Positions 1 to 64,000 of a DNA stretch of 64,000 nt are shown here, piece after piece. Under the pieces are notes generated by a model. It did not search any database and had not been told where the DNA came from. It saw only the letters and a list, made by a program, of their open reading frames with translations. This DNA comes from Sphingopyxis sp. DBS4. GTDB lineage: Bacteria > Pseudomonadota > Alphaproteobacteria > Sphingomonadales > Sphingomonadaceae. Position numbers and translations under genes: made by a program. The stretch spans positions 124,001 to 188,000 of the forward strand of contig NZ_CP102386.1 of the NCBI RefSeq assembly GCF_024628865.1. Direction: 5' to 3'. Within the stretch, counting starts at the first letter, position 1. Each line of letters opens with the position of its first letter.

Positions 1-935
1 GCTTCGTCTGCCTTCTGATTGGCGGCGATGATCTTGTCGATCTTCTCCTGCAGGGTCTCGACTTGGACTTTCATCTCGGCATGGACCTTCTGCTCTGCTG
101 GCGTCAGGTCTGCAGGGACGACCTCCTTGTAGATGCCATAGACGGTCATGATGAAGCCGATGAGCGCGATCGCACCGACATTGCGGAGCTCCTTCAGTGT
201 GTTATCGCCGAACGTCGAGAAGATCACGCCTATCAGCTGCATGAATGCCGCCAGCAGGTCGACACTCTGTGCCGGATCTTCAGCGTGGCCGATCGCTTCG
301 ATCAGGCGGTGGGCCTCGATCACCTGCTCGGCCATGACGACCGCGCTGCTCGTCACCACAGCCTCGGCCGTGGCGCGCAAGGTCATCATGTCGATCGTGC
401 GCGCTCGCTCCGCCGCGACCTTCAGGATGCCAAGGCTGGGCGCCATGCGCTCGCTCAGCGCCTTGATCTGATCGCCGACCTGCGCGCCAGCCATCAGCTT
501 TCCGATTATCGACCTGTTCGCCTCGAACATGCTGCCAAGCTCCACCATGTCCGCGATCGTCGAGCCAATCAGCAGCTTTTGTGCCGCCAGAATGCCGGTG
601 GGATCACGGTTAATCCCCATGGCGGTCCTCTGGATCTGCAACAACCAGCTCGTGGAGGCGAAGTCCTTCAGCACGGGGACGCGACTCATGCGCAGCGCCT
701 CGGCTGCCGCTATCGTGTCGCTAACGCGCGTACCCTTCAGCATCGCCGCGGTCTTGAGGATACCGGACTTCTCGACTGCGTCCAGCGCCGTGAAGACGCT
801 CGGCAACGGCTTGATCGCGCTCGGCAGGGCAAAGCTCGGGCCCATCGCCCGCTTGATAAGGTCCGACTGCTCGCGCTGCAGCTTCATGGCTTCATACAAC
901 GGGCTGTCAGGCCCGAATGGGAATTTGTTGCTCAT
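1..935 (-). CDS. Unknown protein with a late membrane segment, partial (C-terminus beyond window edge)
   Basis: The reverse strand is open from an ATG at 935 to the window edge, about 311 codons, so the C-terminus is missing. The N-terminus is soluble and hydrophilic (starts MSNKFPFGPDSPLYEAMKLQ). The middle is alanine-rich and helical. One hydrophobic stretch (VGAIALIGFIMTVYGIYKEV) lies about 40 residues before the edge and is followed by a charged, coiled-coil-like tail rich in E, K and Q. I do not recognise the family. Regular codon use and the absence of stops over more than 900 bases support a real gene; the overlapping forward-strand reading frames look like its shadows. Genes with one membrane helix at this position occur among plasmid defence and stress proteins, but no function can be assigned. 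Confidence 0.6.
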   Translation of the reverse strand, partial: MSNKFPFGPDSPLYEAMKLQREQSDLIKRAMGPSFALPSAIKPLPSVFTALDAVEKSGILKTAAMLKGTRVSDTIAAAEALRMSRVPVLKDFASTSWLLQIQRTAMGINRDPTGILAAQKLLIGSTIADMVELGSMFEANRSIIGKLMAGAQVGDQIKALSERMAPSLGILKVAAERARTIDMMTLRATAEAVVTSSAVVMAEQVIEAHRLIEAIGHAEDPAQSVDLLAAFMQLIGVIFSTFGDNTLKELRNVGAIALIGFIMTVYGIYKEVVPADLTPAEQKVHAEMKVQVETLQEKIDKIIAANQKADE

Positions 936-1251
936 GGAGATTCCATCGCAGAATCGAGTCCCCGGTTCGACCAACTTTTGGGCAACCACAGTGAACCGCG
1001 CACATTTTTTCAGCGCACCGAGCGATCACAACATGGGACGGGGCGCGCGGCACTGTATGGACATCGAACCCCTTCACGCCGGCGGGGCCTGACCTTCGGT
1101 CGTTTCATTCATGAACCTACTTTTCAACTCTCTGCACGACAGTCAGAAAGGAGGGATGTTGTTCACTGTCAAACCCGGAAGAACTCAAAGACTTTGATGG
1201 TCTGCAATTGGGAGCTTTTTTGACCCAATTTCCGTCTGTAAAGTTGGCGAT
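936..1251. other. Intergenic region upstream of the left-edge gene
   Basis: About 316 bases between the divergently ending ParE gene and the left-edge gene. It should hold the promoter of the left-edge gene. I see no convincing gene, strong hairpin or repeat here. Confidence 0.4.
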
Positions 1252-1548
1252 TCACGAAGGAAAGAGGATGGCGTTATAATTCTGGGCGCCGTGCAGAATG
1301 TGAATGATGAACACTTTTTCCGCCTCGACCCGATAGAAGATCAGATAATCGCCATGACCACGCCGCCGTACGCCGGTTGCCTCATAGCGCGCAACGAGAG
1401 GAAAACGTTCCGACATATCGGCTAGGCCCAGGCATTTCGAACGTAGCTCCTGCAAGAAGCTTAAGGCCCGTGCCGGATTATCGCGTGCGATATAATCGCT
1501 GATCGTCTCAAGGTCATATTCGGCCTCGGCCGTCAGATGAACGATCAT
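1252..1548 (-). CDS. parE: ParE/RelE-family toxin
   Basis: A 98-residue protein of normal length for the RelE/ParE superfamily. The N-terminal part (AEAEYDLETISDYIA) matches the first helix of ParE toxins, and the C-terminal part (GDYLIFYRVEAEKVFIIHILHG) is the usual beta-sheet ending. Its ATG overlaps the stop of the upstream antitoxin gene by four bases (ATGA), typical translational coupling of a toxin-antitoxin pair. ParE toxins act on DNA gyrase; that target is family knowledge, not shown here. Together with the antitoxin it probably stabilises the plasmid. Confidence 0.9.
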   Translation of the reverse strand: MIVHLTAEAEYDLETISDYIARDNPARALSFLQELRSKCLGLADMSERFPLVARYEATGVRRRGHGDYLIFYRVEAEKVFIIHILHGAQNYNAILFPS

Positions 1549-1802
1549 TCGTCGCCCGCACTCATGGCGCGATATTTGGCGGCAAGGCGATCGAACACCT
1601 GATCGGCCGGCGTTGTGCGCCCTGCGTCCACATCTGCAAGGCCGCGTGCTATCGAGGCATCGAGGGCGGCGAGGCGAGTTTCCCGGTCCTGTATCAACCG
1701 TACACCTTCGCGCAGAACCTCGCTCTTCGAATTATAGCGCCCCGTCGCGACGAGGCTGGTGATGAAATTCTCAAGCTGCTTTCCAAGATCCGCGCTAATC
1801 AT
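1545..1802 (-). CDS. parD: ParD-family antitoxin
   Basis: An 85-residue protein from the ATG at 1802. The N-terminal half (ISADLGKQLENFITSLVATG) is the ribbon-helix-helix of ParD/CopG-type antitoxins, followed by the conserved SKSEVLREGVRLI segment. The C-terminal half is charged and probably disordered, the part that wraps the toxin. A longer reading frame extends upstream to 1922 but lacks family similarity and crosses a palindrome that looks like the promoter operator, so the shorter start is preferred. It lies directly upstream of parE with a four-base overlap. ParD proteins normally repress their own operon. Confidence 0.9.
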   Translation of the reverse strand: MISADLGKQLENFITSLVATGRYNSKSEVLREGVRLIQDRETRLAALDASIARGLADVDAGRTTPADQVFDRLAAKYRAMSAGDE

Positions 1803-1836
1803 GGTCTGGCCTCCTATCCTGTCAGACGATAGCGGG

Positions 1837-1853
1837 TTATCAACAGTTGATAA
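1837..1853. promoter_or_regulatory. Palindromic operator candidate of parDE
   Basis: TTATCAACaGTTGATAA is a perfect palindrome around a central base, 35 bases upstream of the parD start. Ribbon-helix-helix antitoxins bind such sites in their own promoters; autoregulation is inferred from position. Confidence 0.6.
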
Positions 1854-1990
1854 AGTGAAATTGATGGGCATGCCAGTCATATGGGGGGACATCCAGAACC
1901 ATGGCCTGACCTCGCTCTTCACGAATGGCCTGTGTTGGGTGGGCCGCCAAAAGCAGTACCAGTCGCTTCACGTTCGCACTATCAACCCGC

Positions 1991-2412
1991 CTGGCGTTCG
2001 GCGTTTTCATCCATCGGTCTAATCGATCTACGACGACACACCGACCGAGCGGTATTAATCTTGAACGGGCGCGGGCGTGTGTCGGCGACTGGATCATCTA
2101 CTACGAACCGCGGAAGATCGCGGGCACCAAGGGTTACTACGCAATGGCCAAGGTCGGATGCGTCATTGCCGATCCATCGACGCCCGGCATGTACCTCGCG
2201 TTGATCGAGTCAGGCAGCTATCTCGACTGCGCTTCACCGGCTCCATTCGCCGATGAGAAAGGCCCGATCGAGCACGGTGTTCTCAATGAGGCGGGGCGTA
2301 TTTGGAGGCGGTTCACATCCGTCCACTCGACATAAACGGCCCCGATATCGTGAGCAACGGCCTGACGCTTTCGGGGACGGCACCGCGAGCATTGCTTCAA
2401 GCATTGAGCTAA
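1991..2412 (+). pseudogene. Decayed HNH endonuclease gene
   Basis: Pieces of one recognisable protein lie in different frames. AFGVFIHRS follows a CTG where ATG would be expected (1991). The next piece, IYDDTPTERY, is in another frame near 2027-2056. Then RARACVGDWIIYYEPRK and onwards through PGMYLALIESGSYLD to HGVLNEAGRI returns to the first frame (to about 2300). EAVHIRPLDINGPDIVSNGL then appears in a third frame from 2302 and ends at 2412. The order and wording match the plasmid/chromosomal HNH endonuclease family whose N-terminus carries the DWIIYYEPRK segment and whose C-terminus carries the HIRP...NGPD...SGTAHW core. Two frameshifts and a large internal deletion, which removes the middle of the protein, make it non-functional. 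Confidence 0.75.
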
Positions 2413-2672
2413 TCGCTGATCAGCGAACGGGCGCTCGCTGAGGATGGTGTCTCTGCGTGCATTTCGGCAGTGCGAACCTGTCAAAATTTTCCAGTTTTCT
2501 TTACATTTTCGCGCGATCTGCAAAGCAATTTGCGGCTCTCATACGTTCTTATAAAAAACGGTTTTATGCCGAAATCGCCCTTTTCAAGCACTCTCCCAAG
2601 AACCCACAAAACGCTGTCTAGACAGTATAACGAACAGCTCGAGATCGACTGACAGGCCGTGCCGCCGGACCG
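2413..2672. other. AT-rich intergenic spacer
   Basis: Stretch between the endonuclease remnant and the end of the large methyltransferase/helicase gene. It is clearly richer in A and T than its surroundings (around 2480-2640). No gene or strong site is recognised. Confidence 0.4.
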
Positions 2673-2700
2673 TCGAAGAGCCATCAACTTGGCTCTTCGA
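2673..2700 (-). terminator. Hairpin at the end of the methyltransferase/helicase gene
   Basis: TCGAAGAGCCA and TGGCTCTTCGA form a perfect 11-bp stem with a 6-base loop that straddles the stop codon at 2684. No T-run follows, so it is either an intrinsic terminator of poor type or an mRNA 3'-end stabiliser. Confidence 0.5.
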
Positions 2701-5700
2701 AGAGGCCCGACAAAACTGTCTCGGCCGATGGCACCGGCACGAACACACGGGTCCGATATTGTATTACTTCGGTAAAGCAGCCGATCGACTTGAGCCACGG
2801 CAGGCGATCATGCGGACAGCCGACCAGTTCGATGCGAGGCGAGCCGTTGACGAGCGAACGCTTGATCGTGAGGGGGAACGGTTGCGAGACATCGATGCTC
2901 CGCCCTGCCGTCACCGCCTTGACCACAGCGTCCGCCGGTAGGGCCTCAGCGCGGTCGATGCCGAGCCTGGCGAAGAGTGGGGGAACATGATCGTCGAAGA
3001 CGAGGCGGCCCAACCATGATCGTCCTTCCCCATCGACGATGCGGTTGACCGCAAGATGGTCGCTCGGCAGCGCCGACCAGATGGGCAGGAGCAGGCCGGT
3101 GGCCAGCCGGATCGTCTCGCTGTCCACGGTTTGGCGGGCCGCTTCCACCTCGCCTGCCCAGGTTGTGCTGAACGTCTCGCGTGTCACTTCCTCCCAGGAC
3201 GATTCATAAAGATCGTCTTCGCGCATATATTCGTTGCGCGTCGGCCGCATCATCTCGACACGCGGGATCGGCGTGCCTTCCTTCTCCTCCATCAGGGCCC
3301 GCGCCCGGGTCCGGAGCGCGGACTTGCCGGACTTCCGATTGATCATGAAGCGGGCACTGGCATCGCCATCGGCGATCCGCAGGATGCGCTCCAGTGTGAC
3401 CGGATTGCGGCGGCGCGCGATTTCGATGGTGAGGAGGTGCGACGTCGCGCCGGTGAGCGGATCGGTGCGCAATATGATATCATTGATGAGTGTCGCCCGA
3501 TCGACGAGGATCGTTTCGACCCCGACATCAAGGCGCCCGGCATCGCGCGCCGCCGAGACGCGGGTCTCGATCAGGGCGAGGAACTCGTCGAAGATGCTGT
3601 TCTGGAGTGCGATCGGTAGCGCGAGGATGCGGTTGAGCCATCGCTGTATAGGCGGCATTTCATCCTTGAGAACGCCATCCTTGTCGACCAGCTCGAGACC
3701 GGTGCGGTGCTGGAATTCGTCAAGGCTGGTGCTGGCAAGCTTGCCTGCCGCCAGCAGGTCGAACCAGCTCAGGAGAGCAGCGCAGGCATATTCGCTCTCG
3801 AGATTGTCGGCGGGGTCGAACAGTCCTTGTCCGCCGGTCTGGCGCTGGCCGCGCGTGAGCGCCCCCAAGCTGTCGAGGCGGCGCGCGATCGTGCTGGTGA
3901 AGCGCAACTCGCCCTTGCAGTCGGTCGTCACCGGCCGGAACAGCGGCGTCGCCGCCTGATGTGTGCGGTGCGTCCGCCCTAGCCCCTGGATCGCACGATC
4001 CGCGCGCCAGCCGGGTTCCAGAAGAAGATGGACGCGCTGCTCCTGGTTCGCCGCGTCGAGAGAGGCATGATAGCTGCGCCCCGTGCCGCCGGCATCGGAA
4101 AAGACGAGGATCCGCTTGCGCCCCGCCTGGAATGCGGCAGCCTCCGCCTGGCTCGTGCGCGCCGACCGGCTCTCCAGTTTCTGCCTGCCATCGCTCGCGG
4201 TGATCAGGCGCTTGGTACGACCCGTGACTTCGGCGACGGTCTCGTGCCCGAAATGTTCGAGCAGCGCATCAAGCGCCGACATGATGGGAGGCATCGCGCA
4301 GAGCTTTTCGATCAGCTCGACCCGCGCCGCTTCGGCCTCCGGATTGTAGACGGGGTTGCCGTGCTCGTCGGTCATCGGCAGTGACCGCGGCGTGCCGGTG
4401 TCGTCCTTGAAGATCTGCATCTGCCGCGTCGGGAACGCACGCTCGAGATAGTCGATGATATATTCCCGCGGCGAGAGATCGATTTCGAGATCCGCGCGCT
4501 CCTCGGGATTAAGATCGCCAAGGCGCCGGTTGAGAATGGATTCCGCCGTCGTCACCAGCTGGAGCACCACGGACTGGCCATCGGAGACATGCGCGCGAAC
4601 GGCAGCGATAACCGTCGGGAGCTTCATCGAAAGGAGCAGCTGACCGAAGAATCGCTGTTTCGTGGACTCGAAGCGCGAGCGCGCCGAGGCCTTGGCCCCA
4701 CTGTTGAGCGTCGCATTCTCCAACCCGTCGACCACCGATGTCAGCTCGAGGGCGCGTTCCATATTGCGATGGATGATCGCCCAGGCATCGGCATAGCTGT
4801 CATAGATGGCGATCTGGTCGGGCGTCAGTTCGTGCCGCAGGATCTCATACTCGACACCCGCGAAGCTCAGCGCACGGGCAGTATAGAGACCTAGCGCCTT
4901 GAGGTCGCGCGCCACAAGCTCCATCGCCGCGATCCCGCCCTTGCGAATACCGGTGATAAACTGCTCGCGATTGGTGAAGGCGGTTTCCGGGCCCCAGAGG
5001 CCGAGCCTGACAGCATAGGCCAGGTTGTTGACGTCCGATGCACCGGTCGCCGAAGCGTAGAGCACACGGGCTCCGGGGAGATTGTTCTGAAGGAGAACCC
5101 CGCAAATGCCTTGTTGCGACCCCTCCTTCGGGCCGAGAGCCCCCTCGCCGCCCGCGACGCCGCCCATCTCGTGCGCTTCATCGAAGCCGATAACGCCTTC
5201 GAAATCGTCGCCGGCCCAATCGATGATCTGTTTGAGGCGGCTGTGATCGCCGCGCGCCGAGCGAAGTGTGGGATAGGTGACGAACAGCACGCCCTGCTCA
5301 AGCACGACTGGCTGGTCGATCTTCCAGTTGGAAAGGGGCTGGATGTCGGCCGCGAGGCCGCCGAGCGCGGTCCAGTCGCGCCGGGCATCTTCAAGTAGCG
5401 TTTCGTTCTTCGAGACCCAGATGTTGCGGCGCCGGCCCTGCAGCCAATTGTCGAGAATGCAGGCCGCGACCTGACGCCCCTTTCCCGCACCGGTGCCGTC
5501 TCCCAGGAAGTAACCCTTGCGATAGACTCGGCCGCCTTCGGCTTCGTCGAGACCAACACCTTCCTTGCTCGGCGTGAACCGGCCGGGCAGAAACTGGGAC
5601 CATGCGTGACCCGCATAGACAACTGTTTCGAGCTGCGAGGCGGAAAGCAGGCGTTCGGAAACGGTGCGTTCCGGGAGGTGAGGCACATAGTCGGGGATTG

Positions 5701-6904
5701 GCGCGGCGATCGATCCCATCGCCACCGATTCCACGAGCGCGGTCGGATGCTCGCCGGCCGCTTCGAACACAATCCGACTGGGCCTGTAGGGCAGATAGAC
5801 GCCGACCTGATCGAGCAAGGGCGCGGGCGCATCGAGCGCGGTGTAGCCGACAGGCAGGATATTGTTGCGAACCGGCGCATGATAAGGCCTCGGCGCCGCC
5901 CGCGTGCTCTTGACCGCGCGGAACAGGGACAGGCTGGAGGAGCGCTTTGGCGTCGGCGGTAACGCGGTCGTGATCGCGCTGCGTTCGGGAACGGTCAGGG
6001 CTCCCAGCAATTCGCGGATCGATCCGCGCTGGATGGTCGCCGGGACGGCGCCGCCCACGACCTTGTCGATGACGAAGAGCCGGACCGCGATTGACGTCCC
6101 GTGCTTCAGATAGCATTTCTCGAGCCGGACCGACGTCCGGACGCTGACATCACGCAGCGTTGTCTCGAAAAGATCGCGCATGCGTGCATTGGGGCCGAAC
6201 CAATCGGGCATGACCGCAACGAGCCTGCCACCGGGTTGCAAGCGTCGCAGGGCCGCCTGGAGATGGCGGACGGCGGCATGACTGTCGGCGCCGAGACCCA
6301 TGGAGCGCGAGAAAGGCGGGTTCATCAGGACGATGCTGGGGCGCGGCGCGTCTGCGAGCGTGGAATTGATCGTCGCCCCGTCATGGCCGGTAATCACCGC
6401 ATCGGGAAACGTATGTCTCAGGCGCGCGCGGCGCGGCGCGGCATATTCGTTGAGCTGGAGGCCGGCATGATCCCGGCAATGGGCGATGAGAAGTCCATTA
6501 CCGGCACTCGGCTCCAGAATGACATCTCCGGGCTCGATAGCCGCCAGGACGACAGCAAGCGCGGCGAGATCAACGGGTGTCGAAAATTGCTGCCATTCGA
6601 TCTGCTCCTCGCTGCGCACCGTCTGGGTGGGCAGCCGGTCGAGCAGGTCGCAGGCCGCGCCGACATCGGCGAGTGAGCGCAGCGGATAGGGACCGAACTG
6701 GAGGTGGTGGGCGAGCGCATGCTCCAAAATCTCGAAACTGTCGCGCTGCGTCCATAGGCCGTCGGCATCGGTGCCGCCAAATCCAGCGACCATCGCGGCA
6801 TTGAGATCCGCACGGGTAATGCGATCAACGGACCGGAGCCGTTCGACAAGGAGGGTGGTCGCGCGGCGTTCAGCCGCCGTCGCGGCATCAGAAAGGTTGG
6901 TCAT
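2684..6904 (-). CDS. Methyltransferase-helicase fusion (Strawberry-notch / DarB-like)
   Basis: A 1406-residue protein with two large parts. The N-terminal part is a class I SAM-dependent methyltransferase: the SAM loop EPSAGNG is at about 131-137 and the catalytic NPPF motif at about 195-198, typical of N6-adenine or related DNA methylases. The remainder is a superfamily 2 helicase-like ATPase with a Strawberry-notch type Walker A (GDGTGAGKGRQ, about residue 470), a DEAH box (GFDEAHEMGG) and an SAT-like motif III (ASATGAS), then a C-terminal helicase half. The same architecture occurs in phage P1 DarB, which protects incoming DNA against type I restriction, and in many plasmid proteins; an anti-restriction or DNA-entry role is therefore inferred. 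It stands alone, has an ATG at 6904, and its promoter must lie in the 6905-6990 region. Confidence 0.85.
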   Translation of the reverse strand: MTNLSDAATAAERRATTLLVERLRSVDRITRADLNAAMVAGFGGTDADGLWTQRDSFEILEHALAHHLQFGPYPLRSLADVGAACDLLDRLPTQTVRSEEQIEWQQFSTPVDLAALAVVLAAIEPGDVILEPSAGNGLLIAHCRDHAGLQLNEYAAPRRARLRHTFPDAVITGHDGATINSTLADAPRPSIVLMNPPFSRSMGLGADSHAAVRHLQAALRRLQPGGRLVAVMPDWFGPNARMRDLFETTLRDVSVRTSVRLEKCYLKHGTSIAVRLFVIDKVVGGAVPATIQRGSIRELLGALTVPERSAITTALPPTPKRSSSLSLFRAVKSTRAAPRPYHAPVRNNILPVGYTALDAPAPLLDQVGVYLPYRPSRIVFEAAGEHPTALVESVAMGSIAAPIPDYVPHLPERTVSERLLSASQLETVVYAGHAWSQFLPGRFTPSKEGVGLDEAEGGRVYRKGYFLGDGTGAGKGRQVAACILDNWLQGRRRNIWVSKNETLLEDARRDWTALGGLAADIQPLSNWKIDQPVVLEQGVLFVTYPTLRSARGDHSRLKQIIDWAGDDFEGVIGFDEAHEMGGVAGGEGALGPKEGSQQGICGVLLQNNLPGARVLYASATGASDVNNLAYAVRLGLWGPETAFTNREQFITGIRKGGIAAMELVARDLKALGLYTARALSFAGVEYEILRHELTPDQIAIYDSYADAWAIIHRNMERALELTSVVDGLENATLNSGAKASARSRFESTKQRFFGQLLLSMKLPTVIAAVRAHVSDGQSVVLQLVTTAESILNRRLGDLNPEERADLEIDLSPREYIIDYLERAFPTRQMQIFKDDTGTPRSLPMTDEHGNPVYNPEAEAARVELIEKLCAMPPIMSALDALLEHFGHETVAEVTGRTKRLITASDGRQKLESRSARTSQAEAAAFQAGRKRILVFSDAGGTGRSYHASLDAANQEQRVHLLLEPGWRADRAIQGLGRTHRTHQAATPLFRPVTTDCKGELRFTSTIARRLDSLGALTRGQRQTGGQGLFDPADNLESEYACAALLSWFDLLAAGKLASTSLDEFQHRTGLELVDKDGVLKDEMPPIQRWLNRILALPIALQNSIFDEFLALIETRVSAARDAGRLDVGVETILVDRATLINDIILRTDPLTGATSHLLTIEIARRRNPVTLERILRIADGDASARFMINRKSGKSALRTRARALMEEKEGTPIPRVEMMRPTRNEYMREDDLYESSWEEVTRETFSTTWAGEVEAARQTVDSETIRLATGLLLPIWSALPSDHLAVNRIVDGEGRSWLGRLVFDDHVPPLFARLGIDRAEALPADAVVKAVTAGRSIDVSQPFPLTIKRSLVNGSPRIELVGCPHDRLPWLKSIGCFTEVIQYRTRVFVPVPSAETVLSGLFEEPS

Positions 6905-7128
6905 TTAGGGGTCTCCAGAGCGGCTACCCTTCTGGTAGCTCAGCCTTTCACACCCCCCTTCCCTTTGGATCGGATGCGCGGCCGCGCGTGGTCACGCGGG
7001 AAAAGCATGAGGCCCAGTACCTGATCGCGCAGACCGTCGCCGAGCAGGTAGAATATCTTATGGTATTGGCGGGTGCCTCACCTGAAGCTATCCGCGCACG
7101 ATCTCTCATATGCCTTCAAGGAAAGACC

Positions 7129-7947
7129 ATGACCGCGACTTTCGAAACGTTGTTGGCGAGCGACTTCTCCGCACGATGTGATCGACCGCTTGACCGGGCA
7201 GTGCAGATCGCCCGCGATCATAGCGGCAAACTGACGATAGCACACGTCCTGGAGCGGCAAGGCGCGCAGTCTGGGCCCGAGACGGTCGAGCGCCTGCGTG
7301 CGGAATTGCCGCTCACGGCGCAGGACGCCAATCTAATCGTGCGGTCCGGGTCCGCCCCCAAGATGCTGGCGCAAATCGCGGCGGAACGCGGCAGCGATCT
7401 GATCGTGACCGGCGTCGCGCGCTACAACAGCATCGGCGATTATCTGCTGGGCACGGCTGTCGACCATATTGTCCGCAATGCGCAAGCCCCGGTTCTGGTC
7501 GTGCGGCGCCGCGCGACGGGACCTTATGAACAGATCGTCGTCGCGACCGATTTTTCAGACTGTTCGCGCTCGGCTCTTCTGTCTGCCGCGCAGATCTTTC
7601 CCGCAGCTGACATCACCGTCGTCCATGCCTTCCATGTCCCGTACGAAGCCTGGCTGAAATCGGATGATGTAAAGGAATATGTGCGAACCGAAGCCCAGGA
7701 GGGCATGGAGGCGTTCCTTGCCCAGAAGGAACTCGCGTCATTGGCTTCCCGCATCGAAGCCATTGTCGATGAAGGGGAGACAGGCAGCGTCATCATGCGC
7801 CAGCTTGAACGCACGAAGTCGCACCTTCTGGTCCTCGGCACCCATGGCCGCAGCGGCTTTGCCCATGCGACGATCGGCAGTCAGGCCGAGGCGTTGCTGT
7901 CGGCGGTGAATACCGATGTACTGATGGTACGCGAACCCAGATCTTGA
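7129..7947 (+). CDS. Tandem UspA universal stress protein
   Basis: 272 residues from the ATG at 7129, which has an AAGGAAAG ribosome site nine bases upstream. An in-frame upstream extension to 6988 lacks family similarity and was not used. Two UspA domains are arranged in tandem: the first ends with GTAVDHIVRNAQAPVLVVRR, the second begins after TGPYEQIVVATDFSD and ends with the ATP-binding GTHGRSGFAH signature. The first domain starts LLASDFSARCDRPLDRAVQIA. UspA proteins bind ATP or AMP and support survival in stress; the target is unknown. It is transcribed alone, divergently from the helicase gene. Confidence 0.9.
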   Translation: MTATFETLLASDFSARCDRPLDRAVQIARDHSGKLTIAHVLERQGAQSGPETVERLRAELPLTAQDANLIVRSGSAPKMLAQIAAERGSDLIVTGVARYNSIGDYLLGTAVDHIVRNAQAPVLVVRRRATGPYEQIVVATDFSDCSRSALLSAAQIFPAADITVVHAFHVPYEAWLKSDDVKEYVRTEAQEGMEAFLAQKELASLASRIEAIVDEGETGSVIMRQLERTKSHLLVLGTHGRSGFAHATIGSQAEALLSAVNTDVLMVREPRS

Positions 7948-7969
7948 CCGCACTGGTCGTCCGACAATG

Positions 7970-8548
7970 CTAGCGAGCAGCGTTCCCAAGCCGGGCGACG
8001 GCTCGGAGCCATTTTTCCCTGGACGACGCGCGCCCTTCCACGCTCCCGATAATCGAGTAGCGCACCGGATGAAGGCCGACGAACCGCAGGAGATTGCGAT
8101 CGAGGCTCTTGAGGCTATGGGCGTGGAAGAAGAGCCGATAGATGGGTGCGGGCATTCCCATCGTCACGATGATCCGCGCGGATCGACCGGTGAGAAGCTT
8201 GGCCGCCGCTCCGACCGAACCCTCCTCGATCGCAAAACCGGGGCGCATGACCTGTTCGAGAAAACCCTTGAGGAGGGCAGGAACGTCTCCGAGCCATAGT
8301 GGGTAAAGGATGACCACATGATTCGCCCAGCGAATGTCTGTCTGGGCCTTGTGAATGGCGGCGGCGGGCGCATTGTCCCGCCACTCCCCGGCCGATCGCA
8401 AGATAGGGAAATCAAGTTCTGCAATCTCGATCCGGCGCACTTCATGGCCTGCCGCCTCGCCGCCCGCCGCATAGGCATCCGCAAGCGCATGAACGTACCG
8501 GGTCCGGTTTGGGTCGGGATGCCCATCGATAATCGTGATGCGGGTCAT
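7970..8548 (-). CDS. NAD(P)H-dependent flavoprotein (KefF/quinone reductase family)
   Basis: 192 residues from the ATG at 8548, chosen because AGGAG precedes it and because the conserved flavodoxin-like fold begins there (MTRITIIDGHPDPNRTRY). The segment ILYPLWLGDVPALLKGFLEQVMRPGFA is the FMN/active-site loop typical of NAD(P)H quinone oxidoreductases and KefF-like proteins. These enzymes reduce quinones or other electrophiles by two electrons. The gene converges on the stress protein gene, 22 bases apart. A detoxification role fits the stress context but the substrate is unknown. Confidence 0.85.
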   Translation of the reverse strand: MTRITIIDGHPDPNRTRYVHALADAYAAGGEAAGHEVRRIEIAELDFPILRSAGEWRDNAPAAAIHKAQTDIRWANHVVILYPLWLGDVPALLKGFLEQVMRPGFAIEEGSVGAAAKLLTGRSARIIVTMGMPAPIYRLFFHAHSLKSLDRNLLRFVGLHPVRYSIIGSVEGRASSREKWLRAVARLGNAAR

Positions 8549-8845
8549 GACATCTCCTGAATCCGCCATCCACGCATCGTCGTGCAATTGGGATTATCCC
8601 GGAGTGTCGGTGGCGACAGGTACCGGCCAGCCGAGATGAAATCACTTGAGCTATGAGGGGGAACGTTTCTTCCTCGCAAGAGTCGGGAAACTGGCGGAGG
8701 AACCCTGATTACAATACATGCGACTGTGCGGAACGCATGGCCAATAGCTCTGCGGCCATGTTGGGGGTGTTCTCCCATGGGGCACTACACAAACGGAGGA
8801 TCGCGGTGACCCAGAGAATATCGCCGCTTTCACGGGGGAAGAGTT
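8549..8845. other. Divergent promoter region
   Basis: 297 bases between the flavoprotein gene (leftward) and the nuclease/ATPase pair (rightward). It must contain both promoters. No gene is apparent and no long repeat was seen. Confidence 0.4.
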
Positions 8846-10099
8846 TTGAGCGATTTTCGTTTCCTGCATGCCGCCGACATTCATCTCGACAGCCCGCTCT
8901 ATGGCCTGTCGAGATATGAAGGTCTGCCCGAGGACGACATAAGGGGGGCCACGCGCGCGGCCTTCGACAATCTGGTGCAACGCGCCATCGACGAAGATGT
9001 CGATTTCGTCGTGATCGCCGGCGACCTCTTCGACGGTGAGTGGAAGGACATGAGCACCGGCCTCTATTTCGCCCGCGCCATGGGCCGCCTGGATCGGGCC
9101 GAAATCCCGGTCTTCCTTCTCGCCGGCAACCATGATGCCGCCTCCGTCATCACCCGCAGCATTCCCTGGCCGCCCAATGTCCGCCTGTTCAGCGCGCGGC
9201 GGCCGGAAACCCATCTGCTTGCCGAGCTTCAGGTCGCTGTCCACGGACAGAGCTTCTCGACACCGGCTGTCACCGACAATCTCGTTCCGTCCTATCCCGC
9301 CGCTGCAGAGCATCACTTCAATATCGGGATGCTGCACACCGCGCTGGCAGGCCGGAAGGGCCACGCCGATTATGCTCCCTGCAGCCTGGATGATCTCAAG
9401 GCCAAGCAATACGATTACTGGGCGCTCGGCCATGTCCATCAACACGAGATCGTGTGCGAGGCGCCCCATGTCGTCTTCCCGGGCAACATCCAGGGCCGCA
9501 CGATCCGCGAGACGGGCCCCAAGGGCGCGGTGATCGTCACCGTGGAGGATGGTCAGGTTTCCTCCATCGATCGATTGAATCTGGATGTGATCCGCTGGCT
9601 CGCGGTCGATGTCGACTGTAGCGACGTGCCGGCCGACAGCATTGCGGAACGCATGCGCTCCGCGCTTCTTGAAGCGTGGCAGCGCGGCGGCGATGGATTG
9701 CCCCTCGTCACACGGCTTGTGCTGACGGGCGAGACCGACAGCGCCGGCGCGCTCATCGACAGCGCCGCGGACCTGCGCGACGTCGCGCGCGCCGTGGCCG
9801 CTTCGATCTCGCCCAATCTCTTCATCGAGAAAGTGAAGCTGCTCGTGACGAAGCCCGCCACCGCCAGTGAGGTGATTGTCGGCGACGATCTCGCTGCCTT
9901 GATCGACCGAGCCGCTACCGATCCTCAACTGCACGAGCTGCTGGCCGCGGACCTTTCGCCCTTCCTGCTCGCGGCGCAGAGCCTGCTCCCCGATGCCGAT
10001 GAAGCGGACCTTCGCCGCTATGCCGGCGACGGCAAGTGGGACGCGGTCATCGGAACCGCCGCCCAGGCGCTCCGCTCGCGTTTGACGAAGGGGGACTGA
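8846..10099 (+). CDS. SbcD/YhaO-like DNA repair metallophosphoesterase
   Basis: 417 residues. The start codon is TTG at 8846: the family begins exactly there (MSDFRFLHAADIHLDSPL) and a GGGGGAAGAG ribosome site precedes it. Calcineurin-type phosphoesterase motifs are in order: DIHLDS, AGDLFDG, GNHDAAS (about 93-98) and GHVH (about 195), which bind two metal ions. The C-terminal half is the divergent capping region of YhaO-type nucleases. The next gene, an SMC-like ATPase, starts three bases after the stop, so the two most likely form a Mre11/Rad50-type complex that processes DNA ends. Confidence 0.9.
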   Translation: MSDFRFLHAADIHLDSPLYGLSRYEGLPEDDIRGATRAAFDNLVQRAIDEDVDFVVIAGDLFDGEWKDMSTGLYFARAMGRLDRAEIPVFLLAGNHDAASVITRSIPWPPNVRLFSARRPETHLLAELQVAVHGQSFSTPAVTDNLVPSYPAAAEHHFNIGMLHTALAGRKGHADYAPCSLDDLKAKQYDYWALGHVHQHEIVCEAPHVVFPGNIQGRTIRETGPKGAVIVTVEDGQVSSIDRLNLDVIRWLAVDVDCSDVPADSIAERMRSALLEAWQRGGDGLPLVTRLVLTGETDSAGALIDSAADLRDVARAVAASISPNLFIEKVKLLVTKPATASEVIVGDDLAALIDRAATDPQLHELLAADLSPFLLAAQSLLPDADEADLRRYAGDGKWDAVIGTAAQALRSRLTKGD

Positions 10100-10102
10100 G
10101 CG

Positions 10103-13100
10103 ATGCGGTTCGCCACCCTGTCACTCGAGCGTTATGGTCGTTTCGAGGATTGCGAGCTTTCCTTTCGCCAGGGCGACCCCGATCTTCACGTGGTGTACGG
10201 CGCCAACGAAGCGGGAAAGTCCACCTCGCTTGCGGCGGTCTCCGATCTGTTGTTCGGTTTCCCGGCACGGTCTCCCTACAACTTCGTCTACGACTACGCC
10301 CTGCTGCGCGTGGGGGCCGTGCTCGAGGACGAGGGGCACAGCTTCGCTTGTCGCCGCAAGAAGGGGACGGCCGGGACACTGATCGATGCCGAGGATCGTC
10401 TCCTCGACGAAGCTATGCTGCTCGCCATGCTGCGGGGGCAGACGCGCGAGACATTCGCACTCTCCTTCAGCCTCGACCAGGATGGCCTGCGAGCGGGCGG
10501 GCGGGCCATGGTCGAGGCCCGCAACGACCTGGGCCGAGCCCTCTTTGCCGCAGGCTCCGGGCTCACGGGTGTTGCGGACGAATTGGCTCGCCTCGAGAGC
10601 GAAGCCGATGCGATCTGGGGACAACGCGCCGCGGCGAGGCGGAGCTTCACGCAGGCCCAACGCGATTTCGAAGCGCAGACCCGGGCAGTCCGAGACCAGG
10701 CCCTCAAGCCGAAGGCTTGGCTCGATGCCAAAGGCGCGGTCGCGGACGCCCAGCAGATGCTCGAAGAGGTTCAGCGGCGGCGCGACGCAGTGCTTGCCGA
10801 GGTCAGCCGCCTCGAGCGCATCCGCCGGATTGCGCCTGCCGTCCGTCTTCGCAGCGACCATCTCGCGGCGCTTGCCGCCCACATGGATACGATTGATATC
10901 GGGCCGCAGCGCGAACACGCCGCCGAAGCGGCAATGGCCGAGATGGAGGCCGCTTCGCGTGCAAGGGCCGCCGCTCAGAATCTGGTGAACGAAGCCCGGG
11001 CACAGATCGATGCGCTTTCTCCTGATCCGTCGGTCCTCGCCCACGACGCCGAAATCGACGCGCTGATCGCTTCGTCGGGCGCGGTGACAAAGGGTCAACA
11101 GGACTTAGCGCGTCTGAGCGAGGAGCGATCCGCATCGGGAGGTCTTGTCGCCCGGCTCCGCGCCGAAGCCGGCGCGCTCGCCTCCGATCCCCCCACACGG
11201 ATCGTAAGTTCCAGACTGCGCGAAATCGCGCTCGGCCATGCCGAGGATCTCGCCGCGCTCCGGCAGATCGAAGAGAGTGAGCAGGACCTGGCTGAAAGGC
11301 GTGTCGCGATCGAGAGGAAGATTGCGGATCGCCCCCAAACAGGAAATCTGACCGCGATCGTAACGGCGATCGACCTTGCCAGGACCCTCGGGGCCGATGC
11401 GGACGCGCGCTGCGAACTGGCGCAACGCAAAGCCGACCGGGCCGCGGCCAGCCTGGACGTGGCGCTCGCTCGGCTCGCGCCCTGGAGCGGGGACGCATCG
11501 GCCCTGGCCGCGCTTCCCAGACTGGCACGGCACGAAATCGAAGACGTGCGATCCGTCCTTTCCGAAGCCGAGACCGATCTGCAGCGGGCAAGAGACGCCG
11601 CTTCGCGCGCCCGCGAAGAGGCCGAGGCGCTCTCCCTCGAAATGGAGCAGCTCTCGTCGGGCGCTGCGGTAGCTGACGAGGAGATCACCGCCGTTCGAAG
11701 CGAGCGCGACGCGTTCTGGCGACCGCTGCGCGCGCACATGCGGCAAGGCATGGCCCTCCCCTCCCCTGATGAAGCTGTCGATGCTTATGAGACGGCAGTC
11801 GCTCGAGCAGATGAACGCGGAGATGCCCGCTACGCCGCCGCCGACGAGTCGAGCCGTCTGACGGTCATGGGTCAACGCCGGACCAGGCTCCTTCTGGCCG
11901 CTGACCAGGCGGACACGCGCGCGCAGGCGGCAAGCGATCGTCGCGAAAGCGTGCTGACGGGCTGGGCACGAAAGTTGGCGGAGGCGGGCTATCCGGCGTT
12001 GGAGCCCAACCGGTTCCTCGGTTGGATGTCCGAGCGGGAAACGGCCGAGGCAGCACATCGGGAGGCAATCGATGCCCACGACGATGCCAGCGCGATCGTT
12101 GCGCGGCGCAATGAATTGCGGGCCGGCCTGGTCGCCGCCCTCGCAGACGAGTCCGTGCCCAAGGGAGAAGACCTCCTACCGCTGCTGGCCTTCGCCACAC
12201 GGATTCGGCAAGCCGGCGAGGCGGCCGCCGAGCAGCACAGACTCGACGAGGCCGCACTCGCACAAATCGGGCAAGATGCGGAAGGCCTGCAGCGCCGCCG
12301 CAAGCGCGTCGATGAGAGTATGACAACGCGGATGGAGGCCTGGCGCGTGCTGCTGGTCGAAGCGGACATCGATCTCGACATAGCCAGCGCTCCGGCAGCG
12401 CTCGATGTCCTGGACGAGCTCAGAGCCGCGATTGCCGCGCAGCGAGACCTGCAGACACGCATCGACGGCATAGCGAGGGACGCGCATGAACATGACGAAA
12501 GCGTCGCGGCCTTAACCGCAAGTCTGGGGATAGCCGCCTCGGGCGGCGGAGTGACGCTGCTCGAAGGGATGCGGGCCCGGCTCTCGGCGGCGCGCTCGAC
12601 CGCAAGCGTCCTGGAGGCACTCGAGGAAAGCATTGCCGGCCGAAGCGCCGAGATGGCGGCCGAAGACGCACGGCATGCTGCGGCCTGGGCGTCGCTGACC
12701 ACGCTTCTGGAGGAGACGGGCGCTACCGACCTGCAGGGCCTGGGTGCGGCCATCGAGTGTTCGCGGGCAGCGCGCGCCCTGCGCCACGCGGTCAGCGAAG
12801 CAGAAGCCGCGATCGTCGCGGCGGGCGACGGCAAGGGACTGGATGAGCTTGTCGGGTCCCTGGAAGACGTCGATGCTGACGGTCTGGCCGTCCGAATCCA
12901 GTCGCTCTCGGGGCAACTGACCCAGCTCAACGATGAGGTTGCCACTGCGGCAAGCGCCCACGGCGATGCCAGGAGAGTCTTTGCCGGTCTGGAGGCGCAA
13001 AGCGGCTCGTCCGCCGACGCAGCCTCGGATGCCGAGCAGGCCCGGGCCGAGCTCGCTGTTCTTGCCGAAGATTTTATCCTGAAGCGAGCCGAAGCCGTCA

Positions 13101-13552
13101 CGCTACGCTGGGCGATTGAACAATATCGCGAGCGCCATCAGGATCCCATGCTTCTGCGCGCAAGCGAGATCTTCCGCCGGCTGACGATCGGGCGATATGC
13201 GGCGCTGCGGATCGACAGCGACGGACCCAATTCACGGCTCCTGGGGTTACGCGACGACGGCAGGACCGTGGTGGACGTCGGGGCGATGAGCGAGGGAACC
13301 ACGGACCAGCTCTTTCTCGCGCTTCGCCTCGCAGCTGTCGAGCAATCCATCGCGGCCGGTGTTCGCCTGCCCTTCCTCGCGGACGACTTGTTCGTCAATT
13401 TCGACGATGAGCGTTCCGAGGCAGGTTTCAGGGTGCTGGCGGAACTCGCGCGATCGACGCAGGTGCTGTTCTTCACCCATCACCCCCATCTGGCGGCGAT
13501 CGCCCGATCTGTCGTCGGCGAGGACCTTCACTCGGAATGCTCCCTGGCCTGA
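10103..13552 (+). CDS. SbcC/YhaN-like ATPase (Rad50-type)
   Basis: 1149 residues. The N-terminus (MRFATLSLERYGRFEDCELSF) and the Walker A GANEAGKST at about 33-41 are those of YhaN/SbcC ATPases. The middle, about residues 170-1000, is alanine/arginine/glutamate-rich coiled coil. The C-terminal lobe carries the signature MSEGTTDQLFLALRLA, the Walker B region LPFLADDLFVNFDD and the H-loop FFTHH. No zinc-hook CXXC pair is evident in the coiled coil. It is the partner of the upstream phosphoesterase, with three bases between them. The pair probably acts in double-strand end processing or in defence against foreign DNA; the second is inference from the plasmid setting. Confidence 0.9.
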   Translation: MRFATLSLERYGRFEDCELSFRQGDPDLHVVYGANEAGKSTSLAAVSDLLFGFPARSPYNFVYDYALLRVGAVLEDEGHSFACRRKKGTAGTLIDAEDRLLDEAMLLAMLRGQTRETFALSFSLDQDGLRAGGRAMVEARNDLGRALFAAGSGLTGVADELARLESEADAIWGQRAAARRSFTQAQRDFEAQTRAVRDQALKPKAWLDAKGAVADAQQMLEEVQRRRDAVLAEVSRLERIRRIAPAVRLRSDHLAALAAHMDTIDIGPQREHAAEAAMAEMEAASRARAAAQNLVNEARAQIDALSPDPSVLAHDAEIDALIASSGAVTKGQQDLARLSEERSASGGLVARLRAEAGALASDPPTRIVSSRLREIALGHAEDLAALRQIEESEQDLAERRVAIERKIADRPQTGNLTAIVTAIDLARTLGADADARCELAQRKADRAAASLDVALARLAPWSGDASALAALPRLARHEIEDVRSVLSEAETDLQRARDAASRAREEAEALSLEMEQLSSGAAVADEEITAVRSERDAFWRPLRAHMRQGMALPSPDEAVDAYETAVARADERGDARYAAADESSRLTVMGQRRTRLLLAADQADTRAQAASDRRESVLTGWARKLAEAGYPALEPNRFLGWMSERETAEAAHREAIDAHDDASAIVARRNELRAGLVAALADESVPKGEDLLPLLAFATRIRQAGEAAAEQHRLDEAALAQIGQDAEGLQRRRKRVDESMTTRMEAWRVLLVEADIDLDIASAPAALDVLDELRAAIAAQRDLQTRIDGIARDAHEHDESVAALTASLGIAASGGGVTLLEGMRARLSAARSTASVLEALEESIAGRSAEMAAEDARHAAAWASLTTLLEETGATDLQGLGAAIECSRAARALRHAVSEAEAAIVAAGDGKGLDELVGSLEDVDADGLAVRIQSLSGQLTQLNDEVATAASAHGDARRVFAGLEAQSGSSADAASDAEQARAELAVLAEDFILKRAEAVTLRWAIEQYRERHQDPMLLRASEIFRRLTIGRYAALRIDSDGPNSRLLGLRDDGRTVVDVGAMSEGTTDQLFLALRLAAVEQSIAAGVRLPFLADDLFVNFDDERSEAGFRVLAELARSTQVLFFTHHPHLAAIARSVVGEDLHSECSLA

Positions 13553-13916
13553 GACAGCCGAGCGACCTTCAGATCAAGCCGCCCTGGACTGGCTGTTCGA
13601 GCGCGGAACGCGCGGCTCCGACACTCTTTCGGCGCTTTGTGTACGCAACCTGCAGCGGCACCTGTCCTCGTCCCATTCGATGCGCGCCAGCGAATATCGC
13701 CGCGGCTAGCAATTGCCCGACGGCTTCGATCTAAGGCCGCATGACGTGGCGGAGGCTGCGGAAATGCGGCAGCGGGTCAAGGACGCCTTGAAGGACGGCA
13801 AATAGCGGAGCGCGGCCTCCAGCGCCTTTGCCCGGTTCTCGACTCCGCGGCTCCCCAACTTGCGTTTTCTCGTCAGTATGATTATATTTTAATCGGACTG
13901 ATAACAGGTGATAAAC
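13553..13916. other. Intergenic region with a possible short gene remnant
   Basis: 364 bases. One frame reads through 13558-13805 with good codon use (PSDQAALDWLFERGTRGSDTL..., later FDLRPHDVAEAAEMRQRVKDALKDGK) but contains an amber codon at 13707 and has no start of its own. It may be the decayed end of a small gene. I cannot identify it. Confidence 0.3.
13880..13894. promoter_or_regulatory. Operator candidate of the second toxin-antitoxin pair
   Basis: GATTA-ttatt-like spacer-TAATC inverted repeat (GATTAtatttTAATC) in an AT-rich promoter 22 bases before the antitoxin start. Position suggests binding by the ribbon-helix-helix antitoxin. Confidence 0.35.
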
Positions 13917-14186
13917 ATGGCGACCGAGACGAAGGTATTGACCGCGCATGTCCCCCTGGGGCTCGCGGAAAAGGTTGAAGCAATGGCCTCGCGACTCGAA
14001 CGCTCGCGCGGCTGGGTGGTGAAGCAAGCGCTCGCCGCCTGGGTCGATCAGGAGGAGGAGCGTCACCGGATGACGCTCGAAGCCCTGGAGGATGTCGATG
14101 CCGGACGGGTGATCGACCACCAGGCGATCACGGCATGGGCCGACAGCCTTGGGACGGACAAGCCGCTACCCTCGCCGGTCAAATGA
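13917..14186 (+). CDS. CopG/ParD-like ribbon-helix-helix antitoxin
   Basis: 89 residues from the ATG at 13917, which has AGGTG upstream; a GTG three codons earlier is an alternative start. The N-terminal ribbon-helix-helix is clear: TKVLTAHVPLGLAEKVEAMA, then SRGWVVKQALAAWVDQEEE. The tail is charged and fits a toxin-binding segment. It overlaps the following toxin gene by four bases (ATGA). It should neutralise the toxin and repress the pair's promoter. Confidence 0.9.
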   Translation: MATETKVLTAHVPLGLAEKVEAMASRLERSRGWVVKQALAAWVDQEEERHRMTLEALEDVDAGRVIDHQAITAWADSLGTDKPLPSPVK

Positions 14187-14476
14187 AGATCCAGTGGACC
14201 AGCAAGGCGTCGTCGGACCTTGTGCGTCTGCACGAGCATCTGGGCCCTGTCGCACCCGAAGCGGCGGCGCGCGTGGTCCAGCAACTCGCCCACGCACCGG
14301 ATCGGCTGCTCGATTATCCAAGGATCGGCGAGAAGCTGGAAGCCTATGAACCGCGCGAGATCCGCCGGATCATCGTCGGCAATTACGAGATGCGCTACGA
14401 GATCGCGGCCGGAACGATCTTCATGCTGCGCCTCTGGCATTGCCGCGAAAACCGCAACTTCGAATCGGAGCAGTAG
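14183..14476 (+). CDS. RelE/ParE-family toxin
   Basis: 97 residues starting at the ATG embedded in the antitoxin stop. MKIQWTSKASSDLVRLHEHL is the typical first strand and helix, and EIRRIIVGNYEMRYEI with IFMLRLWHCRENR is the typical core and end of ParE-like toxins. Together with the upstream antitoxin this is the second ParDE-like module in the window, transcribed in the opposite direction from the first and only distantly similar to it. Confidence 0.9.
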   Translation: MKIQWTSKASSDLVRLHEHLGPVAPEAAARVVQQLAHAPDRLLDYPRIGEKLEAYEPREIRRIIVGNYEMRYEIAAGTIFMLRLWHCRENRNFESEQ

Positions 14477-14515
14477 CGAGGATGCGATCGACCACCGCCG
14501 CAGTCGCTTCTATCC

Positions 14516-15127
14516 TCAGACCAGACCGAAATCCTGAAATTCAACCTGCCGCAGTCGGCCGGACAGCCCGTTCCGAATAGCTCTCACGGGTTCCGCCAGT
14601 CCCGGTTGACCGACGATGGCACCATGAATGTGGTCGGCTTCGATCGGCTGAAGGACTTGCACTTCGGCTTCAGGGTCGGTGGAAAAATGAGGTGCGAGAT
14701 CTCGCCTCTCCTCTTCGCCGCCAGCGAACATCTGCGCAAATGCCCACGGGCCTCCGCAATAGCCCCTATGGTTCTTGACCTCGTTCCTTGCCGCGTTGCG
14801 CCAGCAGAATCGGCAATCATGCGTCCACAAGATGGTTGCGGAAAGGACAAGCACGATCCAGTCGACATGACCACTTTTGCGTCGCTTTGCCGCGAACATC
14901 GGCCCGTTCACACGCGAAATCGAAACAGAGACGGCGTCTTCGTTTCCATCCAATCGGCCGTAATCGCTGGCATATGCCAAATGATCGGCTGCTGCCAGAT
15001 CGCGGCGCGGCCATAAGCCATGCTTCACGATCCCAGTGAGATTCGCAGCTTGGGTGAAATGCAGCAGGAACCGCACGTCGCGGTCCACGGCGATGGAGCG
15101 GATAGGCGTCCTGCGGGCCTCCTTCAT
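14516..15127 (-). CDS. DarT-like DNA ADP-ribosyltransferase (DUF4433)
   Basis: 203 residues. LLHFTQAANLTGIVKHGLW (about 21-39) matches the NAD-binding start of DarT proteins, and the C-terminal STDPEAEVQVLQPIEADHI (about 149-167) matches the catalytic region, with the presumed glutamate at about 155. SVSISRVNGPMFAAKRR and WIVLVL are the middle strands. DarT enzymes attach ADP-ribose to thymidine in single-stranded DNA and are normally paired with the macrodomain antitoxin DarG. No macrodomain gene is adjacent. Instead it overlaps by four bases (ATGA) the upstream TOPRIM primase-like gene, so the two are co-translated. Confidence 0.8.
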   Translation of the reverse strand: MKEARRTPIRSIAVDRDVRFLLHFTQAANLTGIVKHGLWPRRDLAAADHLAYASDYGRLDGNEDAVSVSISRVNGPMFAAKRRKSGHVDWIVLVLSATILWTHDCRFCWRNAARNEVKNHRGYCGGPWAFAQMFAGGEEERRDLAPHFSTDPEAEVQVLQPIEADHIHGAIVGQPGLAEPVRAIRNGLSGRLRQVEFQDFGLV

Positions 15128-15972
15128 CGCAATGATCCCATAGACGCCTCCAATACCTCCGCCCAGTCTTTGACGCCGCGCGGCGCCATCCGCGTTATCT
15201 CAAGACCGGGCCGAGCATATCGCAACGCCGCGCGTGCCGCCGCCAGTTCACCTTCAGCGTCATTGTCGACGGCGAGGATCAAGGATGTCAGACCTTGCGG
15301 CAGCAGGATCTGATCGAGACGCCGTGCACCCAAGCTCGCCCAGCAGGGAGCTCCTTGAATGAGGGTGAAGGCCCGCGCGGTTTCGAAGCCCTCGGCGAGC
15401 GCCAGGCAAGAAGCCCCCCGCCCTCCCCCTTGCCATGCCCCCTGCCCTGGCCGCCCCAGCATGAGCTTCATGCGGTACTTGCCGGTTTCCCGGTCGAGGA
15501 AGATGCGCTGGATGGCAGTCAGTCGCCGCCCTTCGCGCACGGCCACGAGCAAGGCGGGATGGAACGTGGTCCAGGGCTTGGGACGATAAGGACAGCGTGG
15601 ATGAAATCGGAGATCATCGGTAGGCGGATCGAGATGCCGCAGCGTCAGGTAACGCTCAGCGAGAGTGCCGGGGATCGGAAGCCCCTCTTCCCAGAGCCGT
15701 GCGGCATTGCCCGAAGCGCGCGCGGGCATGTCCCGGTAGGAGTAGTGTTGCCGGATCGGTATCCGGCGCAATTCGCGCAGGACATCTTCGCGATCACAAC
15801 CGGCAAAGCACGTGACAAGAATACCGCGATCGCCCTGCCGGATCGAGAGGCTTGGTGTGCTATCAGCATGCGCCGGGCACAGGCACATGGCGGTGCGGCC
15901 ATGCCAGGTGCCACCGAGAGCACCTACGAGATCGATGAGTTCCTGGGATGGTCGTCGGGCTGTAAGCGGCAT
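15124..15972 (-). CDS. CHC2 zinc-finger / TOPRIM primase-like protein
   Basis: 282 residues from the ATG at 15972, preceded by GGAGGAA; an upstream in-frame extension to 16080 is low-complexity and was rejected. The N-terminal zinc-binding region is of the DnaG CHC2 kind: MCLCPAH, then STPSLSI, then VTCFAGC. The C-terminal half is a TOPRIM domain with LALAEGFETARAF (metal-binding glutamate) and LILAVDNDAEG (acidic pair). This is the plasmid primase-like family often annotated as TOPRIM domain proteins or P4-type primase fragments. It may prime plasmid or transferred DNA. It heads a two-gene operon with the DarT-like gene. Confidence 0.85.
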   Translation of the reverse strand: MPLTARRPSQELIDLVGALGGTWHGRTAMCLCPAHADSTPSLSIRQGDRGILVTCFAGCDREDVLRELRRIPIRQHYSYRDMPARASGNAARLWEEGLPIPGTLAERYLTLRHLDPPTDDLRFHPRCPYRPKPWTTFHPALLVAVREGRRLTAIQRIFLDRETGKYRMKLMLGRPGQGAWQGGGRGASCLALAEGFETARAFTLIQGAPCWASLGARRLDQILLPQGLTSLILAVDNDAEGELAAARAALRYARPGLEITRMAPRGVKDWAEVLEASMGSLR

Positions 15973-16533
15973 GGCATTCCTCCTGCTTGCATGCCCCTGC
16001 CCCTCTCCCTCTTTCTCCCGGCCATCAGATCGCGGTCCATCTGTGCTCCGGGCTGCGTGCGCGGATCGAGGAAGCGCCAATAGCCACCGGGGTGCACGGC
16101 CGGTTTGCGGATGGGATTTCCTGCGAGCGGAATGAATGCCTCGATGGCGGTGGGCCTTGTCGCCGCCTATTCGAGCGCCAGGAGAACATCGTCAGCGGCA
16201 GTTCTGGCCCTGTCCGATTCGTGGACCACCGCCAACTCGGATGCCGCCGGGAAGGAATTTGAGTTCCATTCTCGAAGCGGCGACAAGACCGATCTATGCT
16301 TGCCGCCAATTCTGGCGATCACTTGATTCGCATGGAAACTGGAGCTTGTCCGTTCGCCCGGAATGGGCCCGGACTCTCCATCTGAGAGCAACGTTGTCCT
16401 TGCATGATGGCGCCAGTTGCTACCAATTTGACTAACCACCATCCTTTTGGCATAGCTGTCCGGGATAAGGGGTCTTTTTTCGACCTTTTTCACGAACCAA
16501 GGCCAATTTGGGTTGAGAAGGGGGACAACGCCC
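15973..16533. other. Divergent promoter and leader region of the parAB-repA block
   Basis: 561 bases between the leftward primase-like gene and the rightward parA. It should hold both promoters. No protein gene with plausible codon use, start and ribosome site was found. Confidence 0.4.
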
Positions 16534-17730
16534 ATGCTGTCGGGTCAGATTCTCGATGCGATGATCACCTCGTGCGAGAATGCAAAAACCGTTCTGCGGC
16601 AAGCGGCGATAGATCCATCCGACAGGAAAACCCTCAATATTTCAATGGGGGCCTCGGTCGCCGCGGAGTTTCTGGGGAGGACGCCCGAAGCCCTGTCCAA
16701 GGCGGAAGCGCGTGGACGCCTTCCTGCGCCGAAGACGTCCGCCAACGGGCGCAGATATTACACGGTCGAGGATTTGATCGCGATTCGCGAAGCACTCGGT
16801 ATCAAGATGGGCAAATTGCCGTCCGAGCGAGCGGTCGTCGTGGCCGTGCAGAATTTCAAGGGCGGTGTCAGCAAATCGACCACGGGCAAGCACCTTGCCG
16901 ATTATCTTGCCCTGCGGGGTTACCGGGTTCTTGTCGTGGACTGCGATCCCCAGGCTTCGATGAGCGTGATGTTCGACGTCAATCTCGAGGCCTTGGTCGA
17001 CGAGACCCATACGCTGTCGAATTTCCTGTCGCCGCGCATCGACGAAGCGGATTCGCTGCGCAAGACGATCCAGAAGACGGCCTGGCCCAATATCGACATC
17101 TGCCCGGCGAACCTCGGCCTGCAGGACACCGAATGGGAACTGACCGCGACGATCGAGGAAGGACCGACAGCGATCGCGGGCGCGTTCCGCATGCTGCGGA
17201 TCGGACTGGAGGAAGTTCGTCACGACTATGACGTCGTCATTCTCGACCCTCCCCCGGCCATGGGGTTTCTCGGCGTGAACACGCTGACTGCGGCCGATGG
17301 CCTGTTGATCCCCGTCCCTGCCCGGCAGCTCGACTATCTGTCGACCATTCATTTCATGCAGACCTGCCGCGAGGCGATGGATCTCGTCTCCAAGTTCGAC
17401 ACGTCGATCGACTATGGCTTCATTCGGGTCGTCTGCACGATGTTCCAGCCCAGTCGCACGAACGAGGCGCAGATGCTCCAGGTCATGGAGAAGACCTACG
17501 CCGGACAAATGCTCTCGACACCGATTCTGCTCTCGGAAGAGATCAAGAATGCGGGACTTTCGATGTCTTCGATTTACGAGATCAACAAACCCTACGGCTC
17601 GCATCAGACCTATGTTCGCTGCCGCGACAATCTCAACATGGTCTTCCGCGAGGTAGAGAAAGACATCTGCAAGCAGTGGCCATCGCGGATGGCGCAGCTT
17701 GGCACCGATCGGTTGACGGAGGCCGCATGA
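16534..17730 (+). CDS. parA: ParA partition ATPase with N-terminal helix-turn-helix
   Basis: 398 residues from the ATG at 16534, preceded by GAAGGGGG nine bases upstream. Residues 40-90 form a MerR-like winged helix (VAAEFLGRTPEALSKAEARG, then RRYYTVEDL), the DNA-binding part of type Ia ParA proteins. The deviant Walker A KGGVSKST is at 109-116, followed by VLVVDCDPQAS and the Walker B-like VVILDPPPAMGFL. It works with ParB to move plasmid copies apart and, through its helix-turn-helix, probably represses its own promoter. The stop overlaps the parB start by four bases. Confidence 0.95.
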   Translation: MLSGQILDAMITSCENAKTVLRQAAIDPSDRKTLNISMGASVAAEFLGRTPEALSKAEARGRLPAPKTSANGRRYYTVEDLIAIREALGIKMGKLPSERAVVVAVQNFKGGVSKSTTGKHLADYLALRGYRVLVVDCDPQASMSVMFDVNLEALVDETHTLSNFLSPRIDEADSLRKTIQKTAWPNIDICPANLGLQDTEWELTATIEEGPTAIAGAFRMLRIGLEEVRHDYDVVILDPPPAMGFLGVNTLTAADGLLIPVPARQLDYLSTIHFMQTCREAMDLVSKFDTSIDYGFIRVVCTMFQPSRTNEAQMLQVMEKTYAGQMLSTPILLSEEIKNAGLSMSSIYEINKPYGSHQTYVRCRDNLNMVFREVEKDICKQWPSRMAQLGTDRLTEAA

Positions 17731-18797
17731 GCAGCGCGGGGGGCAGACGGCGGAGTCTCTTGGCGAACGCCATCGAAAGCATCGGCACGACACCGCCCCC
17801 GACACGCGCGGCCGATGGTCCCGTCGCCGGGGATCACGCGGATCGAGAAAAGCCCGCCGAAGAACCGGCGACACCGTCCTTCCTCGAACGGCGCGGGGTT
17901 GCGTTCGATGAGATCACGCGCACCGTCAAGCGCCTCACCATTCGCCTGAAGCCATCGGAATGCTCGATCTGGCCAGGCAATGCGCGCGACTATGCGGCGC
18001 TCAGCTATGACCGCTGCGCCTCCCTGATTGAATCGATCAGGGAGGAAGGAACCAATCGCGAACCGGTGGTCGTCAGGCGAACCCCCAATGCCGAACGGCC
18101 CTATGAGCTGATCGTCGGCACACGTCGTCATTTTTCGATCTCCTGGCTCCATGCGAACAACCATAGCGAGATCGAACTCGTAGCCCGGATCGAAACGCTC
18201 GATGACGAAGGCGCCTTCCGTCTCGCGGACCTGGAAAACCGGGAGCGCGAGGACGTCACCGATCTCGAGCGGGCCCGAAATTATCGGCACGCGGTGGAAG
18301 CCTATTATAATGGCGTCAGGGCGCAGATGGCCGAGCGCCTGGCGATCCCCAAGCAGAATCTTCACAATTTGTTGCAACTCGCCGAACTCCCCGACGAGGT
18401 GGTGAGCGCATTTGCGGAACCAGGCGACCTGAAGGTCCGTCACGGCATGCGCCTGTCGCCGCTCATCAAGGATGAGCGCTATCGCGACGCCATTCTCGGT
18501 GAGGCGGCCATAATCGCCGCCGAGCAGAAAGAGCTGCTGGCCGCCGGCGCGGAAAAGATCGAGGGCAGCAAAGTCTGCGAACGCCTGGCCGCGGCCGTGA
18601 CACCTTCCAGGCCTGCGCCTTCGCCAAAGGCGAAGCCGGCTCTGACGGCGGCTTCGGGCAAGGAGATCGGACAAGTTCTCGCCGATACCAAGGCGAAGGG
18701 CATCACGATCAACATCAATCCAAAAGGCCGCGCATCGGTCGATGAGATTCTGGACGCACTGCGTCCGGTCATCGAGAGCGCGAGATTCGCGCGATAA
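17727..18797 (+). CDS. parB: ParB partition protein
   Basis: 356 residues. A low-complexity N-terminus (1-60) includes the basic stretch GGRRRSLLANAI, which commonly contacts ParA. The ParB/sulfiredoxin-like nucleotide-binding part follows, with GTRRH at 131-135 as the CTP-binding motif. Then come the central helix-turn-helix (YYNGVRAQMAERLAIPKQNLHNLLQL, about 195-220) and a C-terminal dimerisation segment. It is translationally coupled to parA. Its DNA site is not known; the 16-bp palindrome near repA is a candidate. Confidence 0.95.
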   Translation: MSSAGGRRRSLLANAIESIGTTPPPTRAADGPVAGDHADREKPAEEPATPSFLERRGVAFDEITRTVKRLTIRLKPSECSIWPGNARDYAALSYDRCASLIESIREEGTNREPVVVRRTPNAERPYELIVGTRRHFSISWLHANNHSEIELVARIETLDDEGAFRLADLENREREDVTDLERARNYRHAVEAYYNGVRAQMAERLAIPKQNLHNLLQLAELPDEVVSAFAEPGDLKVRHGMRLSPLIKDERYRDAILGEAAIIAAEQKELLAAGAEKIEGSKVCERLAAAVTPSRPAPSPKAKPALTAASGKEIGQVLADTKAKGITININPKGRASVDEILDALRPVIESARFAR

Positions 18798-18842
18798 TGA
18801 GAATCCACAATAAATCTTTTATTTTCAAATCTTTATGATGGA

Positions 18843-18858
18843 GTAAAACGCGTTTTAC
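18843..18858. promoter_or_regulatory. 16-bp palindrome, copy 1, upstream of repA
   Basis: GTAAAACGCGTTTTAC is a perfect palindrome 20 bases before the repA start, inside an AT-rich 80-base spacer after parB. An identical copy sits at 20930-20945 in the origin region. It is a candidate parS site or repA operator. Confidence 0.65.
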
Positions 18859-18877
18859 GCGCGTTGCAGGACATGAG

Positions 18878-20008
18878 ATGCCACAGGACTACCGCGAAGA
18901 CGGTCAAGTAGACCTCTTTCTGCCGCAACTGACGGCACTGCCGCTTCGCGACCAGCGCGAAACGATGGAGCGTCCATTCTTTTCCCTGTCCAAGCGCAAG
19001 CGCCTGAAGCCGATCGACTATGTCAGTCCGGACCGAAAAGTTACCGTCCATGTTTCGGCCAACTCGGAATATGGCCTCGCCACGATCTACGATCTCGACA
19101 TTCTGATCTACTGCGCCTCGGTGCTCATCGAACATAAGCGCCGCGGTGCGAACGACATTCCGCAAACCTTGAACGTCGTGCCCTACGACATGCTCAGGAC
19201 ACTCAAACGCGAGGTCGGCGGGCGAGCCTATGACTTGCTGGGCAATGCGCTTGACCGTCTGCAGTCAACCACGGTGAAGACCAATATCCGCTCGGGCGAC
19301 GCTGTCGAGACCACTTTCTCCTGGATCGACAGCTACAGTCAGCTCAAGGACCGCACGGGCAACGTGCGAGGTATGCGCATCACCCTCGCCAAATGGTTTT
19401 ACGACGGCGTGCTGATGGAAGGCGGCGTCCTCGCGATCGATCCCGCCTATTTCTCGCTCACCGGGGGGAGAGAACGCTGGCTGTACCGGGTTGCGCGCAA
19501 GCACGCCGGCGGCGCCGGAACGGACGGCTTCGCGATCTCCATGCCGACGCTGTTCGAGAAATCGGGCGCGGAAGGAGACTATCGTCGCTTCAAATTCGAG
19601 ATGACCAAGATCGTCCGGGAAAATGCGCTGCCGGGTTACGCGCTCGAACTGGAATTGCGCGCAGAGGCCGAACCGTTCCTGCGCATGGTCAGGCGCAACC
19701 TCACGAGCGAACCCGGAGCCCCCTCCCCTGCCCCGGTCCAGACTGCACCCACGCCTGGCCGGGCTACTCCTTCCGCACAAGACAAGGCGATCGACGAACC
19801 GCCGATCGCCTTCCCGGAATATGGACATATCGCCCATAGCGCCTTTGGCGCCATCGCACGGGCCAACCTGCCCGAACCGCAGCGTGACCACGGCATGGTC
19901 GCCGACGACTTTCGGTCATTCCTGAGGCAGCGCGAAATCGCATACGATGCCAGGAACATCACGCAGATCTTCGCAACATTCTGTTCGAAGCAACGCGCGG
20001 CGCTGTAG
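18878..20008 (+). CDS. repA: RPA-family plasmid replication initiator
   Basis: 376 residues. QVDLFLPQLTALPLRDQRETMERPFFSLSKRKR at the N-terminus and YVSPDRKVTVHVSANSEYGLATIYDLDILIY after it are hallmarks of the RPA replication initiator family of alphaproteobacterial plasmids. The winged-helix core continues to about residue 265; the C-terminal 110 residues are proline-rich and then helical, probably a second DNA-binding or dimerisation part. It would bind the iterons that follow the gene and open the origin. Expression may be controlled by the palindrome just upstream. The gene ends in a strong hairpin. Confidence 0.95.
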   Translation: MPQDYREDGQVDLFLPQLTALPLRDQRETMERPFFSLSKRKRLKPIDYVSPDRKVTVHVSANSEYGLATIYDLDILIYCASVLIEHKRRGANDIPQTLNVVPYDMLRTLKREVGGRAYDLLGNALDRLQSTTVKTNIRSGDAVETTFSWIDSYSQLKDRTGNVRGMRITLAKWFYDGVLMEGGVLAIDPAYFSLTGGRERWLYRVARKHAGGAGTDGFAISMPTLFEKSGAEGDYRRFKFEMTKIVRENALPGYALELELRAEAEPFLRMVRRNLTSEPGAPSPAPVQTAPTPGRATPSAQDKAIDEPPIAFPEYGHIAHSAFGAIARANLPEPQRDHGMVADDFRSFLRQREIAYDARNITQIFATFCSKQRAAL

Positions 20009-20033
20009 CGCGGTACAGCGCCGCTTCGAACAG
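19981..20033 (+). terminator. Two-tier hairpin at the end of repA
   Basis: CTGTTCGAAG (19981) pairs with CTTCGAACAG (ends 20033), and inside it GCGGCGCTGTA (19997) pairs with TACAGCGCCGC (ends 20024) around a 6-base loop; the repA stop lies within the inner stem. No T-run follows. It may terminate repA transcription before it enters the origin. Confidence 0.65.
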
Positions 20034-20034
20034 C

Positions 20035-21084
20035 ACGGTCTTTCAGGAACAACCTTCCGCTACCCGAGTTGCGCATGGTTCTTGCGTTCCTGAAGTACCG
20101 ACGGACAAGGGCCGACAGTTGCGCGGCCTCTTCCCCATTGAGCACCCCGTCCTATCGGGACGCTATCCCATAGAATATGCGATCTCAGCCATGACGCGGG
20201 GCTCAGCGGCTTGGCGTTGCCGCCATTATCTTCGCCAATTACGCTGTGCGGACCGAAGTCGCAGCCACCTTGGCCAAGCCGTTACGTCCTTCCGGGCCAC
20301 GCTCGGGCATCGATCATCCCACCAGTTGACCGGCGCCGGGTACATCAGGAACGCGGACACCCTTTCGATCATCGCACGTCGTTTCCAATCAACCAGGATA
20401 TAAGCCGGACAAAGCAGATGGCGGGTCAATCTCGTGCCGGCGATTCCTGGAACCGGAGGGAAGGGAAGGGGGGAACGGTGCGATCGTTCATCGAGATCGG
20501 CTCCGCGGCAATCGATCAGGCGTTCCTGAAATACCGTGCGGAGGAAAACTCCGCCGCCTCGGTCCGCCATGGCAGACGAGATCAAACGGCCGAGCCCAAC
20601 AGGCGGCCGTTCCCAAAGTACCGCGCCATCGGCGTGTATTCACGCCTCGCCAGGCCCGGAGATGATGGCCACGCGACCGCCGTTTCAAGCGCCCGGCAGC
20701 CAGTCATTGAAGTTCAAACCAGAGCGAAACTCCGCTCCAGAGGCTGGCCGCCTGTCTCGATCGGCCCCTTCGTTCCTAATATACCGTGGGAGAGTCGGGA
20801 GGCCTTGCCGATTTCCCGGCCAGCAAGTGCCCGAGGGTCATGATCGCGGCTACAAGAGTGGCTATCAACTGTGTCCGCCTGTGTCGTCAGGAAGCTCAAA
20901 ACTCCGGGAAATCAGGGATGTAGCATCGAGTAAAACGCGTTTTACCGCCCTTTCCGCCCCGATCTCCAATGACCCGCCCACACGGTATTTCAGGAACGGC
21001 GCACGGTACATTGGGAACCGAATCACGGTCCAATGGGAACACCGCACAGGGTATTTCAGGAACGGTCGGACGGTATTACGGGAA
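20035..21084. repeat. Iteron array, candidate oriV
   Basis: At least eleven near-copies of a 15-base element, consensus ACGGTATTTCAGGAA, occur in both orientations. They start at 20035, 20087, 20337, 20523, 20610, 20773, 20982, 21003, 21025, 21048 and 21070. The last five are in one orientation with starts 21, 22, 23 and 22 bases apart, that is, two helical turns, as expected of initiator-binding iterons. The 16-bp palindrome at 20930 sits just before this cluster, and an AT-rich stretch (21140-21178) follows it and could be the unwinding site. No gene with good codon use is present. Confidence 0.75.
20930..20945. promoter_or_regulatory. 16-bp palindrome, copy 2, in the origin region
   Basis: Exact copy of GTAAAACGCGTTTTAC, 37 bases before the phased iteron cluster. 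See the copy at 18843. Confidence 0.65.
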
Positions 21085-22002
21085 CGCGCTGAATTCCCCG
21101 ACTCGTGATGAATCCATGAGTCGCGGCCGGCGCATCCACAGCCTAACTTTCTATCTTTATTTCTAAAGGAATTAACGGCGCCTGCGGCGCTTCTCCCTTT
21201 TATGAAAAGATTGAAGGGGCAGGGAAGGCCATCGGCAAGCACCGAACACAATGGCAAGGCCCAGTGCCCGATGTCGCACGAGCATAGAGCATCCAGAGGA
21301 TGGCATTCAACATCCGCTGCCGAACCGTGCATCACTCGCCTCCCGATCAATCAGCGAGACAACATTCGACAATGCGCACCCGAAGCTGATCCCATCATCT
21401 TGGCTACCCGGGCTTGATCCCCGCGGACGATGGCGGACGAGATCCCGGTTCACCTCTTCCTGTCGCCTGACCTGCCTCATCACTGGGTCCCCCTCGACGC
21501 CTTCGAAGGAGTCGAATATCGGCGAGCGCAGATCGAAGTCCAAACTCTCGAGGGCCTGTTGGAAGCTTGGATCTACCTTGATGCTGAGCGTCTGCCATCG
21601 GACGGGCATCCAAACGGTATCTAGCTTTCCACAGCGATCAACCTCGCGGCGCTTATGGTCACACGTTCTGCTGGTGCAGCACTCGCGTGAAATCACCTCG
21701 TTCGATCAGCTTGTGAGATGTAGGGTACATACCGCCGAAGTCAGGGTGCTTTATATCCAGCATGTCCCTCAAAATCGGAACAAACCGAGAAATAGCCCTG
21801 AAACGCCGCCAGGGCCTCACCAGGCGCTTCTGGGCGTTCTGACATCCCTTACTCATGAATAGCGTCAAATCGCTCTGTACGGGCTTCTGGCTGGGGCGCA
21901 TTTTGGGTCAATTGCCACAAGTTTGTGATCAAAATCAGGGCGCACATGATTCTGAACGCCACTTGCTCCCACCGCAAATTCGCGTTTGATTCGCAGCACC
22001 TG
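21085..22002. other. Gene-poor region between origin and RHE_PE00001 gene
   Basis: About 900 bases. It begins with an AT-rich tract (21140-21178) next to the iterons. Later open frames on both strands (for example 21430-21624 forward) have no recognisable similarity, ribosome site or partner, and I do not call them. Some may be remnants. Confidence 0.4.
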
Positions 22003-23037
22003 TCATGGCGACGAAAGCTTTGTTCCGCGCGCGCTTGTAAGCAGCTTGTCGATGGCGGCCATTTCCTCATCAAATGCATCGAAAGCCACGGCGAGATTCC
22101 GGCTCGCGGGTAGGGGAGGGGGCTCCTTCGCCGGACGGCCACGCTTGGAGGCTGCATAGCCGAATTCGACCGCAAGGTCTGGTGGCAGAAACAGCCGCCA
22201 GCTGCGCCGCTGGGTAATCTCGACCAGAAGATCCGCAGCGACGGCCCGCTCCAGCAGCTTGCTCGCGCCGGCGACGCTGAGGGCCAGCGCATCGGCAACC
22301 CCCTGGGGCGATAGCAGCGGGCGATGATGCGTGAGCGCGAGCAGCCGGGGGAGGGCGCCCGGACGGAACGCGTCGACGATCGCGCGCTGGGCGTTGCGAT
22401 GGTATTTCTCCAGCTCGTGAAGCCGTTCCAGACCCTCGCGCGCCGATCGTTCGAGCGCCCGCAACGCCGCCAGCCAATCATCGGTGTCGGGTTTCCGCTT
22501 CAGCCGGAACGCCTTGGCGCCGCCGGCGAGGCAGGGGAGGGCGCTCGCGGAGAGGCCGCCATCGCGCAGCGCGAACGGCAGGCCGAGCCAGGGCAGGATG
22601 CCGCCATCCGCCAGCGCGTGCTGGCGGACCTGGTCGAGTGCGCGGACGAGGGCAGGGTGCTGCGTGGCACCCGCCGGCGCGCCGATGGCGGTGGGCAGCG
22701 CATCGCGCCAGGCGAGCGGGTCGGGATCGGCGAGGGCCGCGGCCCACGCATCGAAGCGGTCGAACAGGTCGAGGGTGGTCGAGCGCAGCGGCCGGCCGGG
22801 GATCTGGAGCCCGCAGCCCCAGGAAAAAGCGTCGATCTCGTCGACCTCGGCGGATTGCAGTTGCAGTGCCCGCGCATAGCCCGACCAACTTGCCCGCCGG
22901 TTCCAGGCCGAGGCGACGGAACTGACGGAAATTCGGGCATCGAGGCGAGAAATGGACGCGGTGCAAGACGCTATGGCTGCCGCCATTTTTGGGGTATAAT
23001 CGGGACCATAAGAGGCGGGCGAGGGCATGTCAGCCAT
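22003..23037 (-). CDS. RHE_PE00001 family protein (DUF1612, helix-turn-helix)
   Basis: 344 residues from the ATG at 23037; a TTG two codons upstream is an alternative. It shows the features of the RHE_PE00001 family of rhizobial and sphingomonad plasmids: an N-terminal ARISVSSVASAWNRRASWSGYARALQ region, the EVDEIDAFSWGCGLQIPGRP segment, a central AWRDALPTA...HPALVRALD region, and a C-terminal helix-turn-helix (SPQGVADALALSVAGASKLLERAVA) followed by a GRPAKE basic tail. The molecular role of the family is not known to me. Its plasmid distribution and DNA-binding domain suggest a part in plasmid maintenance or recombination. Confidence 0.85.
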   Translation of the reverse strand: MADMPSPASYGPDYTPKMAAAIASCTASISRLDARISVSSVASAWNRRASWSGYARALQLQSAEVDEIDAFSWGCGLQIPGRPLRSTTLDLFDRFDAWAAALADPDPLAWRDALPTAIGAPAGATQHPALVRALDQVRQHALADGGILPWLGLPFALRDGGLSASALPCLAGGAKAFRLKRKPDTDDWLAALRALERSAREGLERLHELEKYHRNAQRAIVDAFRPGALPRLLALTHHRPLLSPQGVADALALSVAGASKLLERAVAADLLVEITQRRSWRLFLPPDLAVEFGYAASKRGRPAKEPPPLPASRNLAVAFDAFDEEMAAIDKLLTSARGTKLSSP

Positions 23038-23082
23038 GCCCAATAGTGAACTGAAAGCGAAGTTCAGTAAAGTATGCTCGTA

Positions 23083-23121
23083 TGCCTAGTGTTGATAATG
23101 GATCGTTATCAACACTAGGCA
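23083..23121. promoter_or_regulatory. Perfect 16-bp inverted repeat upstream of vapBC
   Basis: TGCCTAGTGTTGATAA and TTATCAACACTAGGCA are separated by 7 bases. It lies between the leftward RHE_PE00001 gene and vapBC, 74 bases before the vapB start. It may be the vapBC operator, a shared operator or a recombination site. The inner half TTATCAACA is one base off a DnaA box, and TTATCAAC also makes up the parDE palindrome at 1837. Confidence 0.6.
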
Positions 23122-23194
23122 AGGCGTGCTTGCACAGTAGCAGCACATTTGCTACGTGAGGAATTGACCGAATCCGAGCTAGAGGAGTGCCGTC

Positions 23195-23476
23195 GTGGCC
23201 GCCGCCGCCCATCAACCGCCGCGTCGTAAGCAGCGCGCCATCACTATCCGCTCCGATCATGCCTTGAAGCGGCTGGAACTGCTCGCGCGCGACGGGCGTA
23301 GCCAGGTAGAAATCATCGAGGAGGCGCTCGATCGAATGCCGCTTCCACCCGCGAGCGATGGTGCGACCTTTCGTGCGGAAGTGGAGGCCATTCTCGCGGG
23401 AGTGCCCAAGCGTAAATATCCGACGATGGCCGAGATTGATGCGGAGATGTGGGATGAGAACGGTTTGCCCCGATGA
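23195..23476 (+). CDS. vapB: VapB-family antitoxin
   Basis: 93 residues. The start is GTG at 23195 with AGAGGAG eight bases upstream. After a basic N-terminus comes a ribbon-helix-helix type fold (RAITIRSDHALKRLELLARDGRSQVEIIEEALDR). The C-terminus (KRKYPTMAEIDAEMWDENGLPR) is the toxin-binding tail common to VapB proteins. The stop overlaps the vapC start (ATGA). Confidence 0.9.
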   Translation: MAAAAHQPPRRKQRAITIRSDHALKRLELLARDGRSQVEIIEEALDRMPLPPASDGATFRAEVEAILAGVPKRKYPTMAEIDAEMWDENGLPR

Positions 23477-23883
23477 TCATTGACACGTCGGCATTGATCG
23501 CTGTGCTCACCGATGAGGACGGTAGGGACGCCTTGCTAGATGCGATCATTGCCGAGCGAGGTGGAATACCGGCACCCGCCTGTGTTGAGTTCTTGCGGGT
23601 CGCTAGCAATCAGCGCTTTGGCTTGCGGGAGAAAGCCAAGGAGATGCTCGCGAGTTTCGAGCGCGGCGGCTGCACGACGCTGGCGTTCACTGCGGACCAC
23701 GCACAGATCGCTATCGAGGCCGAGCCGCGTTACGGCTCGGGCAACGGCAATGGTGGTCCGCTCAACCTGCTTGATCTCATGGTCTATGCGGTGGCCAAGG
23801 ACAGCGGAGAGCCGCTGCTGTGCACGGGCAAGGATTTCGCGGCGACGGACATCGCGCTCCATGACGCGAGCCGGCCGTGGTGA
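23473..23883 (+). CDS. vapC: VapC PIN-domain ribonuclease toxin
   Basis: 136 residues. The PIN-domain acidic residues are in place: MIIDTSALIAV (Asp4), PACVEFLRV (Glu39), LNLLDLMVYA (Asp near 97) and KDFAATD at the end. VapC toxins cut tRNA or rRNA using Mg2+. It is coupled to vapB and followed 53 bases later by an acetyltransferase gene. Confidence 0.93.
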   Translation: MIIDTSALIAVLTDEDGRDALLDAIIAERGGIPAPACVEFLRVASNQRFGLREKAKEMLASFERGGCTTLAFTADHAQIAIEAEPRYGSGNGNGGPLNLLDLMVYAVAKDSGEPLLCTGKDFAATDIALHDASRPW

Positions 23884-23936
23884 CCGACGTGTCAACTGGT
23901 GCGTGTTCCATGGTAACCTTGGAGGCAGGCGAGAGC

Positions 23937-24398
23937 ATGGCTGAACCCATCCTCCGCCGCGCCATTGTCGAGGATGTCCCCGAAATCCGGGCGCTCGTCC
24001 AGCGTGCCTATGCTCGCTGGCTCGGCGTCACGCCCCGGCCGCCCAAGCCGCTCGCTGCCGATTATGATCGGGCCTTCGGTGCGCACCGTTTCGACGTGCT
24101 CGTGCACAAGGGCGAACTGGTCGCGCTGATCGAAACGGTCGCAGAAGGCAGGGAATTGCTGATCGTCAATGTCGCGGTGGATCCCGGCCGCCAGCGCGAG
24201 GGGTTGGGGCTGCGCCTGATGCGCCATGCCGAGGACATCGCGCGGGCCAGCGGGCTTCAGGGTACGCGCCTCTATACCAACGTACGCATGACCGCGAACA
24301 TCGCGCTCTACGAACGGCTCGGCTATGTCCGCGAACGCGAAGTCGATCATGGCGACGGGATGGTCGCGGTCCATATGGTGCGGGTGCTGGACGCATGA
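23937..24398 (+). CDS. GNAT-family N-acetyltransferase
   Basis: 153 residues from the ATG at 23937; an ATG nine codons upstream is an alternative. The acetyl-CoA loop region VAVDPGRQREGLGLRLMRHAE (motif A) and the motif B segment MTANIALYERLGYVREREVD are clear. The substrate cannot be read from sequence. GGAGG upstream gives a ribosome site. The stop overlaps the integrase start by four bases. Confidence 0.88.
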   Translation: MAEPILRRAIVEDVPEIRALVQRAYARWLGVTPRPPKPLAADYDRAFGAHRFDVLVHKGELVALIETVAEGRELLIVNVAVDPGRQREGLGLRLMRHAEDIARASGLQGTRLYTNVRMTANIALYERLGYVREREVDHGDGMVAVHMVRVLDA

Positions 24399-25546
24399 CG
24401 CCGGCATCGGCCTTGCAAGGCGGCTTGCCGGCGCTTGCGAGCGAGACCGCGGATCTGATCGAGGACGTGCGGGCATTGGTCGGAACGACTGCGTCGATCG
24501 ATGAAAGCCTCCTCGATGCCGCGCTGCGGGGTTGGTCGGCCAATACACGGCGCGCGTTCCGCTCGGACCTGACACTCTGGGGCGCCTGGTGCCGCAAGCG
24601 CCGCGTTCCGGCGGCACAGGCAACGCCCGAACTCGCGGCGGCCTGGATACGCGCGCTGGCCGGCGTCGACGCCTCCGACGAGGCGGTTCGCGCCATGGCG
24701 ACGATCGAACGCTATCTCGTCAATGTGGGCTGGGCGTACCGCATGGCCGGTCTTGACGATCCCACCGCGGCTCCGCTGGTCAAGCTGGAGAAGAAGGCTG
24801 CGCGCAAGAGTCTTGGCGTACGCCAGCGGCAGGCGAGGGCGATCCGGTTCAAGGGTGAGATTTCTGATTTCGACAGTCCGGCTTCCGGCGTGTGTCTTTC
24901 CCATCTGCTGCGGGCTTGCCGTCGCGATCTGCTGGGTCTGCGCGACGAGGCGCTGCTGCGCACGGCGTACGACAGCGCGGGCCGCCGCTCGGAACTCGTC
25001 GCGATCCATGTCGATCATGTCGACGGACCGGACGCAAATGGTGCAGGGGCGTTGTTCGTGCCTTCGAGCAAGACCGACCAGGAAGGGGAGGGGGCCTGGG
25101 CCTATCTTTCGCCCGCGACAATGAACGCGATTGCGCGCTGGCGTGACGCGGGCCATGTCGACCGCGGTGCCCTGTTCCGGAGGGTGGAGACCCATTTTGA
25201 CGGTTCGGTGCGAAGCGTGGGGCGCGCCGGCCTGCATCCCAACAGCATCACCTTGATCTACAAGCGACTGATCAGGTCCGCCTTCGACAAGAAGCTCCTT
25301 GGTCCTTTGACCGACGCTGAGCTCAAACGCTGGCTTTCGGCGGTGTCGAGCCATTCGATCCGGGTGGGGGTGGCGCAGGACAATTTTGCGGCTGGCGAGA
25401 GTCTCCCCGCGATCATGCAGGCTTATCGTTGGCGCGATCCCAGGACTGTCATGCGCTATGGCGCCAGACTGGCGACGAAGAGTGGGGCAGGGGCGCGGAT
25501 GGCAGCTCGGATGGCGGTTTCATCCCCAGAGGCAGGAGAAGGGTAA
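24395..25546 (+). CDS. Tyrosine-type site-specific recombinase
   Basis: 383 residues. An N-terminal SAM-like core-binding domain (TRRAFRSDLTLWGAWCRKR) is followed by a catalytic domain with the first arginine in YDSAGRRSELVAI, SSHSIRVGVAQD holding the His-X-X-Arg pair, YRWRDPRTVMRYG with the tryptophan/histidine-equivalent position and the nucleophilic tyrosine. Phage-type integrases or plasmid dimer resolvases have this plan. Co-translation with an acetyltransferase is unusual for an integrase and suggests a stable resident gene. It could resolve plasmid multimers. No att sites were identified. Confidence 0.9.
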   Translation: MTPASALQGGLPALASETADLIEDVRALVGTTASIDESLLDAALRGWSANTRRAFRSDLTLWGAWCRKRRVPAAQATPELAAAWIRALAGVDASDEAVRAMATIERYLVNVGWAYRMAGLDDPTAAPLVKLEKKAARKSLGVRQRQARAIRFKGEISDFDSPASGVCLSHLLRACRRDLLGLRDEALLRTAYDSAGRRSELVAIHVDHVDGPDANGAGALFVPSSKTDQEGEGAWAYLSPATMNAIARWRDAGHVDRGALFRRVETHFDGSVRSVGRAGLHPNSITLIYKRLIRSAFDKKLLGPLTDAELKRWLSAVSSHSIRVGVAQDNFAAGESLPAIMQAYRWRDPRTVMRYGARLATKSGAGARMAARMAVSSPEAGEG

Positions 25547-25973
25547 AGCGGCGAGATGATCTCCAAAATCGATCGTCTGGCCATGGTCGTAAAGCACGGC
25601 ACCGGTGCTGGAGGCGCTGGGTGGAATGGCAGGGTAGCAGCATGTCTACCGAAACATGCGCTAACGCTTCGATGAAAGAAGATTGGCGTCCATCTGAAAT
25701 TATAGCGTCGTCCAAATGAAATTAGAAATGAGGGTTCGAATTCAGAATATGGGAGCGGACAGCGCGCCGGCCTTCTTGACCTCCCTCGATCGGCGATGCT
25801 CATCGACAGGCGCTCGGTAAGATCGGGGAAGGGGTGGTGTGACAGGTTGGAGGCGTGCGCTTTTGTTCCGACCGGCATTTCCTCGCTCGGTGAGTACAGG
25901 CATCCACGATGGCATCGACCATGATTTCCGGCTCGTCATGGCGACCATCGGTATAATTGACGACGTGTGTCCA
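25547..25973. other. Spacer after the recombinase gene
   Basis: About 430 bases without a supported gene. The short frames on either strand lack similarity to anything I recognise. Confidence 0.4.
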
Positions 25974-26007
25974 CTAAGCGCGCTGCTTCGCGGGGCAGCG
26001 CGCTTAG
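25974..26007 (-). terminator. Strong hairpin
   Basis: CTAAGCGCGCTGC and GCAGCGCGCTTAG form a perfect 13-bp, very GC-rich stem with an 8-base loop. It covers the stop codon of the leftward small membrane protein gene (26004). It probably terminates that transcript; there is no T-run. Confidence 0.6.
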
Positions 26008-26258
26008 TTGTCTGCACCTTCCGTCTGATCGACTACGACGTTTTTCATGGGCGTTTCCGGCAGTCTTACATCGACAGCGGGTCCGTCGGGGGCGGGAGCC
26101 CATTCGGTAGACTGGGCGGCCGTCTCGGGTGGCGGGGCCTGCTCGACCTTGCCGAGAGGGTTCGCAAACCAGACGATCGTCAGGATGAAGAGCGCGAGGA
26201 GTGCGAGAATCCAGAACCATTTTGAACTGGATCTGCTCGATGGCGTCGGCGGCGTCAT
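26004..26258 (-). CDS. Small single-pass membrane protein, unknown
   Basis: 84 residues. Serine/threonine/proline-rich start, one transmembrane helix (WFWILALLALFILTIVWFA, about 14-32), then a proline- and acid-rich tail, probably periplasmic. No family recognised. Codon use and the hairpin at its end support expression. It stands just outside the sulfur island, in the same direction as its leftward genes. Confidence 0.55.
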   Translation of the reverse strand: MTPPTPSSRSSSKWFWILALLALFILTIVWFANPLGKVEQAPPPETAAQSTEWAPAPDGPAVDVRLPETPMKNVVVDQTEGADN

Positions 26259-26569
26259 GACCCTTTATCCTAATCTTCCCATTGCCGCATGTGAGGCAAT
26301 CGGTTGTTGAGGCGCACACCAAGCATCTCAGGCGATCATCGGAAATCCGTAACTTTCCGGATCGATCGATTTGCTTCAGGCTTGCGGCGGAGACATCTTC
26401 ACCCGACAAATGCAGTCTCTCGCGGAAACGCAGGGCGAGAAGAAGCTGGTGTTCGTCACCTTCGGCGGGGATATTGTGCAGCACGGCGACGGGCAGTTTC
26501 GCCAGCAGGTAGAGACCGGAGGAACGCCGCGCTATCTCTACTGGGATAGCCGTGCCGAATGGGACATTG
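26259..26569. other. Unresolved region, possible gene remnant
   Basis: 311 bases. Both strands carry stretches with good third-position GC: forward around 26410-26575 (for example KLVFVTFGGDIVQHGDGQF) and reverse around 26300-26530 (for example LLAKLPVAVLHNIPAEGDE). Neither has a credible start or a known family. Probably part of a decayed gene. Confidence 0.3.
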
Positions 26570-26911
26570 CTAATCTGAGAATTGATCGAAGGCTTCGACA
26601 GCCTGCGCGGCATACATGAGGCTGGGACCGGCGCCCATGTAGAGGGCCATGCCCATCGTCTCCATGACCTCGTCGCGCGTCGCGCCCTGCTTAACTGCCG
26701 CCTTGGCATGGAAGGCCACGCAGCCGTCGCAGCGGATCGCGACCGAGATGGCGAGCGCGATCAGTTCCTTGGTTTTGGCGTCGAGCGTTCCTGCCTGGGT
26801 TGCCGCCGCCGCCATCGCGGAAAAGGCCTTCATCACTTCGGGTGTGCCGAGCCGCACTTCCTTGATGGCGACGTTCAATTCGTCGGCCATTTTCGGCCAG
26901 TCCTTGTGCAT
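26570..26911 (-). CDS. Carboxymuconolactone decarboxylase-family (AhpD-like) protein
   Basis: 113 residues, the size of small CMD proteins. RCDGCVAFHAKAAVKQGA contains the AhpD-type CXXC (Cys61 and Cys64) and the following histidine (68), the redox pair and proton relay of alkylhydroperoxidase-like members. The C-terminal MGMALYMGAGPSLMYAAQAVEAF is typical. Most likely a thiol-dependent peroxidase or disulfide reductase-like protein rather than a decarboxylase. It is the last gene of the leftward sqr-DUF2892-tolC operon, 21 bases after tolC. Confidence 0.9.
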   Translation of the reverse strand: MHKDWPKMADELNVAIKEVRLGTPEVMKAFSAMAAAATQAGTLDAKTKELIALAISVAIRCDGCVAFHAKAAVKQGATRDEVMETMGMALYMGAGPSLMYAAQAVEAFDQFSD

Positions 26912-26932
26912 GTGTCCCTCTCCTGTTGAAGC

Positions 26933-28198
26933 TCAGCGCCCGATGAGGGCGAGCAGCCGGTAGGCGGCTACGATGCGATCACTTTGCGCCCTGGCCTCGC
27001 TGACGGCGGCCGCAGCTGCCTCCCGCTCCGCGTCGAGCAGGTCGAGCTGGGGTTTCATGCCGACACGGACCTCATGGCGAACGCTGTCGCGGGCCTGGGC
27101 GGCGGCAAGGGCTTGGCTGGCAGCGGCGGTTTCGACCAACATGGCGGACCGCACGCCCTGAAAGACACTGATCGTCTGTTCATCGACTGCGGAGCGCGCC
27201 GCGCGCACGCGGGCGTCGGCCGCTCTTACCGCGCTGTCGGATTCGGTGATTTTAGCCGAGACACGTCCGCCCGAGAACAACTGCCAGCGCGCGCGCACGC
27301 CGACTGTCGCGCCGTCGGCGCGATAATCGGGGAAGAACTGATCGCGGATCGTCGAGCCTTCGGCGAAGGCGCCGACCGTGGGCAGTCGTTCGGCCCGTGC
27401 GCCTCTCGCGCCAGCGCGCGCCGCTTCCAACGCTGCTTCGGCCTGGGCGAGAGCAGGATTGTTAGCCCGGGCGATGTTGAGCGCTTCATCGAGCGATCCC
27501 GGCATGGCCGGGTTCGCCGGGAGAGGCTGCAAATCCTGCGGCGCAAGGCCGGTCAGATTGGTGAACCGCGCATCGGCCGAGACGGCAACGCCCCGCGCCG
27601 CTTCAAGGGCAGCCTGTGCTTCGGCGAGCCGCGCCGCAGCCTGCGCAACATCGGTGCTGGGACTTTCCCCGGCTTTGTAGCGAAGACGGGCCTGGCGCTG
27701 GATCTCCTCCATCTGCCCGACCATCTGTTCGTAGAGCGCGACCATGCGCTGCGTGGTCAGCACATCGCCATAGGCCTGGACCGTTGCGACGATGATCTGG
27801 CTGCGCGTCATGTGTTCGCCCGCGTGCGCGGCCGCACTGCCTGCTTTCGCCTGCGCGACGCCTGCGCTGACCCTGCCGCCCATGAATAGCGGCTGTTCGA
27901 TGGTGAGCTGTGCCGCGCGCGGGGTGACGTTCGCCGCCGGAAGCCCGAAATAGCCCTGCGGATCGAGCCGGCCATAGCCGATCGTTCCACTGAGCGTCGC
28001 GGTGGGAAGACCCTGGCCCCGTGCTTCCTTGATCCGGGCATCGGCGGCATCGGCATCGGCGCGCGCCGCTTCGATCTCGGGCGCATGGGTCATGGCGGCC
28101 GCGATCGCCTCTTCCAGCGTCGTCGCCTGCGCCGGCACGGCGGCGCTCGCGAGCAGGCAGGCCAGCAGGGGCAAGGGGATCGGCGCGGATCGCCTCAT
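26933..28198 (-). CDS. TolC-family outer membrane efflux protein
   Basis: 421 residues from the ATG at 28198; the longer upstream frame is rejected because the signal peptide (MRRSAPIPLPLLACLLASAAVPAQA) starts here and the ATG overlaps the stop of the preceding gene (ATGA). Two OEP repeats follow, each with long alanine-rich helices (for example ALNIARANNPALAQAEAALEAARAG) and beta segments (TIEQPLFMGGRVSAG; VRARWQLFSGGRVSA). It forms the outer membrane channel. Its adaptor and RND permease are encoded on the opposite side of the same divergent promoter region, so one pump is built from two divergent operons. Confidence 0.92.
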   Translation of the reverse strand: MRRSAPIPLPLLACLLASAAVPAQATTLEEAIAAAMTHAPEIEAARADADAADARIKEARGQGLPTATLSGTIGYGRLDPQGYFGLPAANVTPRAAQLTIEQPLFMGGRVSAGVAQAKAGSAAAHAGEHMTRSQIIVATVQAYGDVLTTQRMVALYEQMVGQMEEIQRQARLRYKAGESPSTDVAQAAARLAEAQAALEAARGVAVSADARFTNLTGLAPQDLQPLPANPAMPGSLDEALNIARANNPALAQAEAALEAARAGARGARAERLPTVGAFAEGSTIRDQFFPDYRADGATVGVRARWQLFSGGRVSAKITESDSAVRAADARVRAARSAVDEQTISVFQGVRSAMLVETAAASQALAAAQARDSVRHEVRVGMKPQLDLLDAEREAAAAAVSEARAQSDRIVAAYRLLALIGR

Positions 28199-28398
28199 TT
28201 GAAGGCGGTCCCCGGACGAACGCCCAGCGCTTTGAACACCATCGCGGCGGGGCAGAAGCCGGTGAAGCTCGCCTGGATCATATTGAGACCGGCAAAAACA
28301 GTGAGCGCGAGCCACCAAGGATGCACGGTGAGCGAGAGGACGACGCTCAGCAGCACGACACTTCCGGCGAACGCCATCACGGCACGATCGAGAGTCAT
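28195..28398 (-). CDS. YgaP-type membrane protein (DUF2892)
   Basis: 67 residues from the ATG at 28398, with GAAGGGG upstream. Two transmembrane helices (AVMAFAGSVVLLSVVLSL and WWLALTVFAGLNMIQASF) are followed by GFCPAAMVFKALGV, the DUF2892 signature. In E. coli YgaP this segment is fused behind a rhodanese domain; here the rhodanese is a separate gene on the other side of the promoter. In BigR-type operons a DUF2892 protein accompanies sulfide oxidation genes. The single cysteine in GFCP could handle sulfane sulfur; inference. Confidence 0.88.
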   Translation of the reverse strand: MTLDRAVMAFAGSVVLLSVVLSLTVHPWWLALTVFAGLNMIQASFTGFCPAAMVFKALGVRPGTAFK

Positions 28399-28422
28399 CT
28401 TGTGCACCCCTTCAGTCAAAAA

Positions 28423-29700
28423 TCAGAAACGCAGCTTGCGGATACCCATCGCGTGCATGGCCAGCTTTTCGTAGAAAGGCTCGCTCTCGCCCTTGCGGAT
28501 CTTGCGCAGGAAATATTTCTCGAAGCCGATCTTGGCCAAATGGACCCATTTGCCTTCCGACGCCCAGTTGACGTTGCGCGGTGGGAGCTGGGGTTGGGCG
28601 ACGAAGGCTACGCCGCTATCGCCGAAATCGGCGAGGCAGACCGCGTTCCATGTCGCTTCGGCGGTCGGCGCCTTGCCTTCAAGGATCGACGCGAGATTGG
28701 CTGCGATCGCTGTAACCATGCTCTCGATCATGAAGCCGGTCTTGGGCACGCCCACGGGTACCGGGGTCGGGCCCGTGGGCGGGATCGCGACACACACACC
28801 GAGTGCGAAAATTTCCGGGAAGGCAGGATTGCGCTGGTGCTTGTCGACGATGATGAAGCCGCGCGGGTTGGTGAGGCCTTCGATGTCGCGGACAGCGGGA
28901 ACGCCGCGAAAAGCGGGCAGCATCATCGAATAGGCAAAGGGTAGATCGTGCGTTTTCGTGACCGCGCCGTCCTCGCCCACTTCTTCCACATGCATCAGGC
29001 CTGGTTCGACCCTGGTCACGCGCGCATTGGTAATCCATTTGATATGGCGCTCGCGCATCTCGCTCTCGAGCAGCGACTTGGTGTCGCCAACGCCGTCGAG
29101 ACCGAGATGGCCGATATAGGGCTCGGGCGTCACATAGATCATCGGCACCTTGTCGCGGATCTTGCGGCGGCGCAGTTCGGTGTCGAGGATCATCGTGAAT
29201 TCGTAAGCCGGGCCGTAGCAGGACGCGCCCTGGACTGCGCCGACGATGATGGGACCGGGATTTTCCACGAAGGCGTCGAAGGCATCGGCCGCCTCGGCGG
29301 CATGGGCCGTCTGGCAGACCGAGACGGTATGGCCTTGCGGACCCAGGCCCTCGATCTCGTCGAATGCCAGATCGGGTCCAGTCGCAATTACAAGATAATC
29401 GTAATTGATTGATGTTCCGTCATTGAGTTCGAGTCGCTTTTCGCTCGCATGGACCCGCTTGGCGCCCACTGAGGTGAAGCCGATCTTCTTTTTCGCGAAC
29501 ACCGGGGGGAGATGGACCTGAATCGCTTCCGGCTCGCGCCAACGCACGGCGACCCACGGATTGGAAGGAATGAAGCTGTATGTATCAGTATCGGATACAG
29601 TCATCACTTCGGCGCGGCCCTTTACGGCGTCCTTGATCTCGTAGGAGGCGATGGTGCCTCCCAGTCCCGCACCCAACACAACGATCAACGGCTTGCCCAT
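28423..29700 (-). CDS. sqr: Sulfide:quinone oxidoreductase
   Basis: 425 residues. The N-terminal FAD-binding loop is VVLGAGLGG (8-15). Three cysteines, at 129, 161 and 355, match in spacing the Cys128, Cys160 and Cys356 of the Acidithiobacillus ferrooxidans enzyme, two of which form the redox-active pair bridged by sulfur. The C-terminal region (ASEGKWVHLAKIGFEKYFLRKIR) is the amphipathic membrane-attachment region of SQR. It oxidises sulfide to sulfane sulfur and passes electrons to quinone. It is the first gene of the leftward operon with DUF2892, tolC and the CMD protein, and it faces the rhodanese/RND operon. Confidence 0.92.
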   Translation of the reverse strand: MGKPLIVVLGAGLGGTIASYEIKDAVKGRAEVMTVSDTDTYSFIPSNPWVAVRWREPEAIQVHLPPVFAKKKIGFTSVGAKRVHASEKRLELNDGTSINYDYLVIATGPDLAFDEIEGLGPQGHTVSVCQTAHAAEAADAFDAFVENPGPIIVGAVQGASCYGPAYEFTMILDTELRRRKIRDKVPMIYVTPEPYIGHLGLDGVGDTKSLLESEMRERHIKWITNARVTRVEPGLMHVEEVGEDGAVTKTHDLPFAYSMMLPAFRGVPAVRDIEGLTNPRGFIIVDKHQRNPAFPEIFALGVCVAIPPTGPTPVPVGVPKTGFMIESMVTAIAANLASILEGKAPTAEATWNAVCLADFGDSGVAFVAQPQLPPRNVNWASEGKWVHLAKIGFEKYFLRKIRKGESEPFYEKLAMHAMGIRKLRF

Positions 29701-29733
29701 CTGCGATCCTTCCTGTCTCGACGCCGTTGACTA

Positions 29734-29755
29734 ATATAATCATTACACGTTATAT
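29734..29755. promoter_or_regulatory. Divergent operator candidate between sqr and rhodanese
   Basis: In the 82-base gap between the divergent operons lies ATATAAtcattacacgTTATAT, six-base arms with a 10-base spacer, in a strongly AT-rich context. ArsR-family sulfide sensors (BigR, SqrR) bind AT-rich imperfect palindromes at such positions. The sensor encoded at 34411 is the likely binder (inference). Confidence 0.5.
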
Positions 29756-29782
29756 ACAACCCACAAACTGAAAGGGGTTCTC

Positions 29783-30121
29783 ATGTTCGGATTCAAGAAA
29801 CGTGACGCGCACCGCGAGATCGGCCCCGCCGAGCTCGACGCCATGCTGAAGGACGGCAAGGCGCTGCTGATCGATGTGCGCGAAGTCGATGAGTTCAGGT
29901 CGGGGCATATTCCCGGCGCAATAAACCTGCCGCTGTCGGGCTTTTCACCTCGTAATATCCCTGATCCCGAGGGTCGGACCGTCGTGCTGCAATGCGCGGG
30001 CGGCAAGCGTTCGGGCAAGGCGCTCGACCAATGCGCGGCGGCGCAGAGCGTGATCGACACCCACCTCGCCGGCGGCATCGGCGCATGGAAGGATGCCGGA
30101 ATGCCGGTGGTCGGCGGCTGA
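29783..30121 (+). CDS. Rhodanese-domain sulfurtransferase
   Basis: 112 residues, a single rhodanese domain. LLIDVREVDEFRSGHIPGAINLPL is the family signature and the active loop CAGGKRS begins with the catalytic Cys71. It would carry sulfane sulfur from the SQR product to an acceptor such as glutathione or thioredoxin. It is the first gene of the rightward operon, followed 25 bases later by the RND adaptor. Confidence 0.92.
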   Translation: MFGFKKRDAHREIGPAELDAMLKDGKALLIDVREVDEFRSGHIPGAINLPLSGFSPRNIPDPEGRTVVLQCAGGKRSGKALDQCAAAQSVIDTHLAGGIGAWKDAGMPVVGG

Positions 30122-30146
30122 GAGCAGGTCAAAAGGGGTGAGCAGG

Positions 30147-31199
30147 ATGAGCAAGTGGCTCTGGTTGGCGGGCGCTGCGCTGGCGTTATCGGGATGCGGA
30201 AGTCAGCCGGAGCGCGATTCTGCGGCGGCGACGCTGCCCGCCGGGGACAGCCTGCGGCTCACCGTGACCGAAATCCCCGCCATGAAGGCGGTCGGCGCGG
30301 AAATCGCCACGCGCGACCAGGCCGAAGTGCTCGCGCGCATTCCCGGCATCCTGACCTCCCTGTCGGTTACCGAGGGCGACATGGTGCAGAAGGGTCAGCG
30401 GATCGGCATGATCGTCGACTCGCGGACTGGCTATGAGACCAGCGCCTATGGCGCGCAGGTCGCCGCGGCAGAGGCCGAAGCCGCGCGCGCCAATGCGGAC
30501 CTCGCGCGTATCCGCGATCTCTACAATAACGGCGTCTATGCGCAGGCACGGCTTGATCAGGCCGTGGCCGGCGCGCGCGCGGCCGACGCGCAGGTTGCCG
30601 CCGCCCGTGCCCAGCAGGGCGCGAGCGCAAGCGTTGCCGGGCAAGGCGCAGTGATCGCACCGGCAAGCGGGCGCGTGCTGCGGGCCGACATCCCGGCGGG
30701 CGCGCCGGTTGCGCCGGGCATGTCGATCGCGACCGTCACGGCTGGTCCCCCGGTCCTGCGCCTGATGTTGCCGGAATCGGTCGCAGGGCAGGTCCACCCC
30801 GGCGCGCGCGTGACAATCACAAGCGATGATATTTCCAACGGGTCCCGCGTGGGGCAGGTGACGCAAATCTATCCCGCGATCACCGGAGGCCAGGTTCGCG
30901 TTGACGCGACGCTGCCTGGCCTCACTACCCAATTCGTCGGCCGTCGCGTGAGCACATCGGTCGAGATCGGCACGCGCATGGCGCTGGTCGTGCCGCGCTC
31001 GTTCGTCACCACACGCTACGGCATGGATCAGGTTCAGATCGTAAGCGTTGAAACAAGAGGTGGGGGCAAGCGCCTCAGCATGGTGCCGGTGCAGATCGCA
31101 CCGACAGCCGATCCCGCCAAGGTCGAGATCCTGAGCGGTGTGTCCGCCGGCGACACGCTGTTCGCGCCCCGCACGCCCGCCAAGGTTACCGGCCAATGA
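30147..31199 (+). CDS. RND efflux periplasmic adaptor (lipoprotein)
   Basis: 350 residues from the ATG at 30147, after AAAGGGGTGAGC. The signal peptide ends in a lipobox (LALSGCGS), so the mature protein is anchored to the membrane by lipid. It has the barrel-sandwich half-motifs (EVLARIPGILTSLSVTEGDMVQKGQ; GAVIAPASGRVLRADIPAGAPV), a helical hairpin between them (alanine-rich, about 110-170), and the membrane-proximal region with DTLFAPRTP. It links the RND permease to TolC. The stop overlaps the permease start by four bases. Confidence 0.92.
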   Translation: MSKWLWLAGAALALSGCGSQPERDSAAATLPAGDSLRLTVTEIPAMKAVGAEIATRDQAEVLARIPGILTSLSVTEGDMVQKGQRIGMIVDSRTGYETSAYGAQVAAAEAEAARANADLARIRDLYNNGVYAQARLDQAVAGARAADAQVAAARAQQGASASVAGQGAVIAPASGRVLRADIPAGAPVAPGMSIATVTAGPPVLRLMLPESVAGQVHPGARVTITSDDISNGSRVGQVTQIYPAITGGQVRVDATLPGLTTQFVGRRVSTSVEIGTRMALVVPRSFVTTRYGMDQVQIVSVETRGGGKRLSMVPVQIAPTADPAKVEILSGVSAGDTLFAPRTPAKVTGQ

Positions 31200-34100
31200 A
31201 CCTCGGCATTTCCGGTCGCCTCACCAAGGCCACCATTGCCTCGCCCCTGACGCCGCTGTTCCTGCTCGCGGCGATCGCCGTCGGCCTGCTGGCCCTCTTC
31301 GCGATTCCCCGCGAGGAGGAGCCACAGATCAGCGTGCCGATGGTGGATATTCAGGTCATGGCGCCCGGCCTTTCCGCCGCCGACGCGACCGAGCTGGTCG
31401 GCATCCCTCTCGAAACCATCGTCAAGAGCGTCGACGGCGTGGAGCACGTCTACACCCAGGCACAGGACAACGGGGTGATGGTGACGGCGCGCTTCCTCGT
31501 CGGGTCGAATCCCGAGGACGCCGCTATCCGTATCGAGGAAAAGCTGCGCGCCAATTGGGACAGGAAGCCGGTCGGCATTCCCGATCCCATGGTGACGGTG
31601 CGCGGCATCAACGATGTCCCCACGGTCGTCCTGACTCTCACACCCAAGCCAGGAGCGGCGGGCCAGTGGAACGATGCCAGCCTCTACGAGCTGGCCTCAA
31701 AGCTGCGCACCGAGATCGCCAAGGTCGATGATGTCGGCATCACCTTCCTCGTTGGCGGACGCCCCGAGGAAATCCGTATCGCGCCGGACCCCGCGAAGCT
31801 GCGCCAATATGGCGTGCCGCTGGGCAGCGTGATCGAGGCCGCAAGCCAGGCCAACCGCAGCTTCCCGCTGGGCAATATCCGCGAGGATGGAAAGGCCGTC
31901 GGCGTGACCGCGGGCCGCACCTTGTCTTCGGCACAGGAAGTGGGACTATTGACGGTCCGGTCGGGCACCGGGTCGCCCGTCTATCTTCGCGACGTCGCGG
32001 CCGTCACACAGGGGCCGCGCGAGGAACAGGCCCGCGCATGGCGCTGGGCAAAGTCGGACAATGGGGCGGAGAACGGCAAGTGGGATAGCGCGCCTGCCGT
32101 CAGCATCGCGTTCGCCAAGCGTGCCGGGGCCAATGCCGTGGTCGTCTCCGATGCCATTCTTGAGCGCGTGGAAAGCCTGAAAGGCAAGCTGATCCCCGAT
32201 GACGTCACGGTCGCCGTGACGCGCAACTATGGCGAGACGGCGAACGAAAAGGCGAACGAGTTGCTGTTCCACCTCGCGCTGGCGACCGTCTCGATCGTCG
32301 TGCTGATCGGCTTCGCGATCGGTTGGCGCGAGGCCGGCGTGACCGCCGTGGTCATCCCGACGACGATCCTGCTGACCATGTTCGCGTCGAACCTCATGGG
32401 CTACACGATCAACCGCGTCAGCCTGTTCGCGCTGATCTTCTCCATCGGCATCCTCGTGGACGACGCGATCGTCATGATCGAGAACATCGCCCGCCATTGG
32501 GCCATGGATGATGAACGGACGCGCACGCAGGCCGCGATCGAGGCTGTGGCCGAGGTCGGCAATCCGACCGTCGTCGCCACGCTCACCGTGGTCGCCGCGC
32601 TGCTCCCCATGCTGTTCGTCTCCGGCCTGATGGGGCCGTATATGGCGCCGATCCCGGTCAACGCATCGGCGGCGATGATCTTTTCCTTCTTCGTCGCGGT
32701 CGTGATCGCGCCGTGGCTGATGATCCGCTTCGCGCGCAAGACGCTGGCGGCGGGGCATGGCCATGACGAAAGCGGCGGCAAGCTCGGCCAGCTCTATGCG
32801 CGCGTCGCGCATCGCGTGATCGACACGCGCAAGTCGGCCCGAAACTTCCTGATCGGGGTCGGCGTGGCAACGCTGGTCGCCTGCTCGATGTTCTACTTCA
32901 AGGCCGTCACCGTGAAGCTGCTGCCCTTCGACAACAAGTCGGAGGTCCAAGTCGTGGTCGACATGCCCGAAGGGACTGCCCTCGAAAATACGGGCCGCGT
33001 GCTGGAGGATGTAGCCGGTATCGTGCGCGGTCTGCCCGAAGCGACGTCGATGGAGGCCTATGTCGGCACATCGGCGCCGTTCAACTTCAACGGCCTCGTC
33101 CGCCATTATTTTCTGCGCTCGCAGCCCGAACAGGGCGACGTGATGGTGACGCTGCTGCCCAAGGGCGACCGCGACCGTTCCAGCCACGAAATCGCGCTCG
33201 ATCTGCGTGAGCGGCTGAAGGCGCTCACGCTGCCGGGCGGTGCGTCGCTCAAGGTTGTCGAGACGCCGCCGGGACCACCGGTGCTCGCGACACTGCTGGC
33301 CGAAGTCTATGGTCCGGATGCCGCAACCCGGCAGAAGACGGCTGTGGAGCTTGAGAAGATCTTCCGATCCGTCCCCTTCATCGTCGACGTCGACAACAGC
33401 TTCGGCGCGGCTCGGCCCAAGCTCCGCCTCGACCTGCAGCGCGACCGGCTTGATTATTATGGTCTGTCACAGCGGCAAGTCGCCGACGGCATCGGGATGC
33501 TGATGGGCAGCCAGACGGTTGGCTATGCGCCTCGCGGCGATGGCCGAACGCCACTCCCGATCACGATCGCACTTGAGCAGAAGGACCGGAGCTGGACGCA
33601 GGCCCTGTCGAGCACGCCCATCGGACAGACGCCGGGTGGCCAGCTCATCGACCTCGGCGCCGTGGTGGAAGCCCGCACCGAGACGGGCAGCCCGGCAATC
33701 TTCCGTCGCGACGGCCGCTATGCCGACATGGTGACGGCCGAGCTTGCCGGAGCCTATGAGGCGCCGATCTACGGCATGATCGAAGTCAATCGCGCGGTCG
33801 ATGCCTATGACTGGGCCGCCAAGGGGCTGACGAAACCGGAAATCCTCCTCAACGGTCAGCCCGAGGATGAGAGCGTGTCGTCCGTGCTGTGGGACGGTGA
33901 ATGGGAGATCACCTGGGTCACGTTCCGCGACATGGGCGGGGCCTTCATGGTGGCCCTGCTGGGGATCTATATTCTCGTCGTCGCGCAGTTCAGGAGCTTC
34001 CGCCTGCCGCTGGTCATCCTGACGCCGGTGCCGCTGACCCTCGTTGGTATCGTCATCGGGCACATGCTGTTCCGCGCGCCGTTCACGGCGACGTCGATGA

Positions 34101-34414
34101 TCGGGTTCATCGCGCTGGCCGGGATCATCGTGCGCAATTCGATCCTGCTGGTCGATTTCATCAGGCATGCGGCTTCGCCCGACAAATCCCTGCGCGACGT
34201 GCTGCTGGAAGCCGGCACGATCCGGTTCAAGCCGATTGTCCTCACGGCGGCTGCGGCGATGATCGGCGCGGCGGTGATCTTGACCGATCCGATCTTCCAG
34301 GGCCTGGCGATTTCGTTGCTGTTCGGCCTTGCGTCCTCGACGCTGCTGACCGTGCTGGTTATTCCGGCCATTTACATTGTGCTCCGAGATGACGGGAAGC
34401 CTGCGACCAGATGA
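31196..34414 (+). CDS. RND-family inner membrane efflux permease
   Basis: 1072 residues, the usual length. TM1 region LTPLFLLAAIAVGLLALFAIPREEEPQISVP is the family start. The two TM4 aspartates of the proton relay are in GILVDDAIVMIENIARH (about 420). Large periplasmic loops follow TM1 and TM7, and the C-terminal half has FMVALLGIYILVVAQF and GIIVRNSILLVDFIRHA. Its sequence is of the AcrB/hydrophobe type rather than the CzcA heavy-metal type, judged by the TM4 motif. Substrate unknown; its position between a rhodanese and a sulfide sensor suggests export of a sulfur-derived or related toxic compound. Confidence 0.92.
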   Translation: MNLGISGRLTKATIASPLTPLFLLAAIAVGLLALFAIPREEEPQISVPMVDIQVMAPGLSAADATELVGIPLETIVKSVDGVEHVYTQAQDNGVMVTARFLVGSNPEDAAIRIEEKLRANWDRKPVGIPDPMVTVRGINDVPTVVLTLTPKPGAAGQWNDASLYELASKLRTEIAKVDDVGITFLVGGRPEEIRIAPDPAKLRQYGVPLGSVIEAASQANRSFPLGNIREDGKAVGVTAGRTLSSAQEVGLLTVRSGTGSPVYLRDVAAVTQGPREEQARAWRWAKSDNGAENGKWDSAPAVSIAFAKRAGANAVVVSDAILERVESLKGKLIPDDVTVAVTRNYGETANEKANELLFHLALATVSIVVLIGFAIGWREAGVTAVVIPTTILLTMFASNLMGYTINRVSLFALIFSIGILVDDAIVMIENIARHWAMDDERTRTQAAIEAVAEVGNPTVVATLTVVAALLPMLFVSGLMGPYMAPIPVNASAAMIFSFFVAVVIAPWLMIRFARKTLAAGHGHDESGGKLGQLYARVAHRVIDTRKSARNFLIGVGVATLVACSMFYFKAVTVKLLPFDNKSEVQVVVDMPEGTALENTGRVLEDVAGIVRGLPEATSMEAYVGTSAPFNFNGLVRHYFLRSQPEQGDVMVTLLPKGDRDRSSHEIALDLRERLKALTLPGGASLKVVETPPGPPVLATLLAEVYGPDAATRQKTAVELEKIFRSVPFIVDVDNSFGAARPKLRLDLQRDRLDYYGLSQRQVADGIGMLMGSQTVGYAPRGDGRTPLPITIALEQKDRSWTQALSSTPIGQTPGGQLIDLGAVVEARTETGSPAIFRRDGRYADMVTAELAGAYEAPIYGMIEVNRAVDAYDWAAKGLTKPEILLNGQPEDESVSSVLWDGEWEITWVTFRDMGGAFMVALLGIYILVVAQFRSFRLPLVILTPVPLTLVGIVIGHMLFRAPFTATSMIGFIALAGIIVRNSILLVDFIRHAASPDKSLRDVLLEAGTIRFKPIVLTAAAAMIGAAVILTDPIFQGLAISLLFGLASSTLLTVLVIPAIYIVLRDDGKPATR

Positions 34415-34746
34415 TGCCCCTCGATACGCCTCTTGCTGCCCCCTTTGCCGAACTCGCCAGGCATGCCGCCCATGCAGCGAGCGTGTTGAAGCTGCTCGCC
34501 AATGAACAGCGCCTGCTGATCCTTTGCCGGCTGACCCAGGGTGAGTTCTCGGTGAACGCCATGGTGGAACTGTGCGGTCAGTCGCAGTCCAGCGTATCGC
34601 AACATCTCGGCAAGCTGCGCGAAGGTGGGCTGGTCAAGACCCGGCGCGAGGCCACGACCATCTACTACAGCCTGGCCGACGATGGCGTTCGCCAGTTGAT
34701 CGACATGCTGTGCGATCGTTTCGGGCCATCCGGTGAAGGCTCCTGA
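34411..34746 (+). CDS. ArsR-family repressor of the BigR/SqrR persulfide-sensor type
   Basis: 111 residues. The winged helix is plain: ASVLKLLANEQRLLILCRLTQGEFSVNAMVELCGQSQSSVSQHLGKLREGGLVKTRREATTIYYSL. Cysteines lie at 39 (LILCRL, second helix), 55 and 101 (DMLCDRF, last helix). Positions 39 and 101 correspond to the Cys pair (about 41/42 and 107/108) that forms a tetrasulfide bridge in SqrR and BigR in response to sulfane sulfur. It overlaps the RND permease gene by four bases, so it is in the same operon and likely controls the divergent promoter at 29701-29782. Confidence 0.88.
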   Translation: MMPLDTPLAAPFAELARHAAHAASVLKLLANEQRLLILCRLTQGEFSVNAMVELCGQSQSSVSQHLGKLREGGLVKTRREATTIYYSLADDGVRQLIDMLCDRFGPSGEGS

Positions 34747-34750
34747 ACCC

Positions 34751-35365
34751 ATGATCGCCCGCGCTTCCTTACCGTTTCTGGCCGTGCTGTTGCTCGGAGC
34801 CTGCGCGTCGGACAAGGCCGCCCCGGATCAGGGCATGATGGTCAGGGAAGCGCAGGCCCGTTCCGAGGTCCTGGCTGACCGCTTCCAGAAGGAGTTGCTG
34901 AGCGCCCTCACCACCGCGATGGCGACTGAAGGGCCGCAGGGGGCGATCGGCGTCTGTTCGAGCATCGCCCCGGCGCTCGCGGCGCAACTCTCGGAGGAAA
35001 GCGGTGCGAGCGTCAGGCGCACGGCGCTGCGCGCCCGCAATCGGGCAGCAAAGGCCGACGCAACCGAGCAGCGCGTCATGGAAGGCTGGGCGAACGCACC
35101 GCTGGGCGAGGACGGCAAGCCTCGGCGCTGGACGGCGCATGAAGGCGATCAATATCGCTATATGCGCGCCATCCCCACCATGCCGATGTGCCTTGCCTGT
35201 CATGGCGAGAATATCGCGCCCGAAGTGACGGCGGCGATCCGCGCGAATTATCCCGGGGATCAGGCGACGGGCTTTGCGCCGGGCCAGCTTCGCGGGGCCT
35301 TCTCGATTCGCTGGGATGAGGCGGCCTTGTCCCGCGCGATCCGGAAAGGAGAAACGGCCCAATGA
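34751..35365 (+). CDS. DUF3365 lipoprotein with c-type heme motif
   Basis: 204 residues from the ATG at 34751. Signal peptide with lipobox LLGAC (Cys18). MCLACHGE near the C-terminus supplies CXXCH (Cys147, Cys150, His151), the covalent heme site of the DUF3365/Tll0287 family. The fold of that family resembles sensory PAS domains with bound heme. Here it is a free lipoprotein, not fused to a kinase. It could sense or transfer electrons to a redox-active small molecule. The following gene overlaps its stop by four bases. Confidence 0.82.
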   Translation: MIARASLPFLAVLLLGACASDKAAPDQGMMVREAQARSEVLADRFQKELLSALTTAMATEGPQGAIGVCSSIAPALAAQLSEESGASVRRTALRARNRAAKADATEQRVMEGWANAPLGEDGKPRRWTAHEGDQYRYMRAIPTMPMCLACHGENIAPEVTAAIRANYPGDQATGFAPGQLRGAFSIRWDEAALSRAIRKGETAQ

Positions 35366-36126
35366 GATCAGGCGCTCTTGTCCGCCTGCCGGCGCTTATC
35401 CTTGCCGGGCTTCCTGTGGCGGCCGCGGCCGAACCCACCGATCTTGTCATTCGCGTCATCAGCGAGGGTGGAAAGTTCGTTGGCACGTCGATGGGCGGAG
35501 CCGAGATCATCGTGCGGGATGTGCGCAGCGGAGAGGTGCTGGTGCACGGCCGCACGGCGGGATCGACCGGCGACACCGCCCGGATCATGAAAGGCGGCCC
35601 GCGCGGGACACCGCTTGCCGATGAAACAGCCGCCGCTTTCAGGACGACGATCGACATCGACGAACCGAGGCTGGTTGAGGTCGAAGCCTATGGCCCGCTC
35701 GCGCAGCCGCAGGCGGCGGTGCGCGTCACCTCGCAGCGATGGGTCTTGCCGGGGCGCGGCGCGACGCAGGGCGATGGCTGGTTGCTCGAGCTGCCGGGCC
35801 TCGTGGTTGATCTTGTCGAGCCGGCTGCGCACCAGCGCGGCACTGCAGGGGCCGCCATTCGGCTTGCGGCCAATGTCGCCTTGATGTGCGGTTGCCCGAT
35901 CGAGCCCGGCGGTATCTGGGATGCGGCGCGCTACGATGTCAGGGCCAGCGCGAAGCGCGATGGTCAGCCCGCCGGCGAGGTCAGCCTGTCCTATGGCGGT
36001 CGCACCGGCTATTTCACCGGCACTTTGCCGGTCGACAAGGCCGGGGCGCATGTCATCACCGTGACGGCCGTCGATACAAAGACGGGTGCGACCGGCGTCG
36101 ACGCCTCCAGCATCCTCATCCCCTGA
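35362..36126 (+). CDS. Secreted protein of unknown function
   Basis: 254 residues with an N-terminal signal peptide (MRSGALVRLPALILAGLPVAAAAEP, cut after about residue 23). The rest is beta-rich. LMCGCPIEPGG near residue 175 is the only cysteine pair and could bind metal or heme. The C-terminal half (GEVSLSYGGRTGYFTG, AGAHVITVTAVDT) reads like an immunoglobulin-like domain. I do not recognise a named family. It is translationally coupled to the heme lipoprotein gene and is the last gene of the rightward operon that starts with the rhodanese. Confidence 0.8.
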   Translation: MRSGALVRLPALILAGLPVAAAAEPTDLVIRVISEGGKFVGTSMGGAEIIVRDVRSGEVLVHGRTAGSTGDTARIMKGGPRGTPLADETAAAFRTTIDIDEPRLVEVEAYGPLAQPQAAVRVTSQRWVLPGRGATQGDGWLLELPGLVVDLVEPAAHQRGTAGAAIRLAANVALMCGCPIEPGGIWDAARYDVRASAKRDGQPAGEVSLSYGGRTGYFTGTLPVDKAGAHVITVTAVDTKTGATGVDASSILIP

Positions 36127-36171
36127 TCGCGCGGTCCGGCGTCAGCAACCGGCAGTCAGCGAGGAGCTATT

Positions 36172-36597
36172 TCACCCGCGCCCACGACCACCGCCGCGCT
36201 CGCGTTCGAGGCATCGCCTGAAGGCGGGTAGGTGACGTTCGCGCGAGGCGGCTTGCAGATTTTCCATCACCTGGCGCGCCGCCGGATCGTCGATCATCGG
36301 AATCAGCCGGTCATAAAGGGCGATGTTCTCGATCTCGCCCTGGACCGCGCTTTCGCAGGCCTGTGCGAGCGCGGCTGGCGCCGTCACTTTCCCGGCCCAC
36401 GGGTTGGGCGGCACATCAATTCCCAATCGTGCGAGCTGGCGTTCGAGCGCCGCAGCGTGACGCTGTTCGGCCTCGATGATGTTGGAGAAGGGCCGGACCG
36501 GGCCGAACCTGTCGATCACCGCCGCATAGGTCGCCTCAGCCTTGCGCTCATCGTCGAGCGCATCGAGCAGGATCTTCGTCAGCTCTGCCGTGGCCAT
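36172..36597 (-). CDS. Ferritin-like four-helix protein
   Basis: 141 residues from the ATG at 36597, after AAGGAGAAGACC. The helices carry the acidic and histidine residues of a diiron site: DDERKAEATYAAV, EAEQRHAAALERQL (EXXH), GEIENIALYDRL and SRERHLPAFRR (EXXH-like). Length and pattern agree with the small ferritin-like (DUF2202-type) family. Iron storage or peroxide handling is likely. It lies 22 bases after the TlpA-like gene and may be the last gene of the leftward cyd operon. Confidence 0.75.
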   Translation of the reverse strand: MATAELTKILLDALDDERKAEATYAAVIDRFGPVRPFSNIIEAEQRHAAALERQLARLGIDVPPNPWAGKVTAPAALAQACESAVQGEIENIALYDRLIPMIDDPAARQVMENLQAASRERHLPAFRRCLERERGGGRGRG

Positions 36598-36619
36598 GGT
36601 CTTCTCCTTGATCAAAATT

Positions 36620-37408
36620 CTATTCCAGACCCCGTAATCCCGCGAGTAGGGCGGCACGCGAGATCTCGCCGACATGCAGCACGCGGATGACGCCCTTGCT
36701 ATCAACGAACAGCGTGGCGGGGAGACCCGCAGATCCGATCGCCGCCGCCGCGTTCTGGTTTGGGTCCAGATGGACGTCTGTCGATCCAAGGTGCTTGCCG
36801 TCCAGCCATGCGCGCACCTTCGCCGCGTCCTCGCCCTGGTTGACAAGCAGGATCGGCACGGGCGAGCGCGCCGCTTCTGTAACCATCATCGGCATTTCAC
36901 GCTGGCACGGCGGACACCACGTCGCCCAGAGATTGATGACAAACGGCTTGCCCATGCGATCGTCGAGGGAGCTTGTTCCGCCATCGAGCGACTGGAGAAC
37001 GACGCCTTGCGGCAGAGGTCGCTGCGCCGAGGCAAGGAACAATGCGGTGGCAGCGAGGGCAGCCCCGGCGCAGCCCATGAACGCAAGTCCCAGAGGCGGC
37101 AGCGCCCGCGATCGTCGTAACGATATGACCAGCACGATCGCGGCGGACACAAGGCCGATCAGTGGCGAGAAACCTCCTTGCCAGACGTAGAGGATGCTCA
37201 GGGGTTCGACCGCGAAAGCGGGCCAGTTCTGTGCTACGAAGCCCAGGCGCGCCGCGACGAGGCCGACGAGCAGCGCGCGCCATGCGGCCTTATCGCTGTC
37301 CGGGCCATGGCGACGGCCGATCCAGTTCGCCGTCGCCATGAAGACGACGATCCCAAGGACCGCGAACAGCCGCTCCAACGCAAGCGCCAGGGGACCGACG
37401 CTAATCAC
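36620..37408 (-). CDS. Membrane-anchored TlpA-like thiol:disulfide reductase
   Basis: 262 residues in two parts. Residues 1-130 contain four hydrophobic segments reminiscent of prolipoprotein diacylglyceryl transferase-like membrane domains. Residues 135-262 are a thioredoxin fold of the TlpA/ResA kind with WCPPC at 164-168 and the cis-proline region GLPATLFVDSKG. It probably keeps periplasmic thiols reduced, for example for cytochrome maturation or the CydDC-exported pool. It sits directly downstream of cydX, 11 bases away. Confidence 0.88.
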   Translation of the reverse strand: MISVGPLALALERLFAVLGIVVFMATANWIGRRHGPDSDKAAWRALLVGLVAARLGFVAQNWPAFAVEPLSILYVWQGGFSPLIGLVSAAIVLVISLRRSRALPPLGLAFMGCAGAALAATALFLASAQRPLPQGVVLQSLDGGTSSLDDRMGKPFVINLWATWCPPCQREMPMMVTEAARSPVPILLVNQGEDAAKVRAWLDGKHLGSTDVHLDPNQNAAAAIGSAGLPATLFVDSKGVIRVLHVGEISRAALLAGLRGLE

Positions 37409-37419
37409 CAGATCGCCCT

Positions 37420-37530
37420 TCAGGCAGCCGGGTCATCATCGGGATCAGAGTGGAACTCATGCCACATGCCGTTGAGGATGCCGAAACTGACGGCGAGGCC
37501 GACACCCAGAACCCAACTGAAATACCACAT
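37420..37530 (-). CDS. cydX: Cytochrome bd small subunit CydX
   Basis: Only 36 codons, so easily overlooked. MWYFSWVLGVGLAVSFGILNGMWHE is the hallmark of CydX/CbdX, a single transmembrane helix that sits against the heme subunit and stabilises the oxidase. It begins 14 bases after the cydB stop and has AAAGGAACG upstream. The C-terminus is acidic (HSDPDDDPAA). Order cydA-cydB-cydX is canonical. Confidence 0.93.
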   Translation of the reverse strand: MWYFSWVLGVGLAVSFGILNGMWHEFHSDPDDDPAA

Positions 37531-37544
37531 CGAAGTCGTTCCTT

Positions 37545-38693
37545 TCAGTAGAAGTCGGGGTTGGTGTCGACGTCCCGCAGCGTGATGCGGCCGAACAGCA
37601 CCTTGTAGACCCAGGCGGTATAGATGAGCACGATCGGCAGGAAGACGGCCGTCACCGCCAGCATGATGAACAGCGTCACATGGCTGGACGAGGCGTTCCA
37701 CACGGTCAGGCTGGAGGCCGGGTCGATCGAGCTGGGCAGGATGAACGGGAACATCGACAGGCCCACGGTAGCGATGATGCCCACCGCCCCGATCGACGAG
37801 CCACCGAACGCCAGCGCCTCCCGGCCCTTGCGGATACCGATCCATGCCAGCAGCGGACCCGCGAAGCCGAGAATCGGCGCGACCAGCATCCACGGATGCG
37901 CGCCGTAATTGTCGAGCCAGGCTCCCGGCGCCGCGACGGTGCCGGACAGCAGCGGGTTGGAGGGGCCGAGCGGATCAGCGCCGTGCGTCAGGCGGAAGCC
38001 ATAGCCCATGGTCGCAATCATCACGCCGCCGAGCGCGAACAGCAGGATCGACGCACCCGCCGCGATCTGGCCGAAGGTGCGGGCCCGATCGTGAACCGCG
38101 CCGCGTTCGATCTTGATCGCGAGCCAACTCGCGCCGTGCAGGACGATCATCGCGACCGAGAGCAGCCCTGCGACCAGCGAGAAAGGATGGAACAGGCCGA
38201 GCAGGCTCCCCTCATAGAAGGAGCGCAGGTCGCTATCGAGCCGGAAGGGGATGCCGGTCAGCACGTTGCCGACCGCGACACCGAATACCAGCGCTGGCAC
38301 GAAGCCGCCGATGAACAGCGCCCAATCCCAGCGGCTCCGCCATGCCGCGTCGGGCTTCTTCGAGCGATATTTGAAGCCCACGGGCCGCAGGATGAGTGCG
38401 GCGAGAACGAGGAACATCGCGAGGTAGAAGCCCGAGAAGCTGACCGCATAGACGAACGGCCAGGCCGCGAAGATCGCGCCGCCGCCGAGGATGAACCAGA
38501 CCTGGTTCCCCTCCCACGTCGCGCCGATCGAGTTGATGACGAGGCGGCGTTCGGCATCGGTCTTCGCGACGAAGGGCAGCAGCGCGGCGGTGCCGAGGTC
38601 GAAGCCGTCGGTCAGGGTGAAGCCGATCAGGAGGACACCCATCAGGAGCCACCAGATCAGCCGGAGCGTTTCATAGTCGATGGGAGGTGCCAT
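37545..38693 (-). CDS. cydB: Cytochrome bd ubiquinol oxidase subunit II
   Basis: 382 residues, usual length. MAPPIDYETLRLIWWLLMGVLLIGFTLTDGFDLGTAAL is the conserved start; GATWEGNQVWFILGGGAIFAAWP follows; the end is WVYKVLFGRIT. About eight transmembrane helices. It is the structural partner of CydA and helps form the oxidase, whose oxygen reduction at the membrane is known to be much less sensitive to sulfide than heme-copper oxidases. It follows cydA by 12 bases. Confidence 0.96.
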   Translation of the reverse strand: MAPPIDYETLRLIWWLLMGVLLIGFTLTDGFDLGTAALLPFVAKTDAERRLVINSIGATWEGNQVWFILGGGAIFAAWPFVYAVSFSGFYLAMFLVLAALILRPVGFKYRSKKPDAAWRSRWDWALFIGGFVPALVFGVAVGNVLTGIPFRLDSDLRSFYEGSLLGLFHPFSLVAGLLSVAMIVLHGASWLAIKIERGAVHDRARTFGQIAAGASILLFALGGVMIATMGYGFRLTHGADPLGPSNPLLSGTVAAPGAWLDNYGAHPWMLVAPILGFAGPLLAWIGIRKGREALAFGGSSIGAVGIIATVGLSMFPFILPSSIDPASSLTVWNASSSHVTLFIMLAVTAVFLPIVLIYTAWVYKVLFGRITLRDVDTNPDFY

Positions 38694-38705
38694 GACCTGT
38701 TCTCC

Positions 38706-40292
38706 TTATTCGGCAGGAATGGGCGCGTAGCCGTTGGGGCTCGCCGGCGTCGGCGCGGTCGCGCGATGCTCGTCAGGCCCCTTGCGGATCGCCGCCAGCA
38801 TGAGTCGCACTTCGATGACCGCAAGAGCGCCGTAGAGTAATGTGAAACCGATGATCGTTGTCCAGAGTTGCCCGACGGTCAGGCTCGATGCGGCAAGGAA
38901 TGTCGGCAAGACCCCTTCGATCGCCCAGGGCTGGCGGCCGACCTCAGCGAGAATCCAGCCAAATTCGATCGCGATCCACGGCAAGGGAATGATCCAGACC
39001 GCAGCGCGCAGGAAGGTGCGGCAAAAGCGGTTGTCGCAACCGAAGCGCCGCACCGATGCCATCCAGAACGCCGCGCCGAAGAAGGCGATGAAGAAGAAGC
39101 CGAGGCCCGCCATCACGCGGAAAACCCAGAACATGACCGGCACGTTGGGCACGGTCGACCATGCGGCCTTCTCGATCTGCTCGGGTGTCGCAGCCCGCGG
39201 ATCGGCGACGAAACGCTTAAGAAGCAGGGCGTAACCGAGATCGGCCTTGCTCCGCTCGAATTGCTCGCGCGCGGCCAGGTCGTTCTGGTTGAGCTTCAGC
39301 CGTTCCACCGCATCATAGGCCTTGATGCCATGTTCGATACGGTCCTGCGCCTTGGCCACCAGTTCGAAGATACCGGAAACTTCGCCCGTCAGGCTGCGGG
39401 TCGAGATGAGGCCGAGCACATAGGGGATCTTGACCTCGAAATAGGTCTCGCGGTCCGCGACGCTCGGAAAGCCAATGACGGCGATGCCTGCAGGTGCCGG
39501 CTCAGTGTGCCACATGGCTTCGAGCGAGGCGAGTTTCATCTTCTGGTTATCGGTAAGCGCGTAACCACTTTCGTCACCCAGCACGACGACCGACAGCGAG
39601 GAAGCAAGGCCGAAAGCGGCCGCCACGGTGAAGCTGCGTTTCGCCACCGCCGTCCACTTGCCCTTGAGCAGATACCAGGCCGAGACGCCGAGCACGAAGA
39701 CCGAGGCGCAGACATAGCCCGCGCTCACTGTATGCACGAATTTCGCCTGCGCGATCGGGTTGAACAGAACCGCCATGAAGTCGGAGACTTCCATGCGCAT
39801 CGTCGCGGGATTGAAGCGCGATCCGACCGGGTTCTGCATCCAGCCATTGGCGACCAGAATCCACAGCGCCGAGAGGTTGGAGCCGAGCGCGACCATGAAG
39901 GTGGTCAGCAGATGCCCGACCCTGGACAATTTGTCCCATCCGAAAAACATGAGACCCACGAAGGTCGCTTCGAGGAAGAAGGCCATCAACCCTTCGATGG
40001 CGAGCGGCGCCCCGAAGATGTCGCCGACATAGTGCGAATAGTAGGACCAGTTGGTGCCGAACTGGAATTCCATGGTGATCCCGGTAGCGACGCCGAGCAC
40101 AAAGTTGATGCCGAACAGCTTGCCCCAGAAGCGCGTGACGGTCCGCCATATCTCCCGGCCCGTCATCACATAGATGCTCTCCATGATGACCAGTATGAAG
40201 GAGAGGCCAAGGGTCAACGGAACGAAGAGAAAGTGGTAGAGTGCTGTCAGCGCGAATTGCAGCCGGGAGAGTTCGATCACGGCCATGTCCAT
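38706..40292 (-). CDS. cydA: Cytochrome bd ubiquinol oxidase subunit I
   Basis: 528 residues, long Q-loop (E. coli-like) class. The ATG at 40292 has GGAG seven bases upstream. LTALYHFLFVPLTLG has the heme b595 histidine (His20), VHTVSAGYV the heme b558 histidine, and PVMFWVFRVMAG its methionine partner. The Q-loop includes MKLASLEAMWHTEPAPAGIA and the GLISTRSL stretch. It oxidises ubiquinol and reduces oxygen with hemes b558, b595 and d. First gene of the leftward cydABX operon, divergent from cydDC. Confidence 0.97.
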   Translation of the reverse strand: MDMAVIELSRLQFALTALYHFLFVPLTLGLSFILVIMESIYVMTGREIWRTVTRFWGKLFGINFVLGVATGITMEFQFGTNWSYYSHYVGDIFGAPLAIEGLMAFFLEATFVGLMFFGWDKLSRVGHLLTTFMVALGSNLSALWILVANGWMQNPVGSRFNPATMRMEVSDFMAVLFNPIAQAKFVHTVSAGYVCASVFVLGVSAWYLLKGKWTAVAKRSFTVAAAFGLASSLSVVVLGDESGYALTDNQKMKLASLEAMWHTEPAPAGIAVIGFPSVADRETYFEVKIPYVLGLISTRSLTGEVSGIFELVAKAQDRIEHGIKAYDAVERLKLNQNDLAAREQFERSKADLGYALLLKRFVADPRAATPEQIEKAAWSTVPNVPVMFWVFRVMAGLGFFFIAFFGAAFWMASVRRFGCDNRFCRTFLRAAVWIIPLPWIAIEFGWILAEVGRQPWAIEGVLPTFLAASSLTVGQLWTTIIGFTLLYGALAVIEVRLMLAAIRKGPDEHRATAPTPASPNGYAPIPAE

Positions 40293-40365
40293 GGCAAGAC
40301 TCCTTGCATTCCGGCCCGGCTTTGCATGGTCGCCATGAGTCGGTTGAAAAGATTATGGTTAGCCA

Positions 40366-40375
40366 TTACGCGTAA
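40366..40375. promoter_or_regulatory. Palindrome in the cydA-cydD divergent promoter
   Basis: TTACGCGTAA within the 91-base gap between cydA and cydD, close in wording to the ATTACACGTTA found in the sqr/rhodanese promoter. Candidate shared operator half. Confidence 0.3.
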
Positions 40376-40383
40376 GCGAGTAT

Positions 40384-41964
40384 ATGAGCAACCAAATTGA
40401 TCGACCGGGCGCGGCGCTTTTCTGGACCGCGGATAGCGGCGCGGCCATTCTCATGGCTGCCGCGCTCGCTGCTGGTGTCGTGGCAGCCGCGCGGGGCGCT
40501 CCTGGAAATCTGCTGCTCGCCGTGGGGGGACTGATTGCCGCTGCCTTGCTTCGCGCCGCGATACAGATCGGTGCGACCGACGCCGGCGAAGCCGCGGCCA
40601 TGGCCGCCAAGGCGAACTGGCGAAAGCGCGTCTATCCCTGCATCCTCGTCGCGGCGCCGGGCGATCGCCGGATGCTGGGCGAAACGGTCGCCGATGCCGT
40701 CGACCGCATCGAGGACCTGGGCGGTTTCCATGCCCGCTTCCAGCCACTCCGCCGCGCAGCGGTCCTCTCTCCCCTCGTCATCGCGGTTGCCGCCACCTTC
40801 GCAAGCTGGGTCGCCGGTGCGATCATGCTGGCGACGCTCGTGCCTTTTGCCTTGGGCATGGCGCTCGCGGGCACGGCGGCCGCCCGTGCCGCCGCGCGCC
40901 AGCTTGACGCGCTCAGCCGCCTGTCGGGCCTGTTCGTCGACCGGGTGCGGGCCTTGCCGGTCATCGTCGGCTTCGGCGCGCAGGATCGCATTGGGGGGCA
41001 CCTTGCCGACGCTACCCGTGAGGTCGCGGTGCGAACGATCGACGTGCTGAAGGTCGCGTTCGTATCGAGCGCGATCATCGAATTCTTCGCGGCGCTGTCG
41101 GTGGCGCTGGTCGCGCTCTATTGCGGCTTCAATCTGCTCGGCATCCTGCCTTTCCCGGCCCCTGAGAAGCTGACCCTGGGCCAAGCCCTTTTCGTTCTCA
41201 TTCTCGCGCCCGAATTCTATCTCCCCATGCGCCGGCTTGCTGCGGCCTATCACGACAAGCAGGTTGGAGAGGCGGCCGTCGAACGCCTGGAAGCCATCGC
41301 GCCCGCTGCTCCATCGCGATCGCGGCACCCGCTCGAAGGTCCGCCCGCGCTACGCTTCAACGACGTGGTCATCGACTATGGCGAGACGGCGATTGGTCCG
41401 TTCACGCTGGACGTAGCCGCAGGCACCAGTTTCGCGCTGCGCGGGGCCACCGGAAGCGGAAAATCGAGCCTGCTTCATGCGCTGCTGGGACTGGCGCCGA
41501 TCGGCAGGGGACGGATTCTGATCGACGAGCGAGACGCGGCCGACGTCGAGCTTCCCGGCCATATAGGCTGGGCGGGGCAATCGGTCGCGTTCATCCCCGG
41601 AACGCTCGCCGACAATATCCGCCTTGCACGCCCGGAGGCTGGTGACGCCGAGGTTGAAGCAGCCGCACGTTCTGCCGGCCTTGGACCGATGATCGCGGCG
41701 CGCGGGGAAGGCTTGGGGCTACCGCTCGACCATCGCGGTTCGGGCCTGTCGGGCGGCGAACGCCGCCGCGTTGGCATTGCGCGCGTGCTGCTGAAGGACG
41801 CGCCGCTCTGGCTGCTCGATGAGCCGACGGCGGATCTCGATGCAAGGTCAGCGGCTGACATCGCCCGGATATTGGCGTCGGCCGCGAAGGGGCGCACAGT
41901 CTTCATGGTGACGCACAGTACCGAGCTGGCTGCGATTGCCGACAACGAAATGATGCTGGCATGA
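40384..41964 (+). CDS. cydD: Thiol reductant ABC exporter subunit CydD
   Basis: 526 residues, permease and ATPase in one chain. Six transmembrane helices occupy about 1-280. The ATPase has Walker A GATGSGKSS, the signature LSGGERRRVGIARVLL and Walker B PLWLLDEPTADLD. CydDC exports cysteine and glutathione to the periplasm and is needed to assemble cytochrome bd. The gene is divergent from cydA and overlaps cydC by four bases. It is slightly shorter than E. coli CydD (588). Confidence 0.92.
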   Translation: MSNQIDRPGAALFWTADSGAAILMAAALAAGVVAAARGAPGNLLLAVGGLIAAALLRAAIQIGATDAGEAAAMAAKANWRKRVYPCILVAAPGDRRMLGETVADAVDRIEDLGGFHARFQPLRRAAVLSPLVIAVAATFASWVAGAIMLATLVPFALGMALAGTAAARAAARQLDALSRLSGLFVDRVRALPVIVGFGAQDRIGGHLADATREVAVRTIDVLKVAFVSSAIIEFFAALSVALVALYCGFNLLGILPFPAPEKLTLGQALFVLILAPEFYLPMRRLAAAYHDKQVGEAAVERLEAIAPAAPSRSRHPLEGPPALRFNDVVIDYGETAIGPFTLDVAAGTSFALRGATGSGKSSLLHALLGLAPIGRGRILIDERDAADVELPGHIGWAGQSVAFIPGTLADNIRLARPEAGDAEVEAAARSAGLGPMIAARGEGLGLPLDHRGSGLSGGERRRVGIARVLLKDAPLWLLDEPTADLDARSAADIARILASAAKGRTVFMVTHSTELAAIADNEMMLA

Positions 41965-43571
41965 GCCGCGCAGACATGGACCGGCTGCTGCGCGAAGCCA
42001 TCGGCCCTGAACGCCGCGCTTTCCGTATCGCGGGGGCGCTCGCTGCTGCCGCGACGATCGCTGCGGTCCTTCTGCTGGGCCTGTCGGGATGGTTCATCAC
42101 CGGTGCGGCGCTCGCCGGCCTTGGCGGTGTGCTGGCCGCGCAGGGCTTCAACTATCTCCTGCCGAGCGCGATGATCCGGCTGCTCGCGATCATAAGGACG
42201 ACGGCGCGCTATGGGGAGCGGCTCTATGGTCATCGCGCGGCCTTGATGGCGCTCGCGATAGTCCGCGCGCGCCTGTTCGACCGCATCCTGTCGGTTCGCG
42301 ACGTGCGGGCCGTATCGGCGGGCGATACCGTGACCCGGCTCGTTCAGGACATCGGTGCGCTCGAAGACAGCCTGGTTCGCAAGCCGGCGCTCCCCGCCGC
42401 CCTTGCCGGTGCGGTGATCGGCCTTGCCCTTGTAGGGCTCGCAAGCCCTTGGGCCAGCCTTGCCTTGCTGGTGCTCCTCGCTGGCCTCGCCGCGTGGGCG
42501 CACCTGGCGGCTCCCCGAATGCTCGCGATCGCCGCGACCGACAACGCGGTGGCGCTGGCGCGACTGAAGGCGAGCATGATCGACTATACGTCGGCTTCGC
42601 CTGAAATCCTGGCCTATGATCTGGCCCCCGCGATCGAGCGAAGCCTGGCGATCGAGACGGCCGAACTGGACAGCGCGCGTCGCCGTTTCGCACGCGGGGA
42701 AGCGATCATCGACGCGGGGCTAACCCTTGGCGGGGGTCTCGCGATGGGTGCTGTCCTCGCGATCTCCAACGCTCCCTTGCCCATGACGGTGCTGGCCGTG
42801 CTGGCGGCCGCGGGTGCGATCGAGGCCATGTCCGGCTATGTGCGCGGTGTATCGCGGGGCGCGCTCGTCATGGCCGCCTTCGCGCGTTTGGACGACATGG
42901 CGGGCCGACATCCGATGCCTGCCCTGGCAGGAATCTCGTTTGGGCCGGTCGGGCGGACCATCGCTCTGGATCGCGATGGCGTGCATGTCCGGCTCGAGGC
43001 TGGCGAGCGCTTGGGGATTGCGGGGCAATCCGGCAGCGGCAAGACCAGCCTTCTCGAAACGCTCGCCGGGATTCGGCCTGCTGATTCCGATTGCGGCATT
43101 CGCCTCGACGGCCAGCCCCTTTGCGCGCTGCCGCCCGAAGCGGTGCGGGCGGCGTTCGCGCTATCGCCGCAGGATGCCCAGCTCTTGTCGGGAACGGTTC
43201 GCGACAATCTGCGTGTGGCGCGCCCCGGCCTCAGCGACGATCAGCTTTGGGCGGCGTTGGAAGTGGCCTGCCTCGCGATCGACGTGCGCGCGATGCCGCA
43301 TGGGCTGGATCACTGGGTCGGCGATGGCGGCGCGCGTTTGTCGGGCGGGCAATGCAAGCGGCTGTCGATCGCCCGCGCCGTTCTCGCAGGCAAGCCCTGG
43401 CTGTTGCTCGATGAGCCGAGCGAAGGGCTCGATATTGTGACGGAAACGCGGCTTGCACGCCGGCTCGACACCTGGCTGCGTGAGACGGGAACCGGCCTTG
43501 TCGTCGTGAGCCACAGGCGGGCATTGCTGGCGCTTGGAGGCGAAGGCCGCATCATCGAACTTCGCGCGTGA
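41961..43571 (+). CDS. cydC: Thiol reductant ABC exporter subunit CydC
   Basis: 536 residues. N-terminal transmembrane domain (AAAATIAAVLLLGLSGWFITGAALAGL is typical of CydC) and ATPase domain with Walker A GQSGSGKTS, signature LSGGQCKRLSIARAVL and Walker B PWLLLDEPSEGLD. It forms the heterodimeric exporter with CydD. The cysteine inside the ABC signature (GGQCKR) in place of the usual R/Q is a small oddity. Confidence 0.93.
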   Translation: MSRADMDRLLREAIGPERRAFRIAGALAAAATIAAVLLLGLSGWFITGAALAGLGGVLAAQGFNYLLPSAMIRLLAIIRTTARYGERLYGHRAALMALAIVRARLFDRILSVRDVRAVSAGDTVTRLVQDIGALEDSLVRKPALPAALAGAVIGLALVGLASPWASLALLVLLAGLAAWAHLAAPRMLAIAATDNAVALARLKASMIDYTSASPEILAYDLAPAIERSLAIETAELDSARRRFARGEAIIDAGLTLGGGLAMGAVLAISNAPLPMTVLAVLAAAGAIEAMSGYVRGVSRGALVMAAFARLDDMAGRHPMPALAGISFGPVGRTIALDRDGVHVRLEAGERLGIAGQSGSGKTSLLETLAGIRPADSDCGIRLDGQPLCALPPEAVRAAFALSPQDAQLLSGTVRDNLRVARPGLSDDQLWAALEVACLAIDVRAMPHGLDHWVGDGGARLSGGQCKRLSIARAVLAGKPWLLLDEPSEGLDIVTETRLARRLDTWLRETGTGLVVVSHRRALLALGGEGRIIELRA

Positions 43572-43614
43572 CGACGCGGGCGTGCTTATCATCGAAGCGT
43601 CGTCAAAGGCGCGA

Positions 43615-43989
43615 TCACAAGATCCTGGCGAAGGTCGCGGCCGATCCCCGTGCGCGCGCATGCGTGTTCCTGGTTCCAGGTGGCGTTGCTTGAGACGAAA
43701 TGCCCGACAGAGCGCAGAGCAGCGTCGCGGTGCTTTTCAGGGTCTCCGGCGCCAGGCTGTAGAAGACGAGCTTGGCTTCGCGGCGCGTCTGCACCAGCTC
43801 GGCCTTGCGCAGGATGCCAAGCTGCTGCGACAGCCCCGGTTGGCCGATGCCGGTCATGGCTTCGAGTTCACCGACCGATTTCTCGCCATTCTCGAGCAGC
43901 GTCCGCATGAGCTTCAGCCGCACCTCATGCGCGAGCGCCTTGAGAATGTCGGTGATCGCATCGAGTTCGGTGTCGGTGAAGGTCGTCAC
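43615..43989 (-). CDS. ArsR-family transcriptional regulator
   Basis: 124 residues with a GTG start at 43989 that overlaps the stop of the upstream peroxiredoxin gene. Winged-helix core: ILKALAHEVRLKLMRTLLENGEKSVGELEAMTGIGQPGLSQQLGILRKAELVQTRREAKLVFYSL. Only one cysteine (LLCALSG, near 92) follows the core, so it lacks the second-helix cysteine of the other sensor at 34411. It may respond to a different signal. The C-terminus is basic and likely disordered. It ends 43 bases from the cydC stop, converging with it. Confidence 0.9.
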   Translation of the reverse strand: MTTFTDTELDAITDILKALAHEVRLKLMRTLLENGEKSVGELEAMTGIGQPGLSQQLGILRKAELVQTRREAKLVFYSLAPETLKSTATLLCALSGISSQATPPGTRNTHARARGSAATFARIL

Positions 43990-44651
43990 TTGCCTGCCTC
44001 TTTGTGCTTGTCGGGCCGTGTCCGGTGGAACCAGCAGGCGTCGCCTGCCGCATCGAGCGCGGAGTCTTGATCCTGATAGGGTGGAAGCAGCACGTCATCG
44101 CCGGGGCGCCAGCCTTCGGGCGTGACCACATTGTCGCTGTCGACCCTTTGCAGCGCGGCGACGACGCGCAGCAGCTCCTCCACTGATCGGCCGATAGTGG
44201 CCGGGTAGCAGAGCTTGGCGCGGATGATGCCGTCGGGGTCGATGAAGAAGGTCGCGCGCAGCGTGGCGGAGTCAGGCGCATCGTCCGCGATCATCCCGTA
44301 AGCGTGGCCGATGACCATCGAGGGATCTTCGACGATCGGAAAACCGACCGTGACACCGAAATGCTCATGGATCGCCCGTATCCATCCGAGGTGCGAATAG
44401 AGGCTGTCGACCGAGATCGCGACCAGAGCGCAATTCAGCGCCTTGAACCGCTCTCCGGCGCGTGAGAGCGCGACGAATTCACTGGTGCAGACCGGCGTGA
44501 AGTCCGCGGGATGCGAGAACAGCAACACCCATCGGCCACGATAATCTGACAGGCTCATTTCGCCCATGGTCGTGCGCGCCTGGAAATTGGGTGCGGCATC
44601 GCCGATCTGGACCGGCGAACACACGCCACTCTCATTTGCGCTGGGATTCAA
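43986..44651 (-). CDS. 1-Cys peroxiredoxin (Prx6 type)
   Basis: 221 residues with a TTG start at 44651, preceded by AGGAG. HPADFTPVCTSEF has the peroxidatic Cys55. The second half (GFPIVEDPSMVIGHAYGMI; TLRATFFIDPDGIIRAKLCYP) is characteristic of the Prx6 group. It reduces hydroperoxides. A second member of the same group is at 45414; this one has a unique C-terminal extension (CWFHRTRPDKHKEAGK). Operon with the ArsR regulator downstream. Confidence 0.9.
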   Translation of the reverse strand: MNPSANESGVCSPVQIGDAAPNFQARTTMGEMSLSDYRGRWVLLFSHPADFTPVCTSEFVALSRAGERFKALNCALVAISVDSLYSHLGWIRAIHEHFGVTVGFPIVEDPSMVIGHAYGMIADDAPDSATLRATFFIDPDGIIRAKLCYPATIGRSVEELLRVVAALQRVDSDNVVTPEGWRPGDDVLLPPYQDQDSALDAAGDACWFHRTRPDKHKEAGK

Positions 44652-44760
44652 ATTTCCTACTCCTGAAGGGAGGCGAGTCTTGAACCGGCTTTTTTACACG
44701 GTTACATCATGCGGGTAAACGATTAAGCAGTGCTTGCGGTTTCACAGGAGGGCCATCCGC

Positions 44761-45204
44761 ATGTCTGATTCCCAGCTGGTGGTTTGCCCGGTTTGCGCGA
44801 GCATCAACCGGGTTCCCGGTGCGAAGATCGGTGCTGCGCCCAATTGTGGACGATGCTCGATGCCGTTGTTCCAGGGCCAGCCTGTCGATGTCGATCAGGC
44901 GGCATTCGACCGTCACATCGGGCGCGGAAGCCTGCCTGTGCTCGTCGATTTCTGGGCGAGTTGGTGCGGGCCGTGCCGCGCCATGGCGCCGGCGTTCAAG
45001 GCCGCTGCCGCCGATCTGGAGCCGCATGTCCGGTTGCTGAAGGTCGACACCGAGGCCGAGCAGGGCATAGCCGGGCGTTACCGCATCCAGTCGATCCCGA
45101 CGCTGATACTCTTCAAGGGCGGCCGAGAGGTCGCGCGGCAGGCCGGCGCTATGGACCGCGGGCGACTCGTCGCATGGGTCAGGCAGACTCTTGCCAGCGC
45201 CTGA
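44761..45204 (+). CDS. trxC: Thioredoxin 2 (TrxC type, zinc-binding)
   Basis: 147 residues from the ATG at 44761. An N-terminal zinc finger (CPVC at 9-12, CGRC at 29-32) distinguishes TrxC from Trx1, and FWASWCGPCRAMAP gives the active site at 69-72. It reduces disulfides and likely persulfides or polysulfides. It is divergent from the first peroxiredoxin gene and upstream of the second. Confidence 0.93.
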   Translation: MSDSQLVVCPVCASINRVPGAKIGAAPNCGRCSMPLFQGQPVDVDQAAFDRHIGRGSLPVLVDFWASWCGPCRAMAPAFKAAAADLEPHVRLLKVDTEAEQGIAGRYRIQSIPTLILFKGGREVARQAGAMDRGRLVAWVRQTLASA

Positions 45205-45342
45205 TTCGGGTCTCTATCACCCCTACACTTAGCCTAAATGATGCTTTGTGGCGTTTGTACGCCCGCTCTGGCGCGCCGCGAATCCGGCCTTAGCCGCCAA
45301 ATTTGGAAAAGATTGAAAAATCCGGTCAGAGGTATTAAGTTT

Positions 45343-45358
45343 ATCGTGTTTTCACGAT
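45343..45358. promoter_or_regulatory. Inverted repeat upstream of the second peroxiredoxin
   Basis: ATCGTGttttCACGAT, 56 bases before the ATG at 45414, within an AT-rich 209-base gap. Candidate operator for the ArsR-type or a peroxide-responsive regulator. Confidence 0.45.
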
Positions 45359-45413
45359 TAAATGAATTATGTATTCAATGTCTGTCAGATACTCAGGTAC
45401 AGGAGACGATAAA

Positions 45414-46058
45414 ATGACAGATCAGGCCACCCCCTCCATGCCCCGGATCAACGAACCGGCGCCCGCCTTCAAGGCCAAAACCACCCACGGCGAACGCTCG
45501 CTCGACGATTACAAGGGCAAGTGGCTCGTCCTCTTTTCCCACCCCGCGGACTTCACCCCGGTCTGTACGACCGAGTTCATGGGCTTCGCCAAGGCGGCGG
45601 ACCGTTTCAAGGCGCTCAACTGCGAACTGCTGGGCCTCTCCATCGACTCCGTGCATTCGCACATCGCCTGGATGCGCAGTATCGAGGAGAAGTTCGGGGT
45701 CGAGATCCCGTTTCCGATCATCGACGACCTGTCGATGATCGTCGCGAAGGCCTTCGGCATGATCCATCCCGGCGCCTCGGACACCTCGGCGGTTCGGGCC
45801 ACTTTCATCATCGATCCCGAGGGCATCATCCGCGCGATGGTCTACTACCCGATGTCGAACGGCCGTTCGGTCGATGAATTCGTCCGCCTGCTCACCGCGC
45901 TTCAGACGTCCGATGCCAACAAGATCGCGACGCCTGAAAACTGGCAGCCCGGTGAGCCGGTGATCGTGCCACCGCCTGCCACGGCTGAAGCCGCCAAGGC
46001 CCGCAAGGACGAGGGCTACGATTACACCGACTGGTACTTCAGCAAGAAGGCACTCTGA
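45414..46058 (+). CDS. 1-Cys peroxiredoxin (Prx6 type)
   Basis: 214 residues from the ATG at 45414, after AGGAGACGATAAA. HPADFTPVCTTEF has the peroxidatic Cys51. The family ending (ATPENWQPGEPVIVPPP, DWYFSKK) is present. Cytosolic. First gene of a likely operon with the MBL-fold protein and TauE/SafE exporter, so peroxide or polysulfide removal would be coupled to sulfane sulfur oxidation. Confidence 0.93.
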   Translation: MTDQATPSMPRINEPAPAFKAKTTHGERSLDDYKGKWLVLFSHPADFTPVCTTEFMGFAKAADRFKALNCELLGLSIDSVHSHIAWMRSIEEKFGVEIPFPIIDDLSMIVAKAFGMIHPGASDTSAVRATFIIDPEGIIRAMVYYPMSNGRSVDEFVRLLTALQTSDANKIATPENWQPGEPVIVPPPATAEAAKARKDEGYDYTDWYFSKKAL

Positions 46059-46141
46059 GCCGGTCGGGCCGGCTCCGCGCAGCACCTCTCCCCCTGAGCG
46101 CGGAGCCGGCACACCCGGTTATCGAATGAAAGGACAAGACC

Positions 46142-47062
46142 ATGGCCGACCCGCAAATCCGTGAAGCCACCCGCATCGTCGAGGCCGCGAGCAATGCGCG
46201 GCCCGCGGTCATTCGCAGTTTCTTCGACGAGGACACGTTCACCGTGACCCACGTCATCTCCGATCCCGCGACCGCCAGGGCCGCGATCATCGACAGCGTG
46301 CTCGACTTCGACCCGGCATCGGGGCGCACTTCCTTCGCGTCGGCCGACAAGGTGATCGACTATATCCAGAGCGAAGGCCTGGAGGTCGAATGGCTGCTCG
46401 AAACGCACGCCCATGCGGACCATCTCTCGGCCGCGCCCTATCTGCAGGAAAAGCTGGGTGGGACGCTGGCGATCGGTCGCCATATCCTCACGGTGCAGGA
46501 GGTGTTCGGCAAGATCTTCAATGAGGGCACGCGCTTCGCCCGCGACGGCTCGCAGTTCGACCGCCTGTTCGATGACGGCGACCGCTTCCAGGTCGGGTCG
46601 ATCGAGGCGATCGCGCTGCATGTTCCGGGCCACACACCAGCCGACATGGCCTATGTGATCGGCGACGCGGCCTTCATCGGCGACACGCTGTTCATGCCTG
46701 ACTATGGCACCGCGCGCGCCGATTTTCCCGGCGGTGATGCGCGCACCCTCTATCGGTCCATCCGGCGCCTGCTCTCGCTGCCCGATCAGACGGGCGTGTA
46801 TCTCTGCCACGATTACAAGGCCCCTGGGCGCGACACTTATGCCTGGGAGACGTCGGTGGGCGAGGAGCGCGAACATAACGTCCATGTGCGCGACGGGGTG
46901 AGCGAGGACCAGTTTGTCGCCATGCGCGAGGCGCGCGACGCGACGCTCGACATGCCCCGGCTGATCCTGCCGTCGATTCAGGTCAACATGCGCGGCGGCC
47001 ATATGCCGGAGCCGGAGAGCAACGGCACCAGCTATCTGAAGCTCCCGGTTAACACGCTGTAA
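46142..47062 (+). CDS. blh: Persulfide dioxygenase-like MBL-fold protein (Blh/ETHE1 group)
   Basis: 306 residues. The metal ligands are in order: THAHADH (89-94), LHVPGHTPADM, FIGDTLFMPDYG and YLCHDYKAPGR. The spacing and the one-iron pattern match bacterial persulfide dioxygenases and the Blh protein of BigR operons, which oxidise glutathione persulfide to sulfite. The N-terminal RSFFDEDTFTVTHVISDP is typical of the Blh subgroup. The next gene, an exporter of the TauE/SafE family, starts four bases after the stop and could remove the sulfite. Confidence 0.9.
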   Translation: MADPQIREATRIVEAASNARPAVIRSFFDEDTFTVTHVISDPATARAAIIDSVLDFDPASGRTSFASADKVIDYIQSEGLEVEWLLETHAHADHLSAAPYLQEKLGGTLAIGRHILTVQEVFGKIFNEGTRFARDGSQFDRLFDDGDRFQVGSIEAIALHVPGHTPADMAYVIGDAAFIGDTLFMPDYGTARADFPGGDARTLYRSIRRLLSLPDQTGVYLCHDYKAPGRDTYAWETSVGEEREHNVHVRDGVSEDQFVAMREARDATLDMPRLILPSIQVNMRGGHMPEPESNGTSYLKLPVNTL

Positions 47063-47066
47063 GGCC

Positions 47067-47861
47067 ATGACGCTCGAACCCATCCAATATCTGCTGGGGG
47101 CCGGATCGGGTTCGCTCGTCGGCTTCACCCTGGGTCTCGTGGGCGGCGGCGGGTCAATCCTCGCCGTCCCCCTCATGGTCTATCTGGTCGGTGTTGCCTC
47201 GCCTCATGTCGCTATAGGGACCAGCGCACTCGCGGTCGCCGTCAATGCCGGCGCGAACCTCGTCCCCCATGCCCGCCAGCGCACGATCAAATGGCGCTGC
47301 GCGGGCATGTTCGCGGCCGCAGGCGTCGTGGGCGCCTATGCCGGGTCGACGCTCGGCAAGGCGTTTGACGGGCAGAAGCTGCTCTTCCTGTTCGCGCTGC
47401 TGATGATCCTCGTCGGCGCGCTGATGTTGAAAAGCCGCGGCGATCCCGGCAATCCCGATGTCCAGTGCGAGCGCGAGAACGCGCCCAAGGTGATCGGCTA
47501 TGGCGGCGCGACGGGTCTGTTCTCGGGTTTCTTTGGCATCGGCGGCGGTTTCCTGATCGTGCCCGGGCTTATGGCCTCGACAGGGATGCCGATGCGCAAT
47601 GCGGTCGGCTCGTCGCTGGTTGCCGTCACCGCCTTCGGCCTCACGGCCGCGCTCAACTACGCCTTTTCCGGCCTGGTCGATTGGCTGCTTGCCGCGACGT
47701 TCATCGGCGGCGGCGTGATCGGCGGCCTTGTCGGTGCCGCGCTCTCGCAACGGCTCTCTGCCCACAAGGGTGCGCTCAACACGATCTTCGCCCTGCTGAT
47801 CTTCGTGGTCGCCGCCTATATGCTGTGGCAGAGCGCATCCGCCATCTTGCACGGAATTTGA
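47067..47861 (+). CDS. TauE/SafE-family sulfite exporter-like protein
   Basis: 264 residues with eight or so hydrophobic segments in two repeats, each with the glycine-rich family motif (GFTLGLVGGGGSILAVPLMVY; GLFSGFFGIGGGFLIVPGLM). Members export sulfite or organosulfonates. Directly downstream of the dioxygenase gene, as in the BigR operons of Agrobacterium and Xylella. Confidence 0.93.
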   Translation: MTLEPIQYLLGAGSGSLVGFTLGLVGGGGSILAVPLMVYLVGVASPHVAIGTSALAVAVNAGANLVPHARQRTIKWRCAGMFAAAGVVGAYAGSTLGKAFDGQKLLFLFALLMILVGALMLKSRGDPGNPDVQCERENAPKVIGYGGATGLFSGFFGIGGGFLIVPGLMASTGMPMRNAVGSSLVAVTAFGLTAALNYAFSGLVDWLLAATFIGGGVIGGLVGAALSQRLSAHKGALNTIFALLIFVVAAYMLWQSASAILHGI

Positions 47862-47881
47862 GCAATCATAATCGGAGGATT

Positions 47882-48148
47882 ATGTCGAACGATGCTGGCA
47901 AGGATGCGCGCTCGGCTCCCGCGATATGGATGAGCGGTGCGCTATCCAGCGTCAGCCGCGCATCGGGACAGTGCCGGCGATGCGGCGTGCCTGCCCCAGC
48001 ATCGGCTTCATCCAGAATCGGCCGGTCACAGATTTTCGTGCGGTGTATGTGTAGCCCGTTTCAACAGAATCGCGAAGGTGCGCCGTTCAATTGGCACGGC
48101 CTTCGGCTAATCGTGACCCCGCCCTGGGAATCGCGGCACCGACCGTGA
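47882..48148 (+). CDS. Short open frame of unknown nature
   Basis: 88 codons starting MSNDAGKDARSAPAIWMSG with a good GGAGG ribosome site seven bases upstream and 20 bases after the exporter gene. The remainder is arginine- and serine-rich (for example GQCRRCGVPAPASASSR) and reads more like an out-of-frame tail. It may be a small gene whose real C-terminus was lost by frameshift or by the rearrangement at its right side. Low confidence. Confidence 0.3.
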   Translation: MSNDAGKDARSAPAIWMSGALSSVSRASGQCRRCGVPAPASASSRIGRSQIFVRCMCSPFQQNREGAPFNWHGLRLIVTPPWESRHRP

Positions 48149-48151
48149 TTT

Positions 48152-48816
48152 TCAATCCTCCTGCCCGCCGCGCGGGACCGCTTTCAGGAAATCGTTGAGG
48201 TCCATGGGGAAGGGAAAGACAATCGTCGAGCTGCGCTCGTTGGCGATCACGTTGAGAGTCGAGAGATAGCGAAGCTGCATCGCTTCGGGTTTCAGGCCCA
48301 GGATTTCGGCGGCTTCGAGCAGCTTTTGCGCCGCCTGCTGTTCGCCCTCGGCGTTGATGATCTTGGCGCGCCGCTCGCGTTCAGCTTCGGCCTGGCGCGC
48401 GATGGCCCGAACCATCGATTCATCGATGTCGACATGCTTGATCTCGACATTGGCGACCTTGATCCCCCAGGCATCGGTCTGCGCGTCGAGGATCTTCTGG
48501 ATGTCGGCGTTGAGCTTGTCCCGCTCGGCCAGCATATCGTCCAGTTCATGCTTGCCGAGGACCGAGCGCAGCGTGGTCTGGGCCAGTTCGCTGGTCGCCT
48601 GCATGAAGTTCTCGACCTGGATCGTCGCCCGCTCGGGGTCGATCACGCGGAAATAGATCACCGCGCTCACCCGGACCGAAACATTGTCGCGTGAGATCAC
48701 GTCCTGCGTCGGCACGTCGAGCACCACCGTTCTGAGATCCATCCGGACCATCTGCTGGACATAGGGAACAAGCAGGATGAGGCCGGGGCCCTTGACGGCC
48801 GTGAAGCGGCCGAGCG
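48152..48816 (-). pseudogene. 5'-truncated slipin (stomatin/SPFH family) gene
   Basis: The reverse frame from about 48816 reads [20 protein letters not shown] and continues through [38 protein letters not shown] and [20 protein letters not shown], which is a near-complete SPFH/band 7 domain and coiled-coil of bacterial slipins. The normal N-terminus, about 30-45 residues with a membrane hairpin and an EYERGVVF-type lead-in, is missing. Upstream the frame stays open to 49132, but there it is antisense to an MscS fragment and does not resemble any slipin. The gene is broken at the junction near 48820-48840. Confidence 0.8.
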
Positions 48817-48841
48817 TGCCCGGCTGGCCGAAGCCGGGCGC

Positions 48842-49171
48842 GATCCTGTCAACACACGGCGCGTCACCAATATCGGGACGTTCCGCGCTTATGTGATTGC
48901 CTATCTGCGCGCTCATGCCCGGATTGCGCAAGGCATGACGCAACTGGTGCGCCAGCTCCAGCCGACACCGCAAGGCCTGCCGCTGGAAGTCTATTGCTTC
49001 ACCAGCACCACCGCCTGGGCCGAATATGAAAGCATTCAGGCCGATATCTTCGACCATTTGCTGGCGATCCTGCCCGAGTTCGATTTGCGGCTGTTCCAGG
49101 AACCCAGTGGGCTCGATATGTGGAAGTTGCATCCATTATCGAGAAAAACCAACGTCCTGCTCGGAGAGTGA
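48842..49171 (+). pseudogene. 3' fragment of an MscS-type mechanosensitive channel gene
   Basis: About 109 codons with no start of their own: [41 protein letters not shown] and [22 protein letters not shown] match the cytoplasmic C-terminal domain of YbdG-like MscS channels. The whole transmembrane part is absent. It begins where the oppositely oriented slipin homology ends, so both genes were cut by the same event. Confidence 0.8.
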
Positions 49172-49264
49172 ACTATTCCGGATTTTGAATCAATGGGTTG
49201 AGCGTCAATGCTGCCACTGCCACCGACCGCTTTCAATTCGCTGATACGGAAGTGATTAAGAGCC

Positions 49265-50527
49265 TCAACTTTCGGCGAAGCCCTGCAAGGCAAACGGGTT
49301 GAGGAATTGCCGCCCCCACAGGAGGGCGCGGTCAACCTGAGATAGTCCGGCTTCGTCGCAAACAGCGTCCCAGTTCGCGTGGATCGCGGCAATCTGGTCG
49401 TCCATGATCTTCCGCGCACGATCCTGACTCAGCAGGAAGTTCGGCGCGGCTTCGAGGCAGACGGTGAGCTGGCTCAGCCGCTTGCCGCCAACGATCAGCA
49501 TGGCCTGCGATGCCTCGCCGCCGGTGCGGCCTTGCGGGCAGATGTCATAAGCAGGCGTCAGCGTCAGCGACTTGCCGTCCCAGAACGCGGCATGATTGCG
49601 TGCATGATCGTCGGTATTGCCTGAGAGGATGTTGAACACGATCCGGCCAAACAACTCTTCGAGCGTCGCCTTGGGACCGGTGAAGCGATGGCGCACGATC
49701 TCCGCCAAGTCCTCATAGCTCGCATAGCGCGCTTCGGTTTCGTCGAGTTCGAGCATGGTCAGCGTCGAGACGATGGCGCGGCGCATCCAGCCCCTTGGGC
49801 CTTGTTGCCGGTCGAAGCGCTCGATCAGCAGCACGTCCTTGCCGAGCCCCGTGGTCAGTTCGACATGGGCCACGTCGAGGCCCACCAGCCTGGCCATCCG
49901 CATGGCGATGAATTCCGCTTTCACGACATTGTAAAGGTCGTTGCTCGCTGAAAATTTGGCGATGAATTTTCGGGTCTTGGCGTCAATCAGCGCCTTCGGG
50001 CGCGCGCCGCCCAGCGACGTGCCGTGTTGGAGCGCCTGATCGAGATCGGGCGAAAGCGAAACGCCCTTTTCCACCCGCTCCGCCGATTGCATCAGCTCTT
50101 CGAGCGACGCGTTCTGCCGTGCGCGCGGAACATAGTCGGTCGGCGAGAGCTGGAAATCGAGCGCGCCGACCCGGTCGGAACCGGATTCCAGCAGATAGGT
50201 CAGCTCGTCGAGATCGGCGTTTGCGTCGTTGCCCTTCGTGCCGAGCATGCGGTTGATGATGACCCGCCGCCCCCAGGCATCGGGCGAGCCGTCGCGGATG
50301 CAGCTTGGCAGCAGCATCCGGTCGTGCGGCGGCTGGATACCGGCCTTGAGCGGAAGCTCGGGATCATAAATCGGAACCGCGTCCTTGCGGGCCAGATAGC
50401 TCTGGCCATAATTGAAGGCGAGACGACCGTCCGGCTGGCGGCTCAACAGACCTGCGACCACCGGCTCCACTGCGCCAGGCAGCCATATCCAGACATAGGC
50501 CTCGTCATGGCGGCGTTCAGAAGTCAT
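49265..50527 (-). CDS. hipA: HipA-like serine/threonine kinase toxin
   Basis: 420 residues from the ATG at 50527; the longer upstream frame is the shadow of hipB. N-terminal subdomain with LAFNYGQSYL, then GGARPKALID (the glycine-rich loop region), KFSASNDLYNVVKAE, the catalytic loop NILSGNTDDHARNHAAF and the metal-binding TPAYDICPQ. HipA kinases phosphorylate tRNA-charging enzymes and induce dormancy. The start lies within the end of hipB (11-base overlap). Confidence 0.93.
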   Translation of the reverse strand: MTSERRHDEAYVWIWLPGAVEPVVAGLLSRQPDGRLAFNYGQSYLARKDAVPIYDPELPLKAGIQPPHDRMLLPSCIRDGSPDAWGRRVIINRMLGTKGNDANADLDELTYLLESGSDRVGALDFQLSPTDYVPRARQNASLEELMQSAERVEKGVSLSPDLDQALQHGTSLGGARPKALIDAKTRKFIAKFSASNDLYNVVKAEFIAMRMARLVGLDVAHVELTTGLGKDVLLIERFDRQQGPRGWMRRAIVSTLTMLELDETEARYASYEDLAEIVRHRFTGPKATLEELFGRIVFNILSGNTDDHARNHAAFWDGKSLTLTPAYDICPQGRTGGEASQAMLIVGGKRLSQLTVCLEAAPNFLLSQDRARKIMDDQIAAIHANWDAVCDEAGLSQVDRALLWGRQFLNPFALQGFAES

Positions 50528-50870
50528 CGCGCACCGCCGTGGTCCTGGGTTTGCGGACCTTCTTGGGAAGCAGGCTGAGTTTTTCGGCCTGCTCCGCCAT
50601 GCGCGTGGCCAGACGCCCCCTATCCTCTTCGAACAAGGATACGCCGACAATCGTCGCGGCCTCGAACACCGCGCCGATCTCGCAGCGCGGATCGCCGTTT
50701 TCGATCCGGCGCAGCATGTCGCGGGAAATGCCGACACGTTCGGCCAGTTCGACCATGCTCAGCTTCCGCTCGATCCGGCCTATCCGGATGAGCTGTCCAA
50801 GCGTGGCGATGGCTTCCCGTCCATAGCGGGAATAAGTCCGATCGATGGTCGAGTGTTTTGCGCGCGGCAT
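50517..50870 (-). CDS. hipB: HipB-like helix-turn-helix antitoxin
   Basis: 117 residues from the ATG at 50870, after AAGGA. Xre-type helix-turn-helix: LGQLIRIGRIERKLSMVELAERVGISRDMLRRIENGDP. The C-terminal tail is basic (LLPKKVRKPRTTAVRD). It should bind HipA and repress the operon through the palindrome at 50926. Confidence 0.92.
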   Translation of the reverse strand: MPRAKHSTIDRTYSRYGREAIATLGQLIRIGRIERKLSMVELAERVGISRDMLRRIENGDPRCEIGAVFEAATIVGVSLFEEDRGRLATRMAEQAEKLSLLPKKVRKPRTTAVRDDF

Positions 50871-50925
50871 GGCTGCATCCTTTATATCCAAGGATGCCGA
50901 AAATGGGATCAAATGTCAAGAATAT

Positions 50926-50941
50926 GGCTTATATATAAGCC
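50926..50941. promoter_or_regulatory. hipBA operator palindrome
   Basis: GGCTTATATATAAGCC, a perfect 16-bp palindrome 56 bases upstream of hipB in an AT-rich promoter region. Confidence 0.65.
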
Positions 50942-51252
50942 TTATAGGTTTATTTGGTGTTTATATAAGTCATTTCCAAAGCCTATGGTGATATCCGGCA
51001 CTGAGCTTCCGGCAGGAATTCCAGCGAATATCCGCTGGAAGCCATGGACGCGGGCATCGCCGCCTGGCGTGCGCCAGCACCGCGTTCGGCTGAGGAAATC
51101 ATCGAACCGGTTTCCGACACGACCTTTCTTCACCTCTTCGGTCACGATGCCCCTTCCCGCTGTCGCTTGTAGACGGTCCTGGCGTGCACCATCTGGGCAA
51201 TGCTGACGAAGAATGAGGATTACCGGGATCCGGCCTGATCGACAGGCCGACA
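50942..51252. other. Spacer with a possible antitoxin remnant
   Basis: 311 bases between hipBA promoter and cytochrome b561. On the reverse strand, from a GTG at 51145, EEVKKGRVGNRFDDFLS resembles the start of HigA-like Xre antitoxins (KK...GSSFDDFL), but the frame then departs from the family. If real it is only a remnant. Confidence 0.3.
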
Positions 51253-51801
51253 TCAATGCCGGCCCGGCAGCATGCGGCGCAAGGTATCGTCCTTGACGAT
51301 GTAATGATGGAAGAGAGCGGCAAGAGCATGGAAGCCGATCAGGAAATATCCGATGGTCCCGACGGTCTCGTGCCAATCCTTCACCTGTCCCGCCAAGGTC
51401 TTGCTCTGGCCGACAAGAGCCGGCAGTTCGAGGCCAAAGAATGGAATCGGCTTGCCCGACGCGCTCAGAATAACCCAGCCCGCCAAGGGCATCGCCAACA
51501 TGAACGCATAGAGCGCAAGATGCGTCGCGTTGGCCAGAAGCGCCTGCCATGCTGACGGTTCCGGCGTGACTGGCGGCTTGCGCTGGCTAAGGCGCGCTAC
51601 CAAGCGGATGATGACCAATGCCAGAACAGCGAGCCCGAGCATGAAATGCCAGGATTTCAGCCCTTCACGCATGTCGGTTCCCTTGGGATAGTTCTCCCGC
51701 AGGAGAATGGCCGCATAAACCGCCGAGATCAGCAGCACCATGAGCCAGTGCAGAGTGATCGACAGGGAAGAGAAACGCTGACGGATATCGGTTGTACTCA
51801 T
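51253..51801 (-). CDS. Cytochrome b561-family membrane protein
   Basis: 182 residues from the ATG at 51801, preceded by GAGG; an ATG eight codons upstream is an alternative. Four transmembrane helices with heme-binding histidines in SITLHWLMVLLIS, LKSWHFMLGLAVL, VKDWHETVGTIGYFLIGFHALAALFHHY. Di-heme b561 proteins pass electrons across the membrane, often to quinone or superoxide. It is monocistronic. Confidence 0.92.
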   Translation of the reverse strand: MSTTDIRQRFSSLSITLHWLMVLLISAVYAAILLRENYPKGTDMREGLKSWHFMLGLAVLALVIIRLVARLSQRKPPVTPEPSAWQALLANATHLALYAFMLAMPLAGWVILSASGKPIPFFGLELPALVGQSKTLAGQVKDWHETVGTIGYFLIGFHALAALFHHYIVKDDTLRRMLPGRH

Positions 51802-51915
51802 TGCGAACCTCACATCATCTTTCATGCTGCCGTCGAGACGAGCAAAATGCCTTGATCTTCCTCAAGCACCTTTGCGCCGAAAAACGGGTGGAACCGAAAA
51901 TGTCGGACCTGCCAA

Positions 51916-52221
51916 TCAGCTGCGCTTGCGTACAAACTCCGCGCGAAGCACCAAACCTTTGATTCCTTCATATCGGCAGTCGATTTCCTGCGGGTCATCG
52001 GTAAGTCGGATCGACTTTATCAGCGTCCCGCGCCTCAGAGTCTGGCCCGCGCCCTTGACGACCAGGTCCTTGACCAACGTGACCTGGTCGCCGTCAGCAA
52101 GCAGGTTGCCCAAGGCATCGCGGACTTCGACCCGGTCCACTGTGGCGCGCCGTTCCGCGAGTTCGGATGCGGGCATCCATTCACCGGATTCTTCATCGTA
52201 GACATATTCATCATTACTCAT
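51916..52221 (-). CDS. PhnA/YjdM-like protein
   Basis: 101 residues from the ATG at 52221, chosen because GGAGA lies six bases upstream. The sequence VRDALGNLLADGDQVTLVKDLVVKGAGQTLRRGTLIKSIRLTDDPQEIDCRYEGIKGLVLRAEFVRK is the PhnA domain. The N-terminal zinc ribbon of longer members is lacking and replaced by a short acidic segment. Despite its name, the family has no proven role in phosphonate use. Confidence 0.9.
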   Translation of the reverse strand: MSNDEYVYDEESGEWMPASELAERRATVDRVEVRDALGNLLADGDQVTLVKDLVVKGAGQTLRRGTLIKSIRLTDDPQEIDCRYEGIKGLVLRAEFVRKRS

Positions 52222-52249
52222 CGGGTTCTCCATTGCTCAGGAATGTGCG

Positions 52250-52942
52250 TCAGGCACGGAACAGATCGCGTTCAATCAACCAGGTGCGCATTGTCAGCAA
52301 TCCAGCCACGATGGCGGCCAACGCAATGGAACGAATGTCGAACGCCATCCACGCGCCGGCGCCTGCAAGCCCGCCCATCAGGAAGGCCAGCCAAAACGAT
52401 GCATGCAGGCCAAGCTGGCGATGGTTCACGCCATGTCGTCCGCCGGCCAATGCCTCCCCGAACCGGACGATCTGCGTTGAGGGCGACATGGCCTCCCGCA
52501 GGTCGGGATCGTCCTTCTCGAACAGGCAATGGGCGGCACCCATCGCCATGGCGAGGAGGATGGCCGGGACGATCGCGACATTCAACCGGAACACAAGATA
52601 GGCGCCAGTCAGGGCAACCGTGGTGCAGGCGAGCGTCACCGTGCGCCGGTAATGGCTCGTGCCGTGTGCGACCAGGGTCGCAAGCACGACACCTCCAACG
52701 AAACTGGCCACCATGCCTGCGGCAAATTGCGCGATAGCCACGCTACCCGGAAGGTTAACGCCCAGCACCGTGGTGTTGGCCTCAGGCGATGCCAGGAAAA
52801 CATTACCGAAAGCCAGAAAACCAACGGCATTGATAAAGCCTGCAAGCAGCGCCAGCATGGCGGCCAGTTGCACCAGTGCGCGTTCCGCCCTGCCGATATC
52901 CAGCGAACTGCGACGTCTGCGTATCCGGCCGGGTTCGCTCAT
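52250..52942 (-). CDS. YoaK-family membrane protein (DUF1275)
   Basis: 230 residues from the ATG at 52942. About six transmembrane helices; LALLAGFINAVGFLAFGNVFLA is the conserved family start, with VASFVGGVVLATLV and FWLAFLMGGLAGAGAW later. Function of the family is unknown; it is an integral inner membrane protein. It follows the thiolase gene by 10 bases and is probably co-transcribed with it. Confidence 0.9.
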   Translation of the reverse strand: MSEPGRIRRRRSSLDIGRAERALVQLAAMLALLAGFINAVGFLAFGNVFLASPEANTTVLGVNLPGSVAIAQFAAGMVASFVGGVVLATLVAHGTSHYRRTVTLACTTVALTGAYLVFRLNVAIVPAILLAMAMGAAHCLFEKDDPDLREAMSPSTQIVRFGEALAGGRHGVNHRQLGLHASFWLAFLMGGLAGAGAWMAFDIRSIALAAIVAGLLTMRTWLIERDLFRA

Positions 52943-52952
52943 GGCTTGCCTC

Positions 52953-54161
52953 TCATGCCTCACCGGCCGGCCATCGCTCGATCACGAGCGCGATCCCCTG
53001 TCCGCCGCCAATGCACATGGTCACAAGCCCATAGCGGCCGCCAATGCGCTCGAGTTCATAAAGCGCCTTGATGGTGATGATGGCGCCGGTTGCGCCGACC
53101 GGGTGCCCAAGTCCAATGCCACTGCCATTGGGATTGACCTTTTCGGGTGGCAAATCGAGTAATTTGGCCACCGCGCAAGCCTGTGCGGCAAAAGCCTCGT
53201 TCGCTTCGATCACGTCGATATCGTCAAGTGACAAGCCGGCCCGCTTGAGGGCGATGGGCACGGCTTCGACCGGCCCCAGCCCCATGACCTCGGGGGCGAC
53301 ACCGGCATGCCCCCAACTGACCACCCGGGCGCGGGGTGTCAGTCCACAGGTCTCGGCAGTGGCGGCGGAGGCCAGCACCAGGGCCGCGCCAGCGTCGTTG
53401 ATCCCGCTGGCGTTGCCCGCTGTCACGGTCCCGCCGTCCTTGCGGAAGATGGGTTGGAGCACGCCGAGCGCTTCACTGGAAACGTCGGCGCGCACATGCT
53501 CGTCGACTTCGAACATATGGGCGCCGCCCCGGCCCTTGATCTCCACGGGGACGATCTGCTCGCGAAAGCGGCCTTCCTGCTGGGCTCTTGCCGCCCGGCG
53601 ATGGCTTTCGGCCGCCAGTGCGTCCTGCTCGGCCCGGGTGATGCCATGACGCTCGGCAACGTTTTCGGCAGTAACCCCCATGTGGCCTGCGCCGAAGGGA
53701 TCGCTTAGTGTCGCGTTCATCGCATCGATCATCATTTCATCGCCCATCCTGCGACCCCAGCGCAGACCTTTGAGGACGTGTGGCGATTGGCTCATGCTCT
53801 CGACACCGCCGGCAACGGCGATGCTGCACTCGCCCAAGGCGATCATCTGGGCGGCAGAAACAATGGCCTGAACGCTCGATCCGCACAGACGGTTCAGGGT
53901 GAGCGCCGGGGTTCGATCAGGAATCCCCGCTGCAATCGCGGCAATCCGGGAGACATAGGCATCGCGCGGCTCGCTCTGGATAACCTGGCCAAGGACCACA
54001 TGCTCCACATCGCCAGGTTCGATTCCGGCCCGCTTGATGGCTTCGGCAATGACGACGCGCCCGAGCTCCCATGGCGCGACATCCTTGAGGCTTCCCCCAA
54101 AATCGCCGATCGCGGTGCGGACACCCGACAAGATCACGACGTCGTTCAAGCATTCCTCCAT
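52953..54161 (-). CDS. Acetyl-CoA C-acyltransferase (thiolase)
   Basis: 402 residues. Catalytic residues are in place: Cys93 in LNRLCGSSVQAI, the histidine in GLGHPVGATGA and the second cysteine in TMCIGGGQGIALV. It condenses or cleaves acyl-CoA (acetoacetyl-CoA thiolase or 3-ketoacyl-CoA thiolase; PhaA/BktB-like). Context does not decide between polyhydroxyalkanoate synthesis and breakdown of fatty acids; no reductase or synthase is adjacent. Leads an operon with the YoaK gene. Confidence 0.93.
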   Translation of the reverse strand: MEECLNDVVILSGVRTAIGDFGGSLKDVAPWELGRVVIAEAIKRAGIEPGDVEHVVLGQVIQSEPRDAYVSRIAAIAAGIPDRTPALTLNRLCGSSVQAIVSAAQMIALGECSIAVAGGVESMSQSPHVLKGLRWGRRMGDEMMIDAMNATLSDPFGAGHMGVTAENVAERHGITRAEQDALAAESHRRAARAQQEGRFREQIVPVEIKGRGGAHMFEVDEHVRADVSSEALGVLQPIFRKDGGTVTAGNASGINDAGAALVLASAATAETCGLTPRARVVSWGHAGVAPEVMGLGPVEAVPIALKRAGLSLDDIDVIEANEAFAAQACAVAKLLDLPPEKVNPNGSGIGLGHPVGATGAIITIKALYELERIGGRYGLVTMCIGGGQGIALVIERWPAGEA

Positions 54162-54201
54162 TCAACAATAGGCTCGTCCGAACCGGACAAGAGCGTGCCG
54201 A

Positions 54202-55881
54202 TCAGTGCAGTTGAGCTTCGGGGGCCTCGAGCAAGCCAACCGCCAGCGCCTGTGCACTGGCGAAGTCTGTTGCGTAGAAGACCTTGCCCGAACCGCTCCC
54301 GAGATGAACCCGCTCGAGCATCGAGCGCGGTTGCGCCTGGACGCCGGACAGCACGACTGTTGCGCCAGCGACATGCGCCTGCTCAACGAACTCCTCGAGC
54401 GCCTGAACACCGCTGGCATCGAGCAATGGAACGAGCCGCATGCGCAGAATGATGACTTTGGGGGACTGTCCGACGCGGCGCAGCGTATCAAGCAGTTCGC
54501 CCGCGACGCCGAAGAAGAACGGTCCGGTTATGCGGAATACCTCGACGCCTTGCGGCAAGGCGTCGCGCTGGTGAATGTCTTCGGAATCGAGATCGGTATC
54601 CTGTCTGCCGCTGCTGTCGACTTCGACGGTCTCGCTCATGCGGGCCATGAACAGGAGCGACGCCAGGGTCACGCCGACGCCGATCGCGACCGTGAGATCG
54701 ACGAGCACTGTCAGGCCGAAGGTCAGAAGCAGGACGGCCCGGTCACTGTTGGGCATACGCAGCAAGGCGATGAACCGTTCATATTCACTCATCCCCCAGG
54801 CGACCATGAACAGGATCGCGGCAAGCGCGGCCATGGGTACGAACGCCATGAGCCTGGTGGCGAACAGGATGAACAGGAGCAGGAAGATCGCGTGCATGAT
54901 CCCGGCGACCGGGGTTTTGGCCCCGGAGCGGATGTTGGTGGCGGTGCGGGCGATCGCGCCAGTTGCGGGCAGGCCGCCGAACAGAGCTGATCCGATATTG
55001 GCCACGCCCTGGCCAATCAGTTCCTGGTTTGAACGATGTCGTGTCCCGATCATGCCATCGGCGACGACGGCTGAGAGCAGGGCTTCGATGCCGGCCAGAA
55101 ATGCAATGGTGAATGCCGACGGCAACACGGCATTGACCTTGGCGAGGGAAATCTCCGGGAAGGAGGGCATGGGCAGGCCGGCGGGAATATCGGGAAAACG
55201 AGAACCGATCGTATCGACCGGGAGCTTGAGCACAGCCACCGCGACCGAACTCACGACGACGGCGATCAGGAATCCGGGCAGCTTGGGTGCGAGTTTGCGC
55301 AGCGCGATGATGATTGTGAGTGCGAAGATGCCAATGCCCAGTGTGGGCCAGCTGGTGCTCGACATGGCTGCCAGATAGGCCTGCCATTTCGGGAGGAACT
55401 CGGCAGGAACCTCAGCCATCGAAAGCCCGAGGAAATCCTTCACCTGGCTCGAGGCGATGATAACGGCAATCCCCGCCGTAAACCCGGTTACGACCGGGTG
55501 AGGGATGAACTTGATCATCTGCCCGAGGCGAAACACCCCGGCCGCAATAAGGATCAGGCCGGCCAGGAGCGTCGCTATCAGCAGGCCATCATAACCGTGC
55601 CGGGCAATGACATTGAAAATGACGACAACAAAGGCCCCGGTCGGCCCGCCGATCTGAACCCGCGATCCACCAAGGGCTGAAATCAGGAACCCTGCCACCA
55701 CCGCCGTGACAAGCCCCTTGTCGGGCGAAGCCCCGCTGGCGATACCCAGCGCCATGGCCAGCGGCAGCGCGACAATTGCGACCGTCAGCCCCGCGATCGC
55801 GTCAGCCCGGAAGGTGCGGGCATCATAGCCTTCGCGCAATGCCGTGATGAGCTTGGGCGTGAAGGCTGCTTTTGCGTTCAC
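54202..55881 (-). CDS. SulP-family anion (sulfate/bicarbonate) transporter
   Basis: 559 residues. N-terminal transporter domain of 10-12 helices begins AIAGLTVAIVALPLAMALGIASGASPDKGL with GSRVQIGGPTGAFVVVI as the substrate-binding region. A C-terminal STAS domain (about 440-559) contains VIILRMRLVPLLDASGVQALEEFV. The specificity cannot be decided. Its ATG overlaps the stop of an upstream small regulator gene by four bases. Sulfate transport would suit the sulfur theme of the island, but bicarbonate or another anion is equally possible. Confidence 0.93.
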   Translation of the reverse strand: MNAKAAFTPKLITALREGYDARTFRADAIAGLTVAIVALPLAMALGIASGASPDKGLVTAVVAGFLISALGGSRVQIGGPTGAFVVVIFNVIARHGYDGLLIATLLAGLILIAAGVFRLGQMIKFIPHPVVTGFTAGIAVIIASSQVKDFLGLSMAEVPAEFLPKWQAYLAAMSSTSWPTLGIGIFALTIIIALRKLAPKLPGFLIAVVVSSVAVAVLKLPVDTIGSRFPDIPAGLPMPSFPEISLAKVNAVLPSAFTIAFLAGIEALLSAVVADGMIGTRHRSNQELIGQGVANIGSALFGGLPATGAIARTATNIRSGAKTPVAGIMHAIFLLLFILFATRLMAFVPMAALAAILFMVAWGMSEYERFIALLRMPNSDRAVLLLTFGLTVLVDLTVAIGVGVTLASLLFMARMSETVEVDSSGRQDTDLDSEDIHQRDALPQGVEVFRITGPFFFGVAGELLDTLRRVGQSPKVIILRMRLVPLLDASGVQALEEFVEQAHVAGATVVLSGVQAQPRSMLERVHLGSGSGKVFYATDFASAQALAVGLLEAPEAQLH

Positions 55882-56198
55882 CGGACCGGTTCCCCGCTCG
55901 CCGCCTTGTCATAGAGAATCGACTGCCCCCGGCCGCCCGGCTTTCCCGATGTCGTTTCGCGCAGGCGCACCCCGCGGCCTACGCCCGTACTGGGGGCATT
56001 CTCGCCAAGCAGCTCGATGCCGGCACACTCAAGCGCGGTGATCACCTTGACCAGTGTGTCGACAACACCGCGCACCTGGCCATCAGATGATTCCATGCGC
56101 TGGATGGTCGGCAAGGACAGCCCGGCAAGTGCTGCGAGCTGGCGCTGGTCAATCCCCAGAAGGGCGCGCGCGGCCCGCATTTGCTGCGATGTGATCAT
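55878..56198 (-). CDS. Small helix-turn-helix regulator of the SulP gene
   Basis: 106 residues. Xre-like helix-turn-helix: QQMRAARALLGIDQRQLAALAGLSLPTIQRMESSDG, followed by a dimerisation segment VDTLVKVITALECAGIELLGE. The C-terminus is glycine- and arginine-rich and poorly conserved. It is coupled to the SulP gene by a four-base overlap and probably autoregulates the pair from the AT-rich region upstream (56200-56270). Confidence 0.88.
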   Translation of the reverse strand: MITSQQMRAARALLGIDQRQLAALAGLSLPTIQRMESSDGQVRGVVDTLVKVITALECAGIELLGENAPSTGVGRGVRLRETTSGKPGGRGQSILYDKAASGEPVR

Positions 56199-56781
56199 GA
56201 AGGCTCCATGATGTTTAATACATCAAATATGAGTCTTATCAATTTAGAATGAGGTTGTATATATGTCTTATGCCAATCATTGGATCAGTTCCTGCGAAGG
56301 AAGGCCCCGCTGGCGACGTGAGCGGGGACCGTTCAAGCGTCAGTGGGATCAAGGCACGTTTTCGACGGCTTTCCCGCAATCCCCGAGGTTTTCGGGTCGT
56401 AATGGCCTTTCGTCACACTGATGGAGGGCTGTGCCAGGCAAAAGACCAAGCCGATCGCAGCTTCCGGGCTGCTGACCGAGATCGCGCATGTCATGGATCA
56501 TGGCGGCGCCAACGCCCCGAATGCAGCATCGGGCCGGGAACGGGGTGCCCGTTGTGACTGAAGGCGCGAACCGGACGCGCCGGGCGCGCTTCGATGTGCA
56601 GGAGGATCCCGCCAAGGCGGACCCCGTGCCTGACAGCCAGTTCGCGACCGGCGTCGCCCCGCACCTTGCCCGCGTCCGGCGTCCCAAGCTCTCGCTTCGC
56701 TACGCCCCTCAAGGGCGCGCGAGCGACCATTGACGCAACCGTGTTGCTCGCACTTTTGACCTGAGAAAGACCGTTGTCCCT
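56199..56781. other. Intergenic region between regulator and pckA
   Basis: 583 bases. 56200-56270 is AT-rich and should contain the promoter of the leftward regulator/SulP operon. 56330-56740 has open stretches on both strands without a recognisable product. A promoter for pckA must lie near its 3' end. Confidence 0.4.
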
Positions 56782-58377
56782 ATGACCTCGAAGACTCTCC
56801 CGAACATCACCCTGAAACCTGGCGGCCGGCTGCATGAGAGCCTTGATACGCCGCATCTGGTTGAACTCGCCCTGAGACGGGGCGAAGGCCGGATGTCGGA
56901 ACATGGCGCACTGGTCGTCGAAACCGGCAAGCACACCGGCCGCTCAGCCCAGGACAAGTTCATCGTCCGCGACGTTCTGACCAAGGACGACGTCTGGTGG
57001 GGCCCTTCGAACAAGCCGATGAACGGCGCGGCATTCGAGAGCCTGCACGCGGACTTCCTCGAGCACGTTGCCACGCTGGACGATGTATTTGTGCAGGATC
57101 TGTTCGGCGGGTCGCAAGCTGAGCACCGGGTCGGCGTTCGCATCATCACCGAGCTCGCCTGGCATTCGAGCTTCGTGCGCACCATGCTGGTGCGTCCGAC
57201 CGCTGACGAGCTCAGGCACTTTAGCGCCGACTACACGATCATCGACCTGCCGAGTTTCAAGGCCGATCCCGAACGGCATGGCTGCCGTTCCGAGACCGTG
57301 ATCGCCATTGATTTCATGCAGCGCCTGATCCTGATCGGCGGCACCGGTTACGCCGGCGAGATGAAGAAGGCGGTCTTCACCATCCTCAACTTTGTCCTGC
57401 CCCAGCTAGGGGTGATGCCGATGCATTGTTCGGCCAACATCGGTCCTGAAGGAGATACCGCGATCTTTTTCGGCCTGTCGGGCACGGGCAAGACCACGCT
57501 TTCGGCGGATGCGTCCCGCACCCTGATCGGCGACGATGAGCATGGCTGGTCGGATACGGCCATATTCAACTTCGAGGGCGGTTGTTACGCCAAGATGATC
57601 CGTCTGTCGGCGGAAGCCGAGCCGGAAATCCATGCGACGACGCGGCGCTTTGGCACCATCCTCGAAAACGTGGTGATGCATCCCGAGACCCGCGCGCTCG
57701 ATCTCGGCGATGCGAGCCTGGCCGAGAACAGCCGGGGCGCGTACCCGATCCACTTCATTCCCAATGCGTCCCGCGACAACATGGGGCCGGTGCCCAAGAA
57801 CGTGATCATGTTGACGGCCGATGCCTTCGGTGTGCTTCCTCCAATTGCGAAACTCACGCCCGAGCAGGCGATGTATCACTTCCTTTCGGGCTATACGGCC
57901 AAGGTCGCGGGAACCGAACTGGGCGTCACCGAGCCTGAAGCGACCTTCTCGACCTGTTTCGGTGCACCGTTCATGCCGCGCCATCCGAGCATCTACGGCA
58001 ATCTGCTGCGCAGGCGGATCGCAGCAGGAGGCGTGGATTGCTGGCTGGTCAACACCGGCTGGACCGGGGGACAATATGGAACGGGTACGCGGATGCCGAT
58101 CAAGGTTACGCGCGCACTGCTCAATGCAGCGCTTTCCGGGACGCTGAAGGACGCGCAATTCCGCACCGACCCCAACTTCGGCTTTGCAGTTCCCGTCGCT
58201 GTCGAGGGTGTGGACTCGAGCATTCTCGATCCACGTTCAACCTGGGCGGATGGTGCCGCCTATGACAGCACTGCCCGTTCCCTGGTCGACCGTTTCAAGC
58301 GCAACTTCACGCAGTTCGTCGCCCATGTCGACGAAAGCATCCGTGCAGCCGCCCCTCCCGGACTATTCGATGCCTGA
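56782..58377 (+). CDS. pckA: ATP-dependent phosphoenolpyruvate carboxykinase
   Basis: 531 residues, the standard length. Phosphoenolpyruvate and metal ligand regions ([23 protein letters not shown]), the P-loop GLSGTGKTT (231-239), the kinase-2 region and the C-terminal [15 protein letters not shown] are all present. It turns oxaloacetate into phosphoenolpyruvate in gluconeogenesis. It is usually a single-copy chromosomal gene, so its presence beside plasmid genes is notable. It overlaps the following DUF983 gene by eight bases. Confidence 0.96.
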
Positions 58378-58712
58378 TCTCATCCGGTTTCCTTTTGACA
58401 AGTTACACGAGATGCCAAAGCCCATGCCCGCTCATGAACCGGGATCGGTAACCGGGAACCCTGCCTTGCCTGCCACTGGTTGGGCATCGATCCTGCGCGG
58501 CCTGCGCGGACGATGCCCCCGGTGCGGCGAGGCGCGCCTGTTCATGCGGTTCCTGAAACCGATCCCGCATTGTCCGCATTGCGGCCAGGACTGGAGGCAC
58601 CAGCAAGCAGACGATTTTCCGGCTTACGTTTCGATCTTCGTGACAGGCCATCTGATGGCGCCGCTCATCATCACCCTGGTTCGTGATGCACAAATGTCTG
58701 GGCTGCCCGCGA
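58370..58712 (+). pseudogene. DUF983 membrane protein gene cut by an IS element
   Basis: The frame starts with ATG at 58370, overlapping the end of pckA. The zinc-ribbon part CPRCGEARLFMRFLKPIPHCPHCGQDW and the first membrane segment (DDFPAYVSIFVTGHLMAPLIITLV) fit DUF983. After about residue 115 the sequence runs into the inverted repeat of the IS3-family element (TGACTGGTCCGG at 58713) and stops at 58732 without the second membrane helix. The lost 3' part is not found on the other side of the mobile elements. Confidence 0.85.
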
Positions 58713-58732
58713 TGACTGGTCCGGTTGCATAG

Positions 58733-59640
58733 TTAGTTGAAGATCGCCTCCGATGCCAGCCTGGGCGGGAGGCGGAGCGCAGCGGAGCCGAGCGGCCAGG
58801 CTGGCATCTTGATCGTTTCCGGAGCCGGTGGGCGGTACCCAAGGCTGCTATGAGGCCGGACGCGATTGTAGTGCTCCCGCCACCAGCCGGTGACGCAACG
58901 GACTTCCTCGAGGCTGTAGAAGATTTCGCCGTTGAGCAGTTCGTCCCGCAGGCGGGCATTGAAGCTCTCGATATAGCCATTCTCCCACGGACTGCCGGGC
59001 TCGATATAGAGGGTCGTGACGCCAAGCCGGCCGAGCCATTCGCGCACCGCATGGGCGACGAACTCGGGGCCGTTATCGGACCTGATATACTCGGGCGGGC
59101 CATGTTCGATGAACAGATCGGCGAGCACGTCGATGACATCGTTCGAACGGAACCGCCGCAGCGGCACCATTGCCAGGCACTCGCGACTGTATTCGTCGAT
59201 GATGTTGAGCATCCGGAACTTCCTTCCGTTGTGCGTCTGATCCTCGACGAAGTCATAGGACCACACATGCCCGCGATGAAACGGGCGCAGCCGGATGCAC
59301 GACCCGTCACCAAGCCAGAGCCGGCGCCGCTTCGGTTGTTTCTTCGGCACCTTTAAACCCTCCCGCCGCCAGATGCGCTCGACCACCGACAGGCTGACCT
59401 GCCAGCCAGCATGTCCGAGCAGCGCATGGATACGGCGATAGCCGTAACGGCCATAATCCTTCGCCAGCACGATGATGTCGGCCGTCAGGCGCCGTTCGTC
59501 GGCATCATCCTTCGGGGGATGTCGCTGCGTCGAGCGATGCTGGCCGAGTACGCGGCAGGTCCGTCGTTCCGATACCGGCAACGCACGACGGACCTGCTCG
59601 ATCGCTTCGCGGCGGCGGGAGGGGCTTAAAAAGTCAGCTT
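58733..59640 (-). CDS. IS3-family transposase OrfB (DDE integrase)
   Basis: About 300 codons in the frame that overlaps the end of orfA; IS3 elements make OrfAB by a programmed frameshift, so no own start is needed. Helix-turn-helix-like N-terminus (REAIEQVRRALPVSERRTCRVLGQHRS), then YGYRRIHALLGHAGW, and the DDE residues in VWSYDFVED, RSDNGPEFVAH and ENGYIESFNARLRDEL. The C-terminus is RPHSSLGYRPPAPE and more. Intact in itself but without a complete orfA. Confidence 0.9.
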
Positions 59641-59822
59641 CGACGCCTCTTGCAGGATCGCCTTGTCCAACGCGAGGTCCGCGACAAGCCGCTTCAACCG
59701 CGCGTTCTCTCGCTCCAAATCCTTCATCCGCCGCGCCTGATCGACCTTCAAGCCGCCATATTCCTTGCGCCACCGATACAGCGTCTGCTCCGATATCCCG
59801 ATCTGCTGCGCGACAATCAAGG
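59626..59822 (-). pseudogene. IS3-family OrfA, 3' part
   Basis: Reads LIVAQQIGISEQTLYRWRKEYGGLKVDQARRMKDLERENARLKRLVADLALDKAILQEASKLTF before the stop, which is the end of the helix-turn-helix and the leucine-zipper region of OrfA. The N-terminal part is missing because the IS21-family element begins here. Confidence 0.85.
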
Positions 59823-59848
59823 TGAGAACAGCGCGACAATCTAGATGA

Positions 59849-62340
<2,492 letters not shown>

Positions 62341-62391
62341 GTCTTGCCAGCGGCAATCAAACACACCAAAACGACCTCGTCGCGATCAGCG

Positions 62392-62434
62392 CTTCTCATC
62401 CTGATCGTCGCTAACTTCTCATCCAGATCGTCGC
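62392..62434. repeat. Tandem terminal repeats of the IS21 element
   Basis: Two copies of a 20-base unit differing at one base (CTTCTCATCCTGATCGTCGC and CTTCTCATCCAGATCGTCGC), 23 bases apart, at the right end. A single matching unit is inverted at the left end (59831-59851). Confidence 0.8.
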
Positions 62435-62440
62435 GCTACA

Positions 62441-62605
62441 CCGATCTGCCGGCAAGCCTCGATCGCTGTCGATCCCCGCCCGACCAGCACATCCGCCTCA
62501 CGCAGCTTCGCGATGATCTGTTCCGGCGTAAAACGTTGACGTCCCATAACTTTCTCCAATTCTCTCGCCACAATGGGCTCTCTCTAGAATTGGACCAGTT
62601 TTTCC
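62441..62605 (-). mobile_element. IS3-family element, right fragment (start of orfA)
   Basis: From the ATG at 62547 (with GAGAAAG upstream) the reverse strand reads MGRQRFTPEQIIAKLREADV and on to STAIEACRQIGV, an OrfA N-terminus, and is cut by the IS21 element. GGACCAGT at 62592 is the likely end repeat of this element. It does not join cleanly to the left half: both halves contain the QIG region of the helix-turn-helix, with different flanking residues. Confidence 0.75.
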
Positions 62606-62849
62606 AAGGCAGACCAATGGCGTCACAATGGGAAGAGGACTCTGTCTGCTCCATTGAGGGCCCTTGGCTGTGTGTCTGACAAGCGTTCCACTGGGGATAT
62701 TGCTTAATTACCCGGACGGAGCACGCGCTTAGATGCGATCGACGGCCGAAGGGCGCTGCGCCTCACGGGTTTCGTCGATGTGCAATGTACCGAGCCCAAA
62801 CTGCATGCCCGTACTCCACACACTGCAGGCATCGAAAACTGGACAGCAT
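62606..62849. other. Spacer upstream of the P-type ATPase
   Basis: About 240 bases between the IS3 end and the ATPase start, with no recognised gene. It must hold the ATPase promoter or read-through from upstream. Confidence 0.4.
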
Positions 62850-64000
62850 ATGGCCACTGAAACCCTGAATGAGAGCGCCCTGGACGGTTTGTCCGCAACA
62901 CAGGTTCGTGAGCGGCTGGATCGGGACGGGCCGAACGAACTTCCGCGGCAGAAGAAGCGCTCGCCATGGCGGATTGCGCTCGAGGTGCTTCGCGAGCCGA
63001 TGTTGGCGCTGCTGCTTGCCGCAGGAATCACCTACCTCCTGCTCGGTGACAAGGGAGAGGCGTTGATCCTGCTTCTGTTCGCGTGTTTCTCGATACTGCT
63101 GACCGTCGTGCAGGAAGCCCGGACCGAGAATGTGCTGGAAGCGCTGCAGGATCTTTCGGCGCCACGTGCGCTTGTCGTGCGCGATGGCGGGACCGTGCGG
63201 GTGCCTGGCCGCGAGGTCGTTGTCGACGATATCCTCGTTCTCGATGAAGGGGACAGGATCGCGGCGGACGCGCTGGTGCTGCGTACGCAGGGTCTCGAAT
63301 GCGATGAATCGCTCCTGACAGGGGAATCCGTCCCGGTGCGCAAGCGCAGCGCGCTCCAGGAGGACGCGGCCGCGTGCGAGCCCGGAGGGGATGATCTGCC
63401 ATATGTTTTTGGCGGTGCGATCGTCACGCGCGGCGGCGGTCTTGCGCGCGTGATGGCCACGGGCCCGCGCAGCCGTATCGGCGAGATTGGCAGGTCGTTG
63501 TCCGGCGTCGAGACCGAAGCGCCCCGGTTGCAGCAAGAGATGGGCAGGATCGTGCGGATCTGCGCGATTGGCGGCTTCGCGGTCGCTGCTTTGGTGTTTC
63601 TTCTCTATGGGTTGATGCGCGGCGGATGGCTCGATGCATTGCTCGCCGGGATCGCGATCGGCATGTCGATGTTGCCCGAAGAGTTCCCGGTCGTCCTTGC
63701 GATTTTCATGGCCATGGGCGCCTGGCGTATCGCGCAGGTCGGCGTGCTCACCCGGAAGGCGTCGGCAATCGAGTCCATGGGTGCGGCTACGGTCCTTTGC
63801 ACGGACAAGACCGGGACGCTGACCCAGAACAGGATGGTTGTAGCCGGTCTCTGGTTGGCTTCCGGCGAAACGGCCGACCTCGGGGCCGGGATGGCCAGCG
63901 ACCGCTTCGACGAGCTTTTGCGATCAGGTGCGATGGCGAGCGCTCCGGTCCCCGTCGATCCGATGGAGGTGGCCTTCCACGAAGCCGCCACAGCGGCGGC
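62850..64000 (+). CDS. Cation-translocating P-type ATPase, partial (runs off the window)
   Basis: The frame is open from the ATG at 62850 to the edge, 383 codons. N-terminal cation-ATPase segment (LSATQVRERLDRDGPNELPRQ), two early membrane helices (MLALLLAAGITYLLLG; LILLLFACFSILLTVV), the actuator domain with LTGESVPVRKRS, the M4 ion-binding motif MLPEEFPVVLAIF and the phosphorylation site CTDKTGTLTQNRM. The PEEFP form of M4, instead of PEGLP (calcium, P2A) or CPC (heavy metals, P1B), marks a bacterial P-type group of unclear ion; a proton, potassium, magnesium or calcium pump is possible. Confidence 0.92.
   Translation, partial: MATETLNESALDGLSATQVRERLDRDGPNELPRQKKRSPWRIALEVLREPMLALLLAAGITYLLLGDKGEALILLLFACFSILLTVVQEARTENVLEALQDLSAPRALVVRDGGTVRVPGREVVVDDILVLDEGDRIAADALVLRTQGLECDESLLTGESVPVRKRSALQEDAAACEPGGDDLPYVFGGAIVTRGGGLARVMATGPRSRIGEIGRSLSGVETEAPRLQQEMGRIVRICAIGGFAVAALVFLLYGLMRGGWLDALLAGIAIGMSMLPEEFPVVLAIFMAMGAWRIAQVGVLTRKASAIESMGAATVLCTDKTGTLTQNRMVVAGLWLASGETADLGAGMASDRFDELLRSGAMASAPVPVDPMEVAFHEAATAA

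What the first reader, a model, noticed from the sequence alone, without database searches (positions are those of the whole stretch)
26570..47861. Sulfide/persulfide resistance island joining SQR, an RND pump, cytochrome bd and peroxiredoxins
Seen: sqr, DUF2892, tolC and a CMD protein on one strand; rhodanese, RND adaptor, RND permease, a BigR/SqrR-like sensor, a heme lipoprotein and a secreted protein divergently; then TlpA-like, cydXBA, cydDC, ArsR, two Prx, TrxC, a Blh-like dioxygenase and TauE/SafE. Known: BigR operons hold sensor, DUF2892, Blh and TauE/SafE; cytochrome bd tolerates sulfide. Inferred: here the set is extended with a dedicated RND pump whose tolC is split into the sqr operon, forming one stress module that removes, exports and tolerates reactive sulfur. 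I do not know of a described system with this composition.
Basis: partly seen in the sequence, partly recalled or inferred. Interest (0 to 1): 0.8.

Follow-up and report, generated by a model that had tools for sequence, protein, structure and literature searches.

The report
Sulfide-detox genes with own efflux pump
A plasmid in a soil-type bacterium carries a sulfide-removing enzyme and a three-part efflux pump that seem to share one sulfur-sensing switch, and the same pairing recurs in many distant bacteria, which points to a pump family devoted to sulfur stress whose cargo is still unknown.

Summary
The genes are present at the stated coordinates. The core is a divergent operon pair, sqr-DUF2892-tolC-CMD and rhodanese-MFP-RND permease-ArsR-haem lipoprotein-secreted protein, sharing an 82-bp gap. 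The pump-sulfide link is not chance: in 20 alphaproteobacterial loci at 57-67% permease identity, SQR/DUF2892/rhodanese/ArsR lie nearby in 10/15/5/16; around 20 other RND permeases in 0/0/0/0. The linked permeases form one supported clade apart from those controls. An operator matrix learned from relatives, without the window, has its best site in the 64 kb inside the sqr/rhodanese gap; a pattern form matches nowhere else in the 4.9-Mb genome. The cyd/Prx/PDO half travels with the core on plasmids but lacks that operator here, so "one stress module" is only partly supported. It is partly in print: an H2S-induced SQR-RND operon in Azospira suillum (PMC5358917), and RND pumps near sulfane-sulfur ArsRs (PMC12423496). 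Added here: a controlled survey defining a sulfur-linked RND clade and its operator. Substrate unproven; sulfane-sulfur export is my leading guess.

The parts
26570..26911 (-). CMD/AhpD-like protein, end of sqr operon
   Evidence: PF02627
26933..28198 (-). TolC-family outer membrane channel
   Evidence: PF02321, TIGR01844 over cut-off
28195..28419 (-). DUF2892 / YgaP-like membrane protein (start may lie at 28398, as annotated on pISP1)
   Evidence: PF11127; its Cys is kept in 86 of 86
28423..29700 (-). sulfide:quinone oxidoreductase (SQR)
   Evidence: 3sz0, 468 bits; Cys columns 129, 161, 355 kept in 63, 64, 63 of 66
29730..29757 (.). predicted operator in the 82-bp sqr/rhodanese gap
   Evidence: best matrix site of the 64-kb window, 19.4 bits, window not in training; only genome match of the pattern form
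29783..30121 (+). single-domain rhodanese
   Evidence: PF00581; Cys71 in 46 of 47
30147..31199 (+). RND periplasmic adaptor (MFP)
   Evidence: TIGR01730 over cut-off
31196..34414 (+). RND permease, 1072 aa, sulfur-linked clade
   Evidence: PF00873; tree
34411..34746 (+). ArsR-type repressor of the SqrR/BigR/HlyU kind
34733..35365 (+). Tll0287-like (DUF3365) haem lipoprotein
   Evidence: PF11845
35362..36126 (+). secreted protein of unknown family, beta-sandwich model
   Evidence: no Pfam
36172..36675 (-). ferritin-like DUF2202 protein (island, not core)
   Evidence: PF09968 25 bits
36620..37408 (-). Lgt-like/TlpA fusion (island, not core)
   Evidence: PF01790, PF00578
37420..40292 (-). cydX, cydB, cydA, cytochrome bd (island, not core)
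   Evidence: TIGR02106, TIGR00203, PF01654
40384..43571 (+). cydD and cydC-like ABC exporter (island, not core)
   Evidence: PF00005; annotation on pISP1
43615..44651 (-). second ArsR (no alpha2 Cys) and peroxiredoxin (island, not core)
44761..46058 (+). TrxC and second peroxiredoxin (island, not core)
46142..47861 (+). stand-alone persulfide-dioxygenase-type MBL protein and TauE/SafE (island, not core)

Best explanation
A sulfide/sulfane-sulfur stress unit with its own tripartite RND pump. At rest the SqrR-type ArsR binds the palindrome between sqr and rhodanese and silences both operons (inferred). When sulfide enters, SQR oxidises it at the membrane to polysulfide or persulfide (known for the enzyme family). 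Sulfane sulfur bridges the two ArsR cysteines and releases it from DNA (known for SqrR; inferred here). Rhodanese and the one-cysteine DUF2892 membrane protein pass sulfane sulfur on, and MFP-permease-TolC drives surplus sulfane sulfur (polysulfide, S8 or thiol persulfide) out of membrane and periplasm (inferred). The bd oxidase, peroxiredoxins, PDO and TauE travel with it as a plasmid island but appear separately controlled here. Shown: gene content, linkage across genomes, one permease clade, operator position. Inferred: DNA binding, induction, substrate. 'Pump for sulfur stress, co-controlled with sqr' I hold at about 0.85; 'substrate is sulfane sulfur' at about 0.45; the figure below is for the whole chain.
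For: SQR/DUF2892/rhodanese/ArsR beside the permease: A 53/70/41/70 of 80, B 10/15/5/16 of 20, C 2/13/7/7 of 20, D 6/4/4/5 of 8, control RNDs 0/0/0/0 of 20. Permease clade. Genome co-occurrence with this SQR type: both in 7 of 189 genomes, permease 17, SQR 9, p = 4e-7. Operator: dyad in 48 of 67 junctions, at most 10 in shuffles; window site; loci with a site over 14 bits A 70 of 80 (trained on), B 18 of 20, C 15 of 20, D 7 of 8, controls 1 of 20. Four Paracoccus sites before PDO, ArsR, DUF2892-MFP-permease and SQR. 100 of 108 nearby ArsRs have the alpha2 Cys and one at column 101 or 105. An SQR-RND operon is H2S-induced and a Bar-seq hit in Azospira (PMC5358917).
Against: Nothing shows what the pump carries. 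10 of 17 permease genomes lack this SQR type. No SQR/DUF2892/rhodanese/ArsR within 8 kb in 3 of 58 (A), 2 of 20 (B), 7 of 19 (C), 2 of 8 (D) full-flank loci. Deleting the Azospira operon left the H2S oxidation rate unchanged, and its authors prefer metal-sulfide export; its homology was not tested. The window ArsR fails the BigR cut-off, and its second Cys is one turn off the usual place. In AT-rich C and D loci matrix hits include sites away from promoters.
Confidence: 0.5

Rival explanations
1. The pump is part of the sulfide response but exports metal sulfides or metal-thiol complexes, as the Azospira authors propose for H2S-induced RND pumps.
For: PMC5358917 section 10 and discussion passage.
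Against: The permease scores better with the multidrug-type model (412 bits) than with the CusA/CzcA heavy-metal model (254 bits), both below cut-off. The four steady neighbours are sulfur genes; I did not search the loci for metal-resistance genes.
Confidence: 0.2
2. The pump is an ordinary exporter of organic toxicants or of damaged lipids or quinones, put under a sulfane-sulfur sensor because that signal marks a stress in which it helps.
For: RND pumps of the multidrug type are commonly put under stress sensors (recalled). Papers on MarR-type repressors of efflux genes sensing sulfane sulfur appear in the listing (titles and abstract starts only).
Against: The tie to DUF2892, rhodanese and SQR holds to 35-46% permease identity and the permeases form their own clade, which fits a fixed task better.
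Confidence: 0.22
3. The whole 21 kb is one co-regulated sulfide-resistance module, bd oxidase and peroxiredoxins included.
For: Both halves lie together on pISP1 and pIBU218; the operator precedes cydA in L036 and L049 and PDO in L040, L044, L195, L196 and L198; Sphingobium L024 also has cydB/cydA beyond the pump.
Against: No operator at the cyd, Prx, TrxC or PDO gaps in the window; Prx2 has a different dyad, also in pIBU218; low co-occurrence in relatives; the pattern form matches only once in the genome.
Confidence: 0.15
4. The genes are chance neighbours on a plasmid.
For: The region is plasmid-borne beside a tyrosine recombinase.
Against: Neighbour survey with controls, clade, co-occurrence and operator.
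Confidence: 0.01

Closest known systems
Azospira suillum PS operon Dsui_3440-3443 (PMC5358917; abstract, passages and section 10 read)
   Same: RND efflux pump, SQR and RND MFP in one operon with an unknown gene; highly expressed under H2S and a Bar-seq hit; a DUF2892 gene elsewhere is also about 10-fold up.
   Different: No rhodanese, ArsR or TolC named in the operon; order differs; the authors read the pump as metal-sulfide export; sequence homology of the permease not tested here.
Sulfane-sulfur ArsR neighbourhoods (PMC12423496; passages and section 2.1 read)
   Same: States that such regulators lie near sqr, pdo, rhodanese, TauE and RND efflux pump genes.
   Different: Names RND pumps only as a class in the text I read; no clade, operator or control in that section; supplements were not available.
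bigR operon with Blh (PMC5823870; abstract start in the listing only)
   Same: BigR-type repressor, sulfur dioxygenase, and by recall DUF2892 and TauE/SafE.
   Different: Here there is a pump and SQR, and the dioxygenase has no sulfurtransferase part.
E. coli YgaVP and R. capsulatus SqrR regulon (PMC9774250, PMC9995734; passages)
   Same: SqrR-type ArsR controlling a rhodanese and, in R. capsulatus, sqr.
   Different: In YgaP rhodanese and membrane segment are fused (recalled); here they are separate genes on divergent operons, joined to SQR and an RND pump. The ATTC-N8-GAAT consensus given for SqrR is not at this promoter.
Solved RND permeases (TriC-like 6vej and other multidrug pumps)
   Same: AcrB/AcrD/AcrF family fold by sequence (PF00873).
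   Different: Best solved match only 207 bits for 1072 aa; no NCBIfam subfamily reaches its cut-off.

Membership tests
SqrR/BigR-type persulfide-sensing ArsR | Cys pair in alpha2 and alpha5 | tested here: met
   C39 aligns with the alpha2 Cys (105 of 108 rows); second Cys at column 101, where 37 of 108 have it, while 65 have it at 105. Only ArsR frames over 85 bits were aligned.
SqrR/BigR-type persulfide-sensing ArsR | NCBIfam BigR equivalog cut-off | tested here: not met
   80 bits against 155; so it is not filed as BigR, only as of that kind
SqrR/BigR-type persulfide-sensing ArsR | tetrasulfide formation and release from DNA | not testable with these tools
   needs EMSA and mass spectrometry
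SQR | three catalytic cysteines (recalled from A. ferrooxidans SQR) in an SQR-type flavoprotein | tested here: met
   aligned; columns 129, 161 and 355 are Cys in 63, 64, 63 of 66
RND permease | PF00873 over gathering score | tested here: met
   467 against 28 bits
Named multidrug or heavy-metal RND subfamily | curated NCBIfam cut-off | tested here: not met
   412 of 1250, 254 of 701.45 and others below cut-off
Blh | fused sulfurtransferase and dioxygenase | tested here: not met
   model positions 128-423 only, 400 of 625 bits
One module with cyd/Prx/PDO/TauE | same operator in front of these genes in the window | tested here: not met
   best 5.9, -6.2, 6.8 and -12.3 bits in the cydA/D, Prx1/TrxC, TrxC/Prx2 and Prx2/PDO gaps
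Azospira SQR-RND operon | permease in the same clade | not tested

The most novel reading that the evidence does not exclude
A whole clade of RND pumps, spread through Alphaproteobacteria and into other classes of the phylum, is specialised for expelling sulfane sulfur (polysulfide, S8 or thiol persulfides) made by SQR and rhodaneses, which would make it the first RND group with a sulfur substrate that I know of; in sphingomonads it moves on conjugative plasmids as a ready-made sulfide-resistance island.
Probability: 0.4. Interest if true: 0.78.

Novelty: new variant of a known kind. Interest (0 to 1): 0.55.

Why it matters
Cells that oxidise sulfide must dispose of reactive polysulfides and elemental sulfur, and how these leave the cell is, to my knowledge, not settled. 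A defined RND clade with a shared operator and a homologue in the laboratory organism Paracoccus denitrificans (PDEN_RS23380) makes that question testable. It also warns that pumps annotated as multidrug exporters may serve sulfur metabolism.

Tried and rejected

Limits of the counts. B = 20 of 45 alphaproteobacterial hits at 55-77% identity, chosen by me mainly for contig length (identities 57-67%; two of them, G552 and G567, have an in-frame stop in the permease). C (20) and D (8) were chosen the same way from longer lists. Controls: 20 other RND loci, 9 from this genome, chosen. A and B were not checked for shared species, so B is not fully independent of the matrix. The random-stretch background of the matrix over 14 bits is 1.0% of 400 stretches of 130 bp. 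The tree used every fourth A locus, every second B locus, all C, D and E loci and the window, 79 rows, short search; 11 of the 58 fetched rows in the sulfur-linked clade carry none of the four genes on their locus, among them the subclade L117, L133, L134, L135.
Full report
What is there. Two divergent operons share an 82-bp gap (29701-29782): leftward SQR, DUF2892, TolC, CMD; rightward rhodanese, MFP, RND permease, ArsR, a haem lipoprotein and a secreted protein. Then come a ferritin-like DUF2202 gene and an Lgt-TlpA fusion with cydXBA leftward, cydD and its ABC partner rightward, an ArsR-Prx pair leftward, and TrxC, Prx, an MBL dioxygenase and TauE/SafE rightward. The dioxygenase is not Blh: the sulfurtransferase part is missing.

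Where it is. The window lies on a 227-kb contig. Bases 24300-48200 are 99.8% identical to plasmid pISP1 of Sphingomonas sp. MM-1, typed conjugative. pIBU218 of Rhizorhabdus wittichii, also typed conjugative, covers 89% of that stretch at 86.6% with katG, catalase, Dps, chloride-channel and other genes around or between. In the stretches compared, the two differ outside the island except for a tyrosine recombinase beside it in both, 74% identical. So the island travels, probably as a unit (inference).

Is the pump part of the sulfur system? I asked what lies beside permease relatives. SQR/DUF2892/rhodanese/ArsR: A, the 80 best loci, 53/70/41/70; B, 20 alphaproteobacterial loci at 57-67% identity, 10/15/5/16; C, 20 loci at 41-46%, 2/13/7/7; D, 8 loci at 35-40%, 6/4/4/5; E, 20 loci of other RND permeases, 9 of them from this genome, 0/0/0/0. 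With full flanks and within 8 kb, at least three of the four occur in 47 of 58, 10 of 20, 6 of 19, 4 of 8 and 0 of 17; none of the four in 3 of 58, 2 of 20, 7 of 19, 2 of 8 and 17 of 17. SQR is on the strand opposite the pump in 41 of 45 A loci that have it, but in 0 of 2 C and 0 of 6 D loci, so divergence is an alphaproteobacterial trait in this sample. The permeases of A-D form one side of a 100%-supported long branch, the 20 controls the other; 11 of 58 fetched rows in the clade have none of the four genes.

Genome level. Among 189 class genomes other than this one the permease is in 17, this SQR type in 9, both in 7 (Fisher p = 4e-7). So 10 of 17 permease genomes lack this SQR type; DUF2892 and the ArsR are the steadier partners. 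This genome has one such SQR.

The switch. In 67 junctions (66 loci and the window) the dyad ATAT-N12-ATAT occurs in 48; the commonest dyad in 20 shuffles reached 10. The window's own copy is imperfect (ATAT-N12-TTAT). A 28-bp matrix built from 65 relatives' sites without the window has its best site of the 64 kb at 29730, 19.4 bits; five shuffled windows peaked at 8.0 to 15.6. Loci with a site over 14 bits: A 70 of 80 (trained on), B 18 of 20, C 15 of 20, D 7 of 8, E 1 of 20. A pattern form with one mismatch allowed matches once in the 4.9-Mb genome, at this place. In P. denitrificans, sites of 26.5, 19.7, 25.6 and 19.9 bits stand before PDO-DUF2892-YeeE, ArsR, DUF2892-MFP-permease and SQR, the clearest picture of one regulon; that SQR is only a distant relative of the window's (189 bits). 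Two genus relatives, L195 and L196, have a site before PDO. In the window the cyd, Prx, TrxC and PDO gaps have none; Prx2 has a different dyad, also in pIBU218 and in none of the other Prx loci checked.

The sensor. The pump-operon ArsR is nearest HlyU, NolR and SqrR among solved chains. It has the alpha2 Cys; its alpha5 Cys stands at column 101, one turn before the commoner 105. ArsRs upstream of the pump mostly have 105 (59 of 66), those downstream mostly 101 (30 of 40). Whether both sense sulfane sulfur alike is open. The second ArsR lacks the alpha2 Cys.

Mechanism. SQR keeps its cysteines; rhodanese and DUF2892 keep one each (46 of 47, 86 of 86). The permease reaches no named RND subfamily; nearest solved chain 6vej. 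Export of sulfane sulfur fits the company the pump keeps, but nothing here shows its substrate.

What is known. PMC5358917 (abstract, passages, section 10 in full): in Azospira suillum an operon of an unknown protein, efflux pump, SQR and RND MFP was a Bar-seq hit and highly expressed under H2S; deleting it left the oxidation rate unchanged; the authors suggest metal-sulfide export. PMC12423496 (passages and section 2.1): sulfane-sulfur ArsRs lie near sqr, pdo, rhodanese, TauE and RND pump genes. PMC10509353 (passages and section 4): persulfide-sensing ArsRs co-localise with sulfurtransferases or rhodaneses and sulfur transporters. PMC9774250 and PMC9995734: passages. The association is therefore partly in print; the separate clade, the operator, the controls and the plasmid island I did not find in what I read. 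Verdict: real, well conserved, a new variant of a known kind; the pump's function is open and testable.

Noticed in passing
window 35362-36126; L191; L207; L206; L208: The secreted protein belongs to a family with over 1000 relatives and no Pfam model, with two invariant cysteines C176 and C178 in 36 aligned rows. Away from this island it sits beside SQR and an RND permease in L191 and beside PDO, Prx, ArsR and an SQR-like gene in L207, but with none of these in L206 and L208.
   Followed up: partly
window 34411-34746 and ArsR frames of sets A-D: The alpha5 Cys of the ArsR stands one helical turn earlier in most regulators encoded downstream of the pump than in those encoded upstream.
   Followed up: partly
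window 45343-45358: Perfect dyad ATCGTG-TTTT-CACGAT upstream of the second peroxiredoxin, with a variant at the same place in pIBU218; possibly another regulator's site.
   Followed up: partly
window 24395-25546: Tyrosine recombinase beside the island; a 74% identical stretch also lies beside it on pIBU218.
   Followed up: partly
L117, L133, L134, L135: A subclade of the permease (about 45% identity) with none of the four sulfur genes nearby; it may do something else.
   Followed up: no
G022: L193, L194: One genus relative carries two sqr-pump loci with permeases 94% and 92% identical to the window's.
   Followed up: no
window 54202-55881, 49265-50737, 48152-49132, 16513-20008: SulP-type sulfate permease, HipA-type toxin, SPFH/slipin protein, and plasmid ParA/RepA genes in the same window.
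   Followed up: no
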